Assembly (NCBI RefSeq): GCF_963675585.1 | Contig: NZ_OY776414.1 | Location: 2,893,001 to 2,957,000 of the forward strand | Origin: an uncultured Draconibacterium sp. | GTDB lineage: Bacteria > Bacteroidota > Bacteroidia > Bacteroidales > Prolixibacteraceae | Reading direction: 5' to 3' | DNA length: 64,000 bases | Shown here: piece by piece, positions 1 through 64,000 of the stretch | Layout: the number at the start of each line of letters is the position of its first letter | Numbering within the stretch: position 1 is the stretch's first letter | The notes under the pieces: model-generated | Told to the model about the DNA's origin: nothing | Database searches by the model: none | What the model saw: only the letters and a program-made list of their open reading frames with translations | Position numbers and translations under genes: made by a program

Positions 1-518
1 AACCGGTTTTTTTCTTCGTTGGTTCTAATTTTTTGCGACACTGATATTTTGTCGCTAAATGGCATTAAAACCAGATTCCGGCCTGCAATAGAAATTTCAG
101 ATGTTAATCGTGGACCTTTTGTTGAAATGGGTTCTTTGGCAACTTGTACCAGAACTTTCTGTCCTACTTTTAACAGTTCGTTTACTTTACCTTCTTTGTT
201 AATGTCGGGTTCGGAATGAATCCGTGCAATGGAAGAAATTTTATTTTTACGGGACGATGCAATTCTCAGAAATTTATTGAGTGTTGCAAACTGTGGCCCC
301 ATGTCAAGGTAATGTAAAAAAGCATCTTTACTGTAACCTACGTCGATAAATGCAGCGTTTAAACTGGGCATTATTTTTTTCACTTTGCCGAGATAAATGT
401 CTCCGACAGCAAATTTTGCCCCGCTTCTTTCCCTACTAAGTTCAACAAGCTTTTTATTTTCCTGTAAGGCAATAACAATTTCGGATGGAGTTACATCAAT
501 TATTAAATCGCTACTCAC
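1..518 (-). CDS. rng: Ribonuclease G (N-terminal part, runs off the window)
   Basis: Partial: about 172 N-terminal residues are inside the window and the rest lies beyond base 1. RNase E/G family enzymes are endoribonucleases acting in rRNA maturation and mRNA decay. The N-terminus reads SSDLIIDVTPSEIVIALQEN and is followed by an S1-type RNA-binding domain (GDIYLGKVKKIMPSLNAAFIDVG at about residues 38-60), then segments typical of RNase G (PRLTSEISIAGRNLVLMPFS). The start is GTG at 516-518 because no ATG lies nearby and an AAAGG sequence sits just upstream. The catalytic DNase-like domain is outside the window, so intactness cannot be judged. Confidence 0.88.
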   Translation of the reverse strand, partial: MSSDLIIDVTPSEIVIALQENKKLVELSRERSGAKFAVGDIYLGKVKKIMPSLNAAFIDVGYSKDAFLHYLDMGPQFATLNKFLRIASSRKNKISSIARIHSEPDINKEGKVNELLKVGQKVLVQVAKEPISTKGPRLTSEISIAGRNLVLMPFSDKISVSQKIRTNEEKNR

Positions 519-566
519 AACCTTTGATTAATCTTTTAATTTAGTTAATACTATAGTTTATAACAG

Positions 567-601
567 ATTAAACCTAAAGCAATACTTGCTTTAGGTTTAA
601 T
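567..601. terminator. Perfect 16-bp inverted repeat (hairpin)
   Basis: ATTAAACCTAAAGCAA (567-582), loop TAC, TTGCTTTAGGTTTAAT (586-601): all 16 pairs match. It lies between the 30-aa basic gene and RNase G on the minus strand. No strong T-tract follows on either strand, so it may be a terminator, an attenuator or a processing hairpin in front of rng. Confidence 0.6.
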
Positions 602-633
602 CAATATTCTCAAGATTTTATCTGAATAAAACC

Positions 634-726
634 TTATTTCTTCTTCTTGTGCCTGTTCTTACGCAATCTTTTTTTGCGTTTATGAGTGGCCATCTTATGT
701 CTCTTTCTTTTCTTTCCGCTTGGCAT
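634..726 (-). CDS. Very basic 30-residue conserved small protein
   Basis: A 30-codon gene starting MPSGKKRKRHKMATHKRK and ending in a run of lysines. Eighteen of 30 residues are Lys or Arg and three are His. It lies 6 nt downstream of HU on the same strand, so the two are probably cotranscribed. I recall near-identical short proteins between HU and RNase G in many Bacteroidota (memory, not searched). The charge suggests RNA, ribosome or nucleoid binding, but the function is unknown. It is short enough to be missed by gene callers. Confidence 0.8.
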   Translation of the reverse strand: MPSGKKRKRHKMATHKRKKRLRKNRHKKKK

Positions 727-732
727 AACTCT

Positions 733-1017
733 TTATTTTACTTGATTTTTAACTTGTGATACAAATGTTTTCGCTGGTTTAAACGAAGGAATATTGTGTG
801 CAGGAATAATGATGGTGGTGTTCTTAGAAATATTTCTAGCTGTTTTTTCTGCTCTTTTTTTCACAACAAAACTACCGAAACCTCTCAGGTAAACATTTTT
901 ACCATCAACCAATGAATCTTTTACGGTTTCCATAAAAGCTTCAACTGTTTTTTGAACAGTTACTTTCTCAATTCCTGTTTCTTTAGAAATTTCATTTACA
1001 ATATCTGCCTTAGTCAT
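733..1017 (-). CDS. HU-family DNA-binding protein
   Basis: 94 residues, the usual length for an HU/IHF subunit, with the arm signature GFGSFVVKKRAEKTARN and ending IPSFKPAK plus a short tail. HU dimers bend and compact DNA in the nucleoid. The N-terminal helices (MTKADIVNEISKETGI) match the dimerisation region. It is followed after 6 nt by the 30-aa basic gene. A candidate -7 element lies about 50 nt upstream. Bacteroidota often carry several HU paralogs, so I give no specific symbol. Confidence 0.95.
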   Translation of the reverse strand: MTKADIVNEISKETGIEKVTVQKTVEAFMETVKDSLVDGKNVYLRGFGSFVVKKRAEKTARNISKNTTIIIPAHNIPSFKPAKTFVSQVKNQVK

Positions 1018-1067
1018 CTCTTAAAATATTTAATTTTCAATGTATTAATCGTTTTTATTCGAGTTTG

Positions 1068-1075
1068 CAAAAATA
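1068..1075 (-). promoter_or_regulatory. Candidate -7 element of the HU operon
   Basis: On the minus strand this reads TATTTTTG, matching the Bacteroidota -7 consensus TAnnTTTG. No good -33 TTTG lies at the expected distance, so confidence is low. The similar TATTTTTG at 1113-1120 on the plus strand could serve mutY. Confidence 0.35.
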
Positions 1076-1153
1076 AAAATAATTATAAAACCGAAAAGCT
1101 TTTCAATTAAATTATTTTTGTTTTTATCAAGATTCTTAATCAGTTAGCGTAAA

Positions 1154-2203
1154 ATGTACAGTTTTAGTAACAAAATACACAAGTGGTACGAGCAGAATAA
1201 ACGTGATTTACCGTGGAGAAATACTAAAAATCCGTATTTTATTTGGATCTCGGAAATCATTCTGCAACAGACACGTATCGCACAAGGTACGAATTATTAT
1301 CTGCGTTTTATCAAAAACTTTCCGACTGTTTCCGATTTAGCCAACGCACACGAAGATGAAGTGTTAAAATTATGGCAAGGTTTGGGTTATTATTCGCGCG
1401 CAAGGAACTTGCATGCTGCTGCAAAAACAATTGTTAGTTTATACAAGTCTCAATTTCCGGACACATACAATAATATATTAGGCTTAAAAGGAATTGGTCC
1501 ATATACTGCAGCAGCAGTTGCATCTATTGCATTCGATCTCCCCTATCCAGCCGTGGACGGTAATATTTACCGTGTACTCTCGCGTTATTTTGGAATCGAC
1601 ACGCCAATCGACAGTTCTGAAGGGAAAAAGCAGTTTCAGGAATTGGCAGAAGAGCTGATTCAGAACCAACCACCCGGCATGCACAACCAGGCCCTAATGG
1701 AATTTGGCGCGCTGCAATGCATCCCGAAATCGCCGGATTGTAGTCTTTGTCCAATTTCTGAAGGTTGTTATGCATTTATAAATAATAAAATTGAGCAGCT
1801 TCCCACAAAATCAAAAAAAACAAAACAACGCGTGCGTTTTTTTTATTATTACCTGATTGATGACGGAATACATATATATATTAACAGACGTACAACAAAC
1901 GATATCTGGAAGAATTTATATGAACTTCCGCTGCTTGAACAGGAAAAAGAAGCAGAAGACAAAGAGCTGATTCAAAAAACCATTCCTTTTATTAATGGTA
2001 TTCCTTACAATATAAAACTAATCTCTGCTGCAAAAAAACACATATTAAGCCATCAAATCATCTATTCAAGACTAATACATGTGGAAGTAAACAGCGATAT
2101 TAACATTAGTGAGCAACTTATTCGGGTAAATAAAAAAGATATTTCTAAATTTGCTGTACCACGATTGGTCGAACAGTTTTTTGAAGATTTCAATCTGGGA
2201 TGA
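1154..2203 (+). CDS. mutY: A/G-specific adenine glycosylase
   Basis: Removes adenine mispaired with 8-oxoguanine (GO repair system). 349 residues. The HhH-GPD fold has the helix-hairpin-helix LKGIGPYTAAAVA (about 111-123), catalytic Glu34 in SEIILQQT and catalytic Asp135 in PAVDGNIYR. The [4Fe-4S] loop is complete: C189-x6-C196-x2-C199-x5-C205. The C-terminal 120 residues fit the NUDIX-like 8-oxoG recognition domain. It is divergent from HU and followed 71 nt later by ssb, an order seen in other Bacteroidota. Confidence 0.97.
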   Translation: MYSFSNKIHKWYEQNKRDLPWRNTKNPYFIWISEIILQQTRIAQGTNYYLRFIKNFPTVSDLANAHEDEVLKLWQGLGYYSRARNLHAAAKTIVSLYKSQFPDTYNNILGLKGIGPYTAAAVASIAFDLPYPAVDGNIYRVLSRYFGIDTPIDSSEGKKQFQELAEELIQNQPPGMHNQALMEFGALQCIPKSPDCSLCPISEGCYAFINNKIEQLPTKSKKTKQRVRFFYYYLIDDGIHIYINRRTTNDIWKNLYELPLLEQEKEAEDKELIQKTIPFINGIPYNIKLISAAKKHILSHQIIYSRLIHVEVNSDINISEQLIRVNKKDISKFAVPRLVEQFFEDFNLG

Positions 2204-2274
2204 TAATACATACAATTGGGCGGATAAATTAAGAAACCAAAAATTTTAATGTTAACCGAAATAAATTAAAAATT

Positions 2275-2718
2275 ATGTCAGTAAACAAAGTTATTTTAGT
2301 AGGAAACGTTGGAAAAGATCCTGAAGTAAGACATTTAGACTCGGGCGTTGCAGTTGCAAATTTCACTTTGGCAACATCAGAATCATACACCGCAAAAAAC
2401 GGCGAAAGAGTTACAACCACCGAGTGGCACAACATTGTACTTTGGCGTGGTTTGGCCGATGTGGCTGAAAAATATGTTACCAAAGGACGTCAATTGTATA
2501 TTGAAGGACGAATTCGTACCCGATCGTACGATGACAAAGACGGAAATAAAAGGTACATTACTGAGATTTATGGCGACACCATGCAAATGTTAGGTACCAA
2601 AGCCGACAATCAGGGAGGAGACGTACAAAACAAACAACAGTCATCACCAATATCAACACCTGCGGCTAGCGAGCCACAAATCGATGAACCAAGTGGTGAT
2701 GAAGATTTACCATTCTAA
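2275..2718 (+). CDS. ssb: Single-stranded DNA-binding protein
   Basis: 147 residues: an N-terminal OB fold ([19 protein letters not shown] through about residue 110), a Gln/Ser/Pro-rich linker, and the acidic tail ending DEDLPF that recruits repair and replication partners. It coats single-stranded DNA. It lies 71 nt after mutY and 16 nt before gldE, so one transcript is likely. Confidence 0.97.
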
Positions 2719-2734
2719 ATCAAAAAATTAACTA

Positions 2735-4054
2735 TTGGAAACAGAACCGCTTTTAGCAACATCCTCCATCGGCAATTGGGACATACTTTTTCACCCAATA
2801 TCATTTGAAATAATAATTTCTATTGTTGTTGTACTTTTTCTGCTGCTTACATCTGCGCTAATTAGTGGTTCAGAAGTGGCATATTTTTCGTTAAGTGCAA
2901 CCGACAAAAAAAAGCTAAAAAAAGAGAACAAAACCAACGAAAGAGTACGGAAAAATCTTGACAGCCCGGAAAAACTGCTGGCTACAATACTGGTAACCAA
3001 CAATTTTGTAAACGTTGGAATTATTATTCTTACTGCATTTATTTCGAATAACTTGGTGGAATTTGTTGAAGCACCGGCTTTGGAATTTATTTTCCAGGTG
3101 GTACTTATCACATTTTTTCTCTTACTTTTTGGCGAGATTATTCCCAAAGTATATGCGTCGCACTTTGCATTAAGTTTTGCCAAATTTATGGCACTCCCCT
3201 TGCAAACGCTCGAAAAAATATTTAGTCCATTAAACGCCATTCTGATTTATTCAACCGGTTTTGTTAACCGACGCCTGCAAAAACATAAAAAAGACATATC
3301 GATGAACGATATTTCTCAGGCGCTGGAATTAACTTCCGACCAGGAATTATCAGAAGAAAAGGACATACTTGAAGGAATTGTAAAATTTGGGAATAAAGAT
3401 GTTAGCGAGATAATGAAACCGCGTGTTGATGTGGTTTCTCTCGACATTAAAACCGACTTTCACCAAGTACTTGACGTAATAAACAACACCGGTTATTCAA
3501 GAATCCCGGTTTACATCGACTCTTTTGATAACATTAGCGGTATACTTTACATTAAAGACATTCTGCCACACAGTCACAAAGCCACAACCTTCAGGTGGCA
3601 AACTCTGATTCGGGCACCATTTTATGTCCCCGACACCAAAAAAATTAGTTCGCTGCTGGAAGAAATGCAAAAAGCTAAAATCCATCTGGCAATTGTGGTT
3701 GACGAATATGGCGGAACTTCAGGAATTGTAACCCTGGAAGATATACTGGAAGAAATTGTTGGCGATATTACGGATGAATTTGATGAAGAGGAAAATTTCT
3801 TTACTAAGATATCGGATAACGAATTTTCTTTTGACGCCAAGGTTCTTTTAGGCGATTTTTATAAAGTTGTAAATTGCGACGATACAATATTTAACGATGT
3901 AAAAGGAGATGCCGACACACTGGCCGGTCTCATTCTGGAGTTAAAAGGTGAAATTCCGACTTTGCATGAAAAAATAAAATGTAAAAATTTCGCGTTTACA
4001 ATAGAAGAAGTTGACAACCGAAGGATCAAACAAATTAAAGTGCTTATTAATTAA
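2735..4054 (+). CDS. gldE: Gliding motility-associated protein GldE (CNNM/CorC-type)
   Basis: 439 residues. An N-terminal DUF21/CNNM membrane domain with about four hydrophobic segments (residues 20-200) is followed by a CBS pair (SEIMKPRVDVVSLD... to VTLEDILEEIVGDITDEFDEE, about 220-350) and a C-terminal CorC_HlyC domain. The family includes Mg/Co efflux proteins. Bacteroidota members next to gldD are called GldE and are linked to gliding or type IX secretion. The start codon is TTG (2735-2737); no closer ATG keeps the membrane domain whole. The gene sits 27 nt before gldD. Confidence 0.92.
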   Translation: METEPLLATSSIGNWDILFHPISFEIIISIVVVLFLLLTSALISGSEVAYFSLSATDKKKLKKENKTNERVRKNLDSPEKLLATILVTNNFVNVGIIILTAFISNNLVEFVEAPALEFIFQVVLITFFLLLFGEIIPKVYASHFALSFAKFMALPLQTLEKIFSPLNAILIYSTGFVNRRLQKHKKDISMNDISQALELTSDQELSEEKDILEGIVKFGNKDVSEIMKPRVDVVSLDIKTDFHQVLDVINNTGYSRIPVYIDSFDNISGILYIKDILPHSHKATTFRWQTLIRAPFYVPDTKKISSLLEEMQKAKIHLAIVVDEYGGTSGIVTLEDILEEIVGDITDEFDEEENFFTKISDNEFSFDAKVLLGDFYKVVNCDDTIFNDVKGDADTLAGLILELKGEIPTLHEKIKCKNFAFTIEEVDNRRIKQIKVLIN

Positions 4055-4080
4055 TTGCACCACTTGTTTTTTTATCATTT

Positions 4081-4665
4081 ATGAAAGTCTGGCAAATTGT
4101 ATTTGTAATTATTTTTTTAGTGGGATGTACCGAAACTTACACCCCAAAACCTCGTGGATTTTTCAGAATTGATTTTCCTGAAAAAAGCTATACAAGCATT
4201 GCCGACAAATACCCCTATAAATTTGAAGTGCCTGATTATTCTTCTATTGAAAAAGATTATCGCAATCCAAATCAAAGCAACTGGATAAACATTGTGGTGC
4301 CCAACAATAAAGTTGAAATACACATTTCGTATTACGATTTAAAAAACCAGGGAAAATCATCGAGAGAGTCACTCATTGAATTTATGGAAGAAACCCGCAA
4401 ACTGGCCTATAAACATTCGATTAAAGCTGATGCAATTGATGAACAAATTTTTATGAATCCGGGTCATAAAGTGTATGGCACAATCTATAAAATTCAGGGA
4501 AATGCAGCCTCTCCAATGCAATTCTTTTTAACCGACAGCACCAAACATTTTCTTCGCGGTGCATTTTACATCCGCGAGGTACCCGACATTGATTCATTGC
4601 GACCGGTTATAAATTTTATAGAGCCGGATATTATCAGGTTGATTGAAACAACAAGTTGGAATTAA
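4081..4665 (+). CDS. gldD: Gliding motility lipoprotein GldD
   Basis: 194 residues. The signal peptide MKVWQIVFVIIFLVGC gives a lipobox with the lipidated cysteine at residue 16. The family hallmark TYTPKPRGFFRIDFPEKSY follows at once. GldD is an essential gliding component in Flavobacterium, but it also occurs in non-gliding Bacteroidota, so gliding here is inference. It sits between gldE and the phosphopantetheinyl transferase gene, only 6 nt before the latter. Confidence 0.93.
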   Translation: MKVWQIVFVIIFLVGCTETYTPKPRGFFRIDFPEKSYTSIADKYPYKFEVPDYSSIEKDYRNPNQSNWINIVVPNNKVEIHISYYDLKNQGKSSRESLIEFMEETRKLAYKHSIKADAIDEQIFMNPGHKVYGTIYKIQGNAASPMQFFLTDSTKHFLRGAFYIREVPDIDSLRPVINFIEPDIIRLIETTSWN

Positions 4666-4671
4666 GCAACA

Positions 4672-5301
4672 ATGCCATTTTTCGACAACATAACTACGCC
4701 AAACGGAATCATTCCAATCTGGAAATTAAGTGATACGTTGGACGAACTCAACACCTTTTGTACATTAAATACTTCAGATAAAATAAAGTACGACCAACTT
4801 CATTCCGAACGTCGGAAAAAAGAGTTTCTGGCCTCCCGAATTCTGATTCAACAACTCATCCCAACAAAAGAACTTTTATACAATCAAGCCGGGAAACCAT
4901 ACATTCGCAACTCTCCAAAACACATTAGCATTTCCCATTCAGCAAATTTTGCTGCGGTAATTGTTTCCGACCGTCGTGTTGGCATCGACATTGAGCAAGC
5001 CACCCGAAATATCGACAAAGTTGCTACCCGTTTTTTACATCCCGACGAGCAGAATTTTATCGCTCAACAAAAAAATCAACAGTTCGCTAAAATTCTTTTT
5101 TGGGCTGCCAAAGAGGCCATTTTTAAGTGTTCCGAATTTCAGGGCATTCAATTTAACGAACAGATTTTTATCGATTCTTTTTCGATAGAAAAATCAAATA
5201 AATTCAGCGGCTCATTGTTTACCTCGTTAAAAAAGGTGAATTACAATCTATACTATTATTCAATTGAAAACAATGTGATGGTGTATTGCGTTGAACAATA
5301 A
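4672..5301 (+). CDS. 4'-phosphopantetheinyl transferase superfamily protein
   Basis: 209 residues, Sfp-like length. It transfers phosphopantetheine from CoA to carrier proteins. Metal-binding motif VGIDIEQ has Asp106 and Glu108, and the second motif FWAAKEAIFK has Lys147 and Glu148. The upstream ISISHS element is also typical. It follows gldD by 6 nt and precedes zwf by 11 nt, so it is in the same operon. Whether it serves fatty-acid ACP or a secondary-metabolite carrier cannot be told. Confidence 0.9.
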   Translation: MPFFDNITTPNGIIPIWKLSDTLDELNTFCTLNTSDKIKYDQLHSERRKKEFLASRILIQQLIPTKELLYNQAGKPYIRNSPKHISISHSANFAAVIVSDRRVGIDIEQATRNIDKVATRFLHPDEQNFIAQQKNQQFAKILFWAAKEAIFKCSEFQGIQFNEQIFIDSFSIEKSNKFSGSLFTSLKKVNYNLYYYSIENNVMVYCVEQ

Positions 5302-5312
5302 AAGTTACAGAT

Positions 5313-6809
5313 ATGAAAAAAGCAGAAAATCAAATACTGATCATTTTTGGTGCATCAGGAGATTTAACCAAACGCAAACTAATACCCGCCCTTTTTGAAT
5401 TATTCAAACAAAATTTATTACCCGATAAATTTGCCGTTTTAGGTGCCTCCAGATCCGAACTATCCGACGAAGATTTTAGGTTACGTGCCGATGAATTTTT
5501 ACCAAAAGACGATAAGCTGGAAGAATTTAAAAAGAAACTTTTTTACCAGGCGGTTCAGAACAATTCGGCTGAAGATTTTAAGCCGCTTAAAAACCGATTG
5601 AACGAGCTTTCTAAGTCGCTGGAAATTGAAAAAAATTACATCTTTTATCTTTCAACACCACCTTCGTTGTATGGTGTAATTCCAAAATATTTGTCGGAAA
5701 ACGGATTAAGCAAATCCAATAAATATTTCAGAAGATTAATTGTTGAAAAACCATTTGGGACCAACCTTGAATCGGCAAAGGAATTAAATATCCAGTTATT
5801 AAATTATTTTTCGGAAGATCAGATTTACCGTATAGACCATTATCTGGGAAAAGAAACGGTACAAAACATGCTGGTTACGCGCTTTTCGAACGGAATATTT
5901 GAGCCGCTTTGGAATCGCCGTTACATCGACCGCGTAGAAATAACATCGGCTGAAAGCCTGGGAGTTGAGGGACGCGGTGGCTATTACGATCATTCTGGTG
6001 CAATGCGCGATATGCTGCAAAATCACTTGCTTCAGGTTGTAGGATTTGTAGCGATGGAAGCTCCTGTAGTTGTTGAAGCCAATGCAATACGAAATGAAAT
6101 TTTAAAGGTTTTTCAATCGTTTCGCCCCATACATGAAAACGAGGTGTCGCGATATGTAATTCGCGGACAATACACCGAATCGAACATTGGGGGAAAACAA
6201 GTTGTTGGCTACCGAAACGAACCGGGCGTTGATAAATTTTCGCGTACTGAAACATTTATTGCACTAAAATTCTTCATCGATAACTGGCGTTGGGCAGGAG
6301 TGCCGTTTTACATTCGAACCGGTAAAAAACTGCCAACTCGTGTAACTGAAATTGTAATTCACTTTAAACACGTTCCGCATAATTTATTTGGTGCGCCATC
6401 GTTTGGTCAGTCCAACAATCAACTCATTATCCGAATTCAACCCGACGAAGGTATTTTATTAAAGTTCGATATGAAAACACCGGGTGCCGGTTTTAAAGCT
6501 CAAACCGTGAATATGGATTTTCATTATTCCGATTTGGCAGACACAAATGTTCCGGCAGCATACGAACGACTTTTACTGGATTGTATGCAGGGCGATGCTA
6601 CACTATATGCCAGAGGCGACGCTGTTGAAGCAGCATGGAATTTTGTTCAGCCAATCATAAACGCATGGGAAACAAATCCGGAGATTCCGATTTATGGCTA
6701 CCCTGCCGGAACCTGGGGACCAGAGGACTCTGACAAGCTTATATCGCATGGACAATGGAGGTATCCTTGCAAAAATTTAACGAACGATGGTTTGTACTGC
6801 GAATTATAA
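5313..6809 (+). CDS. zwf: Glucose-6-phosphate 1-dehydrogenase
   Basis: 498 residues. It oxidises glucose-6-phosphate to 6-phosphogluconolactone, the first step of the oxidative pentose phosphate pathway. The N-terminal dinucleotide motif is FGASGDLTKRKL (about 12-23) and the active-site motif is RIDHYLGKE, with His176 and Lys180. The C-terminus keeps GYPAGTWGPEDSDKL. It is followed 31 nt later by the lactonase gene pgl. A 6-phosphogluconate dehydrogenase gene (gnd) is not in this window. Confidence 0.97.
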   Translation: MKKAENQILIIFGASGDLTKRKLIPALFELFKQNLLPDKFAVLGASRSELSDEDFRLRADEFLPKDDKLEEFKKKLFYQAVQNNSAEDFKPLKNRLNELSKSLEIEKNYIFYLSTPPSLYGVIPKYLSENGLSKSNKYFRRLIVEKPFGTNLESAKELNIQLLNYFSEDQIYRIDHYLGKETVQNMLVTRFSNGIFEPLWNRRYIDRVEITSAESLGVEGRGGYYDHSGAMRDMLQNHLLQVVGFVAMEAPVVVEANAIRNEILKVFQSFRPIHENEVSRYVIRGQYTESNIGGKQVVGYRNEPGVDKFSRTETFIALKFFIDNWRWAGVPFYIRTGKKLPTRVTEIVIHFKHVPHNLFGAPSFGQSNNQLIIRIQPDEGILLKFDMKTPGAGFKAQTVNMDFHYSDLADTNVPAAYERLLLDCMQGDATLYARGDAVEAAWNFVQPIINAWETNPEIPIYGYPAGTWGPEDSDKLISHGQWRYPCKNLTNDGLYCEL

Positions 6810-6840
6810 TATATTTGTGAATACGCAATAAAATACTGAG

Positions 6841-7572
6841 ATGGAAACATTTACTGAAGTACGGATTTTTTCGAAGCCCAAAAAAGTGTACAATGCAATT
6901 GCTAAAGAGCTAATAAAGCTCACTCAGAATTCAACGCAAGAAATTTTTGACATTGCTCTCTCGGGAGGGAACTCACCCAAAGGTTTGTTTAAAAAACTGA
7001 GCCAGAAATATGCCGACCAAATTCCATGGAACCGAATCCATTTCTGGTGGGGGGACGAACGTTGTGTTTCTCCGGATGACGAACAAAGTAACTACAAAAT
7101 GACAGTAGATTATTTGTTGTCGAACATTTCCATACCTCCTGAGAACATTCACAGAATTAAAGGTGAAGCTGATCCCGAACAAGAAGCAATTCGATATTCG
7201 GAAGAAATGGAAAAGTCTTTGAATTCGCGTGGGAAAGACCCGGTTTTTGACATCATCATTCTTGGTTTGGGAGATGACGGACACACCGCTTCCATTTTTC
7301 CTGACCAATTGGAACTTTTTGAAGATGAGGCGAATTGCGCTGTGGCTCAACATCCAATAACCGGACAAAAACGAATTACAATTACAGGCAATGTGTTAAA
7401 TAACGCCAATCAGATATTTTTTCTTGTAACCGGAGCAAACAAAGCATTGCGCATTTCAGAAATTATGGATGACAGCGAAGCTGCAAAACTTTTACCAGCC
7501 TACTATATCTCGCCCGAAAATGGTGAGTTAATCTGGTTTTTAGACGAAGCTGCGGCATCGTTAATATCATAA
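6841..7572 (+). CDS. pgl: 6-phosphogluconolactonase
   Basis: 243 residues of the NagB/DevB-type fold. It hydrolyses the lactone made by Zwf. Motifs: LSGGNSPKGLF (about 40-50), WWGDERCVSPDDEQSNY (about 66-82) and GLGDDGHTASIFP (about 142-154). Together with zwf it covers the first two oxidative pentose phosphate steps. It is the last gene of the plus-strand run that begins at mutY and is followed by a bidirectional terminator. Confidence 0.95.
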   Translation: METFTEVRIFSKPKKVYNAIAKELIKLTQNSTQEIFDIALSGGNSPKGLFKKLSQKYADQIPWNRIHFWWGDERCVSPDDEQSNYKMTVDYLLSNISIPPENIHRIKGEADPEQEAIRYSEEMEKSLNSRGKDPVFDIIILGLGDDGHTASIFPDQLELFEDEANCAVAQHPITGQKRITITGNVLNNANQIFFLVTGANKALRISEIMDDSEAAKLLPAYYISPENGELIWFLDEAAASLIS

Positions 7573-7591
7573 ACCGTAAAATTTTAAATGG

Positions 7592-7638
7592 AAAAGGTGA
7601 GATCTTAGTATTTAACTAAAAGATTTCACCTTTTTTTA
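7592..7638. terminator. Bidirectional terminator between pgl and the hydrolase gene
   Basis: Stem AAAAGGTGAGATCTT (7592-7606) pairs with AAGATTTCACCTTTTT (from 7620), with one G-U, followed by T7. An A-run on the other side allows use on both strands, as expected between converging genes. Confidence 0.85.
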
Positions 7639-7651
7639 TCGTTCAATCAAA

Positions 7652-8659
7652 TTAACGAGAAGGCTCTAATCCTAAAATATTTTCTCCAAATTTTTCTGTT
7701 GCAGCAATAACTTCGACAACACAACCCGATGTTAATTCGCAGGCTATTACATGATCACCAGCCTCCGGAAATGCCTGTTTTACTTTTTCTGCCTGAACTG
7801 TTCCTAATTCATCAAACATTTTCAACATGGCATCAACACGTACCGTTTGGTCCTGATTGGTTTCGTCCTTGTAATAATAGCCAAGAAAAACCGGTGCAGT
7901 AACATTTTTATATGTATCCTTTTTCATCGTTGCCTCTACCAGTTGCTGCAAATAAACAACAGCCTCCATGCGGTATTTACAATTCCAGTACTGGCATCCT
8001 TTCGATTCAAAATCTTCATCGGTAATCCGGTATTTGCTCCCCATAACTTTTCGTCCGATTTGCAGCCCCCATGGTTTCGACAAAACAAACGCTGTACTGT
8101 TATTGATGCGAATATTTGGCGAATACATAATTAAACCGTCAACATATTCCGGAAAATCGGCAGCCAACTTCAATGCCAGTGTCCCTCCTGTTGAGGTACT
8201 CATTATAACGACCTTTTTCCCAAGTGTACGAGCTACCATCAGTGCTTCTTTTGCCGACTCCCACAACTTATCCGGAGTCATATCAATAAGAGCATCTTCA
8301 GTAATTAAACCATGATCGTGCAAACGTGGAATATATAGATTACACCCAAATTTCTTTGCAAAATTAACATGCGCCGGATACCCTTCGTACCACGAGGCAG
8401 AAAAACCATGCAAGTATAAAACACAATAATTGGTCCGCTCCTTAACCGAGTCTTTTGCCCAAAAAATCCGCGATTCATTGTCGGGTTTAATTGAAAATGA
8501 AGCTTCCTTTTTTTGAATAAAATTTTCAACGTTCCCAATACTTGCCGACAAGGAAGGAAGGTCTTTATTTAATTCAGGTTTTGGTGGTTTGGGCCCCAAA
8601 ACATACGCCAGAATTGCAAGCAAAATCACTATTCCCAAAAATCGTTTGATTCGTTTCAT
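7652..8659 (-). CDS. Membrane-anchored alpha/beta hydrolase (lipase/esterase-like)
   Basis: 335 residues. An N-terminal signal anchor (about residues 7-22, LGIVILLAILAYVLG) suggests the catalytic domain faces the periplasm. The core has the oxyanion strand LYLHGFSASWYEG, a nucleophile elbow MSTSTGGT (Ser in a degenerate G/S-x-S-x-G motif), and a late GDHVIA that fits the catalytic His. The fold resembles carboxylesterase or monoacylglycerol lipase proteins. The substrate is unknown. It lies 44 nt downstream of dinB on the same strand. Confidence 0.8.
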   Translation of the reverse strand: MKRIKRFLGIVILLAILAYVLGPKPPKPELNKDLPSLSASIGNVENFIQKKEASFSIKPDNESRIFWAKDSVKERTNYCVLYLHGFSASWYEGYPAHVNFAKKFGCNLYIPRLHDHGLITEDALIDMTPDKLWESAKEALMVARTLGKKVVIMSTSTGGTLALKLAADFPEYVDGLIMYSPNIRINNSTAFVLSKPWGLQIGRKVMGSKYRITDEDFESKGCQYWNCKYRMEAVVYLQQLVEATMKKDTYKNVTAPVFLGYYYKDETNQDQTVRVDAMLKMFDELGTVQAEKVKQAFPEAGDHVIACELTSGCVVEVIAATEKFGENILGLEPSR

Positions 8660-8703
8660 ACTATCTGTTTTTTACGAAAATACAATATTTAACAATACAA
8701 TTA

Positions 8704-9783
8704 TTAGAATTCGATGGTCAGTTGAACCGGTTGCTGCTCATCTAACTCGTGAATAAAATTAGATAAGGTCAATCCCAACAAACGAATTCCTTTGTCGAAA
8801 CCACCTTCCAATTTCATCAGCTTTTTACTCTCAGCAATAAACAATGCCTTTGAATTGAAAAAACCGGAAAGCGTTTTGCTTCGGGTGTGTTGTTCAAAAT
8901 CAGCATATTTAAATTTCAATGTAAGTGTCTTGGCTTTCACATTCGAACGCTGAGACCGCTCCCACACTTTTCCGGCTATTTGCATAAGCTCCTTCTCCAA
9001 ATCCGCCATGCGAAAAAGGTCGTTTGAAAAGGTGTTCTCGGCTCCCACCGATTTTCTTTCGCGCGACGGTTGTACAACACGATCGTCTTCTCCGCGGCAT
9101 ATTCCATAATAATAACTACCTGCTTTACCAAACAAACGTACTAGTTCCAAACGGTCGATCTGTTTCAAATCGCGCCCATACCAAATCCCCATTTTATTTA
9201 GTTTTTCGGCAGTAACCTTACCAATTCCAAAAAACTTCCTCACCTCCAGATTATCAATAAACGCTTGGGCCCGATCAGGAGTAACCACAAAAATTCCGTT
9301 GGGTTTGTTGACATCAGACGCAACTTTTGCCAGAAATTTGTTGTACGAAACACCGGCGGAAGCAGTAAGCCCTGTTCGATCAAAAATTCGCTGTTTAATT
9401 TCCCTGGCAATTAATGTGGCCGATGGCTTTCCTTTTTTTACATAGGTAACATCCAAATAAGCCTCATCCAACGAAAGAGGCTCAACCAAGTCGGTATATT
9501 CTAAAAATAATTCGCGTATTTGATTCGATATTTCCTTGTAACGTTCGAAACGGTGTTTGACAAAAATAAGGTCGGGGCATTTCCGTTTTGCAACTTTCGA
9601 TGACATAGCAGATCGCACTCCGAATTTGCGTGCTTCGTAACTAGCTGCAGCCACTACCCCTCTTTCACTCGATCCTCCAACAGCAACCGGTTTCCCTCTC
9701 AATTCAGGATTATCAAGCTGCTCTACTGAAGCAAAGAATGCATCCATATCAATATGAATTATTTTTCTATTTAACTCTGCCAC
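8704..9783 (-). CDS. dinB: DNA polymerase IV (Y-family)
   Basis: 359 residues, standard for Pol IV. Palm motifs IIHIDMDAFFASVEQ (Asp12) and SLDEAYLDV (catalytic Asp/Glu near 104-105) are intact. The little-finger domain covers about residues 240-350. It is an error-prone translesion polymerase. The C-terminus ends QQPVQLTIEF, which could be a beta-clamp-binding tail. Its candidate promoter overlaps the terminator of the upstream OmpA-family gene. Confidence 0.96.
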   Translation of the reverse strand: MAELNRKIIHIDMDAFFASVEQLDNPELRGKPVAVGGSSERGVVAAASYEARKFGVRSAMSSKVAKRKCPDLIFVKHRFERYKEISNQIRELFLEYTDLVEPLSLDEAYLDVTYVKKGKPSATLIAREIKQRIFDRTGLTASAGVSYNKFLAKVASDVNKPNGIFVVTPDRAQAFIDNLEVRKFFGIGKVTAEKLNKMGIWYGRDLKQIDRLELVRLFGKAGSYYYGICRGEDDRVVQPSRERKSVGAENTFSNDLFRMADLEKELMQIAGKVWERSQRSNVKAKTLTLKFKYADFEQHTRSKTLSGFFNSKALFIAESKKLMKLEGGFDKGIRLLGLTLSNFIHELDEQQPVQLTIEF

Positions 9784-9799
9784 CGTACTTCCATTTTAG

Positions 9800-9833
9800 C
9801 AAAAATAACAACAAAAAAGCTGCTTTGTACAAA
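9800..9833 (-). promoter_or_regulatory. dinB: Candidate dinB promoter
   Basis: Minus strand: -7 TATTTTTG (9800-9807) and -33 TTTG (9830-9833), centre distance about 28 nt, close to the Bacteroidota consensus. The -33 element falls in the loop and arm of the upstream gene's terminator. Confidence 0.5.
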
Positions 9834-9846
9834 CAAAGCAGCTTTT
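9815..9846 (-). terminator. Terminator of the OmpA-family gene
   Basis: AAAAGCTGCTTTGT (9815-9828) and ACAAAGCAGCTTTT (9833-9846) form a perfect 14-bp stem with a 4-nt loop. On the minus strand it continues into a run of T. Confidence 0.85.
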
Positions 9847-9866
9847 CAGTCTAGTAGTAAATGTTC

Positions 9867-11417
9867 TTATTCACCATCCATTTCTAAAATCTTGAATTCC
9901 GTACGACGGTTCTGTCTGTGTTCAGCTTCCGAACAAGCAACACCATCGTCGCATTTATTTACCAATTCAGTTTCGCCGTAACCTTTGGCAATAATCCGTT
10001 CTTGTGCAATTCCCTTACTTACAATATAAGCAACTGCCGAATCAGATCTTTTCTGGCTCAAAACTTTATTGTAAGCATCGCTTCCACGGCAGTCAGTATG
10101 AGAACCTAACTCAACTTTCCAGTCCGGATTGTCATTCATCACTTTCACCAGCTTATCAAGTTCTACTTCTGATTCCGGCAAAATATCCCATTTGTCAAAG
10201 TCGTAATAAATGTTCTCCATCACAAATTTTTGACCAACAACCACCTTCTCAATCCATAAAGTATCGCGAATTACACCAAAAGGTTTACCAACTGTTGAAA
10301 TGGTTTTTGAATCGTTCATATATCCGTCCATGTCAGTTGCGAAAGTATACGTTTTGTCTTTTTCAAGTTCTTGTTTGAAGATCAATCCGGCCAACACCTT
10401 TAATACATTTCCGGCTGATATTCTGGCTCCTTGTACGGGTTGTTTCGTTTTTTTATCCATAACAACCAACTCCAGTTCGTATTTACCTTGTTTTTCGAGA
10501 ACAACTTTATAAATATCATCGTTGCCCACACCACCCGATTTATTTGATGTGTAGTAACCAATTTCTTCGTTTTTGTTGATTACAAAACCAAAATCATCAG
10601 CATCCGAATTTAGCTCTTCAATTTCAGTAACTGTTGTTCTGTTCTCTCCAAAAAGTCCAACATGATAAATATCCAAATCATCACCATTACCTTTACCGTT
10701 GGTAGAATAAATCAACATTTTATCTTTATAAATAAAGGGAAACATTTCATTTCCTTCGGTATTGATATCTTCTCCCATGTTAACCATTTCTCCCCATACA
10801 CCATTTGTACGAATGGTTCGGTAAATATCGGTACCCCCAAGTCCTTTACCCGAAATGTCAGATACAAAATACAAAGTGTCACCAGTTGATGTTACAGTTG
10901 GATGACCCACTGAATAAGTTGGATTGTTAAATGGCAACTCTCCGGTTTTCGTCCAAACACCATTCTGAAGTTTGGCAATAATTATTTTTAAACGGATATC
11001 TGCTTTCTGATAAACTTTATTCCGGACATCAGGATTATCAAAATTGCTTAAGGTAACAAACAGTTCTCCTGTTGCTTTACAGTAAGAGACAGGCCCGGCA
11101 TGATACCCTTTACTTTCATCGGCCAATTTAACCACTTTACTACCTGTTACATTTCCAGCTGCATCGGTTTTCACAGAAAATAAATTGTAATAAATTTCCT
11201 TATCCTTCCCTTCACCAAGTTTTGTAATTTCCTCATCGGTGAATGCTGAAAACCATAGTTCATCACCGACAAATGCAGGTCCATAGTCACTTTGAGAGGT
11301 ATTTAAATCAGTTTTTTCAACTTTTAATTTTACCATCTTCTCAAAGTAAACACAATCATTCTGAGCGCTCAATAACATAGGAAGTACTCCCAATAAAAAA
11401 AGTAATACTCTTTTCAT
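9867..11417 (-). CDS. OmpA-family protein with PD40/WD40-like propeller
   Basis: 516 residues. Signal peptide MKRVLLFLLGVLPMLLSAQ. Residues about 40-290 hold PD40-type repeats (DIYRTIRTNGVWGEMVNMG; the phrase DTLYFVSDISGKGLGGTDIY is typical), then a carboxypeptidase-regulatory-like segment (KTKQPVQGARIS). The OmpA C-terminal peptidoglycan-binding domain follows from about 395 (IYYDFDKWDILPESEVELD ... SHTDCRGSDAYN ... QNRRTEFKI). It probably links outer membrane and cell wall. It is monocistronic, with its own terminator. Confidence 0.9.
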   Translation of the reverse strand: MKRVLLFLLGVLPMLLSAQNDCVYFEKMVKLKVEKTDLNTSQSDYGPAFVGDELWFSAFTDEEITKLGEGKDKEIYYNLFSVKTDAAGNVTGSKVVKLADESKGYHAGPVSYCKATGELFVTLSNFDNPDVRNKVYQKADIRLKIIIAKLQNGVWTKTGELPFNNPTYSVGHPTVTSTGDTLYFVSDISGKGLGGTDIYRTIRTNGVWGEMVNMGEDINTEGNEMFPFIYKDKMLIYSTNGKGNGDDLDIYHVGLFGENRTTVTEIEELNSDADDFGFVINKNEEIGYYTSNKSGGVGNDDIYKVVLEKQGKYELELVVMDKKTKQPVQGARISAGNVLKVLAGLIFKQELEKDKTYTFATDMDGYMNDSKTISTVGKPFGVIRDTLWIEKVVVGQKFVMENIYYDFDKWDILPESEVELDKLVKVMNDNPDWKVELGSHTDCRGSDAYNKVLSQKRSDSAVAYIVSKGIAQERIIAKGYGETELVNKCDDGVACSEAEHRQNRRTEFKILEMDGE

Positions 11418-11566
11418 AATATTCTGAATTTAGGATTTTTAATGACTTAATAACATAAACAAATATTAAGTAAGCTATAATGCTTCTTAATACGACCCTT
11501 ATTTTTCTTATGCAAAATTTTGATTTGCATTTAGAGTCACCAAGTTAGCGCATTTCAGTTAATTAG

Positions 11567-12982
11567 TCAAGCCTTTTTTGTTAGCAATACCACATTTTCC
11601 ACGTGATGTGTGTGTGGAAACATGTCAACTGGTCTGATTTTCTCAATTTGGTAAAATTCGTCCATAATTGCAATATCCCTCGCCTGAGTAGCAGGATTAC
11701 AACTTACGTAAACAATTCTGTCAGGTGCTATCTTTAAAATGGTTTGAATTACATCGGCATGCATTCCTGCCCGGGGCGGGTCGGTTATAATAACCTCAGG
11801 ACTGCCATGTTTTTTAACAAAACGGTCATCCAAAACATCTTTCATATCGCCGGCAAAAAAGGAAGTATTATTAATGCCATTCAAATCTGAGTTTACTTTT
11901 GCATCTTCAATTGCTTCCGGCACATATTCAATGCCTACTACTTTTTTTGCACTTTTTGCCACAAAGTTTGCTATAGTGCCAGTTCCGGTATACAAATCAT
12001 ATACTGTTTCTTCCCCGGTTAGCTGAGCAAAATCTCGTGCAACTTTATATAAGTTATATGCCTGGTCAGAATTGGTCTGATAAAAACTTTTAGGTCCGAT
12101 TTTAAATTGTAATCCTTCCATTTCTTCCAAGATATACTCACGACCACTAAATAGTTCAATTTTCTGATCGGTTATCGTATCATTTCCTTTTGGATTAATT
12201 ACATATAATAAAGAAGTAATTTCGGGGAACTCATTTTTCACCGCCCCAAGTAAGGCAATTCGTTTTTCCGCATCTTCATGATAAAAGGTTACAATCAACA
12301 TTGTTTCACCTGTTGAACTGGTCCGTATGATTAACGTTCGCAGAAAACCTTTTTGCTCCTTGATGTCAAAAAACCGAAGTTTGTTATTAGTTGCATACTC
12401 ATAAATAAAATTTCTGATTTTATTTGAAGGCTCAGGCTGTAACCAGCATTTATTAATTCTTATAACCTTGTCAAATAATCCAGGCACATGAAATCCCAAT
12501 GCATCAGGTTTTACTATTTCCTGCCCTTTAGCCACTTCATCATAAGTCAACCATCTTTTATTCGAAAACGTAAACTCCAGTTTGTTTCGGTAGAAGGTAT
12601 TTTCGGCAGAACCTAAAATCGGCATCATTTCAGGTAATTCTATTTTTCCTATGCGTTTAAGTTGGTCGCCTACCTGCTTTTGTTTGTAGTACAACTGTTT
12701 TTCGTAAGGCAGCATTTGCCACTTACATCCGCCACAGACTCCAAAATGTTCACAAAAAGCATCAATTCTATCTTTACTATATTCCTTATAACCTTTTATA
12801 AAGGCTTCCTGGTATCTTTTTCTCTTTTTTGTCACCTGCAAATCAACCACATCTCCGGGAATAGCCATCTTCGTAAATACAACCATTTCTCCTACTTTGG
12901 CAACAGCTTTGCCTTCTGCTCCAATATCTTCGATAGTTACGTTTTCGTAAAACGGTTTTTTTCTATTTCTTGCCACTTTCAA
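11567..12982 (-). CDS. rlmD: 23S rRNA (uracil-C5)-methyltransferase, RlmD/TrmA family
   Basis: 471 residues. An N-terminal TRAM domain (NVTIEDIGAEGKAVAKVG ... PGDVVDLQV) is followed by three Fe-S cysteines C77-x5-C83-x2-C86 and the SAM-binding motif YDLYTGTGTIA (about 325-335). The catalytic motif VSCNPATQARDI lies near the C-terminus. It transfers a methyl group to a uracil in 23S rRNA. Bacteroidota carry more than one RlmD/RlmCD-like enzyme, so the exact position modified is not certain. Confidence 0.88.
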   Translation of the reverse strand: MKVARNRKKPFYENVTIEDIGAEGKAVAKVGEMVVFTKMAIPGDVVDLQVTKKRKRYQEAFIKGYKEYSKDRIDAFCEHFGVCGGCKWQMLPYEKQLYYKQKQVGDQLKRIGKIELPEMMPILGSAENTFYRNKLEFTFSNKRWLTYDEVAKGQEIVKPDALGFHVPGLFDKVIRINKCWLQPEPSNKIRNFIYEYATNNKLRFFDIKEQKGFLRTLIIRTSSTGETMLIVTFYHEDAEKRIALLGAVKNEFPEITSLLYVINPKGNDTITDQKIELFSGREYILEEMEGLQFKIGPKSFYQTNSDQAYNLYKVARDFAQLTGEETVYDLYTGTGTIANFVAKSAKKVVGIEYVPEAIEDAKVNSDLNGINNTSFFAGDMKDVLDDRFVKKHGSPEVIITDPPRAGMHADVIQTILKIAPDRIVYVSCNPATQARDIAIMDEFYQIEKIRPVDMFPHTHHVENVVLLTKKA

Positions 12983-12990
12983 TTTTTTTG

Positions 12991-12998
12991 CAAATATA
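12991..12998 (-). promoter_or_regulatory. rlmD: Candidate rlmD -7 element
   Basis: Minus strand TATATTTG matches TAnnTTTG and lies 9 nt upstream of the ATG, implying a very short leader. The best -33 candidate (TTTG, 13027-13030) is farther away than ideal. Confidence 0.4.
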
Positions 12999-13198
12999 AT
13001 CCAATATTACAGATAGCCTCATATAGCAAAACGGTATCGATTCCCAAATAAAAATTGATTTTCCCATTATGGGAAAACGATGCTAATTCACTTACACAAA
13101 AGCAATTTTATGTTTCATAAAGCTTTTCTAGATAAATCATTTCCCTATATTTGCTCATGATTTAATGGTTGGTTTTATTTTCAATAAGTAAAACTTAA

Positions 13199-13325
13199 AA
13201 GGGGGAAGCGACTTCTGTATTTATGATTGGTTTTGTGTTTAGGGGTTTGTAAATTATCAATCATCTTCAAAAAGCGTCCATAGAGCTTTCCCCTTCCTTT
13301 TTTTACCCGAGAGGGTATTTTTTTT
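13199..13325 (+). ncRNA. Candidate structured small RNA (6S-like) with intrinsic terminator
   Basis: This fills most of the 405-bp gap between rlmD and the ABC-F gene. AAGGGGGAAGC (13199-13209) can pair over 11 positions with GCTTTCCCCTT (13285-13295). A distal hairpin forms from ATGATTG and CAATCAT further in, leaving a large, poorly paired bubble between the two stems. That closing stem, bubble and apical hairpin is the general plan of 6S RNA. A TACCC-GAGA-GGGTA hairpin with T8 (13304-13325) ends it. A -7 match TATATTTG lies at 13146-13153, so the transcript could start near 13160. The 6S identity is inference; the terminator and stems are seen. Confidence 0.45.
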
Positions 13326-13362
13326 GTCTGTACTTTTCCGTTTCATGTCAACCTTTAATAAT

Positions 13363-13370
13363 TATCTTTG
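13363..13370 (+). promoter_or_regulatory. Candidate promoter of the ABC-F/rlmB pair
   Basis: TATCTTTG matches the -7 consensus TAnnTTTG exactly, 17 nt before the ATG. No clear -33 TTTG is seen. Confidence 0.5.
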
Positions 13371-13387
13371 CACAATTTTGGGAATAA

Positions 13388-15334
13388 ATGATTTCATTAG
13401 ATAAAATAAATTTAAGCTTCGGAGGCTTTGAACTTTTTAAAGACATTAGCTTTTTAATTAATCCAAAGGACAGAATTGGTCTAATTGGGAAAAATGGTGC
13501 CGGCAAAACAACTTTATTGAAAGTAGTTACCGGAAAAGAAAATCCGACATCGGGCAATGTAAGTATCCCGAAAGATGTTTCTGTAGGCTACCTGCCGCAA
13601 CAAATGAAACTTACTGATACAAGAACGCTCAAGGAAGAGACCACACTTGCGTTTGAGGAGCTTCTTGAACTGGATAAAAAAATAGCAAAACTTAATACCG
13701 CAATTGCAGAAAGTGACGATTACCATTCGGATGAATACTTAAAGAAACTGGATTTGGTAAACGAACTTCACGAACGCTATCAGCTATTGGGAGGCGACAA
13801 CTACGAAGCAGAACTGGAACAAACTCTTCTTGGCCTTGGTTTCGAACGCAGCGACTTTAATCGAATGACTTCGGAATTTAGCGGAGGATGGAGAATGCGT
13901 GTTGAACTAGCCAAACTACTCTTAAAAAAACCGGATGTATTTCTTTTGGATGAGCCAACCAACCACCTAGATATAGAATCAATTCAATGGCTAGAAGATT
14001 TTTTGAAAACATATGGTGGTGCTGTTGTGTTGGTTTCGCACGACAGAACATTTTTAGATGCTGTTTGCAACAGAACAATCGAAATTTCGCTCGGAAAAGC
14101 AATTGATCAGAAAATGAACTATTCGAAGTTTGTTGTCTGGAAAGAAGAACAAAAGGAAGTAAACCTCGCTGCGTATCGAAATCAACAAAAAATGATTGAG
14201 GATACTGAGCAATTTATCCAACGTTTTAGATACAAAGCCAGCAAAGCAGTACAAGTTCAGTCAAGAATAAAACAACTTGAAAAATTAGAGCGGCTGGAAA
14301 TAGAAGAAGAGGATAATGCAGCATTAAAACTGAATTTCCCTCCTGCCCCGCGCTCAGGAAGAGTAATCGTTGAAGCAAAAAATATTAGCAAATCGTACGG
14401 CGATCTTTTGGTTTTGGAAGACATTGACCTTACGATTGAAAATGGAGAAAAGGTTGCTTTTATCGGACGAAACGGAGAAGGAAAAACAACCCTGGCACGC
14501 ATTATAATGAACGAGCTGGAACACAAAGGAAATATGCAGCTTGGTCACAATGTTAAAGTAGGTTATTTTGCACAAAACCAGGCACAACTGTTAAACGACG
14601 AACTCACCATATTTGAAACAATTGACGAAATAGCGGTGGGCGACATTAGAACTAAAATTCGCGATATTCTGGCGGCCTTTCTTTTTAGAGGCGAAGACAT
14701 TGACAAAAAAGTGAAGGTGCTAAGCGGTGGGGAGAAATCGAGACTAGCTATGATTAAGCTAATGCTTGAGCCGGTTAACTTCCTTATTTTAGATGAGCCA
14801 ACAAACCACCTGGACATGCGATCGAAAGAGATACTTAAAAATGCGTTGGCCAATTTTACAGGTACCGTGCTTGTTGTTTCACACGACCGCGATTTTCTTG
14901 ATGGTTTGGTAAATTGCATTTACGAATTCAGAAATAGAAAAGCAAAACAACATCTGGGAGGCATTTTCGATTTTTTATACCGAAAAAAAATAGATTCGTT
15001 AAAAGAAATTGAAGCAAAAAACAATGCAGCCAGAGCGGAAAAACAGGAATCGAAGGTAAAGTCGAATAATGAGCTTACCTTTGAAGAGCGTAAAGAAATT
15101 AGTAAAACCATTGCTCGCCTGGAAAAAAAGGTTTTACAAACTGAAGAAAGAATTGCAGACCTGGAAGCAGAAATAGAAGAAATGGACAAATTACTATCGT
15201 CGGCTGAACAATTAGACGACCACTCTATTTTTGAAAATTACGAAAAAAGAAAAATTGAGCTGGAAGAAGTGATGCAAGACTGGGAAACAGAACATGAAGA
15301 ATTGGAAAGCTGGAAAATAAAAAAAACCTGGTAG
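13388..15334 (+). CDS. ABC-F family ATP-binding protein
   Basis: 648 residues with two ABC ATPase domains and no membrane segments. Domain 1: Walker A GKNGAGKTTLLK (about 36-47), signature FSGGWRMRVELAK, Walker B VFLLDEPTNHLD. Domain 2: GRNGEGKTTLAR (about 358-369), LSGGEKSRLAM, FLILDEPTNHLD. A charged linker joins them and a C-terminal coiled coil (about 560-648) resembles Uup. ABC-F proteins act on the ribosome or in DNA transactions, not in transport. The rlmB start lies 1 nt after its stop, so the two are translationally coupled. Confidence 0.92.
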   Translation: MISLDKINLSFGGFELFKDISFLINPKDRIGLIGKNGAGKTTLLKVVTGKENPTSGNVSIPKDVSVGYLPQQMKLTDTRTLKEETTLAFEELLELDKKIAKLNTAIAESDDYHSDEYLKKLDLVNELHERYQLLGGDNYEAELEQTLLGLGFERSDFNRMTSEFSGGWRMRVELAKLLLKKPDVFLLDEPTNHLDIESIQWLEDFLKTYGGAVVLVSHDRTFLDAVCNRTIEISLGKAIDQKMNYSKFVVWKEEQKEVNLAAYRNQQKMIEDTEQFIQRFRYKASKAVQVQSRIKQLEKLERLEIEEEDNAALKLNFPPAPRSGRVIVEAKNISKSYGDLLVLEDIDLTIENGEKVAFIGRNGEGKTTLARIIMNELEHKGNMQLGHNVKVGYFAQNQAQLLNDELTIFETIDEIAVGDIRTKIRDILAAFLFRGEDIDKKVKVLSGGEKSRLAMIKLMLEPVNFLILDEPTNHLDMRSKEILKNALANFTGTVLVVSHDRDFLDGLVNCIYEFRNRKAKQHLGGIFDFLYRKKIDSLKEIEAKNNAARAEKQESKVKSNNELTFEERKEISKTIARLEKKVLQTEERIADLEAEIEEMDKLLSSAEQLDDHSIFENYEKRKIELEEVMQDWETEHEELESWKIKKTW

Positions 15335-15335
15335 T

Positions 15336-16070
15336 ATGAACAAAGAAGATTTTGTTTTTGGAACAAGAGCTGTTATCGAAGCAATTAAAAACGGCAAAAC
15401 AATTGATAGAATCCTTATAAAAAAGGGACTAAGCAACGAATTATTTCACGAATTAAACGACCTGATTAAAGAGAACAGAATTAACGTTCAATATGTTCCT
15501 GTGGAAAAAATCAATCGCGTTACCCGTAAAAACCACCAGGGAGTACTCGCATTTATTTCACCCGTTGAATTCGACAACATTGAAACGCTGCTACCCGGAA
15601 TTTTCGAACAAGGCAAAACTCCATTACTATTGATTCTCGATCAGATTACCGATGTTCGGAATTTTGGAGCAATTACTCGATCGGCCGAATGTGCCGGTGT
15701 TCAGGCAATTATTATTCCTGAAAAAGGGATGGCTCGTATTGGTGGCGATGCAATTAAAACATCAGCAGGCGCAATACATCACATTCCTATTTGCAGAGTA
15801 AATAACCTCTACTCAACGGTCCAATTCTTAAAAGACTCAGGCATTTACATTGTGGCTGCCACCGAAAAGGGAGACAAACTATACACCGAAGCGCAACTCA
15901 ATGTTCCACTGGGAATTGTAATGGGATCAGAAGATACAGGTATATCTGCACAAATTTTGAAAATTGCTGACGAACAATTAAAAATTCCAATACTGGGCGA
16001 AATTGAATCACTAAATGTTTCAGTTTCGGCTGCACTTATGATTTACGAAGCTGTGAGGCAACGAAATTAG
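15336..16070 (+). CDS. rlmB: 23S rRNA (guanosine-2'-O)-methyltransferase, SpoU/TrmH family
   Basis: 244 residues. An N-terminal substrate-binding domain (VFGTRAVIEAIKNGKTIDRILI) precedes the SPOUT knot. Motifs LILDQITDVRNFGAITRSAE, IVMGSEDTGIS and IESLNVSVSAALMIYEAVRQR are characteristic. It methylates a ribose in 23S rRNA. It starts directly after the ABC-F gene. Its stop codon overlaps that of the convergent Lrp gene by 4 nt. Confidence 0.92.
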   Translation: MNKEDFVFGTRAVIEAIKNGKTIDRILIKKGLSNELFHELNDLIKENRINVQYVPVEKINRVTRKNHQGVLAFISPVEFDNIETLLPGIFEQGKTPLLLILDQITDVRNFGAITRSAECAGVQAIIIPEKGMARIGGDAIKTSAGAIHHIPICRVNNLYSTVQFLKDSGIYIVAATEKGDKLYTEAQLNVPLGIVMGSEDTGISAQILKIADEQLKIPILGEIESLNVSVSAALMIYEAVRQRN

Positions 16071-16534
16071 GCATTTACAGGGATTGTCCTTTTAAATGAT
16101 TCTTCTAATGAAATAAAAGTTTCGGTACTGGCTACTCCTTCAATTTTCTGGATCTGCCCGCTCAAAACAAATTTCAGATGCTCGTTGTCTTTGGCATATA
16201 CTTTTACAAAAATTGCATATGCACCGGTAGTATAATGGCATTCAACAATTTCAGGAATTTTCTCAAGTTCTTTTACTACTTCAGTAAACATACCCCCTTT
16301 TTCGAGGAAGATACCAATGTAAGTACACGTTTTAAACTCAACTTTTTTAGGATTAATGTGATAACCGGATCCAACAATTACTTCAAGTTCCACCATACGA
16401 TTAACTCGCTGATGAACCGCAGCTCTTGAAATCCCTACCTCTTTTGCCACATCTTTAAACGGAATTCTTGCATTTTTAGTAATTATATCAAGAATTTTTA
16501 AATCCCAGTCATCTAAATTATTCCTTAGTGTCAT
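16067..16534 (-). CDS. Lrp/AsnC-family transcriptional regulator (paralog 1)
   Basis: 155 residues: an N-terminal HTH (DDWDLKILDIITKNARIPFKDVAKEVGISRAAVHQRV) and a C-terminal RAM ligand-binding domain. It is clearly paralogous to the regulator on the other side of amt: both share ITKNARIPF and ECHYTTGAYAIFVK. Lrp proteins sense amino acids. Its position suggests control of ammonium uptake or a related nitrogen response (inference). A well-formed promoter lies just upstream. Confidence 0.92.
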   Translation of the reverse strand: MTLRNNLDDWDLKILDIITKNARIPFKDVAKEVGISRAAVHQRVNRMVELEVIVGSGYHINPKKVEFKTCTYIGIFLEKGGMFTEVVKELEKIPEIVECHYTTGAYAIFVKVYAKDNEHLKFVLSGQIQKIEGVASTETFISLEESFKRTIPVNA

Positions 16535-16551
16535 GCCTTACAATTTTCCAT

Positions 16552-16582
16552 CAAAAATATCAAAAAACAAGCATTAATTCAA
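16552..16582 (-). promoter_or_regulatory. Promoter of Lrp paralog 1
   Basis: Minus strand: -7 TATTTTTG (16552-16559) and -33 TTG (16580-16582), centres about 25.5 nt apart, as in the Bacteroidota consensus. Predicted start is about 14 nt before the ATG. Confidence 0.6.
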
Positions 16583-16783
16583 GTTTACCTCTGTGTAAAA
16601 ACAAAAAAGTAACAAAATGAAAACAATACTACCAATTACAGCCAAAAATCCATTTTTATTATCAATTTGTTAAATATTTTGCATTTTAACTTTCACTTTT
16701 CTATGTTTTTGGCTTAATATTCTGTGTTTTTATATATTTAACCTTTATATTTATCATTCAGACAGCGATAAATAAATTTAAAT

Positions 16784-18211
16784 ATGAATAAGACAGCAAA
16801 GGCTGGGTTATTTCTGCAAGAAAAAATACATGCTTTCAGAAATAATTCTCAACCTAATTTGTTGTTGCAAAATTACAGACAGATGAAAAACACAGGAAGT
16901 TGGTGGTTTCTATTAGCCTTATTAATTATTGTAGCTTTTCTTGGAGTTATAATTCCGACTAGTTTAGGAGTACAGGATTTTTCGAACATCGATACTGGCG
17001 ACACAGCATGGATGTTAACTGCAACAGGTCTCGTACTGTTAATGACCCCGGGACTTGCCTTCTTTTATGGAGGGATGACTCAATCGCGAAACATTATCTC
17101 AACCATGTTACAAAGTTTTATTGCCATGGGAATTGTTAGTGTTTTGTGGGTTGTAGTAGGTTTTAGTATTGCTTTTGGCGAAAGTATTGGTGGCGAGGGA
17201 TACGGATTATTCGGTAATCCACTTACATACTTTATGTTTCGGGGCGTTGGTGGAGGCACCCATCCCGATTTTGCACCAACATTCCCATTTGCTGTTTTCG
17301 CAATGTTTCAGTTAAAATTTGCCATAATTACTCCGGCTCTTATCACCGGATCTTTTGCTGGTCGTGTTCGATTTAGAGCATACATGTTATTTATGGTATT
17401 ATTTATATTATTTATATATGCACCTCTGGCGCACTGGACCTGGCATCCAAATGGATTCCTGAGAAACTGGGGTGTACTCGATTTTGCGGGCGGCACAGTA
17501 GTTCACATGTCGGCAGGTTTTGCAGCCTTGGCCGGAGCGATGTTCTTAGGACGCAGAAAAGATGCCAACAAAGAAATCAAACCTGCCAATATTCCTTACA
17601 TCCTGTTGGGAGCAGGAATGCTTTGGTTTGGATGGTTTGGATTTAATGCCGGATCAGCACTGGCAGCGGATGCTGTTGCAGCCTCTGCACTTGTAAACAC
17701 AAACACTGCTTCTGCAGCTGCCATGTTAACATGGATATTCTTCGATGCCGCGCAGGGGAAAAAACCATCGGCAATTGGAGCAGCAATTGGTTTGGTGGTT
17801 GGATTGGTTGCCATCACACCTGCGGCTGGTTTTGTGAATGTTGGATCGAGTATTTTTATTGGAGTTATTGCTGCACTTATAAGCAACTACGCCATCACAC
17901 TGCGCACCAAATCAAAACTCGACGATACTTTGGATGTATTCCCGGCACACGGGATGGGAGGAATTGTAGGTATGTTGTTAACTGCCGTTTTTGCGAACGA
18001 AGTTGGATTAATTCATGGAGAAACAACTACATTCCTGTTTCATCTACTGGCACTTGTAATTGTTGGAGTATTCACCTTTGGAGGTTCGTTACTGATGTAC
18101 AAAATTACTGATATGATTATCCCAATGCGTATTTCTCCTCATGGAGAGAAAATTGGTTTGGACATTAGCCAACACGATGAATCGTACAATTTTGTTTATT
18201 CGGAGGAATAA
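16784..18211 (+). CDS. amt: Ammonium transporter (Amt family)
   Basis: 475 residues with about 11 membrane segments. Typical elements: TPGLAFFYGGMTQSRNIISTM, SVLWVVVGFSIAFGE, HWTWHPNGFLRNWG, GTVVHMSAGFAALAGA and LLGAGMLWFGWFGFNAGSALAAD. It moves ammonium into the cell. The first 33 residues are unusual for the family; Met34 (MKNTGSWW, about 16883) is an alternative start just before the first hydrophobic segment. No glnK/PII gene is adjacent; instead the gene lies between two Lrp paralogs, both pointing at it. Confidence 0.95.
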   Translation: MNKTAKAGLFLQEKIHAFRNNSQPNLLLQNYRQMKNTGSWWFLLALLIIVAFLGVIIPTSLGVQDFSNIDTGDTAWMLTATGLVLLMTPGLAFFYGGMTQSRNIISTMLQSFIAMGIVSVLWVVVGFSIAFGESIGGEGYGLFGNPLTYFMFRGVGGGTHPDFAPTFPFAVFAMFQLKFAIITPALITGSFAGRVRFRAYMLFMVLFILFIYAPLAHWTWHPNGFLRNWGVLDFAGGTVVHMSAGFAALAGAMFLGRRKDANKEIKPANIPYILLGAGMLWFGWFGFNAGSALAADAVAASALVNTNTASAAAMLTWIFFDAAQGKKPSAIGAAIGLVVGLVAITPAAGFVNVGSSIFIGVIAALISNYAITLRTKSKLDDTLDVFPAHGMGGIVGMLLTAVFANEVGLIHGETTTFLFHLLALVIVGVFTFGGSLLMYKITDMIIPMRISPHGEKIGLDISQHDESYNFVYSEE

Positions 18212-18230
18212 AAAGAAGGAAAAATGATAA

Positions 18231-18264
18231 AAAAAAAGTCGGTTATTACTAACCGACTTTTTTT
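18231..18264. terminator. Bidirectional terminator between amt and Lrp paralog 2
   Basis: AAAAAAAGTCGGTT (18231-18244), loop ATTACT, AACCGACTTTTTTT (18251-18264): a perfect stem with A/T tails on both sides. It overlaps the last codon of the convergent lrp gene. Confidence 0.9.
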
Positions 18265-18748
18265 ATTTAATTGGAACTTGTCTTTTAAAATCCATCTCAA
18301 GAGATATGAACGTTTCTGTTCGTGCGATTCCTTCAATATCCTGAAGTTCTTCGTCGATAAGACGTTTTAAATGTTTATTGGTTTTGGTTTGGATCTTAAC
18401 AAAAATAGCGTAAGCTCCGGTAGTGTAATGACATTCAATAATCTCAGGAATATTTCTCAATGCTTCAGCCACCTGAGTATGATACTTGGCCTTATCCAGA
18501 TAAATCCCCATGTATGCACAAGTATTATAACCTAATTTTACCGGATTAACCACAAACTCACTCCCGTGTACAACCCCAATATTTAATAATCGCTGAACTC
18601 TTTGATGTATTGCTGCGCCAGAGACTCCACATTCGCGAGCTACTTCCAAAAATGGAATTCTGGCATTTTTTGTAATTAATTTTAAAATCTTCTCATCAAG
18701 CTGATCAATATCAGCGGCTTTTTCTTCTTCAAAATCATTAGCTTTCAT
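18263..18748 (-). CDS. Lrp/AsnC-family transcriptional regulator (paralog 2)
   Basis: 161 residues. The HTH is DEKILKLITKNARIPFLEVARECGVSGAAIHQRVQR, preceded by a 15-residue acidic N-terminal extension absent from paralog 1. The C-terminal RAM domain contains IPEIIECHYTTGAYAIFVK. The pair probably arose by duplication and may form homo- or hetero-oligomers (inference). It converges on amt across a shared terminator. Confidence 0.92.
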   Translation of the reverse strand: MKANDFEEEKAADIDQLDEKILKLITKNARIPFLEVARECGVSGAAIHQRVQRLLNIGVVHGSEFVVNPVKLGYNTCAYMGIYLDKAKYHTQVAEALRNIPEIIECHYTTGAYAIFVKIQTKTNKHLKRLIDEELQDIEGIARTETFISLEMDFKRQVPIK

Positions 18749-18782
18749 CTTGTATTTTCTGAGTTAGTTACAAATTCGAGGA

Positions 18783-18790
18783 CAAATGTA
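18783..18790 (-). promoter_or_regulatory. Candidate -7 element of Lrp paralog 2
   Basis: Minus strand TACATTTG matches TAnnTTTG, 35 nt before the ATG. No -33 element at the ideal distance. Confidence 0.4.
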
Positions 18791-18892
18791 TATAATAATC
18801 ACAATCATTAATATGAGATGCTTAAAAACATACAATTACTATCAATCCGTAAGTTACTAAAAGTTATGTAAGAAAACCAGAGCTTCAAACAC

Positions 18893-20215
18893 TTATAAAC
18901 TTTGTTTGGCAATACTGGCAATATCTGCACCGGTAGGTTCCTGAAAAACCCGCAATTCAAATTCGGGTATAACAGCAAAAATATGATCAAAAATATCGGC
19001 TTGAATTGCTTCGTAGTTGGCCCATGCCTGATCTTTACTAAAAACGTATATTTCTATTGGCAAACCTTTCCCTGACGGTTGCAACTGACGCACCAAAAAT
19101 GTCATTTCCTGATGGACCTGTGGATGTTGTTTTAAATATACTTCCAGGTATTTTCTAAAAATACCAACATTGGTTTGATGACGACCACTAATAAAATCCT
19201 CATCGGCCAAATTCTTCCCTTTATTATATTGCTTTAGCTCCTGTTCTTTTAACAGAACGTAATCACGTATCAAATCGAATTTTTCAAAGCGCCCGAGCAT
19301 GGCAGCATCACAAAATTTAATCGAATTTGTATCAATCGCCACACTGCGTTTGATACGTCGACCACCCGACTCTTCCATTCCTTTCCAGTTGTTAAACGAC
19401 TCGGACACCAATGCATAAGTAGGTATGGTTGAGATGGTTTTATCCCAATTTTGCACCTTCACTGTGTTTAATGTGATGTCCAAAACTGTTCCATCGGCAC
19501 CATGGCTACTCATTTCAATCCAGTCGCCAATTTTCACCATATTATTGGCCGACAACTGAATGGAAGCAACAAATCCAAGAATGGTATCTTTAAAAACCAA
19601 CAACAAAACGGCAGCCATTGCTCCAAGCCCGGTTAACAAAACCGTTGGATTCCGATTGAGCAATACCGAAAGAATCATAATACCGGACATAAAGTACACC
19701 AGAATTTTCATCAGTTGCACATAACCTTTTATGGGACGATGATGCGAAAACTCAGTCGTATTATAAATTTCCATGCCGGAGTTTAGTAATGCATTTGAAA
19801 CCGTAACAATAATGATTGTGAAATATATTTTCGCAATTTTCACAAGGAAACCTGCTAATGCAAAATAATGATCTTTGCTAAGTTCAGCCAACGCTTCAGG
19901 TGCCAATTCGCTCAACTCTTTATGCAATTCAGGGAAAGCAAAGTCGGCTGTATAATAAATAATAAACGCCGGAACAAGATGTGCCAAGGCTTTAAAAACC
20001 TTATTTTTTACAAGAATATCATCCCAGTCTGTTTTGGTTCGTTTGGCTAAACGATGCACAATGCGCAGTATAATTTGAGTGGTGGCAAAATGTGCTAACC
20101 ATGCAACAATTAGTATTAAAAGAATGGTAGTAAAGGCCGCAGTAGGTTTCACCCAGATATCAGTGCCGCCAAAATCACGCAAATAGTCGAGTAAAAATTT
20201 GTAGAAGGTTCTCAT
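18893..20215 (-). CDS. Small-conductance mechanosensitive channel (YbdG/MscM-like)
   Basis: 440 residues with about five N-terminal membrane segments and a C-terminal MscS beta domain. The stretch NWDKTISTIPTYALVSESF, NNWKGMEESGGRRIKRS and IDTNSIKF closely follow the E. coli YbdG pattern, and the length fits that subfamily rather than the 286-residue MscS. It releases solutes during hypo-osmotic shock. It is divergent from the M64 protease gene. Confidence 0.9.
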   Translation of the reverse strand: MRTFYKFLLDYLRDFGGTDIWVKPTAAFTTILLILIVAWLAHFATTQIILRIVHRLAKRTKTDWDDILVKNKVFKALAHLVPAFIIYYTADFAFPELHKELSELAPEALAELSKDHYFALAGFLVKIAKIYFTIIIVTVSNALLNSGMEIYNTTEFSHHRPIKGYVQLMKILVYFMSGIMILSVLLNRNPTVLLTGLGAMAAVLLLVFKDTILGFVASIQLSANNMVKIGDWIEMSSHGADGTVLDITLNTVKVQNWDKTISTIPTYALVSESFNNWKGMEESGGRRIKRSVAIDTNSIKFCDAAMLGRFEKFDLIRDYVLLKEQELKQYNKGKNLADEDFISGRHQTNVGIFRKYLEVYLKQHPQVHQEMTFLVRQLQPSGKGLPIEIYVFSKDQAWANYEAIQADIFDHIFAVIPEFELRVFQEPTGADIASIAKQSL

Positions 20216-20247
20216 GTTTTAAATAGCTGATTATTGTTATTTTCGAC

Positions 20248-20255
20248 CAAAAATA
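20248..20255 (-). promoter_or_regulatory. Candidate -7 element of the mechanosensitive channel gene
   Basis: Minus strand TATTTTTG, 32 nt before the channel ATG, in the 55-bp divergent gap shared with the M64 protease gene. A -33 partner would fall inside the protease coding region and is not obvious. Confidence 0.4.
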
Positions 20256-20270
20256 ATAAATGCCCATAAA

Positions 20271-21545
20271 ATGAAGCTGAAGTTTGCACTTATTCTTTCC
20301 CTAATCCCAATTTTATCTTTTGCACAGGTTAATTACAATTCGTATTTCAAAAACAAATCGTTACGATTTGATTTTTTACTTGGAGGAAACAGTAAGGATG
20401 TAATTGTTTATCCCAAACAAATGAAAGAAGAACCGTTTTGGGCAGGCTCACAAAACCACTTAATCGATCCGTTTAACTACGGCAGTTATCGTTTCGAAGT
20501 TTTCGATTCGAAATCGGACAGTTTGATTTTCAGCAAAGGATTTAGTACACTTTTTCAGGAATGGCAAACCACAGCCGAAGCAAAAACAAGCAATAAAACA
20601 TTTTATCAGGCGGCTATTTTTCCGTATCCCAAAAAAGAAGTGGAGCTTAAAATAGAGGCCCGTCAGTGGGACGGAACTTTTACAACGATTTACAGCACCA
20701 CAATTAATCCGAAAGACTATTTTATATTAAAAGAAGAAGGAAATAAATACGATGTAACCGATATATTAAAGAACGGGAAACCAGAGAAAAAGGTCGATAT
20801 TGTAATTTTAGCAGAAGGATATTCATCGTTCGAAAAAGGTAAATTTATTGTTGATGCCAAAAGAGTTACCGGCTATTTATTCGATTCTGAACCATTTAAA
20901 TCAGAAAAAGAGCAGTTCAACATAAAAGCAGTATTTTCACCTTCAGTTGAATCAGGAACTGATGTACCCGGAGAAAACATATATAAAAACACGCACTTCA
21001 ATTCGAGTTTTTACACTTTCGACTTACCTCGCTATTTAACAACAAGCGATATGAAAACGGTATATGATGTGGCCTCGCAAGTTCCCTACGATCAGGTTTA
21101 TGTTTTGGTAAATACCGAACGATACGGCGGAGGTGGATTTTACAACTTTGTAACCGTTTGCACTGCCGACAACGAATTAACGCCTGAAGTATTTGTTCAT
21201 GAATTCGGACATGGTTTTGCCGGTTTGGGCGACGAATATTACTCATCAGCAGTTGCGTACGAAGATTTCTACAACCTGGACATCGAACCCTGGGAACCCA
21301 ACATAACCACTCTTGTTGATTTTGATAAAAAATGGAAAGCGATGGTGGATGAAAGCACTCCTGTTCCAACACCACGCCAAAATAAATATTCGAAAACCAT
21401 TGGGGTTTATGAAGGTGGAGGATACATGAGCGAAGGAATATACAGCCCGTTTATTGATTGCAGGATGAAATCGAATGAAGCGGAAGGTTTTTGTCCTGTC
21501 TGTGTAGAATCCATTCGAAAAGTAATTCAATTCTATACTGAATAA
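20271..21545 (+). CDS. Secreted zinc protease, peptidase family M64 (IgA peptidase)
   Basis: 424 residues. Signal peptide MKLKFALILSLIPILSFAQ. An N-terminal beta domain (about 20-160) is followed by the M64 catalytic domain. The zinc motif VHEFGHGFAGLGDEYY has His310, Glu311 and His314. The C-terminal CRMKSNEAEGFCPVCVESIRK holds the three cysteines common in the family. M64 enzymes were named for an IgA protease, but in environmental bacteria they are general exported proteases. A perfect hairpin follows. Confidence 0.92.
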   Translation: MKLKFALILSLIPILSFAQVNYNSYFKNKSLRFDFLLGGNSKDVIVYPKQMKEEPFWAGSQNHLIDPFNYGSYRFEVFDSKSDSLIFSKGFSTLFQEWQTTAEAKTSNKTFYQAAIFPYPKKEVELKIEARQWDGTFTTIYSTTINPKDYFILKEEGNKYDVTDILKNGKPEKKVDIVILAEGYSSFEKGKFIVDAKRVTGYLFDSEPFKSEKEQFNIKAVFSPSVESGTDVPGENIYKNTHFNSSFYTFDLPRYLTTSDMKTVYDVASQVPYDQVYVLVNTERYGGGGFYNFVTVCTADNELTPEVFVHEFGHGFAGLGDEYYSSAVAYEDFYNLDIEPWEPNITTLVDFDKKWKAMVDESTPVPTPRQNKYSKTIGVYEGGGYMSEGIYSPFIDCRMKSNEAEGFCPVCVESIRKVIQFYTE

Positions 21546-21552
21546 ATAAAAA

Positions 21553-21583
21553 ACAGGCGACTATGTAAACCATAGTCGCCTGT
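21553..21583. terminator. Perfect 13-bp hairpin after the M64 protease
   Basis: ACAGGCGACTATG (21553-21565), loop TAAAC, CATAGTCGCCTGT (21571-21583). A-rich on one side and T-rich on the other; it separates the protease gene from the convergent DUF6249 gene. Confidence 0.85.
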
Positions 21584-21603
21584 AATTATTCGATCCATTC
21601 ACT

Positions 21604-21939
21604 CTACTGTTCTTCCTTTTTAGCCAAGCTATTGGTTACAAAGTAGGCTAAAATTAAACCAACTCCTCCGCAAACCAGAATTGCAGTAAAGAATGCTACT
21701 ACTTCATCCATTGCGTTCGACAGTGCAGAGCCTGCAACAACTCCCACTCCCAGGGCAATTAAAAATATACCCCATTTTACTAAATCCAATCTTTTTCGAA
21801 CCGGGTCAGTTTTAAAAATATTGGCTTCCAAACCTTTTTCGACTAATGCTAAACGCTCTTTTGTTCGAGTTGTCCAGAATACGTAAAGAATAGCGAAAAT
21901 TGTCAGAAAAAATCCGATTGGTACAAAAATTCCTTCCAT
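21604..21939 (-). CDS. DUF6249-type small membrane protein
   Basis: 111 residues with three hydrophobic segments (about 5-22, 55-74, 80-100). It has the loop LALVEKGLEANIFK and DPVRKRLDLVKWGIFLIALGVG, which I associate with DUF6249. The function is unknown. It is divergently transcribed from an ECF sigma factor gene, a neighbourhood I have seen for this family, so it may belong to an envelope-stress response (inference). Confidence 0.75.
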   Translation of the reverse strand: MEGIFVPIGFFLTIFAILYVFWTTRTKERLALVEKGLEANIFKTDPVRKRLDLVKWGIFLIALGVGVVAGSALSNAMDEVVAFFTAILVCGGVGLILAYFVTNSLAKKEEQ

Positions 21940-22113
21940 GATATTAAGTTTTAAATTGTTTTAAAATTTTGTTTTCGCTCTTTTGACGTCACTTAATGTT
22001 TGTGGTTACACTTTTTTGAAATTATTTTTAAGTTTTATAAGAAATACGTTTTTTACCTGGTACTATAAATTAAACGACAATGGCGTATTTCGAAAAAAAT
22101 ATAGCCTTAAATT

Positions 22114-22138
22114 GTAACCCAGTATACATTATTACGTC
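22114..22138 (+). promoter_or_regulatory. Possible ECF-sigma autoregulated promoter
   Basis: GTAACC (22114-22119), 15-nt spacer, CGTC (22135-22138): the pattern of many ECF-type promoters. It ends 10 nt before the sigma-factor ATG, so the transcript would be almost leaderless. A chance match is possible. Confidence 0.3.
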
Positions 22139-22148
22139 AAAATGACAA

Positions 22149-22715
22149 ATGGAGCAAAAAGATGACATCTACTACATTGAAAAAGTAAAGGCCGGACAGT
22201 CGAATTACTTTTCGTATATAGTTGAACGATACCAGGATATCGTATTTTCGATTGCTCTAAAAGTTCTTAAAAACCGTGAAGATGCGGAAGAAATGGCACA
22301 GGAAAGTTTTATTAAAGCATACAAGTCGATTCACACGTTTAAAGGAAATGCAAAATTTTCGACCTGGCTCTACCGAATAACATACAACAATTGTATTTCG
22401 GAAGTTCGGAAAAGAAAAATGCATTTTACATCGACCGATGATGTGGAAATAAAGGATGATACAACGGAAATAAACCTTGACGGCATACCTGAAGAAAACA
22501 GGGCAAAATGTATCAAGGATGCACTGAAGAAACTTCCCGAAGAGGAATACACCTTGGTTTTGCTTTATTACTTTGAAGAACAATCGATTGAAGAAATAAG
22601 CAAAGTAACAAATCTCTCGGAAAGTAATACAAAAGTAAAATTGTTTAGGGCACGCAAAAAGCTTTATACTATTTTAAGCGAAATGATGAAAGACGAATTA
22701 TACACAATATTATGA
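22149..22715 (+). CDS. RNA polymerase sigma factor, ECF type
   Basis: 188 residues. Region 2 (YQDIVFSIALKVLKNREDAEEMAQESFIKAYKSI ... FSTWLYRITYNNCISEVRKRK, about 25-90) and region 4 (LPEEEYTLVLLYYFEEQSIEEISKVTN, about 125-180) are both present, with no region 3. It overlaps the next gene by 4 nt (ATGA), the usual coupling of a sigma factor to its membrane partner. Confidence 0.93.
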   Translation: MEQKDDIYYIEKVKAGQSNYFSYIVERYQDIVFSIALKVLKNREDAEEMAQESFIKAYKSIHTFKGNAKFSTWLYRITYNNCISEVRKRKMHFTSTDDVEIKDDTTEINLDGIPEENRAKCIKDALKKLPEEEYTLVLLYYFEEQSIEEISKVTNLSESNTKVKLFRARKKLYTILSEMMKDELYTIL

Positions 22716-23119
22716 ACGAATTAGAAGATATTAAACTGCAGGCATTGTTGCAAAAAATGAAACTGGACTCGCCCGAGCCCAATTTTACGGTGCGGGTGAT
22801 GAATAAGATCTTCGAAGAAAACAATGCTTTGGAAACCATCAAAGCTGAAAAAATACTTGGAAAAGGTTTTTGGCTGATACTTATTTTATTTGTCTCGCTG
22901 CTGGCAATTGTATACTTCTCATACAGTTCGGGAGTACAACCAGAGAGTCAGTTGCAGAATGTTTTACCCGAAGTAAGCCAGAATGTGAGTAATGGTTTTA
23001 ATTCATTTTTCAGCCGAATCAATCACTTACCACTTGCCATTGGCGGTATACTTGGAGCTTTTTCTGTACTCTTGTTCCTCGACCGGATAATACTTTCGAA
23101 CAGCAAACTATTTGCATAG
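22712..23119 (+). CDS. Membrane protein coupled to the ECF sigma factor (putative anti-sigma)
   Basis: 135 residues. A cytoplasmic N-terminus (about 1-50) is followed by two hydrophobic segments (about 52-70 and 108-127). No zinc-binding anti-sigma motif (HxxxCxxC) is visible. The 4-nt overlap with the sigma gene and the topology point to an anti-sigma or partner role, but the family was not recognised. Confidence 0.65.
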   Translation: MNELEDIKLQALLQKMKLDSPEPNFTVRVMNKIFEENNALETIKAEKILGKGFWLILILFVSLLAIVYFSYSSGVQPESQLQNVLPEVSQNVSNGFNSFFSRINHLPLAIGGILGAFSVLLFLDRIILSNSKLFA

Positions 23120-23142
23120 CAAAAAACGTTTCCACATAAGCG

Positions 23143-23182
23143 AACCATTCTTTTAATCATCGATAAAAAGAATGGTTTTTTT
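23143..23182. terminator. Terminator after the sigma/anti-sigma pair
   Basis: AACCATTCTTTT (23143-23154) pairs with AAAAGAATGGTT (23166-23177), followed by T5. Its right end touches the stop codon of the convergent lysoplasmalogenase gene. Confidence 0.85.
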
Positions 23183-23858
23183 ACTCGTATTGTTTTAAAA
23201 TTCCTCGCATGATGAGATACTGAGCAGCAATATAAGAACTCATTATCAGTAGTCCTTCGTAAGGAAGTGGAAAAATAAACCGGTTTACTGCAATCATCGT
23301 ATCGGAACAAACAAATAACAACGATCCGGCAAAAACCAAACTAAAACTATGAGGATGACCATTACCGTATCGATTTAACGCCATCGCCGACATGGTTAAA
23401 ATAGCGATTAAGTACATTAAAATAGCCGCTTTTAAAACCATACCCAAATGAGGGAACAACACAATATATACAATTAAACCATAGGCAATATAAACTGTTA
23501 ACCACACCGGTCTCTTTTTCAAAAATGGTCGTTTACCCGATATATTTATTGTTCGGAGAAATAAAAAGGAATAAAAAAGTTGTGCCACTAAAAACGAGGC
23601 AATACCAAGAACAAAAAATAAAAACCGACCCGAAAACATCATAAACAAATCGCCAAACCACGAAAACAAAAAACCCAGGGTCGCCATTTTTACAACTTGT
23701 TTATCGATACCACTTTTGAAAAACATAAAATAACCACCAATCCAAACCATGATCAATGGTTTAAAAATATAATCGACGAATGGAATTCGTGTAAATTCGC
23801 CAAGCAGATCACCGGCTACAATAAGTACAAAAAGAAAATGAAGGAGATATTTTTTCAT
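23181..23858 (-). CDS. Lysoplasmalogenase family (YhhN/TMEM86) membrane protein
   Basis: 225 residues with about eight hydrophobic segments. Characteristic phrases: LGFLFSWFGDLFMMF, FVLGIASFLVAQLFYSFLF and the late LLFVCSDTMIAVNRF. TMEM86/YhhN proteins hydrolyse the vinyl-ether bond of lysoplasmalogens. Some anaerobic bacteria contain plasmalogens; activity here is inferred. No operon partner. Confidence 0.82.
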   Translation of the reverse strand: MKKYLLHFLFVLIVAGDLLGEFTRIPFVDYIFKPLIMVWIGGYFMFFKSGIDKQVVKMATLGFLFSWFGDLFMMFSGRFLFFVLGIASFLVAQLFYSFLFLRTINISGKRPFLKKRPVWLTVYIAYGLIVYIVLFPHLGMVLKAAILMYLIAILTMSAMALNRYGNGHPHSFSLVFAGSLLFVCSDTMIAVNRFIFPLPYEGLLIMSSYIAAQYLIMRGILKQYE

Positions 23859-23990
23859 CTAAGCATAATTCAGCTGAGATAAAATTAAGATTATTAAGAA
23901 GAAAAACGAAATCCGGGATAAGTTGAAATTCTGGATGACCAATAATTAGGTGTATATCCAATTCTAAAACACGATAAAAAAGATTCTAAA

Positions 23991-24956
23991 TTAATAGCAG
24001 GCTTCCGACATTAAAAACTCGCTTACATATTCATTCACGCCATCTTCCAGCTCAACAAATGGTTTTGTATAACCAACGTTTCTCAGCTTTTGCACTTCAG
24101 CTTCGGTAAAGTACTGATACCGTCCTCGCAAATCAACCGGAGTGTCAACAAACGAAATTTTTGGAGTAATTTTCATACTATCAAAAACCGCAGTGGTTAA
24201 ATCCATAAACGAACGGGCTTTTCCGGTTCCCACATTGTAAATGCCCGAGTTATTCTGATTCTCCATAAAGAACATCATTACATCGGCAATATCTTCAACA
24301 TAAATAAAATCGCGGCTTTGCTCTCCATCTTTGTATGCTTTATGATGCGAGCGGAATAACTGCATTTTACCCGTTTCTCGTATGGTTTTGTAGGCATGTA
24401 AAACTACTGAAGCCATTCTTCCTTTGTGGTATTCGTTGGGACCATACACATTAAAAAATTTCATACCAGCCCAAAAAGGTGGTGTTCTGAATTGTTTAAG
24501 TGCCCACACATCAAAGTCATGTTTCGACCAACCGTACAAATTCAAAGGTCGTAAGTCTGATATTTTACTGTGATTGTCAGAAAAGCCTCCTTCGGCATTT
24601 CCGTACGTGGCAGCCGACGAAGCATATAAAATTGGAACCTGAATTTCGGAACAAATATTCCAAAGACGTTGAGTGTAAATTAAATTAAGTTGCTGATACA
24701 ATTCAGGCTCCTGACCAACTGTGTCGGTTCGTGCCCCTAAATGAAAAATAAATTCCACATCAGCAGCATGTTTAATCAACCATTTAAAAAAGTCGTCCCT
24801 GTCGATAAACTTCCGATACTTCTTACGTAAAAGATTTAGGTCTTTCCACGGATCATCAAATTTGTCTACTAAAATCAAATCTTCGTATCCTGCGTTGTTG
24901 AGTTTTCCTACTAAATAACTACCTATAAATCCGGCAGCGCCTGTTATAACTATCAT
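23991..24956 (-). CDS. rfaD: ADP-L-glycero-D-manno-heptose 6-epimerase
   Basis: 321 residues, an extended short-chain dehydrogenase. N-terminal Rossmann motif ITGAAGFIGSYL, active-site Ser in YASSAATYG and Tyr/Lys in LYGWSKHDF. KFFNVYGPNEYHKGRMASV is typical of the heptose epimerase branch. It makes the ADP-heptose used in the lipopolysaccharide inner core. No other heptose gene is adjacent. Confidence 0.92.
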   Translation of the reverse strand: MIVITGAAGFIGSYLVGKLNNAGYEDLILVDKFDDPWKDLNLLRKKYRKFIDRDDFFKWLIKHAADVEFIFHLGARTDTVGQEPELYQQLNLIYTQRLWNICSEIQVPILYASSAATYGNAEGGFSDNHSKISDLRPLNLYGWSKHDFDVWALKQFRTPPFWAGMKFFNVYGPNEYHKGRMASVVLHAYKTIRETGKMQLFRSHHKAYKDGEQSRDFIYVEDIADVMMFFMENQNNSGIYNVGTGKARSFMDLTTAVFDSMKITPKISFVDTPVDLRGRYQYFTEAEVQKLRNVGYTKPFVELEDGVNEYVSEFLMSEACY

Positions 24957-25283
24957 TCGTTACGTGGTTTCGTTTGGTACAGCAAAAAACTCTGTTTCCT
25001 GAAAAAAGTGGCTTTTCAATAAAAACTTCGAACAAGCTTTTTTATTGTACGAATGGCAAAATAAATTTAACTTTTTTTAATGAACAAATATATCTACTCA
25101 AACAGATGCAAATTTGACAATTTGGGTTGCTTTAAGTATGAAATATAGTAGTAGGAGTACATTTTGTTCAGAATATGGACAAAAAAAGGAAAAAAATACA
25201 AAAAGTGACGCTTGTAAAACAATAGAATGAAATGTTAAATACAGAGAATTTAACTGCTTCTGAAATAGAAATTACAGTCGAAA
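24957..25283. other. 327-bp intergenic region with a candidate rfaD promoter
   Basis: No convincing gene in either strand; the open frames that cross it are antisense to mqnB. On the minus strand a promoter-like pair is seen: -7 TATATTTG (25085-25092) and -33 TTTG (25109-25112), centres 22 nt apart, which would give rfaD a leader of about 125 nt. The rest is A/T-rich with no recognisable structured RNA. Confidence 0.45.
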
Positions 25284-25970
25284 TTAAACCACTGCAACAC
25301 TCATATCTTTTAAAAGTTTTAATACGGTTACTTTCAAATTTTCCAATGCCAATGGTATATCCCATTTGGACGAATCCCGTGGTTCAACATAATTGGATAT
25401 CGACCGGATTTGGCAACAATCAACTCCAACCCAATTGCAAACGTACAACACGGCTGCTCCTTCCATCGATTCAATTTGTGCCGAGAACTTGCATTGTATT
25501 TCCGAAATACTCGATTCGCGACCAACACTCTTGTTTGAAGTTATCCCACGCACTTTTTTTAAATCTATCCAACCATTTAAATTGGTTGCCCTAAGCGTCC
25601 CGTTTTCAAAAGGGAATTCGTTGATATCAAGATACCCCGATTCGAAGAGTGTTAAAAACTCATCCTGTTTCTCCACACCCAAATCGGCAAATTCATCGGT
25701 AACAACATTTACAACATCGCCAATTTTAAGTTCATGCGTTAAAGAACCTGCAATTCCGATATGAAACACCATATCGTACTTTTGCTCGCGTAAAGTACTT
25801 GTTAAATGAAAAGTAGTGAAAGTGGTTCCAATACCGGTAATTAAAATATCAATTTCGTTATCGTTCAGTTGATATACTTTCAGCATATGGCTTCTTTCAT
25901 CCACCTTTTCCAACTCATCAACCAATAACTTCACCTCCATCCAGGTAGCTGCAACTATCAAAATCTTCAT
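25284..25970 (-). CDS. mqnB: Futalosine hydrolase
   Basis: 228 residues of the nucleoside phosphorylase/MTA-SAH nucleosidase fold. Motifs: MKILIVAATWMEV, ITGIGTTFTTFHL, FHIGIAGSLTHELKIGDVV and IESMEGAAVLYVC with the catalytic Glu region. It cleaves futalosine in the alternative menaquinone pathway. This implies the cell makes menaquinone, relevant to the quinone-linked NapH-like protein at 51-52 kb. It is divergent from folE. Confidence 0.88.
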   Translation of the reverse strand: MKILIVAATWMEVKLLVDELEKVDERSHMLKVYQLNDNEIDILITGIGTTFTTFHLTSTLREQKYDMVFHIGIAGSLTHELKIGDVVNVVTDEFADLGVEKQDEFLTLFESGYLDINEFPFENGTLRATNLNGWIDLKKVRGITSNKSVGRESSISEIQCKFSAQIESMEGAAVLYVCNWVGVDCCQIRSISNYVEPRDSSKWDIPLALENLKVTVLKLLKDMSVAVV

Positions 25971-26075
25971 AATTCCATCTCCATTAAATCCATCAATTTC
26001 AGAAATCGTCTATCCTTTCATACTGATTTTATGAAAAAAAGTTAATCTTTGTATCAAATTTTAATTGACAGTTAC

Positions 26076-26699
26076 ATGTGTTCACCGAAATTTGATGATT
26101 CAAAAAGTTACGAAAGAATTGATGTATTCAAAGATGAAGCCACTCAAAAACTTTCGGAGCACTATAAAAGTATTTTAGATATTGTAGGTGAAGACTCATC
26201 ACGCGAAGGTTTGCAAAAAACTCCGGAAAGAGTTGCAAAAGCAATGCAATTTTTACTTCAGGGATACGAAACCGACCCGGTTGAAATTTTAAAATCGGCC
26301 ATGTTTAAAGAAGATTACCGCCAAATGGTAATTGTAAAAGACATAGAAATTTATTCGATGTGCGAACACCACATGCTGCCTTTTATCGGGAAAGCTCATG
26401 TTGCTTATATTCCCAACGGAACAATAACAGGCTTAAGCAAAATTGCCAGAGTGGTTGATGTATTTGCCCGCAGACTGCAGGTACAAGAGCGTTTAACAAT
26501 GCAAATAAAAGATTGCATTCAGGAAACTTTAAAACCTTTGGGAGTTGCCGTCGTAATTGAAGCCCAGCATCTTTGCATGCAAATGCGGGGAGTACAAAAG
26601 CAACATTCCATTACCACAACATCCGACTTCACAGGTGCTTTTCAGAAGGTAGCCACGCGTGAGGAATTTATAAAACTGATTAGTTCAAAATTGAGCTAA
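26076..26699 (+). CDS. folE: GTP cyclohydrolase I
   Basis: 207 residues from the ATG at 26076. Zinc site residues lie in MCEHHMLPF and [30 protein letters not shown] is the family signature. It makes dihydroneopterin triphosphate for folate or related pterins. An in-frame TTG at 26049 would add nine residues, but TTAATCTTTG around it looks like the -7 promoter element (one extra base in the spacer), so the ATG is preferred. Confidence 0.95.
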
Positions 26700-26726
26700 A
26701 TTAGTTCACCCATCTATCAAATTGCT

Positions 26727-27845
26727 CTATAAAAACTGAATGCAGACAGGACTTGGAAGTTTAATTTTATATCCGGTAAATTCGGGAATACCATTTTGCT
26801 TATTTAACTTGAAAACAGTTATATCGCCACTTTTCTGATTGGCGACCAACATCCACTTTCCATCGGGAGTAATCCCAAAATTCCGTGGCCAGTTTCCTTC
26901 AACCGAAACAGTGCCAATACTTTCCAGTGTTTGATCTTTTTCATTTACTTCGAACACTGCAATCGAATTGTGTCCCCTGTTCGATCCATACAAATATTTT
27001 CCGTCAGCAGAAATATGGATATCCGCGCAATAACTTTCGCCTTTAAAATCTTTGGGCAATGTCGAAATAATTTGGAAAGTAGCCCACTTGTTTTTGGATT
27101 TATGAATTGAAGTAATGGTTGAATTCAGTTCGTTAATCACATAAATCACATTTCCGTTGGGATGAAACTCAAAATGTCGTGGCCCCGCACCGGCTTTCAT
27201 TTTAACAAAAGCCTGGTCTGCCGCCTCTAACTTATTATCAACCAAGTTGTAAACATCCAAATGATCAGTACCTAAGTCCGCACTAAAAACTTCATTTGAA
27301 AATGGTGAAAAACGGATAGAATGTGCATGTGGCCCACTTTGCCTTGAAGGATCAGCACCTGCCCCACTGTTACGGTTCACCGTTGATGGCTCCTGCAAAC
27401 TACCATCGCTATTTACCGGATAAAGCGATGTGGTGCCGCCACCATAGGTTGCAATGGCCACAAAACTTCCATCAGGTGATACATCAACATGGCACGGATC
27501 TTCGCCATTTGACGCCTGCTTATTTAAAAATGCCAACTTTCCATCCTTTTCGATTTTGTATGCACAAACGTACCCGCCACTTTTATCTACTTCGGTTGAA
27601 ACCCTTGTTACCACATATAAATATTTTTTATTGGGAGACAAACTCAAATAATTTGGATTATCAAAACCTTTAAAAGTTTCCACCAGGCTAACGTTTCCGG
27701 TTTCGGGATTAACGCTACACAAGTATACACCTTCGGCTCCTTCCGAAGTAAAGGTTCCAACATAAAAGTTTTGCAGACTGGAAGTCTGGGCAAAAAGTGT
27801 TGAAACCAACAAAAAAGCGAATAAAAACAAAATAGATCGTTTCAT
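26727..27845 (-). CDS. Exported lactonase-type seven-bladed propeller
   Basis: 372 residues from the ATG at 27845, which gives the clean signal peptide MKRSILFLFAFLLVSTLFAQ; a longer frame upstream would overlap the CDGSH gene. Family features: YVGTFTSEGAEGVYLC, GGGTTSLYPVNSDGSL, GPHAHSIRFSP and GRNHS-type NRGHNSIAVF, ending near NFGITPDGKWMLVANQ. Lactonase family proteins include 6-phosphogluconolactonases of the YbhE type, but a periplasmic protein probably acts on another lactone. It is separate from the cytoplasmic pgl at 6.8 kb. Confidence 0.85.
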   Translation of the reverse strand: MKRSILFLFAFLLVSTLFAQTSSLQNFYVGTFTSEGAEGVYLCSVNPETGNVSLVETFKGFDNPNYLSLSPNKKYLYVVTRVSTEVDKSGGYVCAYKIEKDGKLAFLNKQASNGEDPCHVDVSPDGSFVAIATYGGGTTSLYPVNSDGSLQEPSTVNRNSGAGADPSRQSGPHAHSIRFSPFSNEVFSADLGTDHLDVYNLVDNKLEAADQAFVKMKAGAGPRHFEFHPNGNVIYVINELNSTITSIHKSKNKWATFQIISTLPKDFKGESYCADIHISADGKYLYGSNRGHNSIAVFEVNEKDQTLESIGTVSVEGNWPRNFGITPDGKWMLVANQKSGDITVFKLNKQNGIPEFTGYKIKLPSPVCIQFL

Positions 27846-27891
27846 GTTTTGTAATTTAACAGAATGATTCACGAATATAAAACGAAAACAG

Positions 27892-28128
27892 ATGAAAACA
27901 CCCATTATTGCAGAAAAAGCTCCTAAAATGCTCACTCTCGAGCCTGGCACTTATTATTGGTGTGCATGTGGAAAAAGTAAAAACCAACCTTTTTGCGATG
28001 GTTCACATGCTGGTTCTGAGTTTACTCCCATGCCATTTAAAATCGACGTAAAAAAGGATGTTTGGTTGTGCCAGTGCAAACATTCCAACAACAAGCCTTA
28101 TTGCGACGGAACACACAGAAAATTATAA
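27892..28128 (+). CDS. Twin CDGSH iron-sulfur protein
   Basis: 78 residues with two CDGSH motifs, CACGKSKNQPFCDGSH and CQCKHSNNKPYCDGTH. Each can hold a [2Fe-2S] cluster with three Cys and one His. Such proteins are redox-active and linked to iron or oxidative-stress handling; the precise role is unknown. It is divergent from the lactonase and convergent with the rubredoxin fusion. Confidence 0.92.
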   Translation: MKTPIIAEKAPKMLTLEPGTYYWCACGKSKNQPFCDGSHAGSEFTPMPFKIDVKKDVWLCQCKHSNNKPYCDGTHRKL

Positions 28129-28158
28129 ATACAACACCCTGTTTGCTTACCCATAAAA

Positions 28159-28902
28159 TCAGGATACTTTACTAAAAAAATCCTTGTCGGCATTACAAAT
28201 CGGGCATCGGTAATCTTCCGGAAGATCTTCGAATGGAGTTCCCGGTGCTATTCCCATGGATGGATCTCCTTCTTCCGGATCGTACTGGAAGCCACAAATA
28301 TTACACGAATAAACACCGTCGCCACCTTCTTTAACGGGTTCTTCTTCAGTAGTTTCTTCAACGGCAATTTCCGGCTCCGGCTCATCACCCAACTTATCAG
28401 GATCAATATAAGTAGGTGCATTTTTGGGCGAGCGCATTTTGTACTTGGCATGGTAATAAGCATAAGTTAACGGCTCTTCATTCGAGAAAACATCTCCGTC
28501 AACTACTTCTGCAATAATCAGGTAGTGCGATCCCACATCAACAGAATCCAACACCTCACAATCAAACCAGGCAACAGAAGAATTAACCACAATTGGAGCG
28601 CCTGTTTTTGCTGTTATTGTATCAACTCCCTGAAATTTATTCATATCGGCCCCTGACATAAAACCAAACTTCCCAATCAAGGACGTATCAACTTCCTTTT
28701 TTAAAACAGAAACCGAAAACTTTTTACTATCTAAAATCTTTTGAGCCGAATAGTTATTCTTGTTACAACTAATGGCAATTTTTGATGGTTCTGCAGTAAT
28801 TTGAAAGGCTGTGTTTGCAATATAACCAACTTTTTCGCCTTGAAATTCGGTTGCAATCAGGTACAATCCGTATGATAATTTATGAAATGCTGAATAATTC
28901 AT
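28159..28902 (-). CDS. Flavin reductase domain fused to rubredoxin (Hrb-like)
   Basis: 247 residues from the ATG at 28902 ([16 protein letters not shown]); upstream in-frame codons do not resemble the family. Residues 1-155 are an FMN-binding flavin-reductase/flavoredoxin domain, then an acidic linker ([13 protein letters not shown]) and a C-terminal rubredoxin with [14 protein letters not shown] and [11 protein letters not shown]. The layout matches high-molecular-weight rubredoxin, which passes electrons from NAD(P)H to oxygen- or NO-reducing flavodiiron proteins in anaerobes. No flavodiiron gene is nearby. Confidence 0.9.
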
Positions 28903-29228
28903 TACCGGGTTAAATTTTATGTTATTTGACTCCCATAAAATTAACAATAGAAATTTAGAACGGCCAGCAGAAAGTAGATAATTGCACAATTTAGAATCAT
29001 CCTACTTTAACGCCATAACACACTGATTTACTGAACCATTAATTCGAAATAAGAAATTCACGAGATTTGTATTCCCCAAATTCAGAACCTTTTTATAATA
29101 ATCTGTATTTCTTTCTGAAAAATATTTTTTTGATATGGGAAAAAATTGCAATATTTTCCATATTTTGGACAAGGAATTTAGAAACATGATGTTTCCAGTA
29201 CATTACAACTTCTCTAATAACACAAACT
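28903..29228. other. 326-bp intergenic region, nothing definite
   Basis: Divergent gap between the rubredoxin fusion and the sigma-54 regulator. I see no gene, RNA structure or repeat. Minor inverted motifs such as GGGAAAAAATTGCAATATTTTCC (about 29137-29160) are A/T-rich and could be an operator, but this is not supported. Confidence 0.3.
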
Positions 29229-30587
29229 ATGAACGACCCTAAAATGAAAAATCAGTACAAAGTCTTTATTGTTGAAGACAACATTCTATATGCCAGAGTA
29301 TTAAAAAAACAATTAACTGACGACAACCTTCAGGTAAAAGTTTTTCATAATGGGACTGATTTCATTAACAGCATGCACGAAAAACCGGATGTTGTTACGC
29401 TCGACTACACCTTGCCTGACATGACAGGTAAGGAGGTACTAGCAAAAATACAGGAAAAGCTTCCGAGCACGCAGGTAATCGTAATTTCTGCTCAGGATAA
29501 TATCAGCACCGCAATCGAGCTTATGAAAAACGGGGCTTACGACTACATAATGAAAGCTCCTGACACACGCGAGAAACTGAGCAACATTATAAAAAACATA
29601 TACAATACCGACCAGTTAAAATCGGAGAATATTATTCTGAAAGATGCGGTTAAGGAGAAATACAATTTTAAAAACCTGATAAAAGGAAACAGTCGCGAAA
29701 TTGACCATGTTTTTGAATTAATGAACAAGGCAACGCAAACCAATATTTCCGTATCTATATCGGGCGAAACAGGAACAGGTAAAGAATTGGTTGCCAAAGG
29801 AATTCACTTCAACTCAAAAAGAAGTGTAAAACCTTTTGTTGCTGTAAACGTTTCGGCAATTCCTGACGGATTAATTGAAAGCGAATTGTTTGGACACGAA
29901 AAAGGAGCATTTACAGGCGCCGACTTTAAAAAAATTGGAAAATTCGAACTGGCCAATGGCGGCACGTTATTTCTTGACGAAATTGCTGACCTAAATCTGA
30001 ACCTGCAAGCCAAATTACTGCGTGTAATTCAGGAGCGGGAATTGGTACGACTGGGAGGAAACGACACGATCCCACTTGATGTGCGCATAATTACAGCAAC
30101 ACATAAAAACCTTGCTGCACTTTCAGGAGACGAACAGTTCAGACAAGATTTATACTATCGACTACTGGGACTTCCAATTGAAATACCGCCGTTACGCCAA
30201 CGCGGAAACGATAAAATTTTGCTTGCTAAGTTTTTTGTAGATGAATTCTGCAAAGAAAATGACATGGATCCAAAAACGATTTCGAACGAAGCCAAACAAA
30301 TGCTTTTATCTTACCATTACCCGGGAAATATTCGAGAACTAAAAGCAATTATGGAATTATCGTGCGTTATGTGTTCGCGCGATTTAATAAAACCAAGCCA
30401 CCTGAATATGAACATCGATGAAAGTGTTCAGAATCTTTTGGCATCGGAAAAAACACTGGAAGAATACAACAACGAAATTGTAAAGTTCTTTTTAAACAAG
30501 TACAATCAAAATGTTAGGTTGGTGGCTTCGAAACTCGGAATCGGGAAATCAACCATTTACCGAATGCTACAGAAAAGTATGGATTAA
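29229..30587 (+). CDS. Sigma-54-dependent response regulator (NtrC family)
   Basis: 452 residues. Receiver domain 1-125 with phospho-acceptor Asp59 (VVTLDYTLPDMTG). AAA+ domain about 145-380 with Walker A GETGTGKELVAK, the sigma-54 contact motif GAFTGAD, and Walker B GGTLFLDEIADL. The C-terminal Fis-like HTH is VASKLGIGKSTIYRMLQKS. It activates RpoN promoters after phosphorylation. No cognate kinase is adjacent, so it is an orphan in this window. Start at 29229; Met7 is possible. Confidence 0.94.
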   Translation: MNDPKMKNQYKVFIVEDNILYARVLKKQLTDDNLQVKVFHNGTDFINSMHEKPDVVTLDYTLPDMTGKEVLAKIQEKLPSTQVIVISAQDNISTAIELMKNGAYDYIMKAPDTREKLSNIIKNIYNTDQLKSENIILKDAVKEKYNFKNLIKGNSREIDHVFELMNKATQTNISVSISGETGTGKELVAKGIHFNSKRSVKPFVAVNVSAIPDGLIESELFGHEKGAFTGADFKKIGKFELANGGTLFLDEIADLNLNLQAKLLRVIQERELVRLGGNDTIPLDVRIITATHKNLAALSGDEQFRQDLYYRLLGLPIEIPPLRQRGNDKILLAKFFVDEFCKENDMDPKTISNEAKQMLLSYHYPGNIRELKAIMELSCVMCSRDLIKPSHLNMNIDESVQNLLASEKTLEEYNNEIVKFFLNKYNQNVRLVASKLGIGKSTIYRMLQKSMD

Positions 30588-30600
30588 CAAAATAGAGCAT

Positions 30601-30637
30601 AAAAAATCCCGGTCAAAAAATTGATCGGGATTTTTTT
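30601..30637. terminator. Bidirectional terminator between the NtrC-type regulator and fabD
   Basis: AAAAAATCCCGGTCAA (30601-30616), loop AAAA, TTGATCGGGATTTTTT (30621-30636), one G-U pair; serves both convergent genes. Confidence 0.92.
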
Positions 30638-30651
30638 ATCTCGTAAATGAA

Positions 30652-31539
30652 TTATCCTTCGTAACTGCTAACTCCGGCAGTTTCCATTGTTCTGTCCACT
30701 TTTTTCACCAAGCCCTGAAGTACTTTACCAGGACCAATTTCGGTGAACGAAGTAGCACCTCCCGCAATCATATTCTCCACAATTTGAGTCCATTTTACAG
30801 GAGCAGTAAGTTGTGCAATCAGGTTTTCTTTAATTACCGCAGGATCAGAAACCGGCTGTGCATTTACATTCTGATAAACCGGACAAGTAGGAACACTAAA
30901 TGTAGTTGCCTCAATTGCAGCCGCCAATTCTTCGCGGGCAGGCTCCATAAACGGCGAGTGGAAAGCTCCACCTACAACTAGTTTAATGGCACGTTTTGCT
31001 CCCTTTTCGGTTAACAATTCGCAGGCTTTATCAATACCTGCCTCCGAGCCCGAAATCACCAACTGTCCGGGACAATTGTAATTTGCAGGAACAACAACAT
31101 CGTCAATTTCAGCACAAACCGCTTCAACCACATTATCAGCCAGACCAACAATTGCGGCCATTGTTGAAGGTGCTATTTCGCATGCTTTTTGCATGGCCAT
31201 TGCACGTTGCGATACCAGTTTTAAACCGTCTTCGAAAGTTAATGCACCATTTGCTACCAGTGCTGAAAACTCCCCAAGAGAATGTCCTGCAACCATGTCG
31301 GGAGCAAAGTTCTCCAATGTTTTCGCCAACAAAACCGAGTGTAGAAAAATAGCAGGCTGTGTAACCTTAGTTTGTTTCAGATCTTCAACTTCACCTTCAA
31401 ACATAATGTCGGTAATATTGAATCCTAAAATATCGTTTGCTTTTTCGAATAATGCTTTAGCTTCAGCAGAATTTTCGTACAAATCCTTTCCCATTCCAGG
31501 AAATTGAGCTCCCTGACCGGGAAAAACAAATGCCTTCAT
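30652..31539 (-). CDS. fabD: Malonyl-CoA:ACP transacylase
   Basis: 295 residues. N-terminal FPGQGAQFPGMGKDLY, nucleophile in GHSLGEFSAL (Ser near 90), and active-site His in GGAFHSPFM (near 200). It loads malonyl groups onto ACP for fatty-acid synthesis. It is transcribed alone from a good promoter. Confidence 0.96.
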   Translation of the reverse strand: MKAFVFPGQGAQFPGMGKDLYENSAEAKALFEKANDILGFNITDIMFEGEVEDLKQTKVTQPAIFLHSVLLAKTLENFAPDMVAGHSLGEFSALVANGALTFEDGLKLVSQRAMAMQKACEIAPSTMAAIVGLADNVVEAVCAEIDDVVVPANYNCPGQLVISGSEAGIDKACELLTEKGAKRAIKLVVGGAFHSPFMEPAREELAAAIEATTFSVPTCPVYQNVNAQPVSDPAVIKENLIAQLTAPVKWTQIVENMIAGGATSFTEIGPGKVLQGLVKKVDRTMETAGVSSYEG

Positions 31540-31563
31540 AATTTGAGTTTTTTAATCTGGGCG

Positions 31564-31593
31564 CAAAGTTAAATTAAAGTTTATCAGGGCAAA
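31564..31593 (-). promoter_or_regulatory. fabD: fabD promoter
   Basis: Minus strand: -7 TAACTTTG (31564-31571) and -33 TTTG (31590-31593), both perfect matches, centres 24 nt apart. Predicted start is about 20 nt before the ATG. Confidence 0.65.
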
Positions 31594-31676
31594 CTGAATC
31601 CACTCCCATATTAAATAATTTATCAAAATATTTGCGTTGCAAATCGAATATCAGGTTAAATGGTTCGAGAATTAAG

Positions 31677-33515
31677 CTACTCCACGGTGACACTTTTTGC
31701 CAGATTTCTAGGCTGATCAACATTACACCCTTTTAACAAGGCGATGTGATAAGCCAGTAACTGTAAGGGAATAACCGATAACAAAGGAGCAAGTGCAGGA
31801 TGTGATTTTGGGATTTCGATGCTATCATTCGCCAACTCTTTTAATCCGGTATCTCCTTCGGTTACAATGGCAATCACATTTCCTTTCCGTGCCTTAATTT
31901 CCTGAATGTTGCTCACCACCTTCTCGTAATAATCGTCCTGGGGAGCAACCACAACAACCGGCAAATTATCATCGACTAAGGCAATGGGGCCATGTTTCAT
32001 TTCTCCGGCCGCATAACCTTCAGCATGCACATACGAAATTTCTTTTAATTTCAGTGCGCCCTCCAAAGCAACCGGAAATAAATATCCCCTGCCTAAATAC
32101 AAGGCATTTACCGCCTCGTAATATTTTTCTGCTATCTTTTTTATGTGCTCATTCTGCTCTAAAATAGCTCTTCCTTTTTCAGGAATAGCAGCCAACTCTT
32201 TAACCATGTCTGTATATTCTTCCGGATCAATGGTACCTTTTCTTTTGGCAAGTTTTAAAGCAATCATGGTTAGAACAGTTACCTGAGCAGTAAACGCTTT
32301 TGTTGAGGCTACACCAATTTCAACTCCGGCATGCGTATATACTCCGGCATCAGTTTCGCGGGCTAAAGTCGATCCTACAACATTGCAAATTCCTATTACA
32401 GTTGCTCCTTTTTCCTTAGCCAAATGCAGGGCTGCAAGCGTATCGGCAGTCTCCCCACTCTGACTGATAAGAATGACAACATCGGTAGAATTAATTACAG
32501 GTTTTCTATACCGAAATTCCGATGCATATTCTACTTCAACCGAAACACGGGCATATTCTTCCATCATGTACTCTGCTATTAAAGCAGCATGCCACGAGGT
32601 TCCGCATCCAATAATTATTATGCGCTGAGCTGCTTCAATTTTTGGAAAAACAGTCATCAGTCCTCCCAAAACAATTTCTGAATAATCTGATTTTAAACGT
32701 CCACGAAAAGTTTCCTCAATGGTTTTTGGCTGCTCATAAATTTCCTTTAGCATGTAATATTCGTAATCGCCCTTGTCAAGCTCTCCAATTTCCAAATCAA
32801 GATTAGATACTTTTAATGACACCGGATTATTTTGAACATTTTTCAGGGTAAATCCATCTTTTTGAAGAATGGCAATGTCCTCATCGTTTAAATAAATTAC
32901 CTGACTTGTGAATTCAGCAATCGGCGAAGCATCGCTGGCAATAAAATATTCGCCATTGCCCAAGCCAACAACAAGCGGACTCCCTTTGCGGGCCACAACA
33001 ATTTTATCGTTTTCCTTTTTGCACAATACGGCAATTCCGTAAGCACCAACCACTTTCGAAAGCGCCAACTGCACAGCACCCTCCGAAGTCATTTCCTCAT
33101 CCTGATTGTAAAAAAACTCGATTAGGTTGGCCAAAACTTCCGTATCTGTTTCGCTTTTAAACGAGTAACCATGTTTAATCAAATCGTCTTTCAAACGCGC
33201 ATAATTTTCGATAATACCATTGTGCACAATCGAAAAAATACCACTCATCGAACTGTGAGGATGTGCATTTTCGTCGCTTGGTTCGCCGTGTGTGGCCCAG
33301 CGAGTATGGCCAATACCGATGTTACCGGATAGATTCTGATCGCTTACAGCCTTCTCAAGATCAGCCACTTTTCCTTTCTTTTTATAATTGTTTAACGCTC
33401 CGTTAAAAAGTGCAACACCTGCCGAATCGTAACCGCGGTACTCCAATCGTTTTAATCCGTTAACAATAATCGGAAACGCTTCCTTCTCACCTATATATCC
33501 TACAATTCCACACAT
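31677..33515 (-). CDS. glmS: Glucosamine-6-phosphate synthase (glutamine-hydrolysing)
   Basis: 612 residues. Catalytic Cys2 in MCGIVGYIG heads the class II glutamine amidotransferase domain (1-220). Two SIS isomerase domains follow, with GCGTSWHAAL and SQSGETADT, and the C-terminus ends QPRNLAKSVTVE. It makes glucosamine-6-phosphate for peptidoglycan and lipopolysaccharide. It lies 5 nt downstream of the DUF4954 gene, so the two are one operon. Confidence 0.97.
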   Translation of the reverse strand: MCGIVGYIGEKEAFPIIVNGLKRLEYRGYDSAGVALFNGALNNYKKKGKVADLEKAVSDQNLSGNIGIGHTRWATHGEPSDENAHPHSSMSGIFSIVHNGIIENYARLKDDLIKHGYSFKSETDTEVLANLIEFFYNQDEEMTSEGAVQLALSKVVGAYGIAVLCKKENDKIVVARKGSPLVVGLGNGEYFIASDASPIAEFTSQVIYLNDEDIAILQKDGFTLKNVQNNPVSLKVSNLDLEIGELDKGDYEYYMLKEIYEQPKTIEETFRGRLKSDYSEIVLGGLMTVFPKIEAAQRIIIIGCGTSWHAALIAEYMMEEYARVSVEVEYASEFRYRKPVINSTDVVILISQSGETADTLAALHLAKEKGATVIGICNVVGSTLARETDAGVYTHAGVEIGVASTKAFTAQVTVLTMIALKLAKRKGTIDPEEYTDMVKELAAIPEKGRAILEQNEHIKKIAEKYYEAVNALYLGRGYLFPVALEGALKLKEISYVHAEGYAAGEMKHGPIALVDDNLPVVVVAPQDDYYEKVVSNIQEIKARKGNVIAIVTEGDTGLKELANDSIEIPKSHPALAPLLSVIPLQLLAYHIALLKGCNVDQPRNLAKSVTVE

Positions 33516-33520
33516 AAATA

Positions 33521-35542
33521 CTATTTTAAAGCTGTTGCTTTTTTACAACTATTCATTAAACCAATCATCTCGTTACCAAGATTTGCCTTTTTCTCCATAT
33601 GAGATTTTATGGCTCTAACTGTTTCGTTTTTATCAAATTCTCCCCGAACTTCGGTAAAATCCTGCTCTCTTGCACCGTCATGTCCATCCACTCCAAAGCC
33701 GGTCATTTTTATCATCGAAAACTCCTTTTTTGCATCTTCATACAAATACCTGTCAATTTCCAACACACTTTTCTGCCATTTTTCCACAATTGCAATCACA
33801 TCTTCTCCATCAAAAACATCAATCGTTTTACCATAAAATTGCTCCAGCGCATCAACGGCCCAGGTCCATTCGTAGTTGTAATAATTTTTATGCAGCATGG
33901 CCAATCCAGAATTCACTTCCTCCAACGATAAAACAGTACCATTTTCAACCGATAGCAGCAAACTATTCAGGGCTTCGTACGGACAGATCATCCCCGCCAA
34001 GTCAACCCAGTCTCCTTTGCCAAATTTAGAGTCGGGCTGAAGCACTTTTCGAATGTCTTCACTCGTTTTATACTCCCCTCCCTGCAAACGGGTAATTATG
34101 GAATTGCCTAAAAACTTCCAAATGGCCATTTCATATAGTTCAATTCCACGATCCAGCGCACGCTTTTCGATTTTCATTTTGTCGTAGCTGTAAACAGCAG
34201 CCTGCTCTCCCGAAGTTTCGCGTATTGCCAGCATTTTATTTCTGCCCTTTATCATTTTCTGAATGGTGTACGGGCTCAACAAATTAAAATTTATAAGATC
34301 GAGTAAGTTCGAATCGGTACGTTTATCGCGTTTGGGCCATTTCTGTGTATCGCGAATTGTTCCAATACTTTTCAGATTTATTCCCGGCACCAAAATGCTT
34401 TCATCCTTACTTTCTATTAAATAAGAAAACGGAAAATCGGTGGTATCGCAATGTTTGTAATGGCGGCCCATTACCAACGAAAAAGCCCCGATACGTGAAG
34501 GCCACAACAAATAAGAATCGCTGGTAGTTTTTGCACCACGCTCAACAATTCCCTGATGAATTGGACCGAGTTTGTACAAATGGTTGCTTTGATTCGAACC
34601 GCTGCCTGCATTCAAAAAAGAATACATTCCGGCTATTAATAAGGTAGATTTATGGTGAGTTACCGTATAAGGGCCGGCAAAAATGGAGCAAGCCTCACCG
34701 TGAAATCCCTGGCAATTCGCAAAAAACAACGAATTTTCAGCCGAATAATGTTTATCCAGAATACAGCCCTGCCCTATAAAACATTTCGACACCAGTGTAG
34801 AATCGGCAATTCTGGAACCGGAGCTTACTATAAAGTTATCCATAATTACTCCTTCCCCAATTACAACAGGGGCTTCGTAATTGCTGTTTATGCTTCCGTT
34901 TTGAAGTTTTTTGGCACCGTCGATTGTTGAAAACGGGCCAACTTTAACATTCAACACTGTATTGCAATTTAGTATTTTCGAATTTGCGCCAATCGTTCCC
35001 TTTGTACTGTTCACAAAGTCGGTATAGCTCGCCACCATTGACTTTAGTGAATTTACGAGTTGAGGACGATGACGATACAAGGCCATCATATAGGCCACAT
35101 GCGTCGACAAATAATCGTAAATTGGAATTTCGCGTCCTCCACCTTCATTGATGGCCTCAACCAATACACCATTTCCAAACGAAGACTCACCATCAACCGC
35201 CAAAGTTGTAATGTTATGAATGATTACATTTTCCTCGATTGTGTAATTGGCGATATAACTCCGTACATTGTGTATTAGAGCATTCTTCCCGACTTCACAA
35301 TTGTGCAGCCAGGCATTGTATATTCCGGTTTTAAAGGTGATTCCACCCACCAAACTTACAGTTCCGGCAAAACTGTTCAAGCGAATATGTCCGGTAAATT
35401 TACTTTTCTCAATGTTGTCAGGAATAAAATCATGCGATACACGAATTAAACTCCAATCGGTAGAAGAACATCCCTGATGCACAAGCTGTCCTATTTCTTC
35501 GTCGTATAAATTCCGATATAAATTTTCTGTTTCTGGAGACAT
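33521..35542 (-). CDS. DUF4954 family protein with left-handed beta-helix
   Basis: About 673 residues from the ATG at 35542 (MSPETENLYRNLYDEEIGQL). A -7 promoter element predicts a start near 35558, so the in-frame ATG at 35560 is unlikely. The centre (about 40-330) has hexapeptide-like repeats (EKNVIIHNITTLAV-style, VGKNALIHN, IGEGVIMDNFIV), as in sugar-nucleotide acyl- and uridylyltransferases. The C-terminal half is helical. Function unknown; tight coupling to glmS suggests an amino-sugar role (inference). Confidence 0.85.
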   Translation of the reverse strand: MSPETENLYRNLYDEEIGQLVHQGCSSTDWSLIRVSHDFIPDNIEKSKFTGHIRLNSFAGTVSLVGGITFKTGIYNAWLHNCEVGKNALIHNVRSYIANYTIEENVIIHNITTLAVDGESSFGNGVLVEAINEGGGREIPIYDYLSTHVAYMMALYRHRPQLVNSLKSMVASYTDFVNSTKGTIGANSKILNCNTVLNVKVGPFSTIDGAKKLQNGSINSNYEAPVVIGEGVIMDNFIVSSGSRIADSTLVSKCFIGQGCILDKHYSAENSLFFANCQGFHGEACSIFAGPYTVTHHKSTLLIAGMYSFLNAGSGSNQSNHLYKLGPIHQGIVERGAKTTSDSYLLWPSRIGAFSLVMGRHYKHCDTTDFPFSYLIESKDESILVPGINLKSIGTIRDTQKWPKRDKRTDSNLLDLINFNLLSPYTIQKMIKGRNKMLAIRETSGEQAAVYSYDKMKIEKRALDRGIELYEMAIWKFLGNSIITRLQGGEYKTSEDIRKVLQPDSKFGKGDWVDLAGMICPYEALNSLLLSVENGTVLSLEEVNSGLAMLHKNYYNYEWTWAVDALEQFYGKTIDVFDGEDVIAIVEKWQKSVLEIDRYLYEDAKKEFSMIKMTGFGVDGHDGAREQDFTEVRGEFDKNETVRAIKSHMEKKANLGNEMIGLMNSCKKATALK

Positions 35543-35561
35543 AAATAATTTTATTACCATC

Positions 35562-35569
35562 CAAATGTA
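35562..35569 (-). promoter_or_regulatory. Candidate -7 element of the DUF4954-glmS operon
   Basis: Minus strand TACATTTG. The predicted start near 35558 supports the ATG at 35542 as the real one. TTTG at 35595-35598 is a slightly distant -33 candidate. Confidence 0.45.
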
Positions 35570-35727
35570 AATGAAATACCAATAAGGATAGCTGCAAATA
35601 ACCTAACAAAAACACAACACATGAAATAGTTATCCTAACATTATATTTATATTATATTTATATTCAGCAACATAATATATCAGAATTACATAACAATACT
35701 ACAAGAAATACAGCTCAAAAACGTAAC

Positions 35728-36720
35728 TTAAAACTGCATAATAAATGATGACAGACGAATTTTAGGTGGAAGCTGAAGCTTTTGCCGTAATCTAACGCGG
35801 GCAATTTCCACGCTTTTGGGCGTAATGTTTAACAAGCCGGAAATCTCTTTGCTCGAAAGTCCCAGACGAATGTAACAACAAAGCTTTTGATCTTTTACCG
35901 AAATAACAGGATATTTGGTTTGCAGGCGATTCAAAAAACCGGGGTGTGATTTCTCGATTTGTTTTTCAATCATCACCCAATCGGGTGTTTGAACAGAGTT
36001 CCCTTTTAACAGTTCTTCCAACTGCTTCACGACGAGCTTAATCTCTTTATCATCACCTTGTTTTCCCTTTTTCAAAAGATTTGCCGACTTATTTATGAGC
36101 TCGTTTTTTTGCGAAAGTTGCAATAAAAAAGAAACCAATTCGCGGTCTTTTAATTCAAGCTCCGATTGCAGGCGTTGTTTGGTACGAAGTTCAAATTCCT
36201 TCCCCTTTTCCAATTCGGAAATATGCCCCATTGCATTTTTCAGTCGCGTTGTATCCTGCACCGAGGCCCGTATTCCGAGGTATTTCCCTTTTTCATCGTA
36301 CACGCCTCTTACGCTCATCATACACCATCGCAACTGCTTTGTACGTGTTAAAATCCGGAACTCAAGCGACTGGTTAACCAGCACCTGATTGAGTGCTCCT
36401 TCTAAAAAACCGGCATATTTTATCCTGTCAATTTCGTAAACGAGCAACTCTTTAATTCCTGAAGATCCAATAATCTGATTAGAGGTAAATCCGGTAAGAT
36501 CGTAACACGAGGGTGAGCAATATTTAATTTGCCCTTTCGGATCGAACCACAATTCCCATCCGAAAGTAAAATCAGCAATCAACTGGTAAAACCGACGTCT
36601 TTCGCTTTCCGATTCATTTTGAAACCGGGCATTCTCCAGTTCCAGTTTCATTCCTGAAAGTTTCGATTCCAGTTCCTGAATTCGTTTTTTGAAATATTCC
36701 TGATTTTCGCTTGCCGACAT
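35728..36720 (-). CDS. PAS domain regulator with LuxR-like DNA-binding domain
   Basis: 330 residues. A short N-terminal coiled coil (about 5-45) and a PAS/PAC domain (about 45-165, KYCSPSCYDLTGFTSNQIIG and LGIRASVQDTTRLK) precede a second coiled coil (170-240). The C-terminal HTH is CCYIRLGLSSKEISGLLNITPKSVEIARVRLRQKL. It probably senses a small ligand or redox state and regulates transcription directly. No receiver or kinase domain is present. The target is unknown. Confidence 0.82.
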   Translation of the reverse strand: MSASENQEYFKKRIQELESKLSGMKLELENARFQNESESERRRFYQLIADFTFGWELWFDPKGQIKYCSPSCYDLTGFTSNQIIGSSGIKELLVYEIDRIKYAGFLEGALNQVLVNQSLEFRILTRTKQLRWCMMSVRGVYDEKGKYLGIRASVQDTTRLKNAMGHISELEKGKEFELRTKQRLQSELELKDRELVSFLLQLSQKNELINKSANLLKKGKQGDDKEIKLVVKQLEELLKGNSVQTPDWVMIEKQIEKSHPGFLNRLQTKYPVISVKDQKLCCYIRLGLSSKEISGLLNITPKSVEIARVRLRQKLQLPPKIRLSSFIMQF

Positions 36721-36798
36721 GTTTTAAAAATACAGAAAAATATGACATTCACGCAGAATCATTAAACACGAGACACCAGCCGGTTTCTCAGTGCAAGT

Positions 36799-37272
36799 TT
36801 AATACTCTGTTTTGTCCTCTTTGTTTTTCCAGGTTTCAAAAACCTGTGCTGCTTCTTCCCGCATTAAATTTTCGAAGACAATGTGTCTGTCTTCAAAATC
36901 AAGTTCAATTTCTTCGTAAATAAACTGATCGTCGAAATTAGCAGCGGCAGCATCTTTTTTGGTCGCCCCAAAAAAAACTTTATCAGGGCGCGCCCAGTAA
37001 ATAGCACCTAAACACATGGGACAAGGTTCGCACGATGTATAAATAGTGCACCCTTCCAACTGAAATGTATTTAAGGTTTTACAAGCCTCGCGAATGGCAA
37101 CCACTTCGGCATGAGCAGTTGGATCGTTGCTTGAAGTAACCTGATTGTATCCTTCAGCAATTATTTTATTGTTTTTAACTACAATTGCACCAAACGGCCC
37201 CCCACAATTGCAGTCCATAGCTTTTTGCGCCAGATTGATGGCTGCTTTCATGAATTTAGTATCGTTTTCCAT
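36799..37272 (-). CDS. Guanine deaminase-type nucleoside deaminase
   Basis: 157 residues of the cytidine-deaminase fold. Zinc motifs are HAEVVAIREA and SCEPCPMCLGAIYWA. The C-terminal FDDQFIYEEI segment is like B. subtilis GuaD, which converts guanine to xanthine, and unlike the tRNA deaminase TadA. Purine salvage is the likely role. Confidence 0.85.
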   Translation of the reverse strand: MENDTKFMKAAINLAQKAMDCNCGGPFGAIVVKNNKIIAEGYNQVTSSNDPTAHAEVVAIREACKTLNTFQLEGCTIYTSCEPCPMCLGAIYWARPDKVFFGATKKDAAAANFDDQFIYEEIELDFEDRHIVFENLMREEAAQVFETWKNKEDKTEY

Positions 37273-37326
37273 GGCAATGTGTTTCTCGGAAGATCAAAGA
37301 TAAAGCTTTATTCTTCATCAAAAGAA

Positions 37327-40300
37327 TTACTCTATCCTTAATCCGGTAGCCAATCCTTTTTTCTGAAGTGCAAACCAACTCAGGCCAATAATCCACAAAA
37401 TTCCATTTATCAGGATTAATGCCACAACCATTGCCACAGTTGAAAAGGAGGCGTCGGAATTGGCGGAAAGAAATGCAGGTAAGGTTGCAACTACTGCGGT
37501 AACAAAACCGACAAATACACCTGCCACCAGCAAAATAAAATATTCGCTTACAAGCATTTTAAATATCGATTTCCATTGAAATCCCACTGCTTGCATTACA
37601 GAAATTTCGCGGCGGCGTTCCAGAATTGTGCGGGCAAGAATCACGGCCAGTCCAATTGTTCCCAGAATTAAACCAAGTGTACCCAGCGCCAAAAAGATGG
37701 ACAAATAAGTATTGGTTATGGAATAAAATTCAACCAGACGTTTGGCCGAACTTTCCATTTCCCAACCATAATCGCGAAAAACAGACTGCAATTCCTCTCC
37801 TATTCCTGCTTCATCTTCAGGATTTCCATTAACCAAAAATACGTTGGAACCGCTGCTGCTCGGATAATTTTTCAAAAAGTTTTTGTTTGATATAATTACA
37901 AATCCCTGAAAAATGGATGGCGTGGTACCGGCAATTAATTTTAAACGAAGTGTATCACCCGTTTCATTCTGATACAACAGAACGTCACCCACTTTCATTC
38001 CCAATCCCCACTGAATTACTGTTTGGTCGGCAATTGCCGGGATGGTTCCATCCTCAAATTCAGTATCCAAAAGTTGCCAGGGCTCTGTGTCGCCCAACTC
38101 TTTTAAACGGGCCGCAAACGAATAACGTCCTTTTAAATTTTCTGCATCAACACCCAAAACCGCAGGTTGCGCTATCCGGTTCAGATTTAAACAACTGGCA
38201 TCATCTCCCTCCAGTTTTCGCAACTGAACTACATTAAAATCCTCATAAATTCCTTCCTCAGCACGTTTTACCGTGTCGTTTATATCGAAAAGAACAGGCA
38301 TGGTAGTTTCGGCGAAATACATAAAACCACCTGTCCCGCTTGATTTTTCCTGCGCGTTGGCAAATAAATCGAGTTTATTGGAACCCGTAGAAACTACAAG
38401 AAAAGTACCCAAAGCAAATAAGATGACAACCGTTAACGAACGACTTTTATTTCTGGATAAATTAATTTGCGCCAGTTTCCCCATTTTAATTTCTGAAGAT
38501 TTTCGACCTTCCATTCGCTCGAGCACTTTTCGAAACAGGAGTAAAAGTCCGAGCAACATTAATCCTCCGGATAAAAAGAACATTCCCGGGTTTAATTGTG
38601 CTGCAAATAATTGGAAAATAAATAGCAGTAGAGCTAAACCCAAAGAAAGAAGTAGAGCCAAATCGTATATACGTTGTTTTGTTTTACTGCCTTTTGCTTC
38701 AATCTGCTTTTGAAGTTCAACGGCTTTCCGGTTTTGAAAACGTTTTACTGAAACATAAATGGCCAAAACTGAAACGATTAAACTGATAACTAATCCAAGC
38801 ACAAGAGTTGCAGGCACTATTTTTATATCCAGCACATTTGTACGAACAATATCGAACCACAATGAATTGAGGATTTTGAAAACCAGACGTGTATAAAAGA
38901 CAGAAATTATGAGTCCCAGCGATCCTCCGAAAAGCGATACCACAAAACCTTCCAGCAAATAAAAACTACGAACTTGTTTTTCCTGAAATCCGATTGCCGC
39001 CAGCAAACCCACTTGTGCGGAACGGTTTTCGAGATTCAAACGAAACAACAAGGCCGTTAAAATTATGGATGCCACCAAAATAAAAAAGCTTAGGCCAATA
39101 AAGAGCCCGCTAAAATCGGTGCCGTTTTGCGCTGCCTGAACTCCCTGCTCGCGAACGGGTTCGATGGCCATTCCCAGATCAGCCGGACTGATTTGCTGCG
39201 CAAAAATCTGTTTGTATTTTGTCTCATCGAAGGTAGTAGCAGGAAACCTCACTGCGGTATAATTACCAAATCGGTTCGACCATATTTTTAAGGCTTCCGA
39301 TGTTGAAATATAAGCCTTTGGTGTTCCTTTGTAATCGTCCCAATACTTTTCATCCTTTTCGCGAATGGCATCCAAATCAATGGGAACGCCTGCCTCCCAC
39401 TCGCGGCAATGTCCGGCATCGGAAAGTCCCGGCAGATGTGGCACACGCGTTGGATCTGCCAGATCAGAATCCATGGCAACAAGCTCTTTTAACACAAATG
39501 TTGTTTGCTGGTTAACCAATTTCCGAAGTGGCCCAATCTCGAAATACCTCAACGTAATGCTGTCTCCCGGCTTTGCTCCCAAATCATCGGCAGCCCATTT
39601 ATTGAGAATGATTTCATTATTAGCCAAAGCGGAAGAATGAAGCGATGATACAAATGAATAGGGGATTGATGAAGATTGATGGAGATTGATGGAGATTGAT
39701 GGAGAATGATTTCTTCGCTCTTTAGCAGCTGACTTTTCAATCGAATTCACAAAATACGTCAAAATCATATCGGCATCAGGGAGCTGTTTTAAAGTGGCCG
39801 ACACTTTCTCCTCCAGAAAAACCCGGTCGGTAGAAATCTCTATTTCTTTGCTTGCCTCTATCGTTTTTAACGAAAGTCCTGCATCTTCAGGAGTCAGGCT
39901 GTTTTTTACAACCTCTGCAAGCTGGTTTGTTTCCTGGTTGCTAACAAGCAACAATTGATTTGCTTTGCCTTCAAACTCCATTAAACGATTTAAACGAGCA
40001 ATGGAAACAAAAATATTGTAGGGAGCTGTTTGCGAGTTTTTTAAACTAAATCGCCCCAATTCCTCTTCAGTAACCACTTTTTTTATGGTGGCACGCAAGG
40101 CAACACTGGTTTCTTCTGCCGAAACAAAAGGCGCATTCATTGGAATCAGGCTGGCCTTTTTTATTCTAACCAAAATATTGTCGCCCTCCGCTTTTTGCAG
40201 GCGCTCTGCCAAATTCTGACTAATGGCAATTTCATTATTTTGCAACTCCGAATAGATATTGGTTTTTGCAATTTCTTCAAAATCAGAACTCACGCCTACA

Positions 40301-40632
40301 ATCTGCACTTTATTTGCACGCAGCTCACCACCATCGGCTACAGCCATCCCCTCAAGCAATAAAACCGGAGTGGCCTTTATTTCCGGATTTGCAGCTTCAA
40401 TTTCGTCAGCCATTTCCTGTCTGAAATAGCGCTCAACCACCGAAACCAGGTGAGTTGTTTCACCCAAACGATAAAAAGTGGCCTGTTTTAAACTATGGCG
40501 CACCGAATCACCAATAATTAAAGAGCCGGTTAAAACCATTGCACTAATGGCCACACCAAGCGCCACCAGTAAATTGGCCTTAAAATAATGAATAAATGAT
40601 TTTATTATAAAATTTAGTCTGGTCATGTTCAC
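37327..40632 (-). CDS. ABC transporter permease, double FtsX/MacB type
   Basis: 1101 residues. An N-terminal membrane segment (about 20-40) is followed by a long periplasmic MacB-type domain, a first FtsX set (about 505-650), an additional helix pair near 655-700, a second periplasmic part and a final FtsX set (about 980-1095). Such permeases pair with an ATPase for lipoprotein or substrate export; the ATPase gene is 44 nt upstream. Residues about 308-323 (HSPSISINLHQSSS) are encoded by a 10-bp tandem repeat whose length is not a multiple of 3, so copy-number change would break the frame. Confidence 0.88.
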   Translation of the reverse strand: MNMTRLNFIIKSFIHYFKANLLVALGVAISAMVLTGSLIIGDSVRHSLKQATFYRLGETTHLVSVVERYFRQEMADEIEAANPEIKATPVLLLEGMAVADGGELRANKVQIVGVSSDFEEIAKTNIYSELQNNEIAISQNLAERLQKAEGDNILVRIKKASLIPMNAPFVSAEETSVALRATIKKVVTEEELGRFSLKNSQTAPYNIFVSIARLNRLMEFEGKANQLLLVSNQETNQLAEVVKNSLTPEDAGLSLKTIEASKEIEISTDRVFLEEKVSATLKQLPDADMILTYFVNSIEKSAAKERRNHSPSISINLHQSSSIPYSFVSSLHSSALANNEIILNKWAADDLGAKPGDSITLRYFEIGPLRKLVNQQTTFVLKELVAMDSDLADPTRVPHLPGLSDAGHCREWEAGVPIDLDAIREKDEKYWDDYKGTPKAYISTSEALKIWSNRFGNYTAVRFPATTFDETKYKQIFAQQISPADLGMAIEPVREQGVQAAQNGTDFSGLFIGLSFFILVASIILTALLFRLNLENRSAQVGLLAAIGFQEKQVRSFYLLEGFVVSLFGGSLGLIISVFYTRLVFKILNSLWFDIVRTNVLDIKIVPATLVLGLVISLIVSVLAIYVSVKRFQNRKAVELQKQIEAKGSKTKQRIYDLALLLSLGLALLLFIFQLFAAQLNPGMFFLSGGLMLLGLLLLFRKVLERMEGRKSSEIKMGKLAQINLSRNKSRSLTVVILFALGTFLVVSTGSNKLDLFANAQEKSSGTGGFMYFAETTMPVLFDINDTVKRAEEGIYEDFNVVQLRKLEGDDASCLNLNRIAQPAVLGVDAENLKGRYSFAARLKELGDTEPWQLLDTEFEDGTIPAIADQTVIQWGLGMKVGDVLLYQNETGDTLRLKLIAGTTPSIFQGFVIISNKNFLKNYPSSSGSNVFLVNGNPEDEAGIGEELQSVFRDYGWEMESSAKRLVEFYSITNTYLSIFLALGTLGLILGTIGLAVILARTILERRREISVMQAVGFQWKSIFKMLVSEYFILLVAGVFVGFVTAVVATLPAFLSANSDASFSTVAMVVALILINGILWIIGLSWFALQKKGLATGLRIE
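39664..39703. repeat. 10-bp tandem repeat inside the permease gene
   Basis: Four copies of GATTGATGGA (the first with one change) in a row. The sequence GAGAATGATTTC just after the array also occurs 98 bp earlier at about 39604-39615, suggesting local slippage or duplication. A unit of 10 changes reading frame whenever one copy is gained or lost. Confidence 0.9.
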
Positions 40633-40671
40633 TCCTCCCGGCTTTGCCGAACTCCCCTCAAAGAGCGGAGA
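40630..40671. repeat. Dispersed intergenic repeat between ATPase and permease genes
   Basis: CACTCCTCCCGGCTTTGCCG and AACTCCCCTCAAAGAGCGGAG: two small palindromic pieces (CGGCTTTGCCG and CTCCCCTCAAAGAGCGGAG). I recall this type around solitary endonuclease genes in Bacteroidota; here no gene lies inside, so it may be a scar. Confidence 0.5.
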
Positions 40672-40676
40672 TTGTT

Positions 40677-41348
40677 TTATTTCAGTTTACCGTTTCTTAA
40701 AATGTATTCTTTGTCCATTTTGGTTGCCAGTTCAGCAGAATGTGTTACAGTTACTAAAGTAACTTTTTCCTCTTCGCTTAATTGAATAAGTAAATCGGAA
40801 AGAGCCAGTGCATTTTCTTCGTCGAGTGCACCGGTTGGCTCGTCGGCCAGTATTAATTCCGGGTTATTGATTAAGGCCCGAACCACAGCAGTACGCTGAC
40901 ATTCACCTCCCGACATTTCAGCCGGTTTTTGATTGCGTTGTTCCCAAATTCCAACTTTACGGATCAAATGTTCCGCCCAGTCTTTTTGCTCCTTTGTTAC
41001 CTTCCCCTGTGGCAAAAGCGGCAATAACACATTCTCCCACAAACTCAACTGCGGCATTAAATGATGCATCTGAAAAATAAATCCGAGATGCCGGTTCCGA
41101 AAGTTTGCCAACTCCTTTTTTGAATAGGAAGTGATGTTTTTATTGGCAAAAACAATTTCTCCGGAATCAGGTAGATCAAGTGCTCCAACCAGATTCAGAA
41201 GCGTAGTTTTTCCTGATCCGCTTGGACCAATAATGGCTATTTTCTCACCCTTGTTTATTTCCAGGCTTAATTCTTTTAGCACCGGCCGAAAGCTGTGTGT
41301 ACCAATTTCGCCGTAGCCTTTTGATATGTTTTTTAATTGTAGTAGCAT
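40677..41348 (-). CDS. ABC transporter ATP-binding protein (LolD/MacB type)
   Basis: 223 residues from the ATG at 41348, chosen because AGGTG sits 4-8 nt before it and it starts at the family's usual MLLQLKNISKGYG. Walker A GPSGSGKTTLLN, signature MSGGECQRTAVVRAL, Walker B LILADEPTGALDEENA, H-loop VTHS. It powers the 1101-residue permease encoded next. Confidence 0.92.
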   Translation of the reverse strand: MLLQLKNISKGYGEIGTHSFRPVLKELSLEINKGEKIAIIGPSGSGKTTLLNLVGALDLPDSGEIVFANKNITSYSKKELANFRNRHLGFIFQMHHLMPQLSLWENVLLPLLPQGKVTKEQKDWAEHLIRKVGIWEQRNQKPAEMSGGECQRTAVVRALINNPELILADEPTGALDEENALALSDLLIQLSEEEKVTLVTVTHSAELATKMDKEYILRNGKLK

Positions 41349-41358
41349 AACACCTATC

Positions 41359-41380
41359 ACCCTAAAATAAAGTTTAGGGT
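41359..41380. terminator. 8-bp hairpin upstream of the ABC ATPase gene
   Basis: ACCCTAAA (41359-41366), loop ATAAAG, TTTAGGGT (41373-41380). No clear T-tract. It could act on transcripts arriving from the GIY-YIG side or shape the ATPase leader. Confidence 0.4.
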
Positions 41381-41433
41381 ATTTATATTTAATTAGTTAA
41401 TTCTCATTCAAGCTTCAACTTTTCCCACTAAAA

Positions 41434-41457
41434 CGTCACAGTGAGCGGAGTCGAACT
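41434..41457. repeat. Dispersed repeat, 3' side of the GIY-YIG gene
   Basis: CGTCACAGTGAGCGGAGTCGAACT. It is an inverted, imperfect partner of the copy on the other side of the GIY-YIG gene (shared core TCA....GAGCG.AGTCGAA). Confidence 0.75.
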
Positions 41458-41461
41458 GTAT

Positions 41462-41785
41462 TTATTCCATCTTTTCTCTAAAGTTAGAAAAATGTGTGTC
41501 ATTCATACAAGATGAATACTCTTTCAATTTTTCCCAGTTCTTTTCAATCAACGCTTCCTTCTTTCGTCTCGACCAGCCCTTTAACCTATTCTCCCACTGT
41601 TCAGCAATTTGAAAATCGTTATACGATTCGCAAAAGACCAATTCAACCGGTCTTCGTTTAAATGTATAAGTACCAGGATTAATTCCTTCATTATGTTCCC
41701 GAATTCTTCTCTCTATATCGTTCGTAATTCCAACATAATAACTGCTGTCACAACACTTAACGATATTTACATAAAAGAATTTCAT
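41462..41785 (-). CDS. Solitary GIY-YIG nuclease-domain protein
   Basis: 107 residues from the ATG at 41785; a start 12 nt earlier is possible. Y-V-N-I form of the GIY motif at FFYVNIVKCCDSSYYVGITND, then RIREHNEG and AEQWENRLKGWSRRKKEALI, as in UPF0213/YhbQ-like proteins. It is too small to be UvrC. The gene fills the space between two inverted copies of a dispersed repeat, 16 nt from one and 5 nt from the other, so it looks like a mobile or domesticated element inserted in the operon. Confidence 0.88.
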   Translation of the reverse strand: MKFFYVNIVKCCDSSYYVGITNDIERRIREHNEGINPGTYTFKRRPVELVFCESYNDFQIAEQWENRLKGWSRRKKEALIEKNWEKLKEYSSCMNDTHFSNFREKME

Positions 41786-41800
41786 ATGTGTTCCCAACTA

Positions 41801-41848
41801 TCCTTCGACTTCGCTCAGGATGACATTACTCTGAACGGAGTTGAACAT
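41801..41848. repeat. Dispersed repeat, 5' side of the GIY-YIG gene
   Basis: TCCTTCGACTTCGCTCAGGA (41801-41820, continuing TGACA), followed by CTCTGAACGGAGTTGAACA (41830-41848). The second piece supplies the last codons (NVQLRSE and stop) of the upstream glycosyltransferase. Confidence 0.75.
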
Positions 41849-43127
41849 TTAAACTTTCATACAAACCGATGATTTCGGAAGCATGTTTGTGTATATTGAA
41901 TTTCTCTTTGGTGCCTTTTAACCCGGCAATACTTAGTTGTTCCAATTTTTCAGGATCGTTTAAAAGACCAGCCCAGGTTTCACTGAGTTTTTCAGGAGTG
42001 TTAGGCATGTAATTTACTCCCCCACCCGATATTTCAACAATCTCGGGGAAGGCACCAAGAGCAGGCTGAACCACCGGAACACCCGATGCCATCGACTCGA
42101 GAAGGTACATACCAAAGGCTTCACCAATACGTACCGGAACTGAAACCATTGAAACTTTTTTGAAAAAATTATGACGGGCATCGCCTTCAAATTCTTCAAT
42201 AATTTCGAAGTAGTTTTCCAGATTATTCTTCTTTATTTTATTCTTTTGCTCTTTCAGAAACTTTTTATCATCGCCTGTTAATCCACCTGTTGCAATTAGT
42301 TTTACATCGTCAAAACCAGGCTTCTTTTTTAAATCAATAAAAGCATCCACAACAATATCAAATCCGTCTTTGTGGCACATCCGTGAAATGTAACCCACAT
42401 TTCTTGGTTTTTCCTTAAACGGAATATACGGATAATCTTCAGCATCCACCCCCAGGTAAAACGTGTGCACCTTTTCATCCTTCAGATTCATTCGTTTTTT
42501 CATGGCATCAGCAAAAAAGTTACTCACCGCCACCAAAGCATCCACATCATCGGAACGCTTGTGCATTAAGTCCCATATTTTTTGCTGAAACTGGATTTGC
42601 ATGGCGTCGACCCATACATCTTCATCCTGAAGCGAACAAACCACCGGAACATTCGTTTTGGCCTTTAATTCCTTTGCCAACCCCAACAACAAAGCGTTCG
42701 AAATATGGATTACATCCGGTTTGCAATGTTCGGCAATCCACGTTACCATTTTGTCCAGTTCCTCCTTTTGCTCTCCCTGTTCACCAAGCAGCATCGAAAT
42801 GGTCATGTCTTCCAGACCTTTTGCCCTTGTAGAACCCGCCATCGACGCGGCCATCTTCATCATAGGTTTCGAATTCAGCAAATTATCGACCCACTTTGGT
42901 GCCTTTTTGAATACAGGATAAACCTGTTTTAGGTAAGTACTTATGGCACCGTAAAAAATAGGGATATCGCTGATATCGTGTTCATCGGCGAACAAAGGAA
43001 GGTACATTGGAATTTTCACCACCTGATGCCCCAGATTACGAAGTGCATCAACGTATTTACTGTCGCGCAGGCAGTTGCCGCAATAAAAACTACCTCCCGA
43101 TCCCGGTATAATTTGAATGATGTTCAT
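41826..43127 (-). CDS. Family 4-type glycosyltransferase
   Basis: 433 residues with two Rossmann-like halves. N-terminal IIQIIPGSGGSFYCGNCLRD, C-terminal donor-binding motif EAFGMYLLESMASGVPVVQP. It transfers a sugar from a nucleotide sugar; the acceptor is unknown. The last seven residues, NVQLRSE, are encoded by a dispersed repeat, so the original C-terminus has been altered. It may be part of the redox operon or a separate envelope gene. Confidence 0.88.
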   Translation of the reverse strand: MNIIQIIPGSGGSFYCGNCLRDSKYVDALRNLGHQVVKIPMYLPLFADEHDISDIPIFYGAISTYLKQVYPVFKKAPKWVDNLLNSKPMMKMAASMAGSTRAKGLEDMTISMLLGEQGEQKEELDKMVTWIAEHCKPDVIHISNALLLGLAKELKAKTNVPVVCSLQDEDVWVDAMQIQFQQKIWDLMHKRSDDVDALVAVSNFFADAMKKRMNLKDEKVHTFYLGVDAEDYPYIPFKEKPRNVGYISRMCHKDGFDIVVDAFIDLKKKPGFDDVKLIATGGLTGDDKKFLKEQKNKIKKNNLENYFEIIEEFEGDARHNFFKKVSMVSVPVRIGEAFGMYLLESMASGVPVVQPALGAFPEIVEISGGGVNYMPNTPEKLSETWAGLLNDPEKLEQLSIAGLKGTKEKFNIHKHASEIIGLYESLNVQLRSE

Positions 43128-43239
43128 ACTAATAAGTTAGGAGTTAGAAGGCAGTATAAGAAGTTTTCCAAAGCACGAAATTACTTGGCAGAATTTTTCA
43201 TTTTAAACTCCTTGTTAAAGATACCTTCATTCTCTATAA

Positions 43240-44349
43240 TTATTCTCCAAAACAATACACATTTCCATCGTAGGCTCCAACAAAAATCTTCCCGTTTGCA
43301 ACAGCCGGATTGCTGATTATCTGACTGCCCAGCTCATATTTCCAAACAGGCTTGCCATCCGAAAGGTTCACAATGGCCAGGTCGCCTCGCATATTTGCAA
43401 CAAGCACCTTGTTTTTTACTATAACCGGCGATGCTTCAACATTACGCCCGGTGTTGTATTCCCATAGTTTTTCACCCGTATTTTTATCAAAGCAATACAA
43501 AAATTTATTGTAATTGGCCGTTAAAACTTTGTTTCCGATTAATGCCGGCGAAGCAATAAATTGCAGCTTTGTTTTTTCATGTTCCCAAACCCATAAGGTT
43601 TTGTCGGTTGTAATATCCACCTGGAAAAAACGACCGTCGTAATCTCCAATATAGGCTTTATTATTTTCAACTGTAATGGAGCTTGCTACATAAGTTGCCA
43701 CATCTATTTTTTTCACCAATTTACCAGTGGCAATATCAACCATGTGCAAATATCCGTCGCAGCCACCAAAAAATGCAGAACCATCGGAACAGGCAGCCGC
43801 ACCGTTTATAAAATTGTCCGATTCGTATTTCCAAAGTCCTTTGCCGGTTTCAGCATCAACACAATGTAAATAGTAATCGTAACTCCCCACTACAATATAA
43901 GTTTTGCCGCCAACGGTCCACCAGTTCGCCGATCCAATAATTTGATTCTCACACTCGTATTCCCATTTCTTTTTACCCGATGTTAAATCGAGTGCGATCA
44001 ACATTCCATCCAAATTTCCTATATAAACCGTATTATTTAAAACAAGAGCCGGCGCTTCGATGGAGTTGCCGCTTTCAAATTTCCAAATTAATTTGCCATT
44101 TGTATCGATACAATATACCCAACCGTCGGTGGATCCAACTACAAGTTTGCCATCAACAATTACCGGTGCCGATTTTATATTATCGCCGGTTTCAAAAGTC
44201 CATTTCAACTTGGGTGAATCAGGCAAAGAAGTACCCGAAACGCCGGTCAGATTTTGGTTGCCACGAAATATCGGCCACGAATCGGCAGTCTGCGCATTTA
44301 CATTGAAGGCCAACCAAATTGAAAATAGTATAAATTGTATTTTTTTCAT
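43240..44349 (-). CDS. Exported PQQ-like beta-propeller protein 1 (BamB-like)
   Basis: 369 residues. Signal peptide MKKIQFILFSIWLAFNVNA. About eight repeats of the pattern G-x-YCxD-xxTGxxxWxxE are visible (GWVYCIDTNGKLIWKFE, YYLHCVDAETGKGLWKYE, KFLYCFDKNTGEKLWEYNTG, GNVYCFGE), a typical eight-bladed PQQ_2 propeller. No vicinal Cys pair or other PQQ-site hallmark is seen, so cofactor binding is doubtful. It is the most divergent of the six paralogs and is separated from the rest by the RAYT element. Confidence 0.88.
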   Translation of the reverse strand: MKKIQFILFSIWLAFNVNAQTADSWPIFRGNQNLTGVSGTSLPDSPKLKWTFETGDNIKSAPVIVDGKLVVGSTDGWVYCIDTNGKLIWKFESGNSIEAPALVLNNTVYIGNLDGMLIALDLTSGKKKWEYECENQIIGSANWWTVGGKTYIVVGSYDYYLHCVDAETGKGLWKYESDNFINGAAACSDGSAFFGGCDGYLHMVDIATGKLVKKIDVATYVASSITVENNKAYIGDYDGRFFQVDITTDKTLWVWEHEKTKLQFIASPALIGNKVLTANYNKFLYCFDKNTGEKLWEYNTGRNVEASPVIVKNKVLVANMRGDLAIVNLSDGKPVWKYELGSQIISNPAVANGKIFVGAYDGNVYCFGE

Positions 44350-44384
44350 TACTTACCTTTTAATCCTGAAAAGGATTGAATTAA

Positions 44385-44445
44385 AATAGCCGTAGGTAAA
44401 ACCTACGGAAAATTATCCGCCTAATATTACAACCCGAATAGGGTT
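44385..44445. repeat. Left REP-like hairpin pair of the RAYT element
   Basis: Outer hairpin 44385-44408 (AATAG + CCGTAGGT/ACCTACGG) and inner hairpin 44431-44445 (AACCC-GAATA-GGGTT). Both have inverted partners on the right side. Confidence 0.85.
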
Positions 44446-44449
44446 GAAT

Positions 44450-44896
44450 TTATAACAAATACCTCTCATCAAATTTAACTCCATGTTCTTCGAGCAACTC
44501 TTTAAATTCTTCGTTGAATGATTTCACACGATGATGTTCATGTTGATTCCTAATATAATTCACCAATATTTTCTTTTGATCAATATGATATGTAAATGCA
44601 CCATAACCTTCTTGCCAAGAAACAAAATCTGGAAATATTTTTTGCTTTTTAATCCAAACAGAAGAAGAAACTTTTATATCCTTTACCAAATCTGAGACAG
44701 AAACAGTTGGATGTACATGTGTCAGAATATGTAAATGATTTTGAGTTCCATTCAATTGATACAAAGTACAATTCTTATTTTTCAATACTCCCCAGATATA
44801 TCGATACAATTTATCAACTTCATCCTGTATCATTGTATTTTCTGCATTTTTTGTTGAAAATACGATCTGATAAAGTATTTGAGTAAAAGTTGCCAT
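44450..44896 (-). CDS. REP-associated tyrosine transposase (Y1/IS200-like)
   Basis: 148 residues of the Y1_Tnp family. The HUH motif is NHLHIL (His-x-His near residues 53-55). The late helix GYGAFTYHIDQKKILVNYIRNQHEHH carries the candidate catalytic Tyr and the family ending. It is shorter than mobile IS200 elements with tnpB and has no accessory gene. The flanking hairpins identify it as a REP-associated, possibly domesticated, transposase. Confidence 0.92.
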   Translation of the reverse strand: MATFTQILYQIVFSTKNAENTMIQDEVDKLYRYIWGVLKNKNCTLYQLNGTQNHLHILTHVHPTVSVSDLVKDIKVSSSVWIKKQKIFPDFVSWQEGYGAFTYHIDQKKILVNYIRNQHEHHRVKSFNEEFKELLEEHGVKFDERYLL

Positions 44897-44912
44897 AACC
44901 TTTCGTTTTATT

Positions 44913-44973
44913 GAACCCTATTTGGGTTCTTTTCGCCTCGCATTGTTCGCCGTAGGTTCCACCTACGGCTATT
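44913..44973. repeat. Right REP-like hairpin pair of the RAYT element
   Basis: Inner hairpin GAACCC-TATTT-GGGTTC (44913-44930 region) and outer hairpin CCGTAGGT/ACCTACGG + CTATT (44950-44973), inverted partners of the left pair. Confidence 0.85.
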
Positions 44974-44979
44974 ATTGTT

Positions 44980-46554
44980 TTACTCCTTCGGAGTCTTATT
45001 CACTTTATTCTTTTTTAATGAAATAGCACCGGTTGGGCAACCATCAACAACTTTTGCTGCTGTTTCTGTTAATCCTTTTTCCAGAGCTTCGTTAAACGGA
45101 ACACCGATTACCACGTCGAAACCTCGCCCAACATATGTAAATCCAAATTCTTCGCCGTACTTTTCAGTAAGCCGAACACAAATTCCGCACTTAATACATT
45201 TTTGCGGTTCGTAAACCACTGATCCATGGTTAATTTGTTTCGAAATATTTCGTCGATCGCTGGTTTTAAACCGTTTCTGATCAGCAGCGTACGTATTGGA
45301 ATATTCGCGCAACTTACAATTATCAATCGCACGGCAGTCACAATGCAAACACCTCTTGGCTTCGGCAATGGCTTCCTCTTTGGAGAATCCTGAACGACCA
45401 CCTTTTTCAGGATAAGTACGTTTCCCTTCAACTGATTCTTTTAAATATTCTGCATACTCTTCCTGAACCAGTTTGCCAAACCTCGAATTAAACAAGCGCA
45501 GTTCGCCTTTTATTTCTACATTATTCAGAAATTGCATAACAGAAAAAGCCGCCTCTTTCCCTTGTCCAACCGAACGAACAGCCAAACGCGAAGAACGCAA
45601 CACATTTCCAATGGCAAACACTTTTTTATCCGAAGTTTGATAGGAGTCTTTATTAGCGATAATCCCTTTTGGAGTAGCTTTTAAACCATATAATTCTGAG
45701 TTTTCTTCAACTTTGCCGGTAGCAATTATTATGGCATCGAAGTCTTTTTTATACGACTCAAATTCAGAAGCACCAATATTCGATGATCCCACAAATTCCA
45801 CACCGGTTCTCAGAATTAATTCTATTTCCTTATCGAGCACCTCCATTGGAAGAATTTCTTCCGACAAAGAAGTTCTCAGCAAACCGCCTGCCTTTTCATT
45901 TTTATCGAAAAGTGTTACCTGAATACCTTCTAACTGAAGATAATACGCCGCGGCAAGTCCGGCCGGACCCGCTCCGATTACAGCAACCTTTTTACCTGTC
46001 GGGTTCGGTGTATTCCAATCCGCCGTATTTCCATCGTCACCAACAATACGTTTTAGCAGACAGATTGAAATGGGTTCGTCCACTGTTTTTCGGTGACACG
46101 CACCTTCACAGGGAGCCGGACAAATTCGCCCTAAAACAGCAGGCAAAGCAATGTCCTTCTTTACTACCTGCAAAGCCTCATCCAGTTTACCCGCAGCAAT
46201 CAAACGGTTCATTTTTGGAATATCCATGTGGGCCGGGCATGCAATCTGGCAAGGAGCTTCGCAGTCGCCAACATGCTCACTCAACAACAATTCCAATGCT
46301 GTTTTCCGCGATTCGCTCACTTCCTCATCATTGGTAATTACTTCCATTCCTTCCGAAACTTTTACCGAACACGAAGGAAAGAGTTTGCCGTTCGACTGGT
46401 CTTTTACCATACAAATCATACAGGAAGTAAAGTGCTCCAGTTCATCGTGCCAACACATATTCGGGATTTCAATTCCCATTTGCTGAGCGGCTTTCATCAC
46501 CGAAGTACCTTCCGGAACCTGAATTTCTTTGTTATTTATTTTTAGTGTTATCAT
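44980..46554 (-). CDS. Fe-S/FAD protein: NuoG-like ferredoxin head on a GltD-like FAD domain without NAD(P) subdomain
   Basis: 524 residues. [2Fe-2S] ferredoxin head with C34, C45, C48, C62. GltD-type Fe-S domain with C98, C102, C106 and C145, C149, C153. FAD motif VAVIGAGPAGLAAAYYL (about 190-206) and FAD-closing motif VFAIGNVLRS (about 312-321). C-terminal Cys clusters C402/C405/C407/C413 and C453/C456/C459 with C506. Only about 122 residues separate the two FAD motifs, and no second dinucleotide motif (GGGN-type) is seen, so the NAD(P)-binding subdomain of GltD/NfnB appears absent. Electrons would come through Fe-S clusters, probably from the adjacent NuoEF fusion. The last residues TPKE are encoded by a RAYT-flanking palindrome. 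Confidence 0.85.
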   Translation of the reverse strand: MITLKINNKEIQVPEGTSVMKAAQQMGIEIPNMCWHDELEHFTSCMICMVKDQSNGKLFPSCSVKVSEGMEVITNDEEVSESRKTALELLLSEHVGDCEAPCQIACPAHMDIPKMNRLIAAGKLDEALQVVKKDIALPAVLGRICPAPCEGACHRKTVDEPISICLLKRIVGDDGNTADWNTPNPTGKKVAVIGAGPAGLAAAYYLQLEGIQVTLFDKNEKAGGLLRTSLSEEILPMEVLDKEIELILRTGVEFVGSSNIGASEFESYKKDFDAIIIATGKVEENSELYGLKATPKGIIANKDSYQTSDKKVFAIGNVLRSSRLAVRSVGQGKEAAFSVMQFLNNVEIKGELRLFNSRFGKLVQEEYAEYLKESVEGKRTYPEKGGRSGFSKEEAIAEAKRCLHCDCRAIDNCKLREYSNTYAADQKRFKTSDRRNISKQINHGSVVYEPQKCIKCGICVRLTEKYGEEFGFTYVGRGFDVVIGVPFNEALEKGLTETAAKVVDGCPTGAISLKKNKVNKTPKE

Positions 46555-46593
46555 TTCTATTAAAGTTGCAAGTTACATGTTGCAGGTTTCTGG

Positions 46594-46708
46594 TTAGTTC
46601 TCGTTCCAATGTTTCTCAACGTAGTCAATGAATTTGCTGATTTTTCTTACTTATAATTGCCAAACTAAAAGCCAAATTGTAAATATCCAAATCTCTGTAA
46701 CTCTTCAT
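46594..46708 (-). pseudogene. Internally deleted four-helix-bundle (23S-IVS family) gene
   Basis: The start reads MKSYRDLDIYNLAFSLAI, the usual N-terminus of the four-helix-bundle family first seen in 23S rRNA intervening sequences. After a frame shift the end reads ISKFIDYVEKHWNEN and stop, the usual C-terminus. The middle, normally about 80-90 codons, is missing. Both sides carry GCAGGTTTC/GAAACCTG-like inverted pieces (about 46565-46592 and 46728-46742). Confidence 0.8.
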
Positions 46709-46739
46709 AAAGCCGTTTTTGTTATCAACAACCTGAAAC

Positions 46740-49082
46740 CTACCTTACATCAATGGCGTCAACAGGACATGCTGCGCGGCAGGCATCACATTTTATACAC
46801 AGTTCAGTATTAATCGAATGTTTTTCGTGTGGCGTAAAAGGAATCGCATCTACCGGACATTTCTGAACACATTTGGTACATCCAATACATTCATCGTTTA
46901 CCGAATAAGTTATCAGTTCGGTACATTTCCCGGTCGGGCAAACACCATTAATGTGCGCTTCGTACTCGTCCCTGAAATATTTCAAGGTACTTAAAACCGG
47001 ATTTGGGGCCGTTTTCCCCAGTCCGCACAAACTTCCTTTTTTGGTCCAATCGGCTAAATGCTCAAGTTCTTCAATATCGCCTTGTTTGCCTTTCCCCGAT
47101 GTAATATTTTCAAGAATATCCAGCATTCGTTTTGTTCCAACCCGGCAGAAAGTACATTTACCGCACGATTCTTCCTGTGTAAACGACAGAAAATAACGGG
47201 CAATGTCAACCATACAATCGGTGTCGTCGAGTACAACCAAACCTCCCGACCCCATCATTGCACCCATTTCAGACAAAGACTCATAATCAATGGGAGTATC
47301 GGCAAATTCGGCCGGAATACATCCTCCGGAAGGTCCACCAATTTGCACCGCCTTAAATTTCCGGCCATTGGCAATTCCTCCGCCAATTTCCTCAATTACC
47401 TGTTTTACAGTAATTCCCATGGGCACTTCAATCAGACCTCCGCGAGCCACTTTACCGGCCAGTGCAAACACTTTTGTTCCGGCACTTTTCCCGGTCCCAA
47501 TTCCTTTAAACCCGGCCGATCCTTCCCGCAAAATGTATGAAATCTGTGCCAGTGTTTCGGTATTGTTAACCAGGGTTGGTTTTCCCCACAAACCGCTTTG
47601 CGCCGGAAATGGCGGACGCATTCTCGGAAATCCACGGTTTCCTTCGATGGATGCAATTAAGGCACTTTCTTCACCACAAACAAAAGCACCTGCACCTTCG
47701 TAAATCTGAAGGTTGAGATTAAAACCACTTCCCAAAATGTTTTCGCCAAGGTAATTTCTCTCTTTACAGATTTTTATGGCTTCGCGAATCCGTTTTACTG
47801 CCAGCGGATATTCAGCACGAATGTAAAAATAGCCCTCATGAATTCCCACCGCATATGCAGCAATCACCATGCCTTCAATCACACGATAAGGATACGATTC
47901 CAAAAGCATACGGTCCATAAATGCTCCGGGATCACCTTCGTCGCCATTACAAATAATATATTTTGTATCGTTTTTTTCCTTTTTAACCAAACTCCATTTA
48001 AGTCCGGTGGGGAAGCCTGCTCCCCCACGCCCGCGAATTCCACTTTCTTTTACCTCCTCAATTACTTCATCTGAACTCATGGTTTCGAGTACCTTTTTCA
48101 TGGAAGTAAAACCACCGCGCTTAATGTATTCGTCCACATCAAGCGGATTGATGATTCCACGGTATTCGGTAGCAATCGGAACTTGTTTTCCAAGAAATGA
48201 GGCTACCGGTTTTTCGCGCATACTTATTTCGTAGCGCTCAACACCGTCCCAATTCCGATCGGTTTGTATGGTTTCAACTGTGTGAAGCAGCTTATTTTTT
48301 AGTTTTGATAACAAGCCGGGGGCTTCAAAATGATTTTCAACAATATTCTTTACGTCTTCGGGTTTCACCTTTGCATATAAAGTTGGTTCGCCCTCGTTCG
48401 GAACAATTTCAACCAGCGGCACCTGGTGGCACATACCTACACAGCCCACATGTTTCAGCTTTACACGCAAACCACTTTCGTTAACCACACTTTCAACTTC
48501 CTGCTGAATTTCCTGACTTCCGCTGGCTACGCAACACGATCCCAAACCGATGCGTATTTCGCCTTTTATTTCTGAACCATCCGCTTTCCGGGCTTTTTTT
48601 GAGTATTTTTTTCCGGCCTGGCTTTCAAAATCTTCTATAATTTGTCCCACCTGATCGGGAGCCACATGGCCGTATGTTGTTTCATCAATCTGCACCACCG
48701 GAGCCAAAGTACAACACCCCAGACAAGCCACTTTTTCGAGCGTGTATTTTCCCGACATGTCAGTTTCTTCGCCATCCGACAGATTAAATTCGCGCCGGAA
48801 AGCATCGTAAACCTGACCAGCACCTTTTACGTGGCAAGCCGTCCCCACGCATACTTTAATCATGTGTTCACCCACCGGAGCCAAGCGAAACTGAGAGTAA
48901 AAACTAGCCACTCCAATGATTTCAGCAGCAGAAATTTCAGTCTTTTTAGCCAGGTATTTCAGCACATCTTCGGGCAAATAATTGTATTCCTTCTGAATGG
49001 CCTGAAGTATTGGAATCAAGCTTTTTTTTGTTGATCCCTTTTCCGTGATTAGCTGGTCTATATTTTGAAAATTATTATCCAT
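46740..49082 (-). CDS. Fused NuoE-thioredoxin-like-NuoF-diferredoxin NADH module
   Basis: 780 residues from the ATG at 49082; the longer frame to 49112 is repeat-encoded (MSPRLCGVKN). Order: NuoE [2Fe-2S] domain (C78, C83, C120, C124); second thioredoxin-like [2Fe-2S] domain (about 175-265); NuoF with FMN loop RGRGGAGFPTGLKW, NAD-binding GDEGDPGAFMDR and N3 cluster motif SCGKCTFCRVG; then two [4Fe-4S] ferredoxin motifs CIGCTKCVQKCP and CIKCDACRAACP. This is HndA+HndB+HndC/HydB-like in one chain. It oxidises NADH or reduces NAD. No hydrogenase catalytic subunit is nearby; the FAD/Fe-S protein takes that place. Confidence 0.93.
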   Translation of the reverse strand: MDNNFQNIDQLITEKGSTKKSLIPILQAIQKEYNYLPEDVLKYLAKKTEISAAEIIGVASFYSQFRLAPVGEHMIKVCVGTACHVKGAGQVYDAFRREFNLSDGEETDMSGKYTLEKVACLGCCTLAPVVQIDETTYGHVAPDQVGQIIEDFESQAGKKYSKKARKADGSEIKGEIRIGLGSCCVASGSQEIQQEVESVVNESGLRVKLKHVGCVGMCHQVPLVEIVPNEGEPTLYAKVKPEDVKNIVENHFEAPGLLSKLKNKLLHTVETIQTDRNWDGVERYEISMREKPVASFLGKQVPIATEYRGIINPLDVDEYIKRGGFTSMKKVLETMSSDEVIEEVKESGIRGRGGAGFPTGLKWSLVKKEKNDTKYIICNGDEGDPGAFMDRMLLESYPYRVIEGMVIAAYAVGIHEGYFYIRAEYPLAVKRIREAIKICKERNYLGENILGSGFNLNLQIYEGAGAFVCGEESALIASIEGNRGFPRMRPPFPAQSGLWGKPTLVNNTETLAQISYILREGSAGFKGIGTGKSAGTKVFALAGKVARGGLIEVPMGITVKQVIEEIGGGIANGRKFKAVQIGGPSGGCIPAEFADTPIDYESLSEMGAMMGSGGLVVLDDTDCMVDIARYFLSFTQEESCGKCTFCRVGTKRMLDILENITSGKGKQGDIEELEHLADWTKKGSLCGLGKTAPNPVLSTLKYFRDEYEAHINGVCPTGKCTELITYSVNDECIGCTKCVQKCPVDAIPFTPHEKHSINTELCIKCDACRAACPVDAIDVR

Positions 49083-49091
49083 ATTCTTTAC

Positions 49092-49250
49092 ACCGCAAAG
49101 TCGCGGAGACACTAATATTTCTTTTTAAAATCGAATTTCAATCCTATTTTCAATGTGCGGCGCATCATACTTTTTCTTTTTAGACTAAAAACGTGGATGC
49201 GCCTTTTACTCACTTTGTTCGTTCTCCCCCGGGTTAAAACCTGGCTTATT
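49092..49250. repeat. Repeat-rich spacer between NuoEF fusion and propeller 2
   Basis: Contains CACCGCAAAGTCGCGGAGACAC (49092-49113), an inverted GGCGCATC/GATGCGCC pair (about 49152-49204), and a REP-like palindrome CCGGGTT-AA-AACCTGG (49229-49244) followed by CTTATT, resembling the RAYT hairpin plus CTATT. It carries no convincing gene; the open frames here are repeat-derived. Confidence 0.6.
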
Positions 49251-49271
49251 AAAATCAAACATCCTTTATGT

Positions 49272-51137
49272 TTATTTTCCGATGCAATACAAATTATTCT
49301 CGCCACGAATATAAATCCGGCCATCGCTGAATGCAGGAGTTGTTCCGGCAGTTTCGCCCAATTCATTTTCGCTGATCTTTTTCAACTCTTTTGAGAACTC
49401 GTAAATACGCATTACTCCGTCGTTGTCCATCATAAACAATTTACCGTCCGCAACTACGGGCGATGCATATAAGGTTGATCCCAAATCGTCTTCCCAGAAT
49501 TGTTCGCCTGTTTTTGCATCGTAGCAAACCAGAACACCATAACTTGTTGCAATAATCAATAATCCACTGTGTGCCAGCGGACTTGCAGCTTCCGGCATGT
49601 ATTCGTCGTTCTCCCAAATTATTGAAGCATTTTTTGGATCGATGGCAACCAATCGCGCATATTCGTTGGCGGCAAAAACAACACCATCGCTAAAAGCAGC
49701 CGAAGGGCCAACTTCACCCATCATACATTCCACTTGCCAAAGTTCCTTTCCGGTTTCAACATCGTAACCGGCAACAATTGGATCGGCTGTTAAAACAACC
49801 TGATACTTACCATCAATCTCAGCTAATATAGGACTCGCCCACGAGATTTTAGAGTCGCGTACCGTTTCCCAAACCGTTTCTCCGTTTGAAGTATTCAATG
49901 CCAATATTTTGCCGCCCCTATTTGTATCGTACTGAACCAAAACTTTGTTTGCCCAGGTAATTAAGGAAGACGAATGACCGTAATGATTGTCGGGCACACC
50001 TAAATTTCGAGCCCACAAACGTTTGCCATTCAAATCAAAAGCGATCACATCGCCAGTGGCAAAAATGGCATAAACTCCTTTATTATCAACGGTTAATGTA
50101 GGTGCCGCGAGGCCGGTATCTTCCGTTACCCGCGGCGGACTTGCCGGCGATCCCGGAACATTATCAGCTACACCGGTCCAAAGTAATTTCCCATCGTTGC
50201 GGTTGTAACAATATACTTCGCGTGTGGTATTGTCGGCGCCGGCAATAAATATTTTATCGCCCCAAATAACCGGCGAATTATAGCCATGTTTTGGAATGGG
50301 CGATTTCCAGAGTACGTTTGTTCCTGCAGATCCGTTCCATGTTGTAGGAATATTTTTATGAGCAATTACGCCTTGTCCAAGTGGCCCGCGCAATGAATTG
50401 TGATTTTTCTGCAAGTCGGCCAAAGTTATTCCGGTTGCAACTGCTGTTTTAGCCGCCGGTTCTTTTTGTGCATGCGTATTCTTTTCTTCTGTTATTTCCG
50501 TCTCTTCAGCAACATTTTCATCCGAATCTGATTTTTCGGTTTCGGTATTTTTTACCGTGCTTGTTTCAGCAACTTCGGTTTTTGAAATTTCGCCAACTTC
50601 AATCACTTCTATTCCTTCGGTTTCGGGAGATGATACGGCTTCGGCAGATTGTGTTTCAGTATTGTAATAATTTAAGTGATTTACTGTGGCAAATGAAGCC
50701 AATACAGCCAATATCAACACCGTTGCTCCCACAATTATAATTCCTTTCTGAGCAAGAATCCGACTTGCAATTTCATTTTCAAGTTTGGCATCAGGTTCTT
50801 CAATTTTACTTTTTACAGAATAATAAACTCGTAATGCAAATGCCAGAATAATGGCTCCAAACAACAACAAATATGCGCCGGTTTTAACCTGCCACTGGCT
50901 GTTGAAATACGCTTTGCGGGCCAGCAAATCAAAATTGCGGATTTCTACTTTTAATTCATCGTTATTGGGTTCCTGTTTGAGGCGCTGAACCAATGCCTCA
51001 AGCGCCTTGCTTTCGATGGGGTCGGTTTTGGAAACCTGCCAAAAGTTAAGAAGCAACAACATGGCCACCGCAAGGCAAAAAATACCGGCTATTACAGCTA
51101 TGTTTTGTGAAAGTTTCAGTTTATCAGTTGTATTCAT
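49272..51137 (-). CDS. Membrane PQQ-like beta-propeller protein 2
   Basis: 621 residues from the ATG at 51137 (MNTTDKLKLSQ). Three hydrophobic segments (about 12-34, 88-108, 133-153) are followed by a Glu/Thr-rich linker (about 165-235) and a C-terminal PQQ-like propeller (LLWTGVADNVPGSPASPPRV, GKILALNTSNGETVWETV, GVLVCYDAKTGEQFWEDDLG). The membrane part is unique among the six paralogs here. It may dock the propeller near the polyferredoxin encoded upstream. Cofactor unknown. Confidence 0.88.
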   Translation of the reverse strand: MNTTDKLKLSQNIAVIAGIFCLAVAMLLLLNFWQVSKTDPIESKALEALVQRLKQEPNNDELKVEIRNFDLLARKAYFNSQWQVKTGAYLLLFGAIILAFALRVYYSVKSKIEEPDAKLENEIASRILAQKGIIIVGATVLILAVLASFATVNHLNYYNTETQSAEAVSSPETEGIEVIEVGEISKTEVAETSTVKNTETEKSDSDENVAEETEITEEKNTHAQKEPAAKTAVATGITLADLQKNHNSLRGPLGQGVIAHKNIPTTWNGSAGTNVLWKSPIPKHGYNSPVIWGDKIFIAGADNTTREVYCYNRNDGKLLWTGVADNVPGSPASPPRVTEDTGLAAPTLTVDNKGVYAIFATGDVIAFDLNGKRLWARNLGVPDNHYGHSSSLITWANKVLVQYDTNRGGKILALNTSNGETVWETVRDSKISWASPILAEIDGKYQVVLTADPIVAGYDVETGKELWQVECMMGEVGPSAAFSDGVVFAANEYARLVAIDPKNASIIWENDEYMPEAASPLAHSGLLIIATSYGVLVCYDAKTGEQFWEDDLGSTLYASPVVADGKLFMMDNDGVMRIYEFSKELKKISENELGETAGTTPAFSDGRIYIRGENNLYCIGK

Positions 51138-51270
51138 ATTTTTTTTAATCGCTGGAAGATTGAAAACCAAGTTGGATGTATTTATCCTGAAGGTATCTCA
51201 ACCTGCATTATTTATTCTTTTCTTATATCAATTTTGTTTGTTAAAATCAATTCAACGGTTTATTAATTTG

Positions 51271-52680
51271 TCATTTTTCCACCGGGCAATAATCAACACA
51301 ACGTGCGCAACTAAAACAATCGCCTTTGTGTGGTTCGTAGTCCTGACGCTTTCTGAAAACCACTGTATTTAGTAGAGTCATTCCAATTACCAAGCCCAGA
51401 AATCCCCCGGCAATCATGCTGCCAATGTAGAATTTATGACGAATAACTTCTGCTTCGGCAACCAATGTTTCCATAGATTTGCCGGAAGCCAGAAAGGTTT
51501 GAATGTCAATGTTATCGGGATCGTTTTTTAATTCGGGCTGCGAAATCATCAACTCCGCCAAATAAACATCGGGATTTGCTTTTGATAAAAAGGTATGTGA
51601 TTTTGCTCCTGCAAATACACCCAATGCCACCCACAACGGAATTACCAATGCGTAGGTAATAAAGCGTTTCGGCCCCAATCCAGACTTGATTACCTCTTTT
51701 TCGTTTGTTGGAAAATCGATGGCATCAAACGGACAGGAATGAGTGCACAATTTACACTGGATACACTTGTTTGGCGTAATGGTTAAATGCCATTTCGAGA
51801 AACGCGACATCCAGCTAAGCAACACTCCGTACGGACACAAAAACCGGCAATACGGACGCGCCACAAACATTCCCATTAAGAGGAATGCAACACCAAGCAC
51901 AATCATATGAAACTTGGCATCCATTCGGAAAATACCTACAAAGGGATCGTAACGACAAATGATAAAATCGGTTCCGGTGGCCGCAAAAAGCACAGCCAAA
52001 GCCAGGTAGACGTATGGAATTAACCCCAGGGTTTTATTCAGCCATTTGGGCAAACTAATCGGTTTTATAACCACCAGGTCCTGAATGGCTCCGAGTGGAC
52101 AAGCTCCTGCACAAAATGTTCTTCCAAAAAACAAGGTGAACAATAGCGGTAACAGAAAAAACAGCAAGGCCGTGAGCGAAATCGCGTAGCCGGAATCAAA
52201 AAAAGAAAGCGTAACGTTTTGAATAGATCCAATGCTGCAAATGCATCCGTTGCGGTAAAAACCAAAATAAATTAAAGTGAATATGGATAGCCATAAAATA
52301 CCTTGCCGGGAGCGCGATTTTAGTGCAAAATAAGTAGCCAGCGAAAGCACAAAAAGCAACACTAACACATCGAAATACTCCATTGCCAAAGCTCTGGGCT
52401 CGGGAGTTACCGGCGATGGTTGAGTATATCCTGTATCGAATTCAGGTTTTGGAAATCGTTGTTTTTGCGCAAAAGTGGAAACTGTAAGCAGCAAAAACAC
52501 CAGCGTAAAAAAGACAAATTTTAGTTTTTTCAATGTAAACAATTTTCGGTTTATTGTTGGTTTAAGAGTAGGTTCTGTTTGATGATTTTCAAAAAAAGAC
52601 GGATACCGGTCTTCACTTTTTAAACTACAAATTGAAGCCTGAGGACTTAAAACCATATTTCTGTTTTCACCATTATTCAT
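51271..52680 (-). CDS. NapH/NosR-like membrane polyferredoxin
   Basis: 469 residues with about six membrane segments. Two CxxxCP motifs, FCAGACPLGAIQD and YCRFLCPYGVLLSW, are the NapH/NosR hallmark. A ferredoxin pair follows in CIQCKLCTHSCPFDAID, with an extra C-terminal motif CFSCARCVDYCPVE after a late membrane helix. NapH-type proteins pass electrons between quinol and periplasmic Fe-S partners. The annotated start adds about 49 residues before a signal-like LKKLKFVFFTLVFLLLTVSTFA; a TTG at 52533 is an alternative start. It lies 7 nt after the Tat ferredoxin gene. Confidence 0.9.
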   Translation of the reverse strand: MNNGENRNMVLSPQASICSLKSEDRYPSFFENHQTEPTLKPTINRKLFTLKKLKFVFFTLVFLLLTVSTFAQKQRFPKPEFDTGYTQPSPVTPEPRALAMEYFDVLVLLFVLSLATYFALKSRSRQGILWLSIFTLIYFGFYRNGCICSIGSIQNVTLSFFDSGYAISLTALLFFLLPLLFTLFFGRTFCAGACPLGAIQDLVVIKPISLPKWLNKTLGLIPYVYLALAVLFAATGTDFIICRYDPFVGIFRMDAKFHMIVLGVAFLLMGMFVARPYCRFLCPYGVLLSWMSRFSKWHLTITPNKCIQCKLCTHSCPFDAIDFPTNEKEVIKSGLGPKRFITYALVIPLWVALGVFAGAKSHTFLSKANPDVYLAELMISQPELKNDPDNIDIQTFLASGKSMETLVAEAEVIRHKFYIGSMIAGGFLGLVIGMTLLNTVVFRKRQDYEPHKGDCFSCARCVDYCPVEK

Positions 52681-52687
52681 TTTAAAA

Positions 52688-53266
52688 TCAGGCTTTGAAG
52701 TTGTTGGTAAAATCGCCTTTTACTTTATAAGCTTCACTTGCCGGCACACGACTAATGGCGTCTGACGGGCAAACCTGCGCGATTGAACAAATATTACAAT
52801 TAAGACAGCGGTCATGAATGATTTGAAGGTGCATGGAACCGTTTCCAAACGAAGTACATCCGGCAACACATTTTCCGCAACCAATGCACAATTCCTCATC
52901 AATATGATATTCAAAATAAGGCTCCTCAATAAACCGGCGTTCGATGGCCGCGGTAGGACAAAGTTGGTTTTCGGCTGCGGTACTTTGTTTATTTGCATCT
53001 GGTTTTAAATAGCCTCCACACAAATCGCAATAACCACACAAATCGAATGCATGTAAACATTTTACCGCGGAAGGTGCCATAACACAATCAGTTGCACAAC
53101 GTCCGCACTGTGTACATTTAAATGGATCGATTTGCCAAACATAATCTTGCCCGCTAACCTTTGTTAAAGCCGCAACACTAACCGTACCCAACGATAAAAG
53201 TAACGATGCCCTTACTCCGTTTTGAATAAAGTTTCGCCTGCTTTGTGATTTACTTTTCTTTTCCAT
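52688..53266 (-). CDS. Tat-exported ferredoxin with about four [4Fe-4S] motifs (NapG-like)
   Basis: 192 residues. Tat signal SRRNFIQNGVRASLLLSLG with the twin Arg near the N-terminus, so the folded Fe-S protein is probably moved to the periplasm. Cys groups: CTQCGRCATDC, CGYCDLCGG with a later LCP, CIGCGKCVAGC and CLNCNICSIAQVCP. This is the NapG/MauM plan. With the NapH-like protein encoded next it forms a NapGH-type pair. An unusually perfect Shine-Dalgarno precedes it. Confidence 0.92.
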   Translation of the reverse strand: MEKKSKSQSRRNFIQNGVRASLLLSLGTVSVAALTKVSGQDYVWQIDPFKCTQCGRCATDCVMAPSAVKCLHAFDLCGYCDLCGGYLKPDANKQSTAAENQLCPTAAIERRFIEEPYFEYHIDEELCIGCGKCVAGCTSFGNGSMHLQIIHDRCLNCNICSIAQVCPSDAISRVPASEAYKVKGDFTNNFKA

Positions 53267-53447
53267 CTCGCTCCTCCTTTACTTCCGGATTTACACAATT
53301 TGAAACCTTACCGCAATTTTTGCAGCTTGGCGAAACCGAACAGCTGGCCGAAACCTTTTTATTTACAACCAGATAACCTGCTGAAGCTGCCATTCCTCCA
53401 AGTATCAATAATCTTCCTGTGGTTTTGAAAAATTCCTTTCTATTCAT
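53250..53447 (-). CDS. Small exported Cys-rich protein
   Basis: 65 residues. An N-terminal hydrophobic segment (RLLILGGMAASAGYLVV, about 12-28) preceded by a Tat-like NRKEFFKTTG, then CSVSPSCKNCGKVSNC with four cysteines in 16 residues, then a charged tail. It could bind a metal or Fe-S cluster, or serve as a small partner of the ferredoxin. It overlaps the ferredoxin start by 17 nt. No family recognised. Confidence 0.75.
   Translation of the reverse strand: MNRKEFFKTTGRLLILGGMAASAGYLVVNKKVSASCSVSPSCKNCGKVSNCVNPEVKEERDGKEK
53273..53280 (-). promoter_or_regulatory. Perfect Shine-Dalgarno before the Tat ferredoxin
   Basis: AAAGGAGG, 6 nt before the ATG at 53266. Bacteroidota genes seldom carry such sites, so this one stands out. 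It lies inside the last codons of the upstream small gene and may reinitiate translation. Confidence 0.7.
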
Positions 53448-53529
53448 CGCTTCAATCTTCTTTCATTGTGCGGTGCATGTTACATCAGCTTTACAAATGA
53501 CAAAAGCGAATGCACCAGATTGTTTAACA

Positions 53530-54495
53530 TCATTTTAACTCAAACACTCTCAATACATTTCTGTCAAAATCGAGTGCATAAATGTTCCCCTCGCTATCAA
53601 CTGCAACATCCGGCGCCTGTCCTTCAATTTTTTCATCAAATTTATCGGGAGCAGCAACCACTCCTAAAAACTCGCCCGACGGTTTATATACTTTTACGCG
53701 CACCAATCCTTTTTCGCTGGTAACAAAACTCCCCCCGGGTAAAAACGTAAAATGGGCCGGATTACAGCAGCCGCTAAAATTTTCGGTACTTGCTCCACTT
53801 GCTTTCCAGTGTTCACGCAGGTTTCCATCGGTAGTATAATTTTCGAGCGAATGCAGTCCCGGATTTACCACCCATAAATCATCGTATTCGTTTATATCAA
53901 TATCAAAATACGGGCTGGGCACAATAAATCCATGCAGAACATCTTCACTTGCTTTCCCCTCAAATTCATTTTGAAGCTCTCCGGCTTTGTTATATCGCAT
54001 AATTTTTCGTGTACCTGCATCGGCAACAAAAACATTCTCCTCACTTATAGAAATAGCCGTTATGTACGAATTATCATCTTCAAACTTCCATTCGGCCAAT
54101 GTTTCGCCGGAAGGGTTCATTAGCTGAATTCGTTTTTCGAAAGCCACATAAATAACACCATCCGAAACTTCAACAGTGTGTGGCTCTTCCCCCAATTCGT
54201 ATTCACTCAGGAGTTTCCCTGAACGATCGATGATCTTTAATTTTTGATCTCCCACCAAATAGATCTTATCTTGATCTATCGTAATTCCGGCAGGTTCGTT
54301 AAAACCTACCTTAAAATTCTTTGTCTCTTTGTAAAGAATCAGGTCTTCAGGTACATCTCTAAACTCATCAACACTGTACGCAAACTTGTTCGCCTCCATA
54401 TTGTCGGGTCGTTTCGAGTACCAGTCGCCAACCATAACCGCAACGATTACAACTGCCAGCACAATCAGAAAAAGTACGATTCCTTTGTTCTTCAT
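53530..54495 (-). CDS. Membrane-anchored NHL-type propeller protein
   Basis: 321 residues. An N-terminal anchor (about 5-24, IVLFLIVLAVVIVAVMVG) is followed by NHL-like repeats (GITIDQDKIYLVGDQKLKI, DIDINEYDDLWVVNPG, AVDSEGNIYALDFDRNVLRVF), roughly six blades. The segment ENFSGCCNPAHF carries a vicinal Cys pair, the only one among the propellers here. No enzymatic motif seen. It probably faces the periplasm next to the ferredoxin pair. Confidence 0.85.
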   Translation of the reverse strand: MKNKGIVLFLIVLAVVIVAVMVGDWYSKRPDNMEANKFAYSVDEFRDVPEDLILYKETKNFKVGFNEPAGITIDQDKIYLVGDQKLKIIDRSGKLLSEYELGEEPHTVEVSDGVIYVAFEKRIQLMNPSGETLAEWKFEDDNSYITAISISEENVFVADAGTRKIMRYNKAGELQNEFEGKASEDVLHGFIVPSPYFDIDINEYDDLWVVNPGLHSLENYTTDGNLREHWKASGASTENFSGCCNPAHFTFLPGGSFVTSEKGLVRVKVYKPSGEFLGVVAAPDKFDEKIEGQAPDVAVDSEGNIYALDFDRNVLRVFELK

Positions 54496-54563
54496 TCTTT
54501 TCTATTTTTTATGAATCACTCTCCCCTATTTACCACAAAGCAGAACTTGATTCCTTTTCATTT

Positions 54564-55985
54564 TCAACTGTTCAAATCTATACAGACCATTGTTTTTGAG
54601 TCGCGTAGTATGAGGTAGCCATCGGCAATGGCAAAAGGTGCCCATGCATCATGACCGTCTTCTATTATTTTAACTTGTTCCAGTTGAATGTATTCTTTTG
54701 TACTTGGACGTAAAATGGTCAAAGTTCCATCGTCGTTTAAAATGAAAAATTTGTTGTCGGCAATAAAATACGGCCCCAGCCCAAAACGCGATTCTTTATC
54801 ACTCGCCCAGATAATTTTTTTTGTATCGGCCGGATCGACACAAACAAATTGATTTCGGTTTGAACCACCATCTTTTGGAACAATTCCAAAAAGATGACCA
54901 TTCCAGTACACCGGTGTTTGTTGCTCACAGGCCAGTCCGTCTTTTGGTTTGTATTCATCTAATGTTGCTATACTAAACGTACCGTTATTTTCAGTCAGTT
55001 GCAACATCATACTCCCTGCTCCGTAGCCGGCAGTCATAAATATTTTTCCATCGGGCATACACACCGGCGACGGAGCAACAACAGAATGGTTCCAGTCCGA
55101 AGTTTCCCACAATATCTGACCGGTTTCGGGACCATCGGCAGCTACTCCGGTTAATGCACCAATGCTGCTGTACACATACATTTTACGACCACCAAATTCG
55201 TAAGGCATAATCGATGAGTGCGACATTTTATATGCGTTCGGATTCGGAGTTTCCCATAATTTCTCGCCAGTTTCGCAATCCACACCAATCATCAAAGCAC
55301 TTCCTCCGGTAGCTAAAACAGCCACGTCGTTATCAATTAAAGGGCACTGACCTGTGTACCAAAAAGGAATTTCGTTTTGATATTCCTTCACAATATCCAG
55401 CCCCCAGCGGAAATCTCCGGTTTCGCGGTCGAGACACATCACATGGCATTTGGGGCCAATGGTAACAATGTATTTTTCAGTAATTGCCGGAATGGTTCTC
55501 GACATTCCATGATTTCGTTTAACAGCTACATCGTAACCACGGGTCCACAATTCTTTCCCATCAACAAGCGAAATACAGCGCAATATATCGGCACGTTCCT
55601 CTTCGTTGTAATCCAAAACATACGCCAATCCCTTCCAAATTGCAGCTCCTGAATGTCCTTCACCCAAGGTCATCGACCACATTATTTTGGGGCCATCGGC
55701 GCCGAACTTTTCGATCAGTTTTACCGGCGATTTTGAAATATTGTCGTGATCAGCTCCCCTGAAATTGGTCCAGGTTTCGGAAAGTTCCCGGTAGTCAGAG
55801 GCAAATTCCTGAAAATGTTCACCAATGTTTACATCCTGCGGAGCAACTCCTTTCCCACGATTATCTGCACCTTCCAGGTTAATGGTAAAATCTTTGGTCG
55901 GGTCGTTGTTCAACCACCAGAATACAACTATAAATCCCAATATTCCCAGGCTGATTAGAATGATATTTATGGTTCGTTTTGTCAT
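54564..55985 (-). CDS. Membrane-anchored PQQ-like beta-propeller protein 3
   Basis: 473 residues from the ATG at 55985, chosen because AAGGA precedes it and the longer frame to 56039 is encoded by a dispersed repeat. N-terminal anchor about 6-24 (IILISLGILGFIVVFWWL), then a propeller with TWTNFRGADHDNIS-like start (ETWTNFRGADHDN), GLAYVLDYNEEERADILRC, HVMCLDRETGDFRWGLD and DGTLTILRPS. No Cys pair. It lies between the NHL gene and propeller 4. Confidence 0.88.
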   Translation of the reverse strand: MTKRTINIILISLGILGFIVVFWWLNNDPTKDFTINLEGADNRGKGVAPQDVNIGEHFQEFASDYRELSETWTNFRGADHDNISKSPVKLIEKFGADGPKIMWSMTLGEGHSGAAIWKGLAYVLDYNEEERADILRCISLVDGKELWTRGYDVAVKRNHGMSRTIPAITEKYIVTIGPKCHVMCLDRETGDFRWGLDIVKEYQNEIPFWYTGQCPLIDNDVAVLATGGSALMIGVDCETGEKLWETPNPNAYKMSHSSIMPYEFGGRKMYVYSSIGALTGVAADGPETGQILWETSDWNHSVVAPSPVCMPDGKIFMTAGYGAGSMMLQLTENNGTFSIATLDEYKPKDGLACEQQTPVYWNGHLFGIVPKDGGSNRNQFVCVDPADTKKIIWASDKESRFGLGPYFIADNKFFILNDDGTLTILRPSTKEYIQLEQVKIIEDGHDAWAPFAIADGYLILRDSKTMVCIDLNS

Positions 55986-55998
55986 TTTGTTCCTTATT

Positions 55999-56070
55999 GT
56001 CATTTCGAAAGAGGAACGACTGAGAAAACCCTGCTCCACTGAACAGATTTCTCCTCATTCTTCGTCGAAA
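55999..56070. repeat. Dispersed inverted repeat between propellers 3 and 4
   Basis: TGTCATTTCGAAAGAGGAAC (from 55999) and CTCATTCTTCGTCGAAA (to 56070) are imperfect inverted ends around GAGAAAACCCTGCTCCACTG. It encodes the false N-terminal extension of propeller 3 and ends 6 nt before the stop of propeller 4. Confidence 0.7.
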
Positions 56071-56076
56071 CAACAG

Positions 56077-57318
56077 CTATTCTTTAATATTATAAATCAT
56101 TAACACATCGCCATGCCGGACAAATAATTTGCCATCATAAATGGCAGGATGCGCCCAATGCGGCCCGGCACCTGCATCAACTTTAAAGTTACTTATTATT
56201 TTAAGACTATCGGTTGACGGTTCTGCCAAAGCAACGTTTCCACGTTTCTCTTCATACAAATAAAGCATGTCATCAGCCGTAATTATCGCCCCTTTGTTCT
56301 CCCAATCCTGTTCCCATTTCGTTTCACCGGTTTCCCAGTTTACACTTGCCCATTTCCCCCGGGAATTATTTTCCCAGGTTGAACCGTAAATATTTCCTTC
56401 AACGAAAACAACACCACCATGGTGTGTATCGAGTATATTATTTTCCCATTTTAATTTAATCGATTTTCCGTCATCTGACAATGAAAACAACAGGGCCGGA
56501 TGTTCGTAACCGCTTGTTACAAAAATTTCGCCATTATGATATAAGGGCGCATTGGTTTGTGCCCCCTTCCCGTTTTCGTGTGTATGGTACTGGAACAGGT
56601 TATAACTCCACAATATTTCTCCATTTAAGGGATTTACTCCGATAAGATTGTCGGCGGTTTGAACCAAAACGATTTCCTGCCCCTGATGATTGATCAAAGT
56701 GGGTGAAGCATATGATTTTGTTCCACCCAAACTTTTGGTCTTCCAAACCTGATTGCCGGTATCTTTATTAAAAGCCACCATGGTATTGATTTCTCCACCG
56801 GTTACATAAAAAACTAAATTACCCGCAACCAGCGGAGCCTCGGCATCGCCATGTTTATGTATTTCTCCTGAATAATTTTTTACCGCGTCAATTTTCCAGA
56901 GTGTATTTCCGCTTTTTGCATCCACACAACTTAGCTGACCGGTACCGCTCGAAACGTATAATTTACCATTGCTATACGTAGGTGTACTCCGGCTATCGAT
57001 GTACGATCGTGTCCACGAGCGCCCGTAAGGAGTCTCCCACAACAATTCACCATTAAAATTAAAAGCTGACAAAATATCGGTTGTATCTTGTTTTATTCCT
57101 GTAATAAAAATCGTTTGACCAACAACAATGGCTTGCGAAAAACCTTTTCCAACACCTTCAATTTTTTTAAATAGCTCAGGACCCGATTCCGGCCATTCTT
57201 TTAACAAGCCCGTTTCGTTGTATAATCCTGAACGGTTGACTCCTCTCCACTCCACAACTTCCTGGCTAAATAACCGGATGGTGAAAAGAAGAAACAATAT
57301 GGCGAAACCACTTTTCAT
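56077..57318 (-). CDS. Exported PQQ-like beta-propeller protein 4
   Basis: 413 residues. Signal peptide MKSGFAILFLLFTIRLFSQ, then the shared head VEWRGVNRSGLYNETGLLKE and WPESGPELF. Blades include GQLSCVDAKSGNTLWKID and MVAFNKDTGNQVWKTKSLGG. The shared tail is GAGPHWAHPAIYDGKLFVRH with GDVLMIYNI. It is close to propellers 5 and 6, indicating duplication. Such proteins are often labelled BamB-like or alcohol dehydrogenase; no dehydrogenase residues are evident. Confidence 0.9.
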   Translation of the reverse strand: MKSGFAILFLLFTIRLFSQEVVEWRGVNRSGLYNETGLLKEWPESGPELFKKIEGVGKGFSQAIVVGQTIFITGIKQDTTDILSAFNFNGELLWETPYGRSWTRSYIDSRSTPTYSNGKLYVSSGTGQLSCVDAKSGNTLWKIDAVKNYSGEIHKHGDAEAPLVAGNLVFYVTGGEINTMVAFNKDTGNQVWKTKSLGGTKSYASPTLINHQGQEIVLVQTADNLIGVNPLNGEILWSYNLFQYHTHENGKGAQTNAPLYHNGEIFVTSGYEHPALLFSLSDDGKSIKLKWENNILDTHHGGVVFVEGNIYGSTWENNSRGKWASVNWETGETKWEQDWENKGAIITADDMLYLYEEKRGNVALAEPSTDSLKIISNFKVDAGAGPHWAHPAIYDGKLFVRHGDVLMIYNIKE

Positions 57319-57372
57319 TTAAATAAAGGTATAAGATTTCTCAAGTTAGTGAGACCTGCAAAATACTTGTGT

Positions 57373-58611
57373 TTAATTCGCTTTTATATTGTACACCATT
57401 AAAACATCGCCATGGCGTAAAAGCAGTTTCCCATCAGAAATATAAAGATGCGCCCAATGCGGACCTGCTCCTTTTGTTACTTTAAACTGGCTAACTACGT
57501 CAAATCCATCAGGATCAGGTTTTATAATTCCCACATTTCCTTTTTCGTTGTAAGCATAAAAAAGTCCGTCAGCCATTACCATTGAACCTTTTGTATCCCA
57601 ATCAGCCACATACATAATTTCACCGGTATTCCAATTCATACAAATCCACTTGCCGCGTTTATTATCGCGCCAGTTTGAACCATACAAATAACCATCGTGC
57701 AGAATAACTCCATGATGATGATTATCAAAAGTATGATCAATAAATTTTTCAGTAACCCCGGTTCCTAAACTATCCATCTCAAGCATCACCGCCTGATAAT
57801 CATATCCCATGGTAAGAAAAATCTGATTGTCTTTAAACACAGGAGTGTTTGTCCAAATTAATCCATTTTGATCCCACTTTTCGGGACTCCAGTATTTATA
57901 GTGCCATGCAATCTCACCTGTCTCAGGAATTACAGCAAGCAAATCAGTTCCAATTACCGCTAAAATATATCGTAAATTTTTGTAGTTGTAAACAGTTGCT
58001 GAAGCGTAGGCACGGGGTCCTCCCAGCGATTTTGTTTCCCATACCGTTTCGCCTGTCATTTTATTTAGAGCAACTACACTAGTTTCTTGTCCTCCTGGTG
58101 TACAAATTACCAAATCGTCGACAATTAGCGGAGTTTCAGAATTCCCCCAAATATGGTACTCTCCTTCAAAATCTTTGTCAACTTCGACGGCCCAGTTCTC
58201 CTTGCCCGAATTTCGATCGATGCAAGCCACGCGACCGGTTCCGCTTTGTACATAAATCCTGTCGCCTTCAATTACCGGTGTGCTTCGTGTATCGGGAAAA
58301 GATTTGTTCCACGAACGACCGTATGTTACCTGCCAGTTAAAAGTACCGTCTGAATTTATTGAAGTAAGATAATCCAGTGTGTCGATCATTCCTGTAGTAT
58401 AAATTACTCCGTCGTACAAAATTGGAGAAGAATACCCCTTCCCTATTTTTTCCACCTCCAATAAAAGTTCAGGTCCGTTTTCGGGCCAGGCTTTTAAGAG
58501 GTTGGTTTCGGGGAAGTGTCCATCGCGATTTGGACCCCGCCACTGTGTTACCTGAGCCGTTAATGCCAGGCTAAACAAGATCAATAGAATAGTTAATTTA
58601 GATTTTTTCAT
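57373..58611 (-). CDS. Exported PQQ-like beta-propeller protein 5
   Basis: 412 residues. Signal peptide MKKSKLTILLILFSLALTAQ, head QWRGPNRDGHFPETNLLKAW, tail GAGPHWAHLYISDGKLLLRH plus GDVLMVYNIKA. It aligns with propeller 4 over nearly its full length (for example TYGRSWNKSFPDTRSTP against PYGRSWTRSYIDSRSTP). It starts 14 nt after the response regulator gene, so it is the first structural gene under the two-component operon. Confidence 0.9.
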   Translation of the reverse strand: MKKSKLTILLILFSLALTAQVTQWRGPNRDGHFPETNLLKAWPENGPELLLEVEKIGKGYSSPILYDGVIYTTGMIDTLDYLTSINSDGTFNWQVTYGRSWNKSFPDTRSTPVIEGDRIYVQSGTGRVACIDRNSGKENWAVEVDKDFEGEYHIWGNSETPLIVDDLVICTPGGQETSVVALNKMTGETVWETKSLGGPRAYASATVYNYKNLRYILAVIGTDLLAVIPETGEIAWHYKYWSPEKWDQNGLIWTNTPVFKDNQIFLTMGYDYQAVMLEMDSLGTGVTEKFIDHTFDNHHHGVILHDGYLYGSNWRDNKRGKWICMNWNTGEIMYVADWDTKGSMVMADGLFYAYNEKGNVGIIKPDPDGFDVVSQFKVTKGAGPHWAHLYISDGKLLLRHGDVLMVYNIKAN

Positions 58612-58625
58612 GGTTTATTAATGTT

Positions 58626-59342
58626 CTAAAACGAATTATAATTCAATTTTTCGAAAGTAGTTTTCCGGTAACGTGTACCTATTGGAAATTCTTTTCCGGC
58701 AAGAGTTACCATAACCGGGCTAAAACTGGTTATTCGGTTTTTCGCCACCAAATAAGAGCGATGAATACGAATAAATAATTTTTCGGGTAGCGTTTTTTGT
58801 ATGGAAGAAATGGTTGCCCGGCTGTTAATTTCGCGATCGTTGGTGTGAAGCTTTATGTAATCGCCAAAACTCTCAACAAAAATTACTTCGGAAACAGGCA
58901 CCTTGTGAATTATATTTTTTTCGCGGAGGTAAATGTACTCCTCATCTCCATTATTTTTATGGAGCGACACTTCGCTAATTGTTATATTTTGCTGATTATA
59001 TTTATCAATGGTTTGCAAAAAGCGCTCAAACGAAATGGGTTTTAACAAATAGTCGAGAATGTTTAATTCGTAGCTTTCGATTGCATATTCGCGATACGCG
59101 GTTGTAAAAACCACTGCCGGAGGATTCTGCAGGGTTCTCACCAAATCGGTCCCCTTCATTTCTGGCATTTGAATATCCAGAAACATTAAATCCACATCAT
59201 TATTTTTCAAAAAGTCAAATGCTTCAACAGCATCAAAACAGGTGCCCACCACCTGCAGTGAACTAACCTTTTGAATGTGCGATTTTAGCACTTCTGTGGC
59301 CAAAGGTTCATCGTCTACTATTAAACATTTTGTTTTATTCAT
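58626..59342 (-). CDS. LytTR-family response regulator
   Basis: 238 residues. Receiver domain with phospho-acceptor Asp56 (VDLMFLDIQMPEMKG) and C-terminal LytTR DNA-binding domain (VIFVESFGDYIKLHTND, LFIRIHRSYLVAKNRI). It overlaps the kinase gene by 8 nt and is followed directly by propeller 5, so it probably controls the redox operon. Confidence 0.94.
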   Translation of the reverse strand: MNKTKCLIVDDEPLATEVLKSHIQKVSSLQVVGTCFDAVEAFDFLKNNDVDLMFLDIQMPEMKGTDLVRTLQNPPAVVFTTAYREYAIESYELNILDYLLKPISFERFLQTIDKYNQQNITISEVSLHKNNGDEEYIYLREKNIIHKVPVSEVIFVESFGDYIKLHTNDREINSRATISSIQKTLPEKLFIRIHRSYLVAKNRITSFSPVMVTLAGKEFPIGTRYRKTTFEKLNYNSF

Positions 59343-60390
59343 TTTTCAAAAAAACTACCAGGTTAACTTCAAATTCCTTTTCATTTTGATGAATATTGAG
59401 TTTATACGAACCGGGATAAATTAATTCCAGTCGTCGTTGTACATTTTTCAATCCGATTCCTTCGCTCAACGCCAGATCTTTTTTCATATCGCCAAGTGTT
59501 GAATTTAACACTTTTAGTTTTAGCGAATCATCTTTGATATCAATGCTTATCCTTATTTTTGGATTTGTACGATCGTTGCTGGCACCGTGTTTAAAGCTGT
59601 TTTCGATAAAAGGCAACAAAAGTAATGGAGCAATTACATGCGAATCGGCTTTTCCATTTACTTGGTATTCTAAATCCAAACGATTGTTGTATCGTAACTT
59701 TTCAAGTTCAATGTAACTGTCCAAAATTTCCAGCTCGTTTGAAAGGGCTACAAACTTGTCGTTACTTTTATAAATCATATAATCGAGTAATCCCGATAGC
59801 TTTAACACCACATCGGATGTACGATCTGATTTTATGAGGGTTAAAGCATACAAATTATTCAACGTATTAAATAAAAAGTGTGGATGAATCTGCGACTTCA
59901 GAAAACTTAATTCAGCTTCTAATTTTTCTTCTGCCAGTTTCTGCTTTTGTATTTCATCGAGGTACCATTTTTTAAAAATTACAACGGTTGATGCCATTAC
60001 CGGCACACCGTAATTGGTAATTAAAAGAATGAAAATCTTTTCAGGATAAATAAACGGCAATTTCGAATAATCGAAATGATCGGGAAATAAATTAAGCTGC
60101 CGCAATGTTAAGTAAATTGCGGTACCAAAAACAATGGCGTGAATGAACAGATAAATTGCAAATCTCAAAAATCGTTTGGGATGAAAAGCCTTGGGTAAAA
60201 TCCAGTAAATAAGAATATAAGTACCAATAATTCGCACCGGCATTAACGACAGGTTGTACATCCCTTCTTCGTAATAGTTTCCCCAATATCCGCCATACGA
60301 AAGCGAATACAAAAGAAATATCACAATCCAGAAAAGGACGTGCCACACTATACGATACCTAAAAATTATGGGAAGCCGATCTTTATTCAT
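59335..60390 (-). CDS. LytS-family membrane histidine kinase
   Basis: 351 residues. Four membrane helices in residues about 12-140, a short coiled coil (KLAEEKLEAELSFLK) and the His_kinase domain with QIHPHFLFNTLNNLYAL (His171). The HATPase part has LLLPFIENSFKHG (N box) and EGIGLKNVQRRLELIY. No periplasmic sensor domain is visible, so sensing may use the membrane helices. Cotranscribed with the LytTR regulator. Confidence 0.94.
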   Translation of the reverse strand: MNKDRLPIIFRYRIVWHVLFWIVIFLLYSLSYGGYWGNYYEEGMYNLSLMPVRIIGTYILIYWILPKAFHPKRFLRFAIYLFIHAIVFGTAIYLTLRQLNLFPDHFDYSKLPFIYPEKIFILLITNYGVPVMASTVVIFKKWYLDEIQKQKLAEEKLEAELSFLKSQIHPHFLFNTLNNLYALTLIKSDRTSDVVLKLSGLLDYMIYKSNDKFVALSNELEILDSYIELEKLRYNNRLDLEYQVNGKADSHVIAPLLLLPFIENSFKHGASNDRTNPKIRISIDIKDDSLKLKVLNSTLGDMKKDLALSEGIGLKNVQRRLELIYPGSYKLNIHQNEKEFEVNLVVFLKNE

Positions 60391-60408
60391 TTTGATTTTT
60401 GATTGCTA

Positions 60409-60416
60409 CAAATTTA
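60409..60416 (-). promoter_or_regulatory. Candidate promoter of the kinase-regulator-propeller operon
   Basis: Minus strand TAAATTTG matches TAnnTTTG, 18 nt before the kinase ATG. No -33 element at the ideal distance. It lies downstream of the terminator of propeller 6, consistent with an independent start here. Confidence 0.45.
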
Positions 60417-60460
60417 TTCTTCCAGAACTTTAATATGGCATACCAACGATGAATAGAACG

Positions 60461-60498
60461 CAAAAAGAGATGTTTAACTGTTTAAACACCTCTTGAGC
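60461..60498 (-). terminator. Terminator of propeller 6
   Basis: On the minus strand AAGAGGTGTTTAA, loop, TTAAACATCTCTT then T-rich. The 13-position stem has one mismatch. It separates propeller 6 from the kinase operon. Confidence 0.75.
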
Positions 60499-60514
60499 AT
60501 GTAAAATTTTATAC

Positions 60515-61726
60515 TTATTTAATTTTATATACAACCAAAGCATCGCCGTGATGAACAAACAGGCGGCCGTTGTTTATTACCGGATGTGCCCAGTGTTGTG
60601 CCGAGCCCAGCTCAACTTTTGTTTGGCTTATTACCTTAAAAGCATCAGGCGTTGCTTCAACCAAAGCCAGCTCACCACGTTCGCTGTAACAGTACAACAT
60701 TCCATCGGCATAAATGGTTACTCCTTTTGCAATTGATTTATCAACGTAGGTTTCAGCTCCGGTTTCCCAGTTCACACAACGCCATTCGCGTGCATTATCG
60801 CCCGATCCGTATAGATAACCATCAACTACTACCATTCCACCCATCCGGCTGTCGAGTTCCTTTTTGCTCCAAACTTCTTTCACACTGCTTCCATCATCAC
60901 TTAACGCTAACATTTCGCCACCTTGTCCGTAACCACTAAAACAGAACAAACTACCATTATAAAAAATCGGCGTATTAGGATGTACTTTCCAACGATTTGT
61001 GTGCGGGAAATCCCAAAGTAACTGACCGTTTTTAGCATCTAATCCGATAATATGATCTGCAGTATGTGTTACCAAAAGAGTACGCGATGGCAGTTTTAAT
61101 AAAAGAGGGGAACAATAGGCAGAAAGTTCTCCTTTTCCTGCCGAAGTCCAGACTAAGTCGCCGGTAAAGCGGTTAAGCGCAACCACATTATTTTTCTTTC
61201 CACCCGGTGTTACGTATACCACATCGTCGGTTACAACAACGGTTTCGGTTACACCCCAGGTAATGTTTTGTCCATCAAAATCTTCAAATACATTTTTTGT
61301 CCATTTTGCATTTCCGTTATTGGCATCCATGCAATAAAGAACACCATAACCCGAATACATATACATTAAATCACCTGCAACTACAACCGACGAGCGAGCT
61401 CCCGGATAACTATCCTTAAATTCGTTGCCGTACTCTTTTTTCCATTGCAGTTTTCCATCCTGATTAAAAACAAAAATGTAACCTTTCGAATCAATCATCG
61501 ACGATAGATAAATTAATCCGTTTGCAAATACCGGCGACGAATGACCTTCTCCCAGGCCTTCAAACGACCAAAGTATTTCGGGTCCGTTTACCGGCCATTC
61601 TTTTAAAAGGCCTGTTTCGTTGTATATTCCACTATTGTTTTCGCCACGCCATTTTGTGGGTGTTTGGGCAAAAACCGAAGTTGAAAGAATTAGACATGCG
61701 AAGAATAAAAATGCTTTTTGAATCAT
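60515..61726 (-). CDS. Exported PQQ-like beta-propeller protein 6
   Basis: 403 residues. Signal peptide MIQKAFLFFACLILSTSVFA, head KWRGENNSGIYNETGLLKEW, tail GSAQHWAHPVINNGRLFVHH plus GDALVVYKIK. It is a paralog of propellers 4 and 5. Two cysteines (VLYCMDANNG and AYCSPLL) are isolated, not paired. It is a separate transcription unit upstream of the two-component genes, with its own terminator. Confidence 0.9.
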   Translation of the reverse strand: MIQKAFLFFACLILSTSVFAQTPTKWRGENNSGIYNETGLLKEWPVNGPEILWSFEGLGEGHSSPVFANGLIYLSSMIDSKGYIFVFNQDGKLQWKKEYGNEFKDSYPGARSSVVVAGDLMYMYSGYGVLYCMDANNGNAKWTKNVFEDFDGQNITWGVTETVVVTDDVVYVTPGGKKNNVVALNRFTGDLVWTSAGKGELSAYCSPLLLKLPSRTLLVTHTADHIIGLDAKNGQLLWDFPHTNRWKVHPNTPIFYNGSLFCFSGYGQGGEMLALSDDGSSVKEVWSKKELDSRMGGMVVVDGYLYGSGDNAREWRCVNWETGAETYVDKSIAKGVTIYADGMLYCYSERGELALVEATPDAFKVISQTKVELGSAQHWAHPVINNGRLFVHHGDALVVYKIK

Positions 61727-62011
61727 GACTTAAGTTAAAATGGTTTATGAGCTAAAAATAGAACCAATTGGTAATATTTACAATTTACTTCAATTATTTA
61801 GTGCCTATCTAAATAGTACACTACCATAGAGTTATTGCCAGTTTACTCAAAAAGAAAAGCAGAAACCACACCAATTAAACATTAGTTCAGCACAAATAAG
61901 AATCTCAAGATTTTCAAAATCAATAAATGATATGCTCCACCTTAAATTATCAGAATAATATGCGCTGGTTCGTTATCTTTTTTTTAGTTTCAAAGAAAAA
62001 AACTGCAGACT

Positions 62012-63136
62012 ATGAAAAATCGGATTATTGTTTTGGGAGCCGGATTGGTTGGAAGTGCCATTGCAATGGATTTATCGAAAAACCACGCTGTTACAAGTGT
62101 CGATAAAAATCAGGAATCATTTAAAAAATTTGAAAGTTACCCTTCCATAGAAACCATTCAGGCTGATTTATCTAATACCGAAACCATAAAATCGATAGTG
62201 GCTGATTTTGATATGGTGATTGGAGCTGTTCCGGGATTTATGGGCTACCAAACCATGAAAGCGGTTATTGAAGCAGGGAAAAACATGGTGGATATTTCGT
62301 TTATGCCTGAAGATTTTCTGCAACTGGATGGCCTGGCAAAAAAACACAAGGTTACAATTGTAGCAGACTGTGGTGTTGCACCGGGAATGGGAAACATAAT
62401 TTTGGGGCACCACAACAAAAACATGCATGTAAAAAAATACGAATGTTTAGTGGGAGGATTGCCTGTTATTCGCGAGTGGCCTTACGAATACAAAGCCGTA
62501 TTTTCGCCAATAGATGTTATTGAAGAATACATCCGCCCGGCGCGTTATATACAAAACTACGAGATGATTACAAAGGAGGCACTTTCCGATCCTGAATTAA
62601 TCCATTTTGAAGGCATCGGCACTTTGGAGTCGTGGAATTCGGATGGTCTACGCTCCTTAATGCAGAGCATGAAAAACATTCCGGATATGATTGAAAAAAC
62701 CTTACGTTATCCGGGCTGTATCGAATACTTAAAAGTACTGCGCGAATCCGGGTTTTTCTCGTATGACGAGATTGAAGTAAACGGAAACAAAATACGACCT
62801 ATTGATGTAACTGCGAAGTTACTATTTCCGAAATGGAAGCTAAAGGAAGGAGAAGAAGATTTTACAATTATGCGAATTGTGGTGGAAGGTATTGAAAACG
62901 GTGAACCTAAAAAATATACTTACAATTTACTGGATCGGTTCGATCGGGAAAACAATATTATTTCAATGGCAAGAACCACTGGTTACACCTGTACATCGGT
63001 GGCTAATTTAATACTCGACGGAGGATTTAAAACCGAAGGTGTAAGTGCTCCGGAAACGGTTGGCGAACAAACCGGAAACCTTGCTTACATTTTAAAGTAC
63101 CTGAAAGAACGGGGTGTAAAATACAACATCGTATAG
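62012..63136 (+). CDS. Saccharopine dehydrogenase-like NAD(P)-dependent oxidoreductase
   Basis: 374 residues. N-terminal Rossmann motif IIVLGAGLVGSAIAMDLSK, then DMVIGAVPGFMGYQTMKAVI and VADCGVAPGMGNIILGH, as in lysine 6-dehydrogenase/saccharopine dehydrogenase family proteins. The C-terminus carries the substrate-binding domain (TIMRIVVEGIENGEPKKYTY). It likely acts in lysine or related amino-acid metabolism; the substrate is uncertain. It is divergent from propeller 6 across a 285-bp gap in which I see no gene or clear promoter. Confidence 0.88.
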   Translation: MKNRIIVLGAGLVGSAIAMDLSKNHAVTSVDKNQESFKKFESYPSIETIQADLSNTETIKSIVADFDMVIGAVPGFMGYQTMKAVIEAGKNMVDISFMPEDFLQLDGLAKKHKVTIVADCGVAPGMGNIILGHHNKNMHVKKYECLVGGLPVIREWPYEYKAVFSPIDVIEEYIRPARYIQNYEMITKEALSDPELIHFEGIGTLESWNSDGLRSLMQSMKNIPDMIEKTLRYPGCIEYLKVLRESGFFSYDEIEVNGNKIRPIDVTAKLLFPKWKLKEGEEDFTIMRIVVEGIENGEPKKYTYNLLDRFDRENNIISMARTTGYTCTSVANLILDGGFKTEGVSAPETVGEQTGNLAYILKYLKERGVKYNIV

Positions 63137-63311
63137 TTTATTATTTATTTCTGGTTTGAATACGTAGCCAGACCAATAAAAGCCGGAATTAATACTACGA
63201 ACAGTTTGATATTTACTGACTTTTAATCGAAAAATACAATTCCGGATTAAATCATTCATTAAAAATATTTAAAACAATAGTGCTATAAAATTCGTTGTAT
63301 TATCATTTTTA

Positions 63312-63319
63312 TATTTTTG
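63312..63319 (+). promoter_or_regulatory. Candidate -7 element of the small membrane protein gene
   Basis: TATTTTTG, only 4 nt before the ATG at 63324. If real, the transcript would be nearly leaderless, or translation starts at Met17. Confidence 0.4.
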
Positions 63320-63323
63320 CGGC

Positions 63324-63719
63324 ATGGAATTATATGTTGGAATTATTATTGGTTTGTTTACGGTTATAGGCATGGCCCTTTTGGTAAAAGTAAACCGCGG
63401 CAGAAAAAAAACAACCGACGTTAAAGAAGAAGTTTCAGCACCTGCATCGGACTGTTGTGGTGCACACGAAGTTTGTGAATTCGACCAGCTAAAAATGGAC
63501 GAAAGTATTATCGAATATTACGACGATGAAGAACTTGATGTATATAAAAACATCGACGAAAAAGAATATACCACAAGTCAGATCGATCAGTTTCGCGAAG
63601 TTCTTTATACTTTAAAAACCCATGAAATTAAAAACTGGCTATTAAGCATTGAAAGAAGAAAAATTACGCTTCCTTCAATTTTGGTAAGTGAAGCCCGTTT
63701 TTTAATGGCAGAGAGCTAA
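63324..63719 (+). CDS. Small membrane protein with Cys-rich motif, unknown function
   Basis: 131 residues. One N-terminal membrane helix (about 4-22, YVGIIIGLFTVIGMALLV), a short basic stretch, then SDCCGAHEVCEF with three cysteines and a His that could bind metal, and an acidic alpha-helical C-terminus (YYDDEELDVYKNIDEKEYTT). I recall uncharacterised proteins of this layout in Bacteroidales but assign no function. Between the saccharopine gene and this ORF (63137-63323) no gene is seen. Confidence 0.75.
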   Translation: MELYVGIIIGLFTVIGMALLVKVNRGRKKTTDVKEEVSAPASDCCGAHEVCEFDQLKMDESIIEYYDDEELDVYKNIDEKEYTTSQIDQFREVLYTLKTHEIKNWLLSIERRKITLPSILVSEARFLMAES

Positions 63720-63776
63720 CCGAAGCTCATCTGAATGAGTAAACTACAAACTTACAAGCAAATTAATTGCAAATAA

Positions 63777-63802
63777 AAAGGCCGATGAAAACACCGGCCT
63801 TT
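63777..63802 (-). terminator. Terminator of the TonB-plug gene
   Basis: AAAGGCCG (63777-63784) pairs with CGGCCTTT (63795-63802). On the minus strand it runs into TTTTTATTT, as expected for the gene that enters from the right edge. Confidence 0.8.
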
Positions 63803-63834
63803 AACAGAATATCGTTTTTTGTTCTTCTTACTTT

Positions 63835-64000
63835 CTATTCATCATCCCCTCTTTTGGTTTCAATAATTACAACTCCATTTGCTCCTCTTGCTCCGTATAT
63901 CGCTGAACTTCCATCTTTAAGTATATTTATGCTTTTTACGTTGGTAGGCGAAATACTCGATAGCAGACTTTGATCAACGGTCATACCGTCAACAACAATT
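63835..64000 (-). CDS. C-terminal end of a protein with a TonB plug domain (partial)
   Basis: About 55 residues are inside the window; the 5' part lies beyond base 64000. The sequence includes IVVDGMTVDQSLLSSI, SINILKDGSSAIYGARGANG and VVIIETKRGDDE, the plug-domain signature of SusC/TonB-dependent receptors. The stop codon comes right after the plug, so no beta-barrel follows. It is therefore not a normal receptor; possibilities are a BlaR1/M56-like sensor or another envelope protein with a terminal plug. Confidence 0.85.
   Translation of the reverse strand, partial: IVVDGMTVDQSLLSSISPTNVKSINILKDGSSAIYGARGANGVVIIETKRGDDE

Follow-up and report, generated by a model that had tools for sequence, protein, structure and literature searches.

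The locus at positions 37327–61726, all on the minus strand, is best explained as encoding one envelope-spanning redox machine, a reading whose probability we put a little short of one half. The window, namely the whole stretch of DNA analysed, is 64,000 nucleotides long and comes from an uncultured Draconibacterium sp. Gene content, gene order, co-conservation, cluster ligands, loss of an NADP(H)-binding part and co-occurrence with a transporter block are directly established. The sequence-only reading had drawn the locus at 43240–61726, which is too small; the glycosyltransferase, ABC and FtsX genes at 37327–43127 were missed. Its gene list stood: every gene that it had named was found, on the minus strand as claimed. 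From 61726 to 43240, adjacent genes are separated by intergenic gaps of at most 185 bases.

The core of the locus comprises seven genes in a fixed order, encoding pqq491, an NHL propeller, a Tat-type polyferredoxin, a NapH-like protein, tmPQQ, a NuoE-NuoF-ferredoxin fusion and an FAD/Fe-S protein. Eighty-five loci were collected via the polyferredoxin, and all 85 polyferredoxin sequences are distinct. The complete core, in one order and on one strand, is present in 53 of them, from Bacteroidota to Planctomycetota. Conservation of the neighbourhood, the check proposed at the outset, is thus far above chance. Divergence is matched from gene to gene, with sequence distances correlated at r of 0.87–0.96 (nine proteins, FtsX excluded).

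The seven-gene test failed in the other 32 of the 85 loci, some of which are cut contigs. Specifically, L202 and L212 fail despite containing all seven genes plus an extra hit, L214 has the FAD/Fe-S gene on the opposite strand, and L199, L209, L210, L216 and L221 miss core genes despite at least 9 kb of sequence on each side. Only the polyferredoxin and NapH genes are kept in L091–L093 and L095–L097, and only the polyferredoxin, NapH and NHL genes in the Lentisphaerae locus L089; L090 has NHL with polyferredoxin and NapH, plus pqq491. Among nine genomes with a core-poor polyferredoxin locus, five carry close pqq491 homologues elsewhere (E 1e-104 or better), and a sixth, that of L090, carries its homologue within the locus itself. 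Four of the nine have FAD/Fe-S homologues outside the locus (E 1e-100 or better), which adjoin NuoEF in two genomes and a glycosyltransferase in one.

The system is present in named strains of Draconibacterium, Maribellus, Sunxiuqinia and Mangrovibacterium. In a sample of 395 genomes of the phylum it was found only in its own genome, so it is uncommon as a whole and concentrated in certain groups. Absence calls are soft, as the genomes are drafts and, depending on the scan, at most 8–11 or 2 candidate places were scored per genome. In a look for the substrate among neighbouring genes, none was seen to recur across distant genomes among the matches listed, other than the two blocks and genes confined to close relatives.

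The fusion protein (46740–49112) contains NuoE, NuoF and two C-terminal [4Fe-4S] modules. Its nearest structures are the NuoF-like chains of StnABC, NfnAB-type and HydABC-type complexes (E 1e-213 to 1e-185), and NuoF of complex I is more distant (E 1e-115). The Cys/His ligands of the NuoE cluster, the N-terminal 2Fe-2S cluster, the FMN-side cluster, a Zn-like site and the two C-terminal 4Fe-4S clusters are all kept, at a conservation of at least 95% across 36 sequences, with clusters and Zn site assigned by motif only. By domains, nearest chains and cluster ligands, the fusion is predicted to be a HydBC/StnAB-type module, and it would presumably bifurcate. The HydABC/Bfu family shares the HydBC-type core and all cluster ligands; unlike that family, the locus has no hydrogenase or other catalytic subunit, and a StnC-like adaptor is encoded instead.

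The FAD/Fe-S protein (44980–46554; Fer2/Fer4_20/FAD/Fe-S) is related to StnC and GltD. It aligns to StnC residues 4–289 and 424–676, skipping the intervening part. The alignment stops at residue 676 of 1172, and the C-terminal FdhF domain is absent. None of 47 distinct homologues with the strict FAD motif has a second Rossmann motif, whereas the same pattern is found in seven of eight GltD-type controls. As judged from these alignments, the protein is StnC-like and has lost the NADP(H)-binding part. StnC Lys170, located next to the FAD-side cluster, is strictly conserved among StnC proteins (PMC10482914). The equivalent residue here, Lys168, reaches at least 95% conservation across 32 sequences. 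The strict FAD motif is missed by 14 of 61 distinct homologues, which may mean that the flavin is dispensable in some of them; most of the 12 examined are near variants, and L187, L188 and L217 depart more.

The Stn transhydrogenase of Sporomusa (StnABC; PDB 8OH5/8OH9) shares the NuoE-like protein, the NuoF-like protein with C-terminal ferredoxin clusters, the NuoG-N/GltD-like FAD/Fe-S partner and Lys170. In contrast to Stn, NuoE and NuoF are fused here, a membrane relay is encoded alongside, and the partner is without the NADP(H)-binding part, the FdhF domain and Arg239. The earlier proposal that the locus couples cytoplasmic NADH or ferredoxin to a periplasmic process holds insofar as the conserved gene set joins a cytoplasmic module, a NapH-like relay and propellers, but the type of the cytoplasmic module had to be specified, as HydBC/Stn with a StnC-like partner minus its NADP(H)-binding part.

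The NapH-like membrane Fe-S protein (51271–52680; PF12801) has about seven hydrophobic segments by hydropathy, 15 conserved Cys and CX3CP motifs. It scores 50.1 of 213 bits with the NapH model TIGR02163, far under the cut-off. Upstream of it lie genes for the Tat-type polyferredoxin (52688–53266), with 17 conserved Cys, and for a small Tat-like protein with four Cys recognised from its translation (53250–53447), a usual companion of the core with a counterpart in 56 of 74 loci. NapGH and NapH-like extracytosolic systems likewise combine a CX3CP membrane Fe-S protein with a Tat polyferredoxin. The locus differs from them in its low NapH score, in the adjoining NADH/ferredoxin module and in having no NapA or NapB among the scanned genes; domain scans of the locus genes apart from the small Cys protein found no FMN-binding domain. 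NapH-like proteins are thought to draw electrons from quinol in some cases (PMC8238504), raising the possibility that the NuoEF/FAD pair works with quinone or a different partner. The mqnB gene, previously taken to fit a menaquinone chain, is real (25284–25970; futalosine hydrolase, scoring above cut-off), but lies about 11 kb past the end of the block and is unlinked to the locus.

Five PQQ_2 propellers were confirmed as claimed. Two of them belong to the core: tmPQQ (49272–51170), with about three N-terminal hydrophobic segments, and the membrane-anchored pqq491 (54564–56039, likely start 55985; PF13360). The others are the secreted pqq413 (56077–57318; PF13360), the secreted pqq412 (57373–58611; PF13360), with conserved DNHH, GPHWAH and RHG motifs, and pqqB (43240–44349), whose N-terminus is signal-like by eye only. 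The sixth, reported just upstream, is the secreted pqq403 (60515–61726; PF13360), homologues of which head many Bacteroidota loci. The AlphaFold model of pqq491 (pLDDT 90.8) has an N-terminal helix, its nearest folds are BamB and tetrathionate hydrolase, and 67 columns are invariant across 27 sequences. Its four invariant Cys were considered as a metal cluster and no claim is made; we read them as Cys at a strand position that recurs in such propellers. The membrane-anchored NHL propeller (53530–54495) has a weak Pfam match, and its AlphaFold model, an N-terminal helix followed by a propeller, is nearest to NHL domains. Its invariant GCCNP motif contains a vicinal pair, Cys243-Cys244; no such pair occurs in the PQQ-like propellers of the window. 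The best propeller score is 81.5 of 480 bits with the PQQ-dehydrogenase model TIGR03075, and 150 of 285 bits with the BamB equivalog TIGR03300. PQQ enzyme chemistry was judged unlikely, given the low TIGR03075 score and the missing Cys pair. PqqE is over cut-off in none of 41 genomes of the genus or order and also in none of 14 control genomes, so this search has no positive control.

Two further sets of genes lie within the locus. The LytS-type histidine kinase (59335–60390; PF06580) and the LytTR response regulator (58626–59342; PF00072, PF04397) had been counted as members, but they are a local addition and not core: homologues of each are present in 7 of 45 named loci, some of which end before that place. 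An IS200-like transposase (44450–44896; PF01797) had been overlooked. It is an insertion that does not belong to the system, and homologues occur in only 2 of the 45 named loci, where they sit elsewhere in the locus.

The second block consists of pqqB, a GT4 glycosyltransferase with a conserved YCGNC motif (41826–43127), a LolD-like ABC ATPase identified by profile match (40677–41360) and an FtsX/MacB-like permease of 1101 residues with a conserved DDASCLNLN motif (37327–40632). The LolD-like ATPase and FtsX permease recall LolCDE and MacB transporters; here, in contrast, there is a single permease with its own motif, and scores stay below equivalog cut-offs (TIGR02211, 243.5 of 307.75 bits). 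Of 48 genomes of the order that have the polyferredoxin, 43 also encode the permease, as do 27 of 32 such Planctomycetota genomes, in counts that ignore genome relatedness. In 19 of those 27, FtsX and polyferredoxin were not found within 20 kb of each other on a single contig. The polyferredoxin occurs without FtsX in 5 of the 48 and 5 of the 32, respectively; these counts go against the reading, and the absences are soft. FtsX without polyferredoxin occurs in 56 of 294 Planctomycetota genomes, indicating that the transporter block has another life.

In the explanation that we favour, the fusion would act in the cytoplasm as a HydBC/StnAB-type flavin module that uses NADH and ferredoxin together, and the FAD/Fe-S protein would wire it to a third partner. 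In Stn this partner is NADP(H); with the part that binds it gone here, the NapH-like membrane protein most probably takes its place. The Fe-S centres of NapH would carry electrons across the membrane to the Tat polyferredoxin and the small Cys-rich protein, from which they would reach a periplasmic assembly of anchored propellers: pqq491, tmPQQ and the NHL protein that bears the vicinal Cys pair. We infer complex formation, bifurcation, the contact between the FAD/Fe-S protein and NapH, the direction of flow and the substrate. Outward flow is most likely in our view, with NADH and reduced ferredoxin together supplying electrons of low potential to a reduction in the periplasm. The GT4 enzyme and the LolD/FtsX transporter would either produce and transport a glycosylated substrate or load the propeller assembly. 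The locus encodes no periplasmic enzyme of established activity, so the periplasmic reaction is a guess. Cytophagales and Saprospirales, lineages with the system, are probably not strict anaerobes, which makes very low-potential periplasmic chemistry awkward. Taken further, and only tentatively, the locus may represent a new class of trans-envelope enzyme system in which an NADH/ferredoxin confurcating module has lost its NADP(H) site, is re-plumbed into a NapH/polyferredoxin relay and drives reductive chemistry at low potential on a glycosylated envelope substrate. This would take place in a periplasmic multi-propeller complex fed by an ABC transporter dedicated to it, and the whole would move between phyla as a mobile unit.

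The same parts could run in the opposite direction. A periplasmic donor would be oxidised at the propellers, and the HydBC-type module would receive electrons through polyferredoxin and NapH and split them between NAD+ and ferredoxin by bifurcation, much as HydABC treats those of H2 and Stn those of NADPH. This is the direction in which StnAB modules bifurcate (PMC10482914), and the propellers resemble quinoprotein folds. Inward flow needs a donor whose potential is close to that of H2 or NADPH, however, and this together with the propeller evidence makes it rather unlikely. The potential of PQQ is far too positive for such a donor, and the dehydrogenase scores, the Cys-pair result and, from a search with no positive control, the PqqE result argue against PQQ. 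A maturation machine is less probable still. The nos system combines a NapG/NapH-like relay, an ABC transporter and a propeller protein in one locus, and a similar division of labour would make the Fe-S relay here the reductant and ABC/FtsX the source of mechanical work or of a ligand, together assembling a metal centre or cofactor in a periplasmic propeller, for example the NHL protein that bears the Cys pair. The invariance of that motif and the retention of NHL with polyferredoxin and NapH in L089, and also with pqq491 in L090, are consistent with this. In contrast to NosR/NosDFY, the transporter is of LolD/FtsX and not NosFY type, the locus has no NosZ or Cu proteins, and no metal chaperone or NosD/NosL-like gene was found among the scanned genes.

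The two blocks could instead be separate machines that travel together, the core for redox and pqqB-GT-ABC-FtsX as an independent exporter of glycoconjugates, a reading that we consider even less probable than maturation. Seven of 20 planctomycete FtsX loci examined, one of them in a polyferredoxin-positive genome, hold homologues of all six members of a biosynthetic set: a HemN-like radical SAM protein, a distant DUF98-like protein, a halogenase-like flavoenzyme, a thioesterase, a membrane protein and a PaaK-like ligase. Pfam identified the last of these, and a ketosynthase/aryl-polyene reading of the clusters was dropped. The DUF98-like gene is present in 14 of 21 tested FtsX-only genomes, 2 of 27 with FtsX and polyferredoxin and none of 12 tested with neither (p 2e-5 for the first two); just 8 of the 14 copies are near FtsX by coordinates, and with these alone p is 0.013. 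Its product of about 190 residues has no Pfam match and one weak structural match, 2nwi (E 0.0009, 'Hypothetical protein'), which we take to be a DUF98 protein; a chorismate-lyase-like function is weakly suggested by that match. Against two machines stand the co-occurrence of core and permease, often with no linkage detected, and the GT and pqqB distances that track the core. The DUF98-like pattern might also arise if core and biosynthetic genes were alternative ways of serving the block.

The individual modules of the favoured envelope-spanning machine are already known. Their combination, described earlier as without precedent, was not found in the open-access full texts searched, a corpus that most subscription papers fall outside. 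The main known role of flavin-based electron bifurcation is to balance soluble carriers in the cytoplasm. If the explanation is true, a bifurcating-type module hard-wired through the membrane would extend bifurcation to the cell envelope. The defined, strongly conserved gene set in named strains makes the question testable, and it gives a definite context to a few of the many PQQ-like and NHL propellers that Bacteroidota and Planctomycetota encode and that have not been characterised.

All genes listed by the sequence-only reading are present in the window. From pqq403 (61726), which encodes a secreted PQQ-like propeller, to pqqB (43240), every gene lies on the minus strand, with intergenic gaps of at most 185 bases and some overlaps. 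Between the FAD/Fe-S gene and pqqB lies an inserted IS200-like transposase gene (44450-44896, minus strand), whose homologues lie inside two other homologous loci (L055 and L063), at other sites than in the window. The genome itself comprises 6.03 Mb in four contigs. The futalosine hydrolase gene mqnB (25284-25970), which had been taken to fit a menaquinone-based chain, is real, with a score above its cut-off, but has no linkage to the redox locus. Elsewhere, 28159-28989 encodes a flavin-reductase-like domain fused to rubredoxin, and 26727-27950 a 6-phosphogluconolactonase-type propeller protein scoring under the NCBIfam cut-offs.

The window polyferredoxin has its closest named relatives in Draconibacterium (96% in D. 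aestuarii); those of Maribellus, Sunxiuqinia and Mangrovibacterium are more distant. On this evidence the window probably belongs to a Draconibacterium-like bacterium of the Prolixibacteraceae. It was found in 48 of 295 Bacteroidales genomes, in 32 of 294 genomes of Planctomycetota (the phylum of locus L094), and, in a sample of 395 genomes across Bacteroidota, in its own genome only. It gives a single match per genome in 31 of 37 members of the genus, its own genome included, and in 6 of 24 genomes from elsewhere in the order. A scan of named genomes yielded 45 loci, also including Cytophagales, Saprospirales, Phycisphaerae, Lentisphaerae, Verrucomicrobia and Kiritimatiellae records. These and 40 fetched loci were compared, with core genes detected by profiles built from the loci themselves. 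The neighbourhood co-occurrence proposed as a check holds: the complete seven-gene core, on one strand in the order pqq491-NHL-polyferredoxin-NapH-tmPQQ-NuoEF-FAD/Fe-S, is intact in 53 of the 85 loci. Of the 74 loci that have both NHL and polyferredoxin in sequence, 56 encode a small four-Cys protein of Tat type upstream of the latter. Pairwise distances among nine proteins correlate at 0.87-0.96, FtsX being left out for too few full sequences (4). In the concatenated-core tree, taken as a topology without support values, Cytophagales and Saprospirales loci are nested within Bacteroidales loci, suggesting that the core may have moved between lineages as a whole unit. In one locus (L193), NuoEF, tmPQQ, NapH and NHL are each in two pieces, as if frameshifted, through draft error or decay.

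Nine genomes of Verrucomicrobia, Kiritimatiellae, Lentisphaerae or Planctomycetota type have a polyferredoxin locus without most of the core. In five of the nine, another part of the genome encodes close homologues of pqq491 (E 1e-104 or better), and in a sixth (L090) the gene adjoins NHL on a short contig. FAD/Fe-S homologues were found in four of the nine (E 1e-100 or better); the unlinked genes adjoin NuoEF in L259 and L260 and a glycosyltransferase gene in L261. This retention of core parts without linkage argues for a common task. Six loci (L091-L093, L095-L097), mostly Verrucomicrobia, Kiritimatiellae and Lentisphaerae records, carry a two-gene polyferredoxin and NapH cassette without propellers.

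On the envelope side, Cys are conserved at 15 positions of the NapH-like protein, which has roughly seven hydrophobic segments; the polyferredoxin begins with a twin-Arg motif and conserves 17 Cys. NHL and pqq491 each have one N-terminal hydrophobic segment and tmPQQ about three; pqq403, pqq412 and pqq413 have hydrophobic N-termini, and pqqB has no hydrophobic N-terminal segment above threshold. AlphaFold models of NHL (pLDDT 90) and pqq491 (pLDDT 91) are propellers preceded by a helix. NHL, in which a GCCNP motif is invariant, has NHL domains as its closest solved folds, and pqq491 has BamB and tetrathionate hydrolase. PQQ chemistry at the locus is unlikely.

Among solved structures, the NuoEF fusion comes closest to the NuoF-like chains from Stn and from enzymes of the NfnAB and HydABC types. 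The Cys/His positions at which HydBC/StnAB cluster ligands would be expected are at least 95% conserved across 36 fusion sequences. The FAD/Fe-S protein aligns to StnC over residues 4-289 and 424-676. The StnC stretch skipped between them is taken to be the NADP(H)-binding part, from its position within the GltD fold and from the second Rossmann motif seen in the controls; the StnC-type domain binds nucleotides at two Rossmann folds (PMC10482914). The second motif is present in seven of eight GltD-type controls and in none of the 47 distinct FAD/Fe-S homologues with a strict FAD motif. Compared with StnC, the FAD/Fe-S protein retains Lys170 (its Lys168), has Ile in place of Arg239 and lacks the second Rossmann motif. 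With this part missing, the third partner of the cytoplasmic module is probably not NADP(H); the best candidate is the NapH-like protein encoded nearby. Three FAD/Fe-S homologues (L187, L188, L217) have a clearly altered FAD-binding motif, and flavin may have been lost in some lineages.

In distant loci, pqqB, the GT4 glycosyltransferase, the LolD-like ATPase and the long FtsX permease lie downstream of the core or, in another order, alongside it. FtsX and polyferredoxin co-occur both in Bacteroidales (both 43, polyferredoxin only 5, FtsX only 4, neither 243 of 295 genomes; Fisher p 3e-41) and in Planctomycetota (27, 5, 56 and 206 of 294; p 3e-12). The p-values ignore genome relatedness, and the absences are provisional, since scoring covered few candidates in each genome. 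The two genes share a contig at a distance of 25 kb or less in 20 of the 43 double-positive Bacteroidales genomes; the corresponding pairing, at 20 kb or less, is absent from 19 of the 27 in Planctomycetota.

Twenty Planctomycetota FtsX loci were read, 18 from polyferredoxin-negative and two from polyferredoxin-positive genomes. Seven (L270, L271, L272, L274, L276, L278 and L286, the last from polyferredoxin-positive G809) contain homologues of six proteins: a HemN-like radical SAM protein, a DUF98-like protein of about 190 aa with distant likeness to 2nwi, a halogenase-like flavoenzyme, a thioesterase, a membrane protein and a PaaK-like ligase. The cluster at L271:12295-19999, like its six counterparts, also has GT4, ABC and FtsX genes. 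Among the Planctomycetota genomes tested, the ~190-aa gene occurs in 14 of 21 with FtsX only, 2 of 27 with both FtsX and polyferredoxin (Fisher p 2e-5 between these classes, lineage uncontrolled) and 0 of 12 with neither; it was found in none of 20 polyferredoxin-positive Bacteroidales genomes. Copies lie near FtsX in eight of the 14 FtsX-only genomes and in both of the double-positive ones (p = 0.013 on these alone). The cluster has the look of a pathway that makes and exports an aromatic glycoconjugate, and this suggests that the FtsX transporter block deals with a compound of that type.

Modular use of NapH-like proteins to carry electrons into or out of the extracytosolic space is described, in one study with flavinylated partners (PMC8238504), and in the Bfu family HydBC modules are coupled to several catalytic subunits (PMC9304861). 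The union of a HydBC-type module, a NapH relay and propellers is not described in the available parts of either paper. Searches of the open-access literature on this composition and related topics likewise found no description, in agreement with the sequence-only reading, which knew of none. Outward electron flow, namely reduction driven by NADH and ferredoxin, is a tentative reading that falls slightly short of an even chance. The core is almost certainly one functional unit, and the locus, for which we found no description, encodes a genuine envelope redox system of wide conservation, built from known modules.
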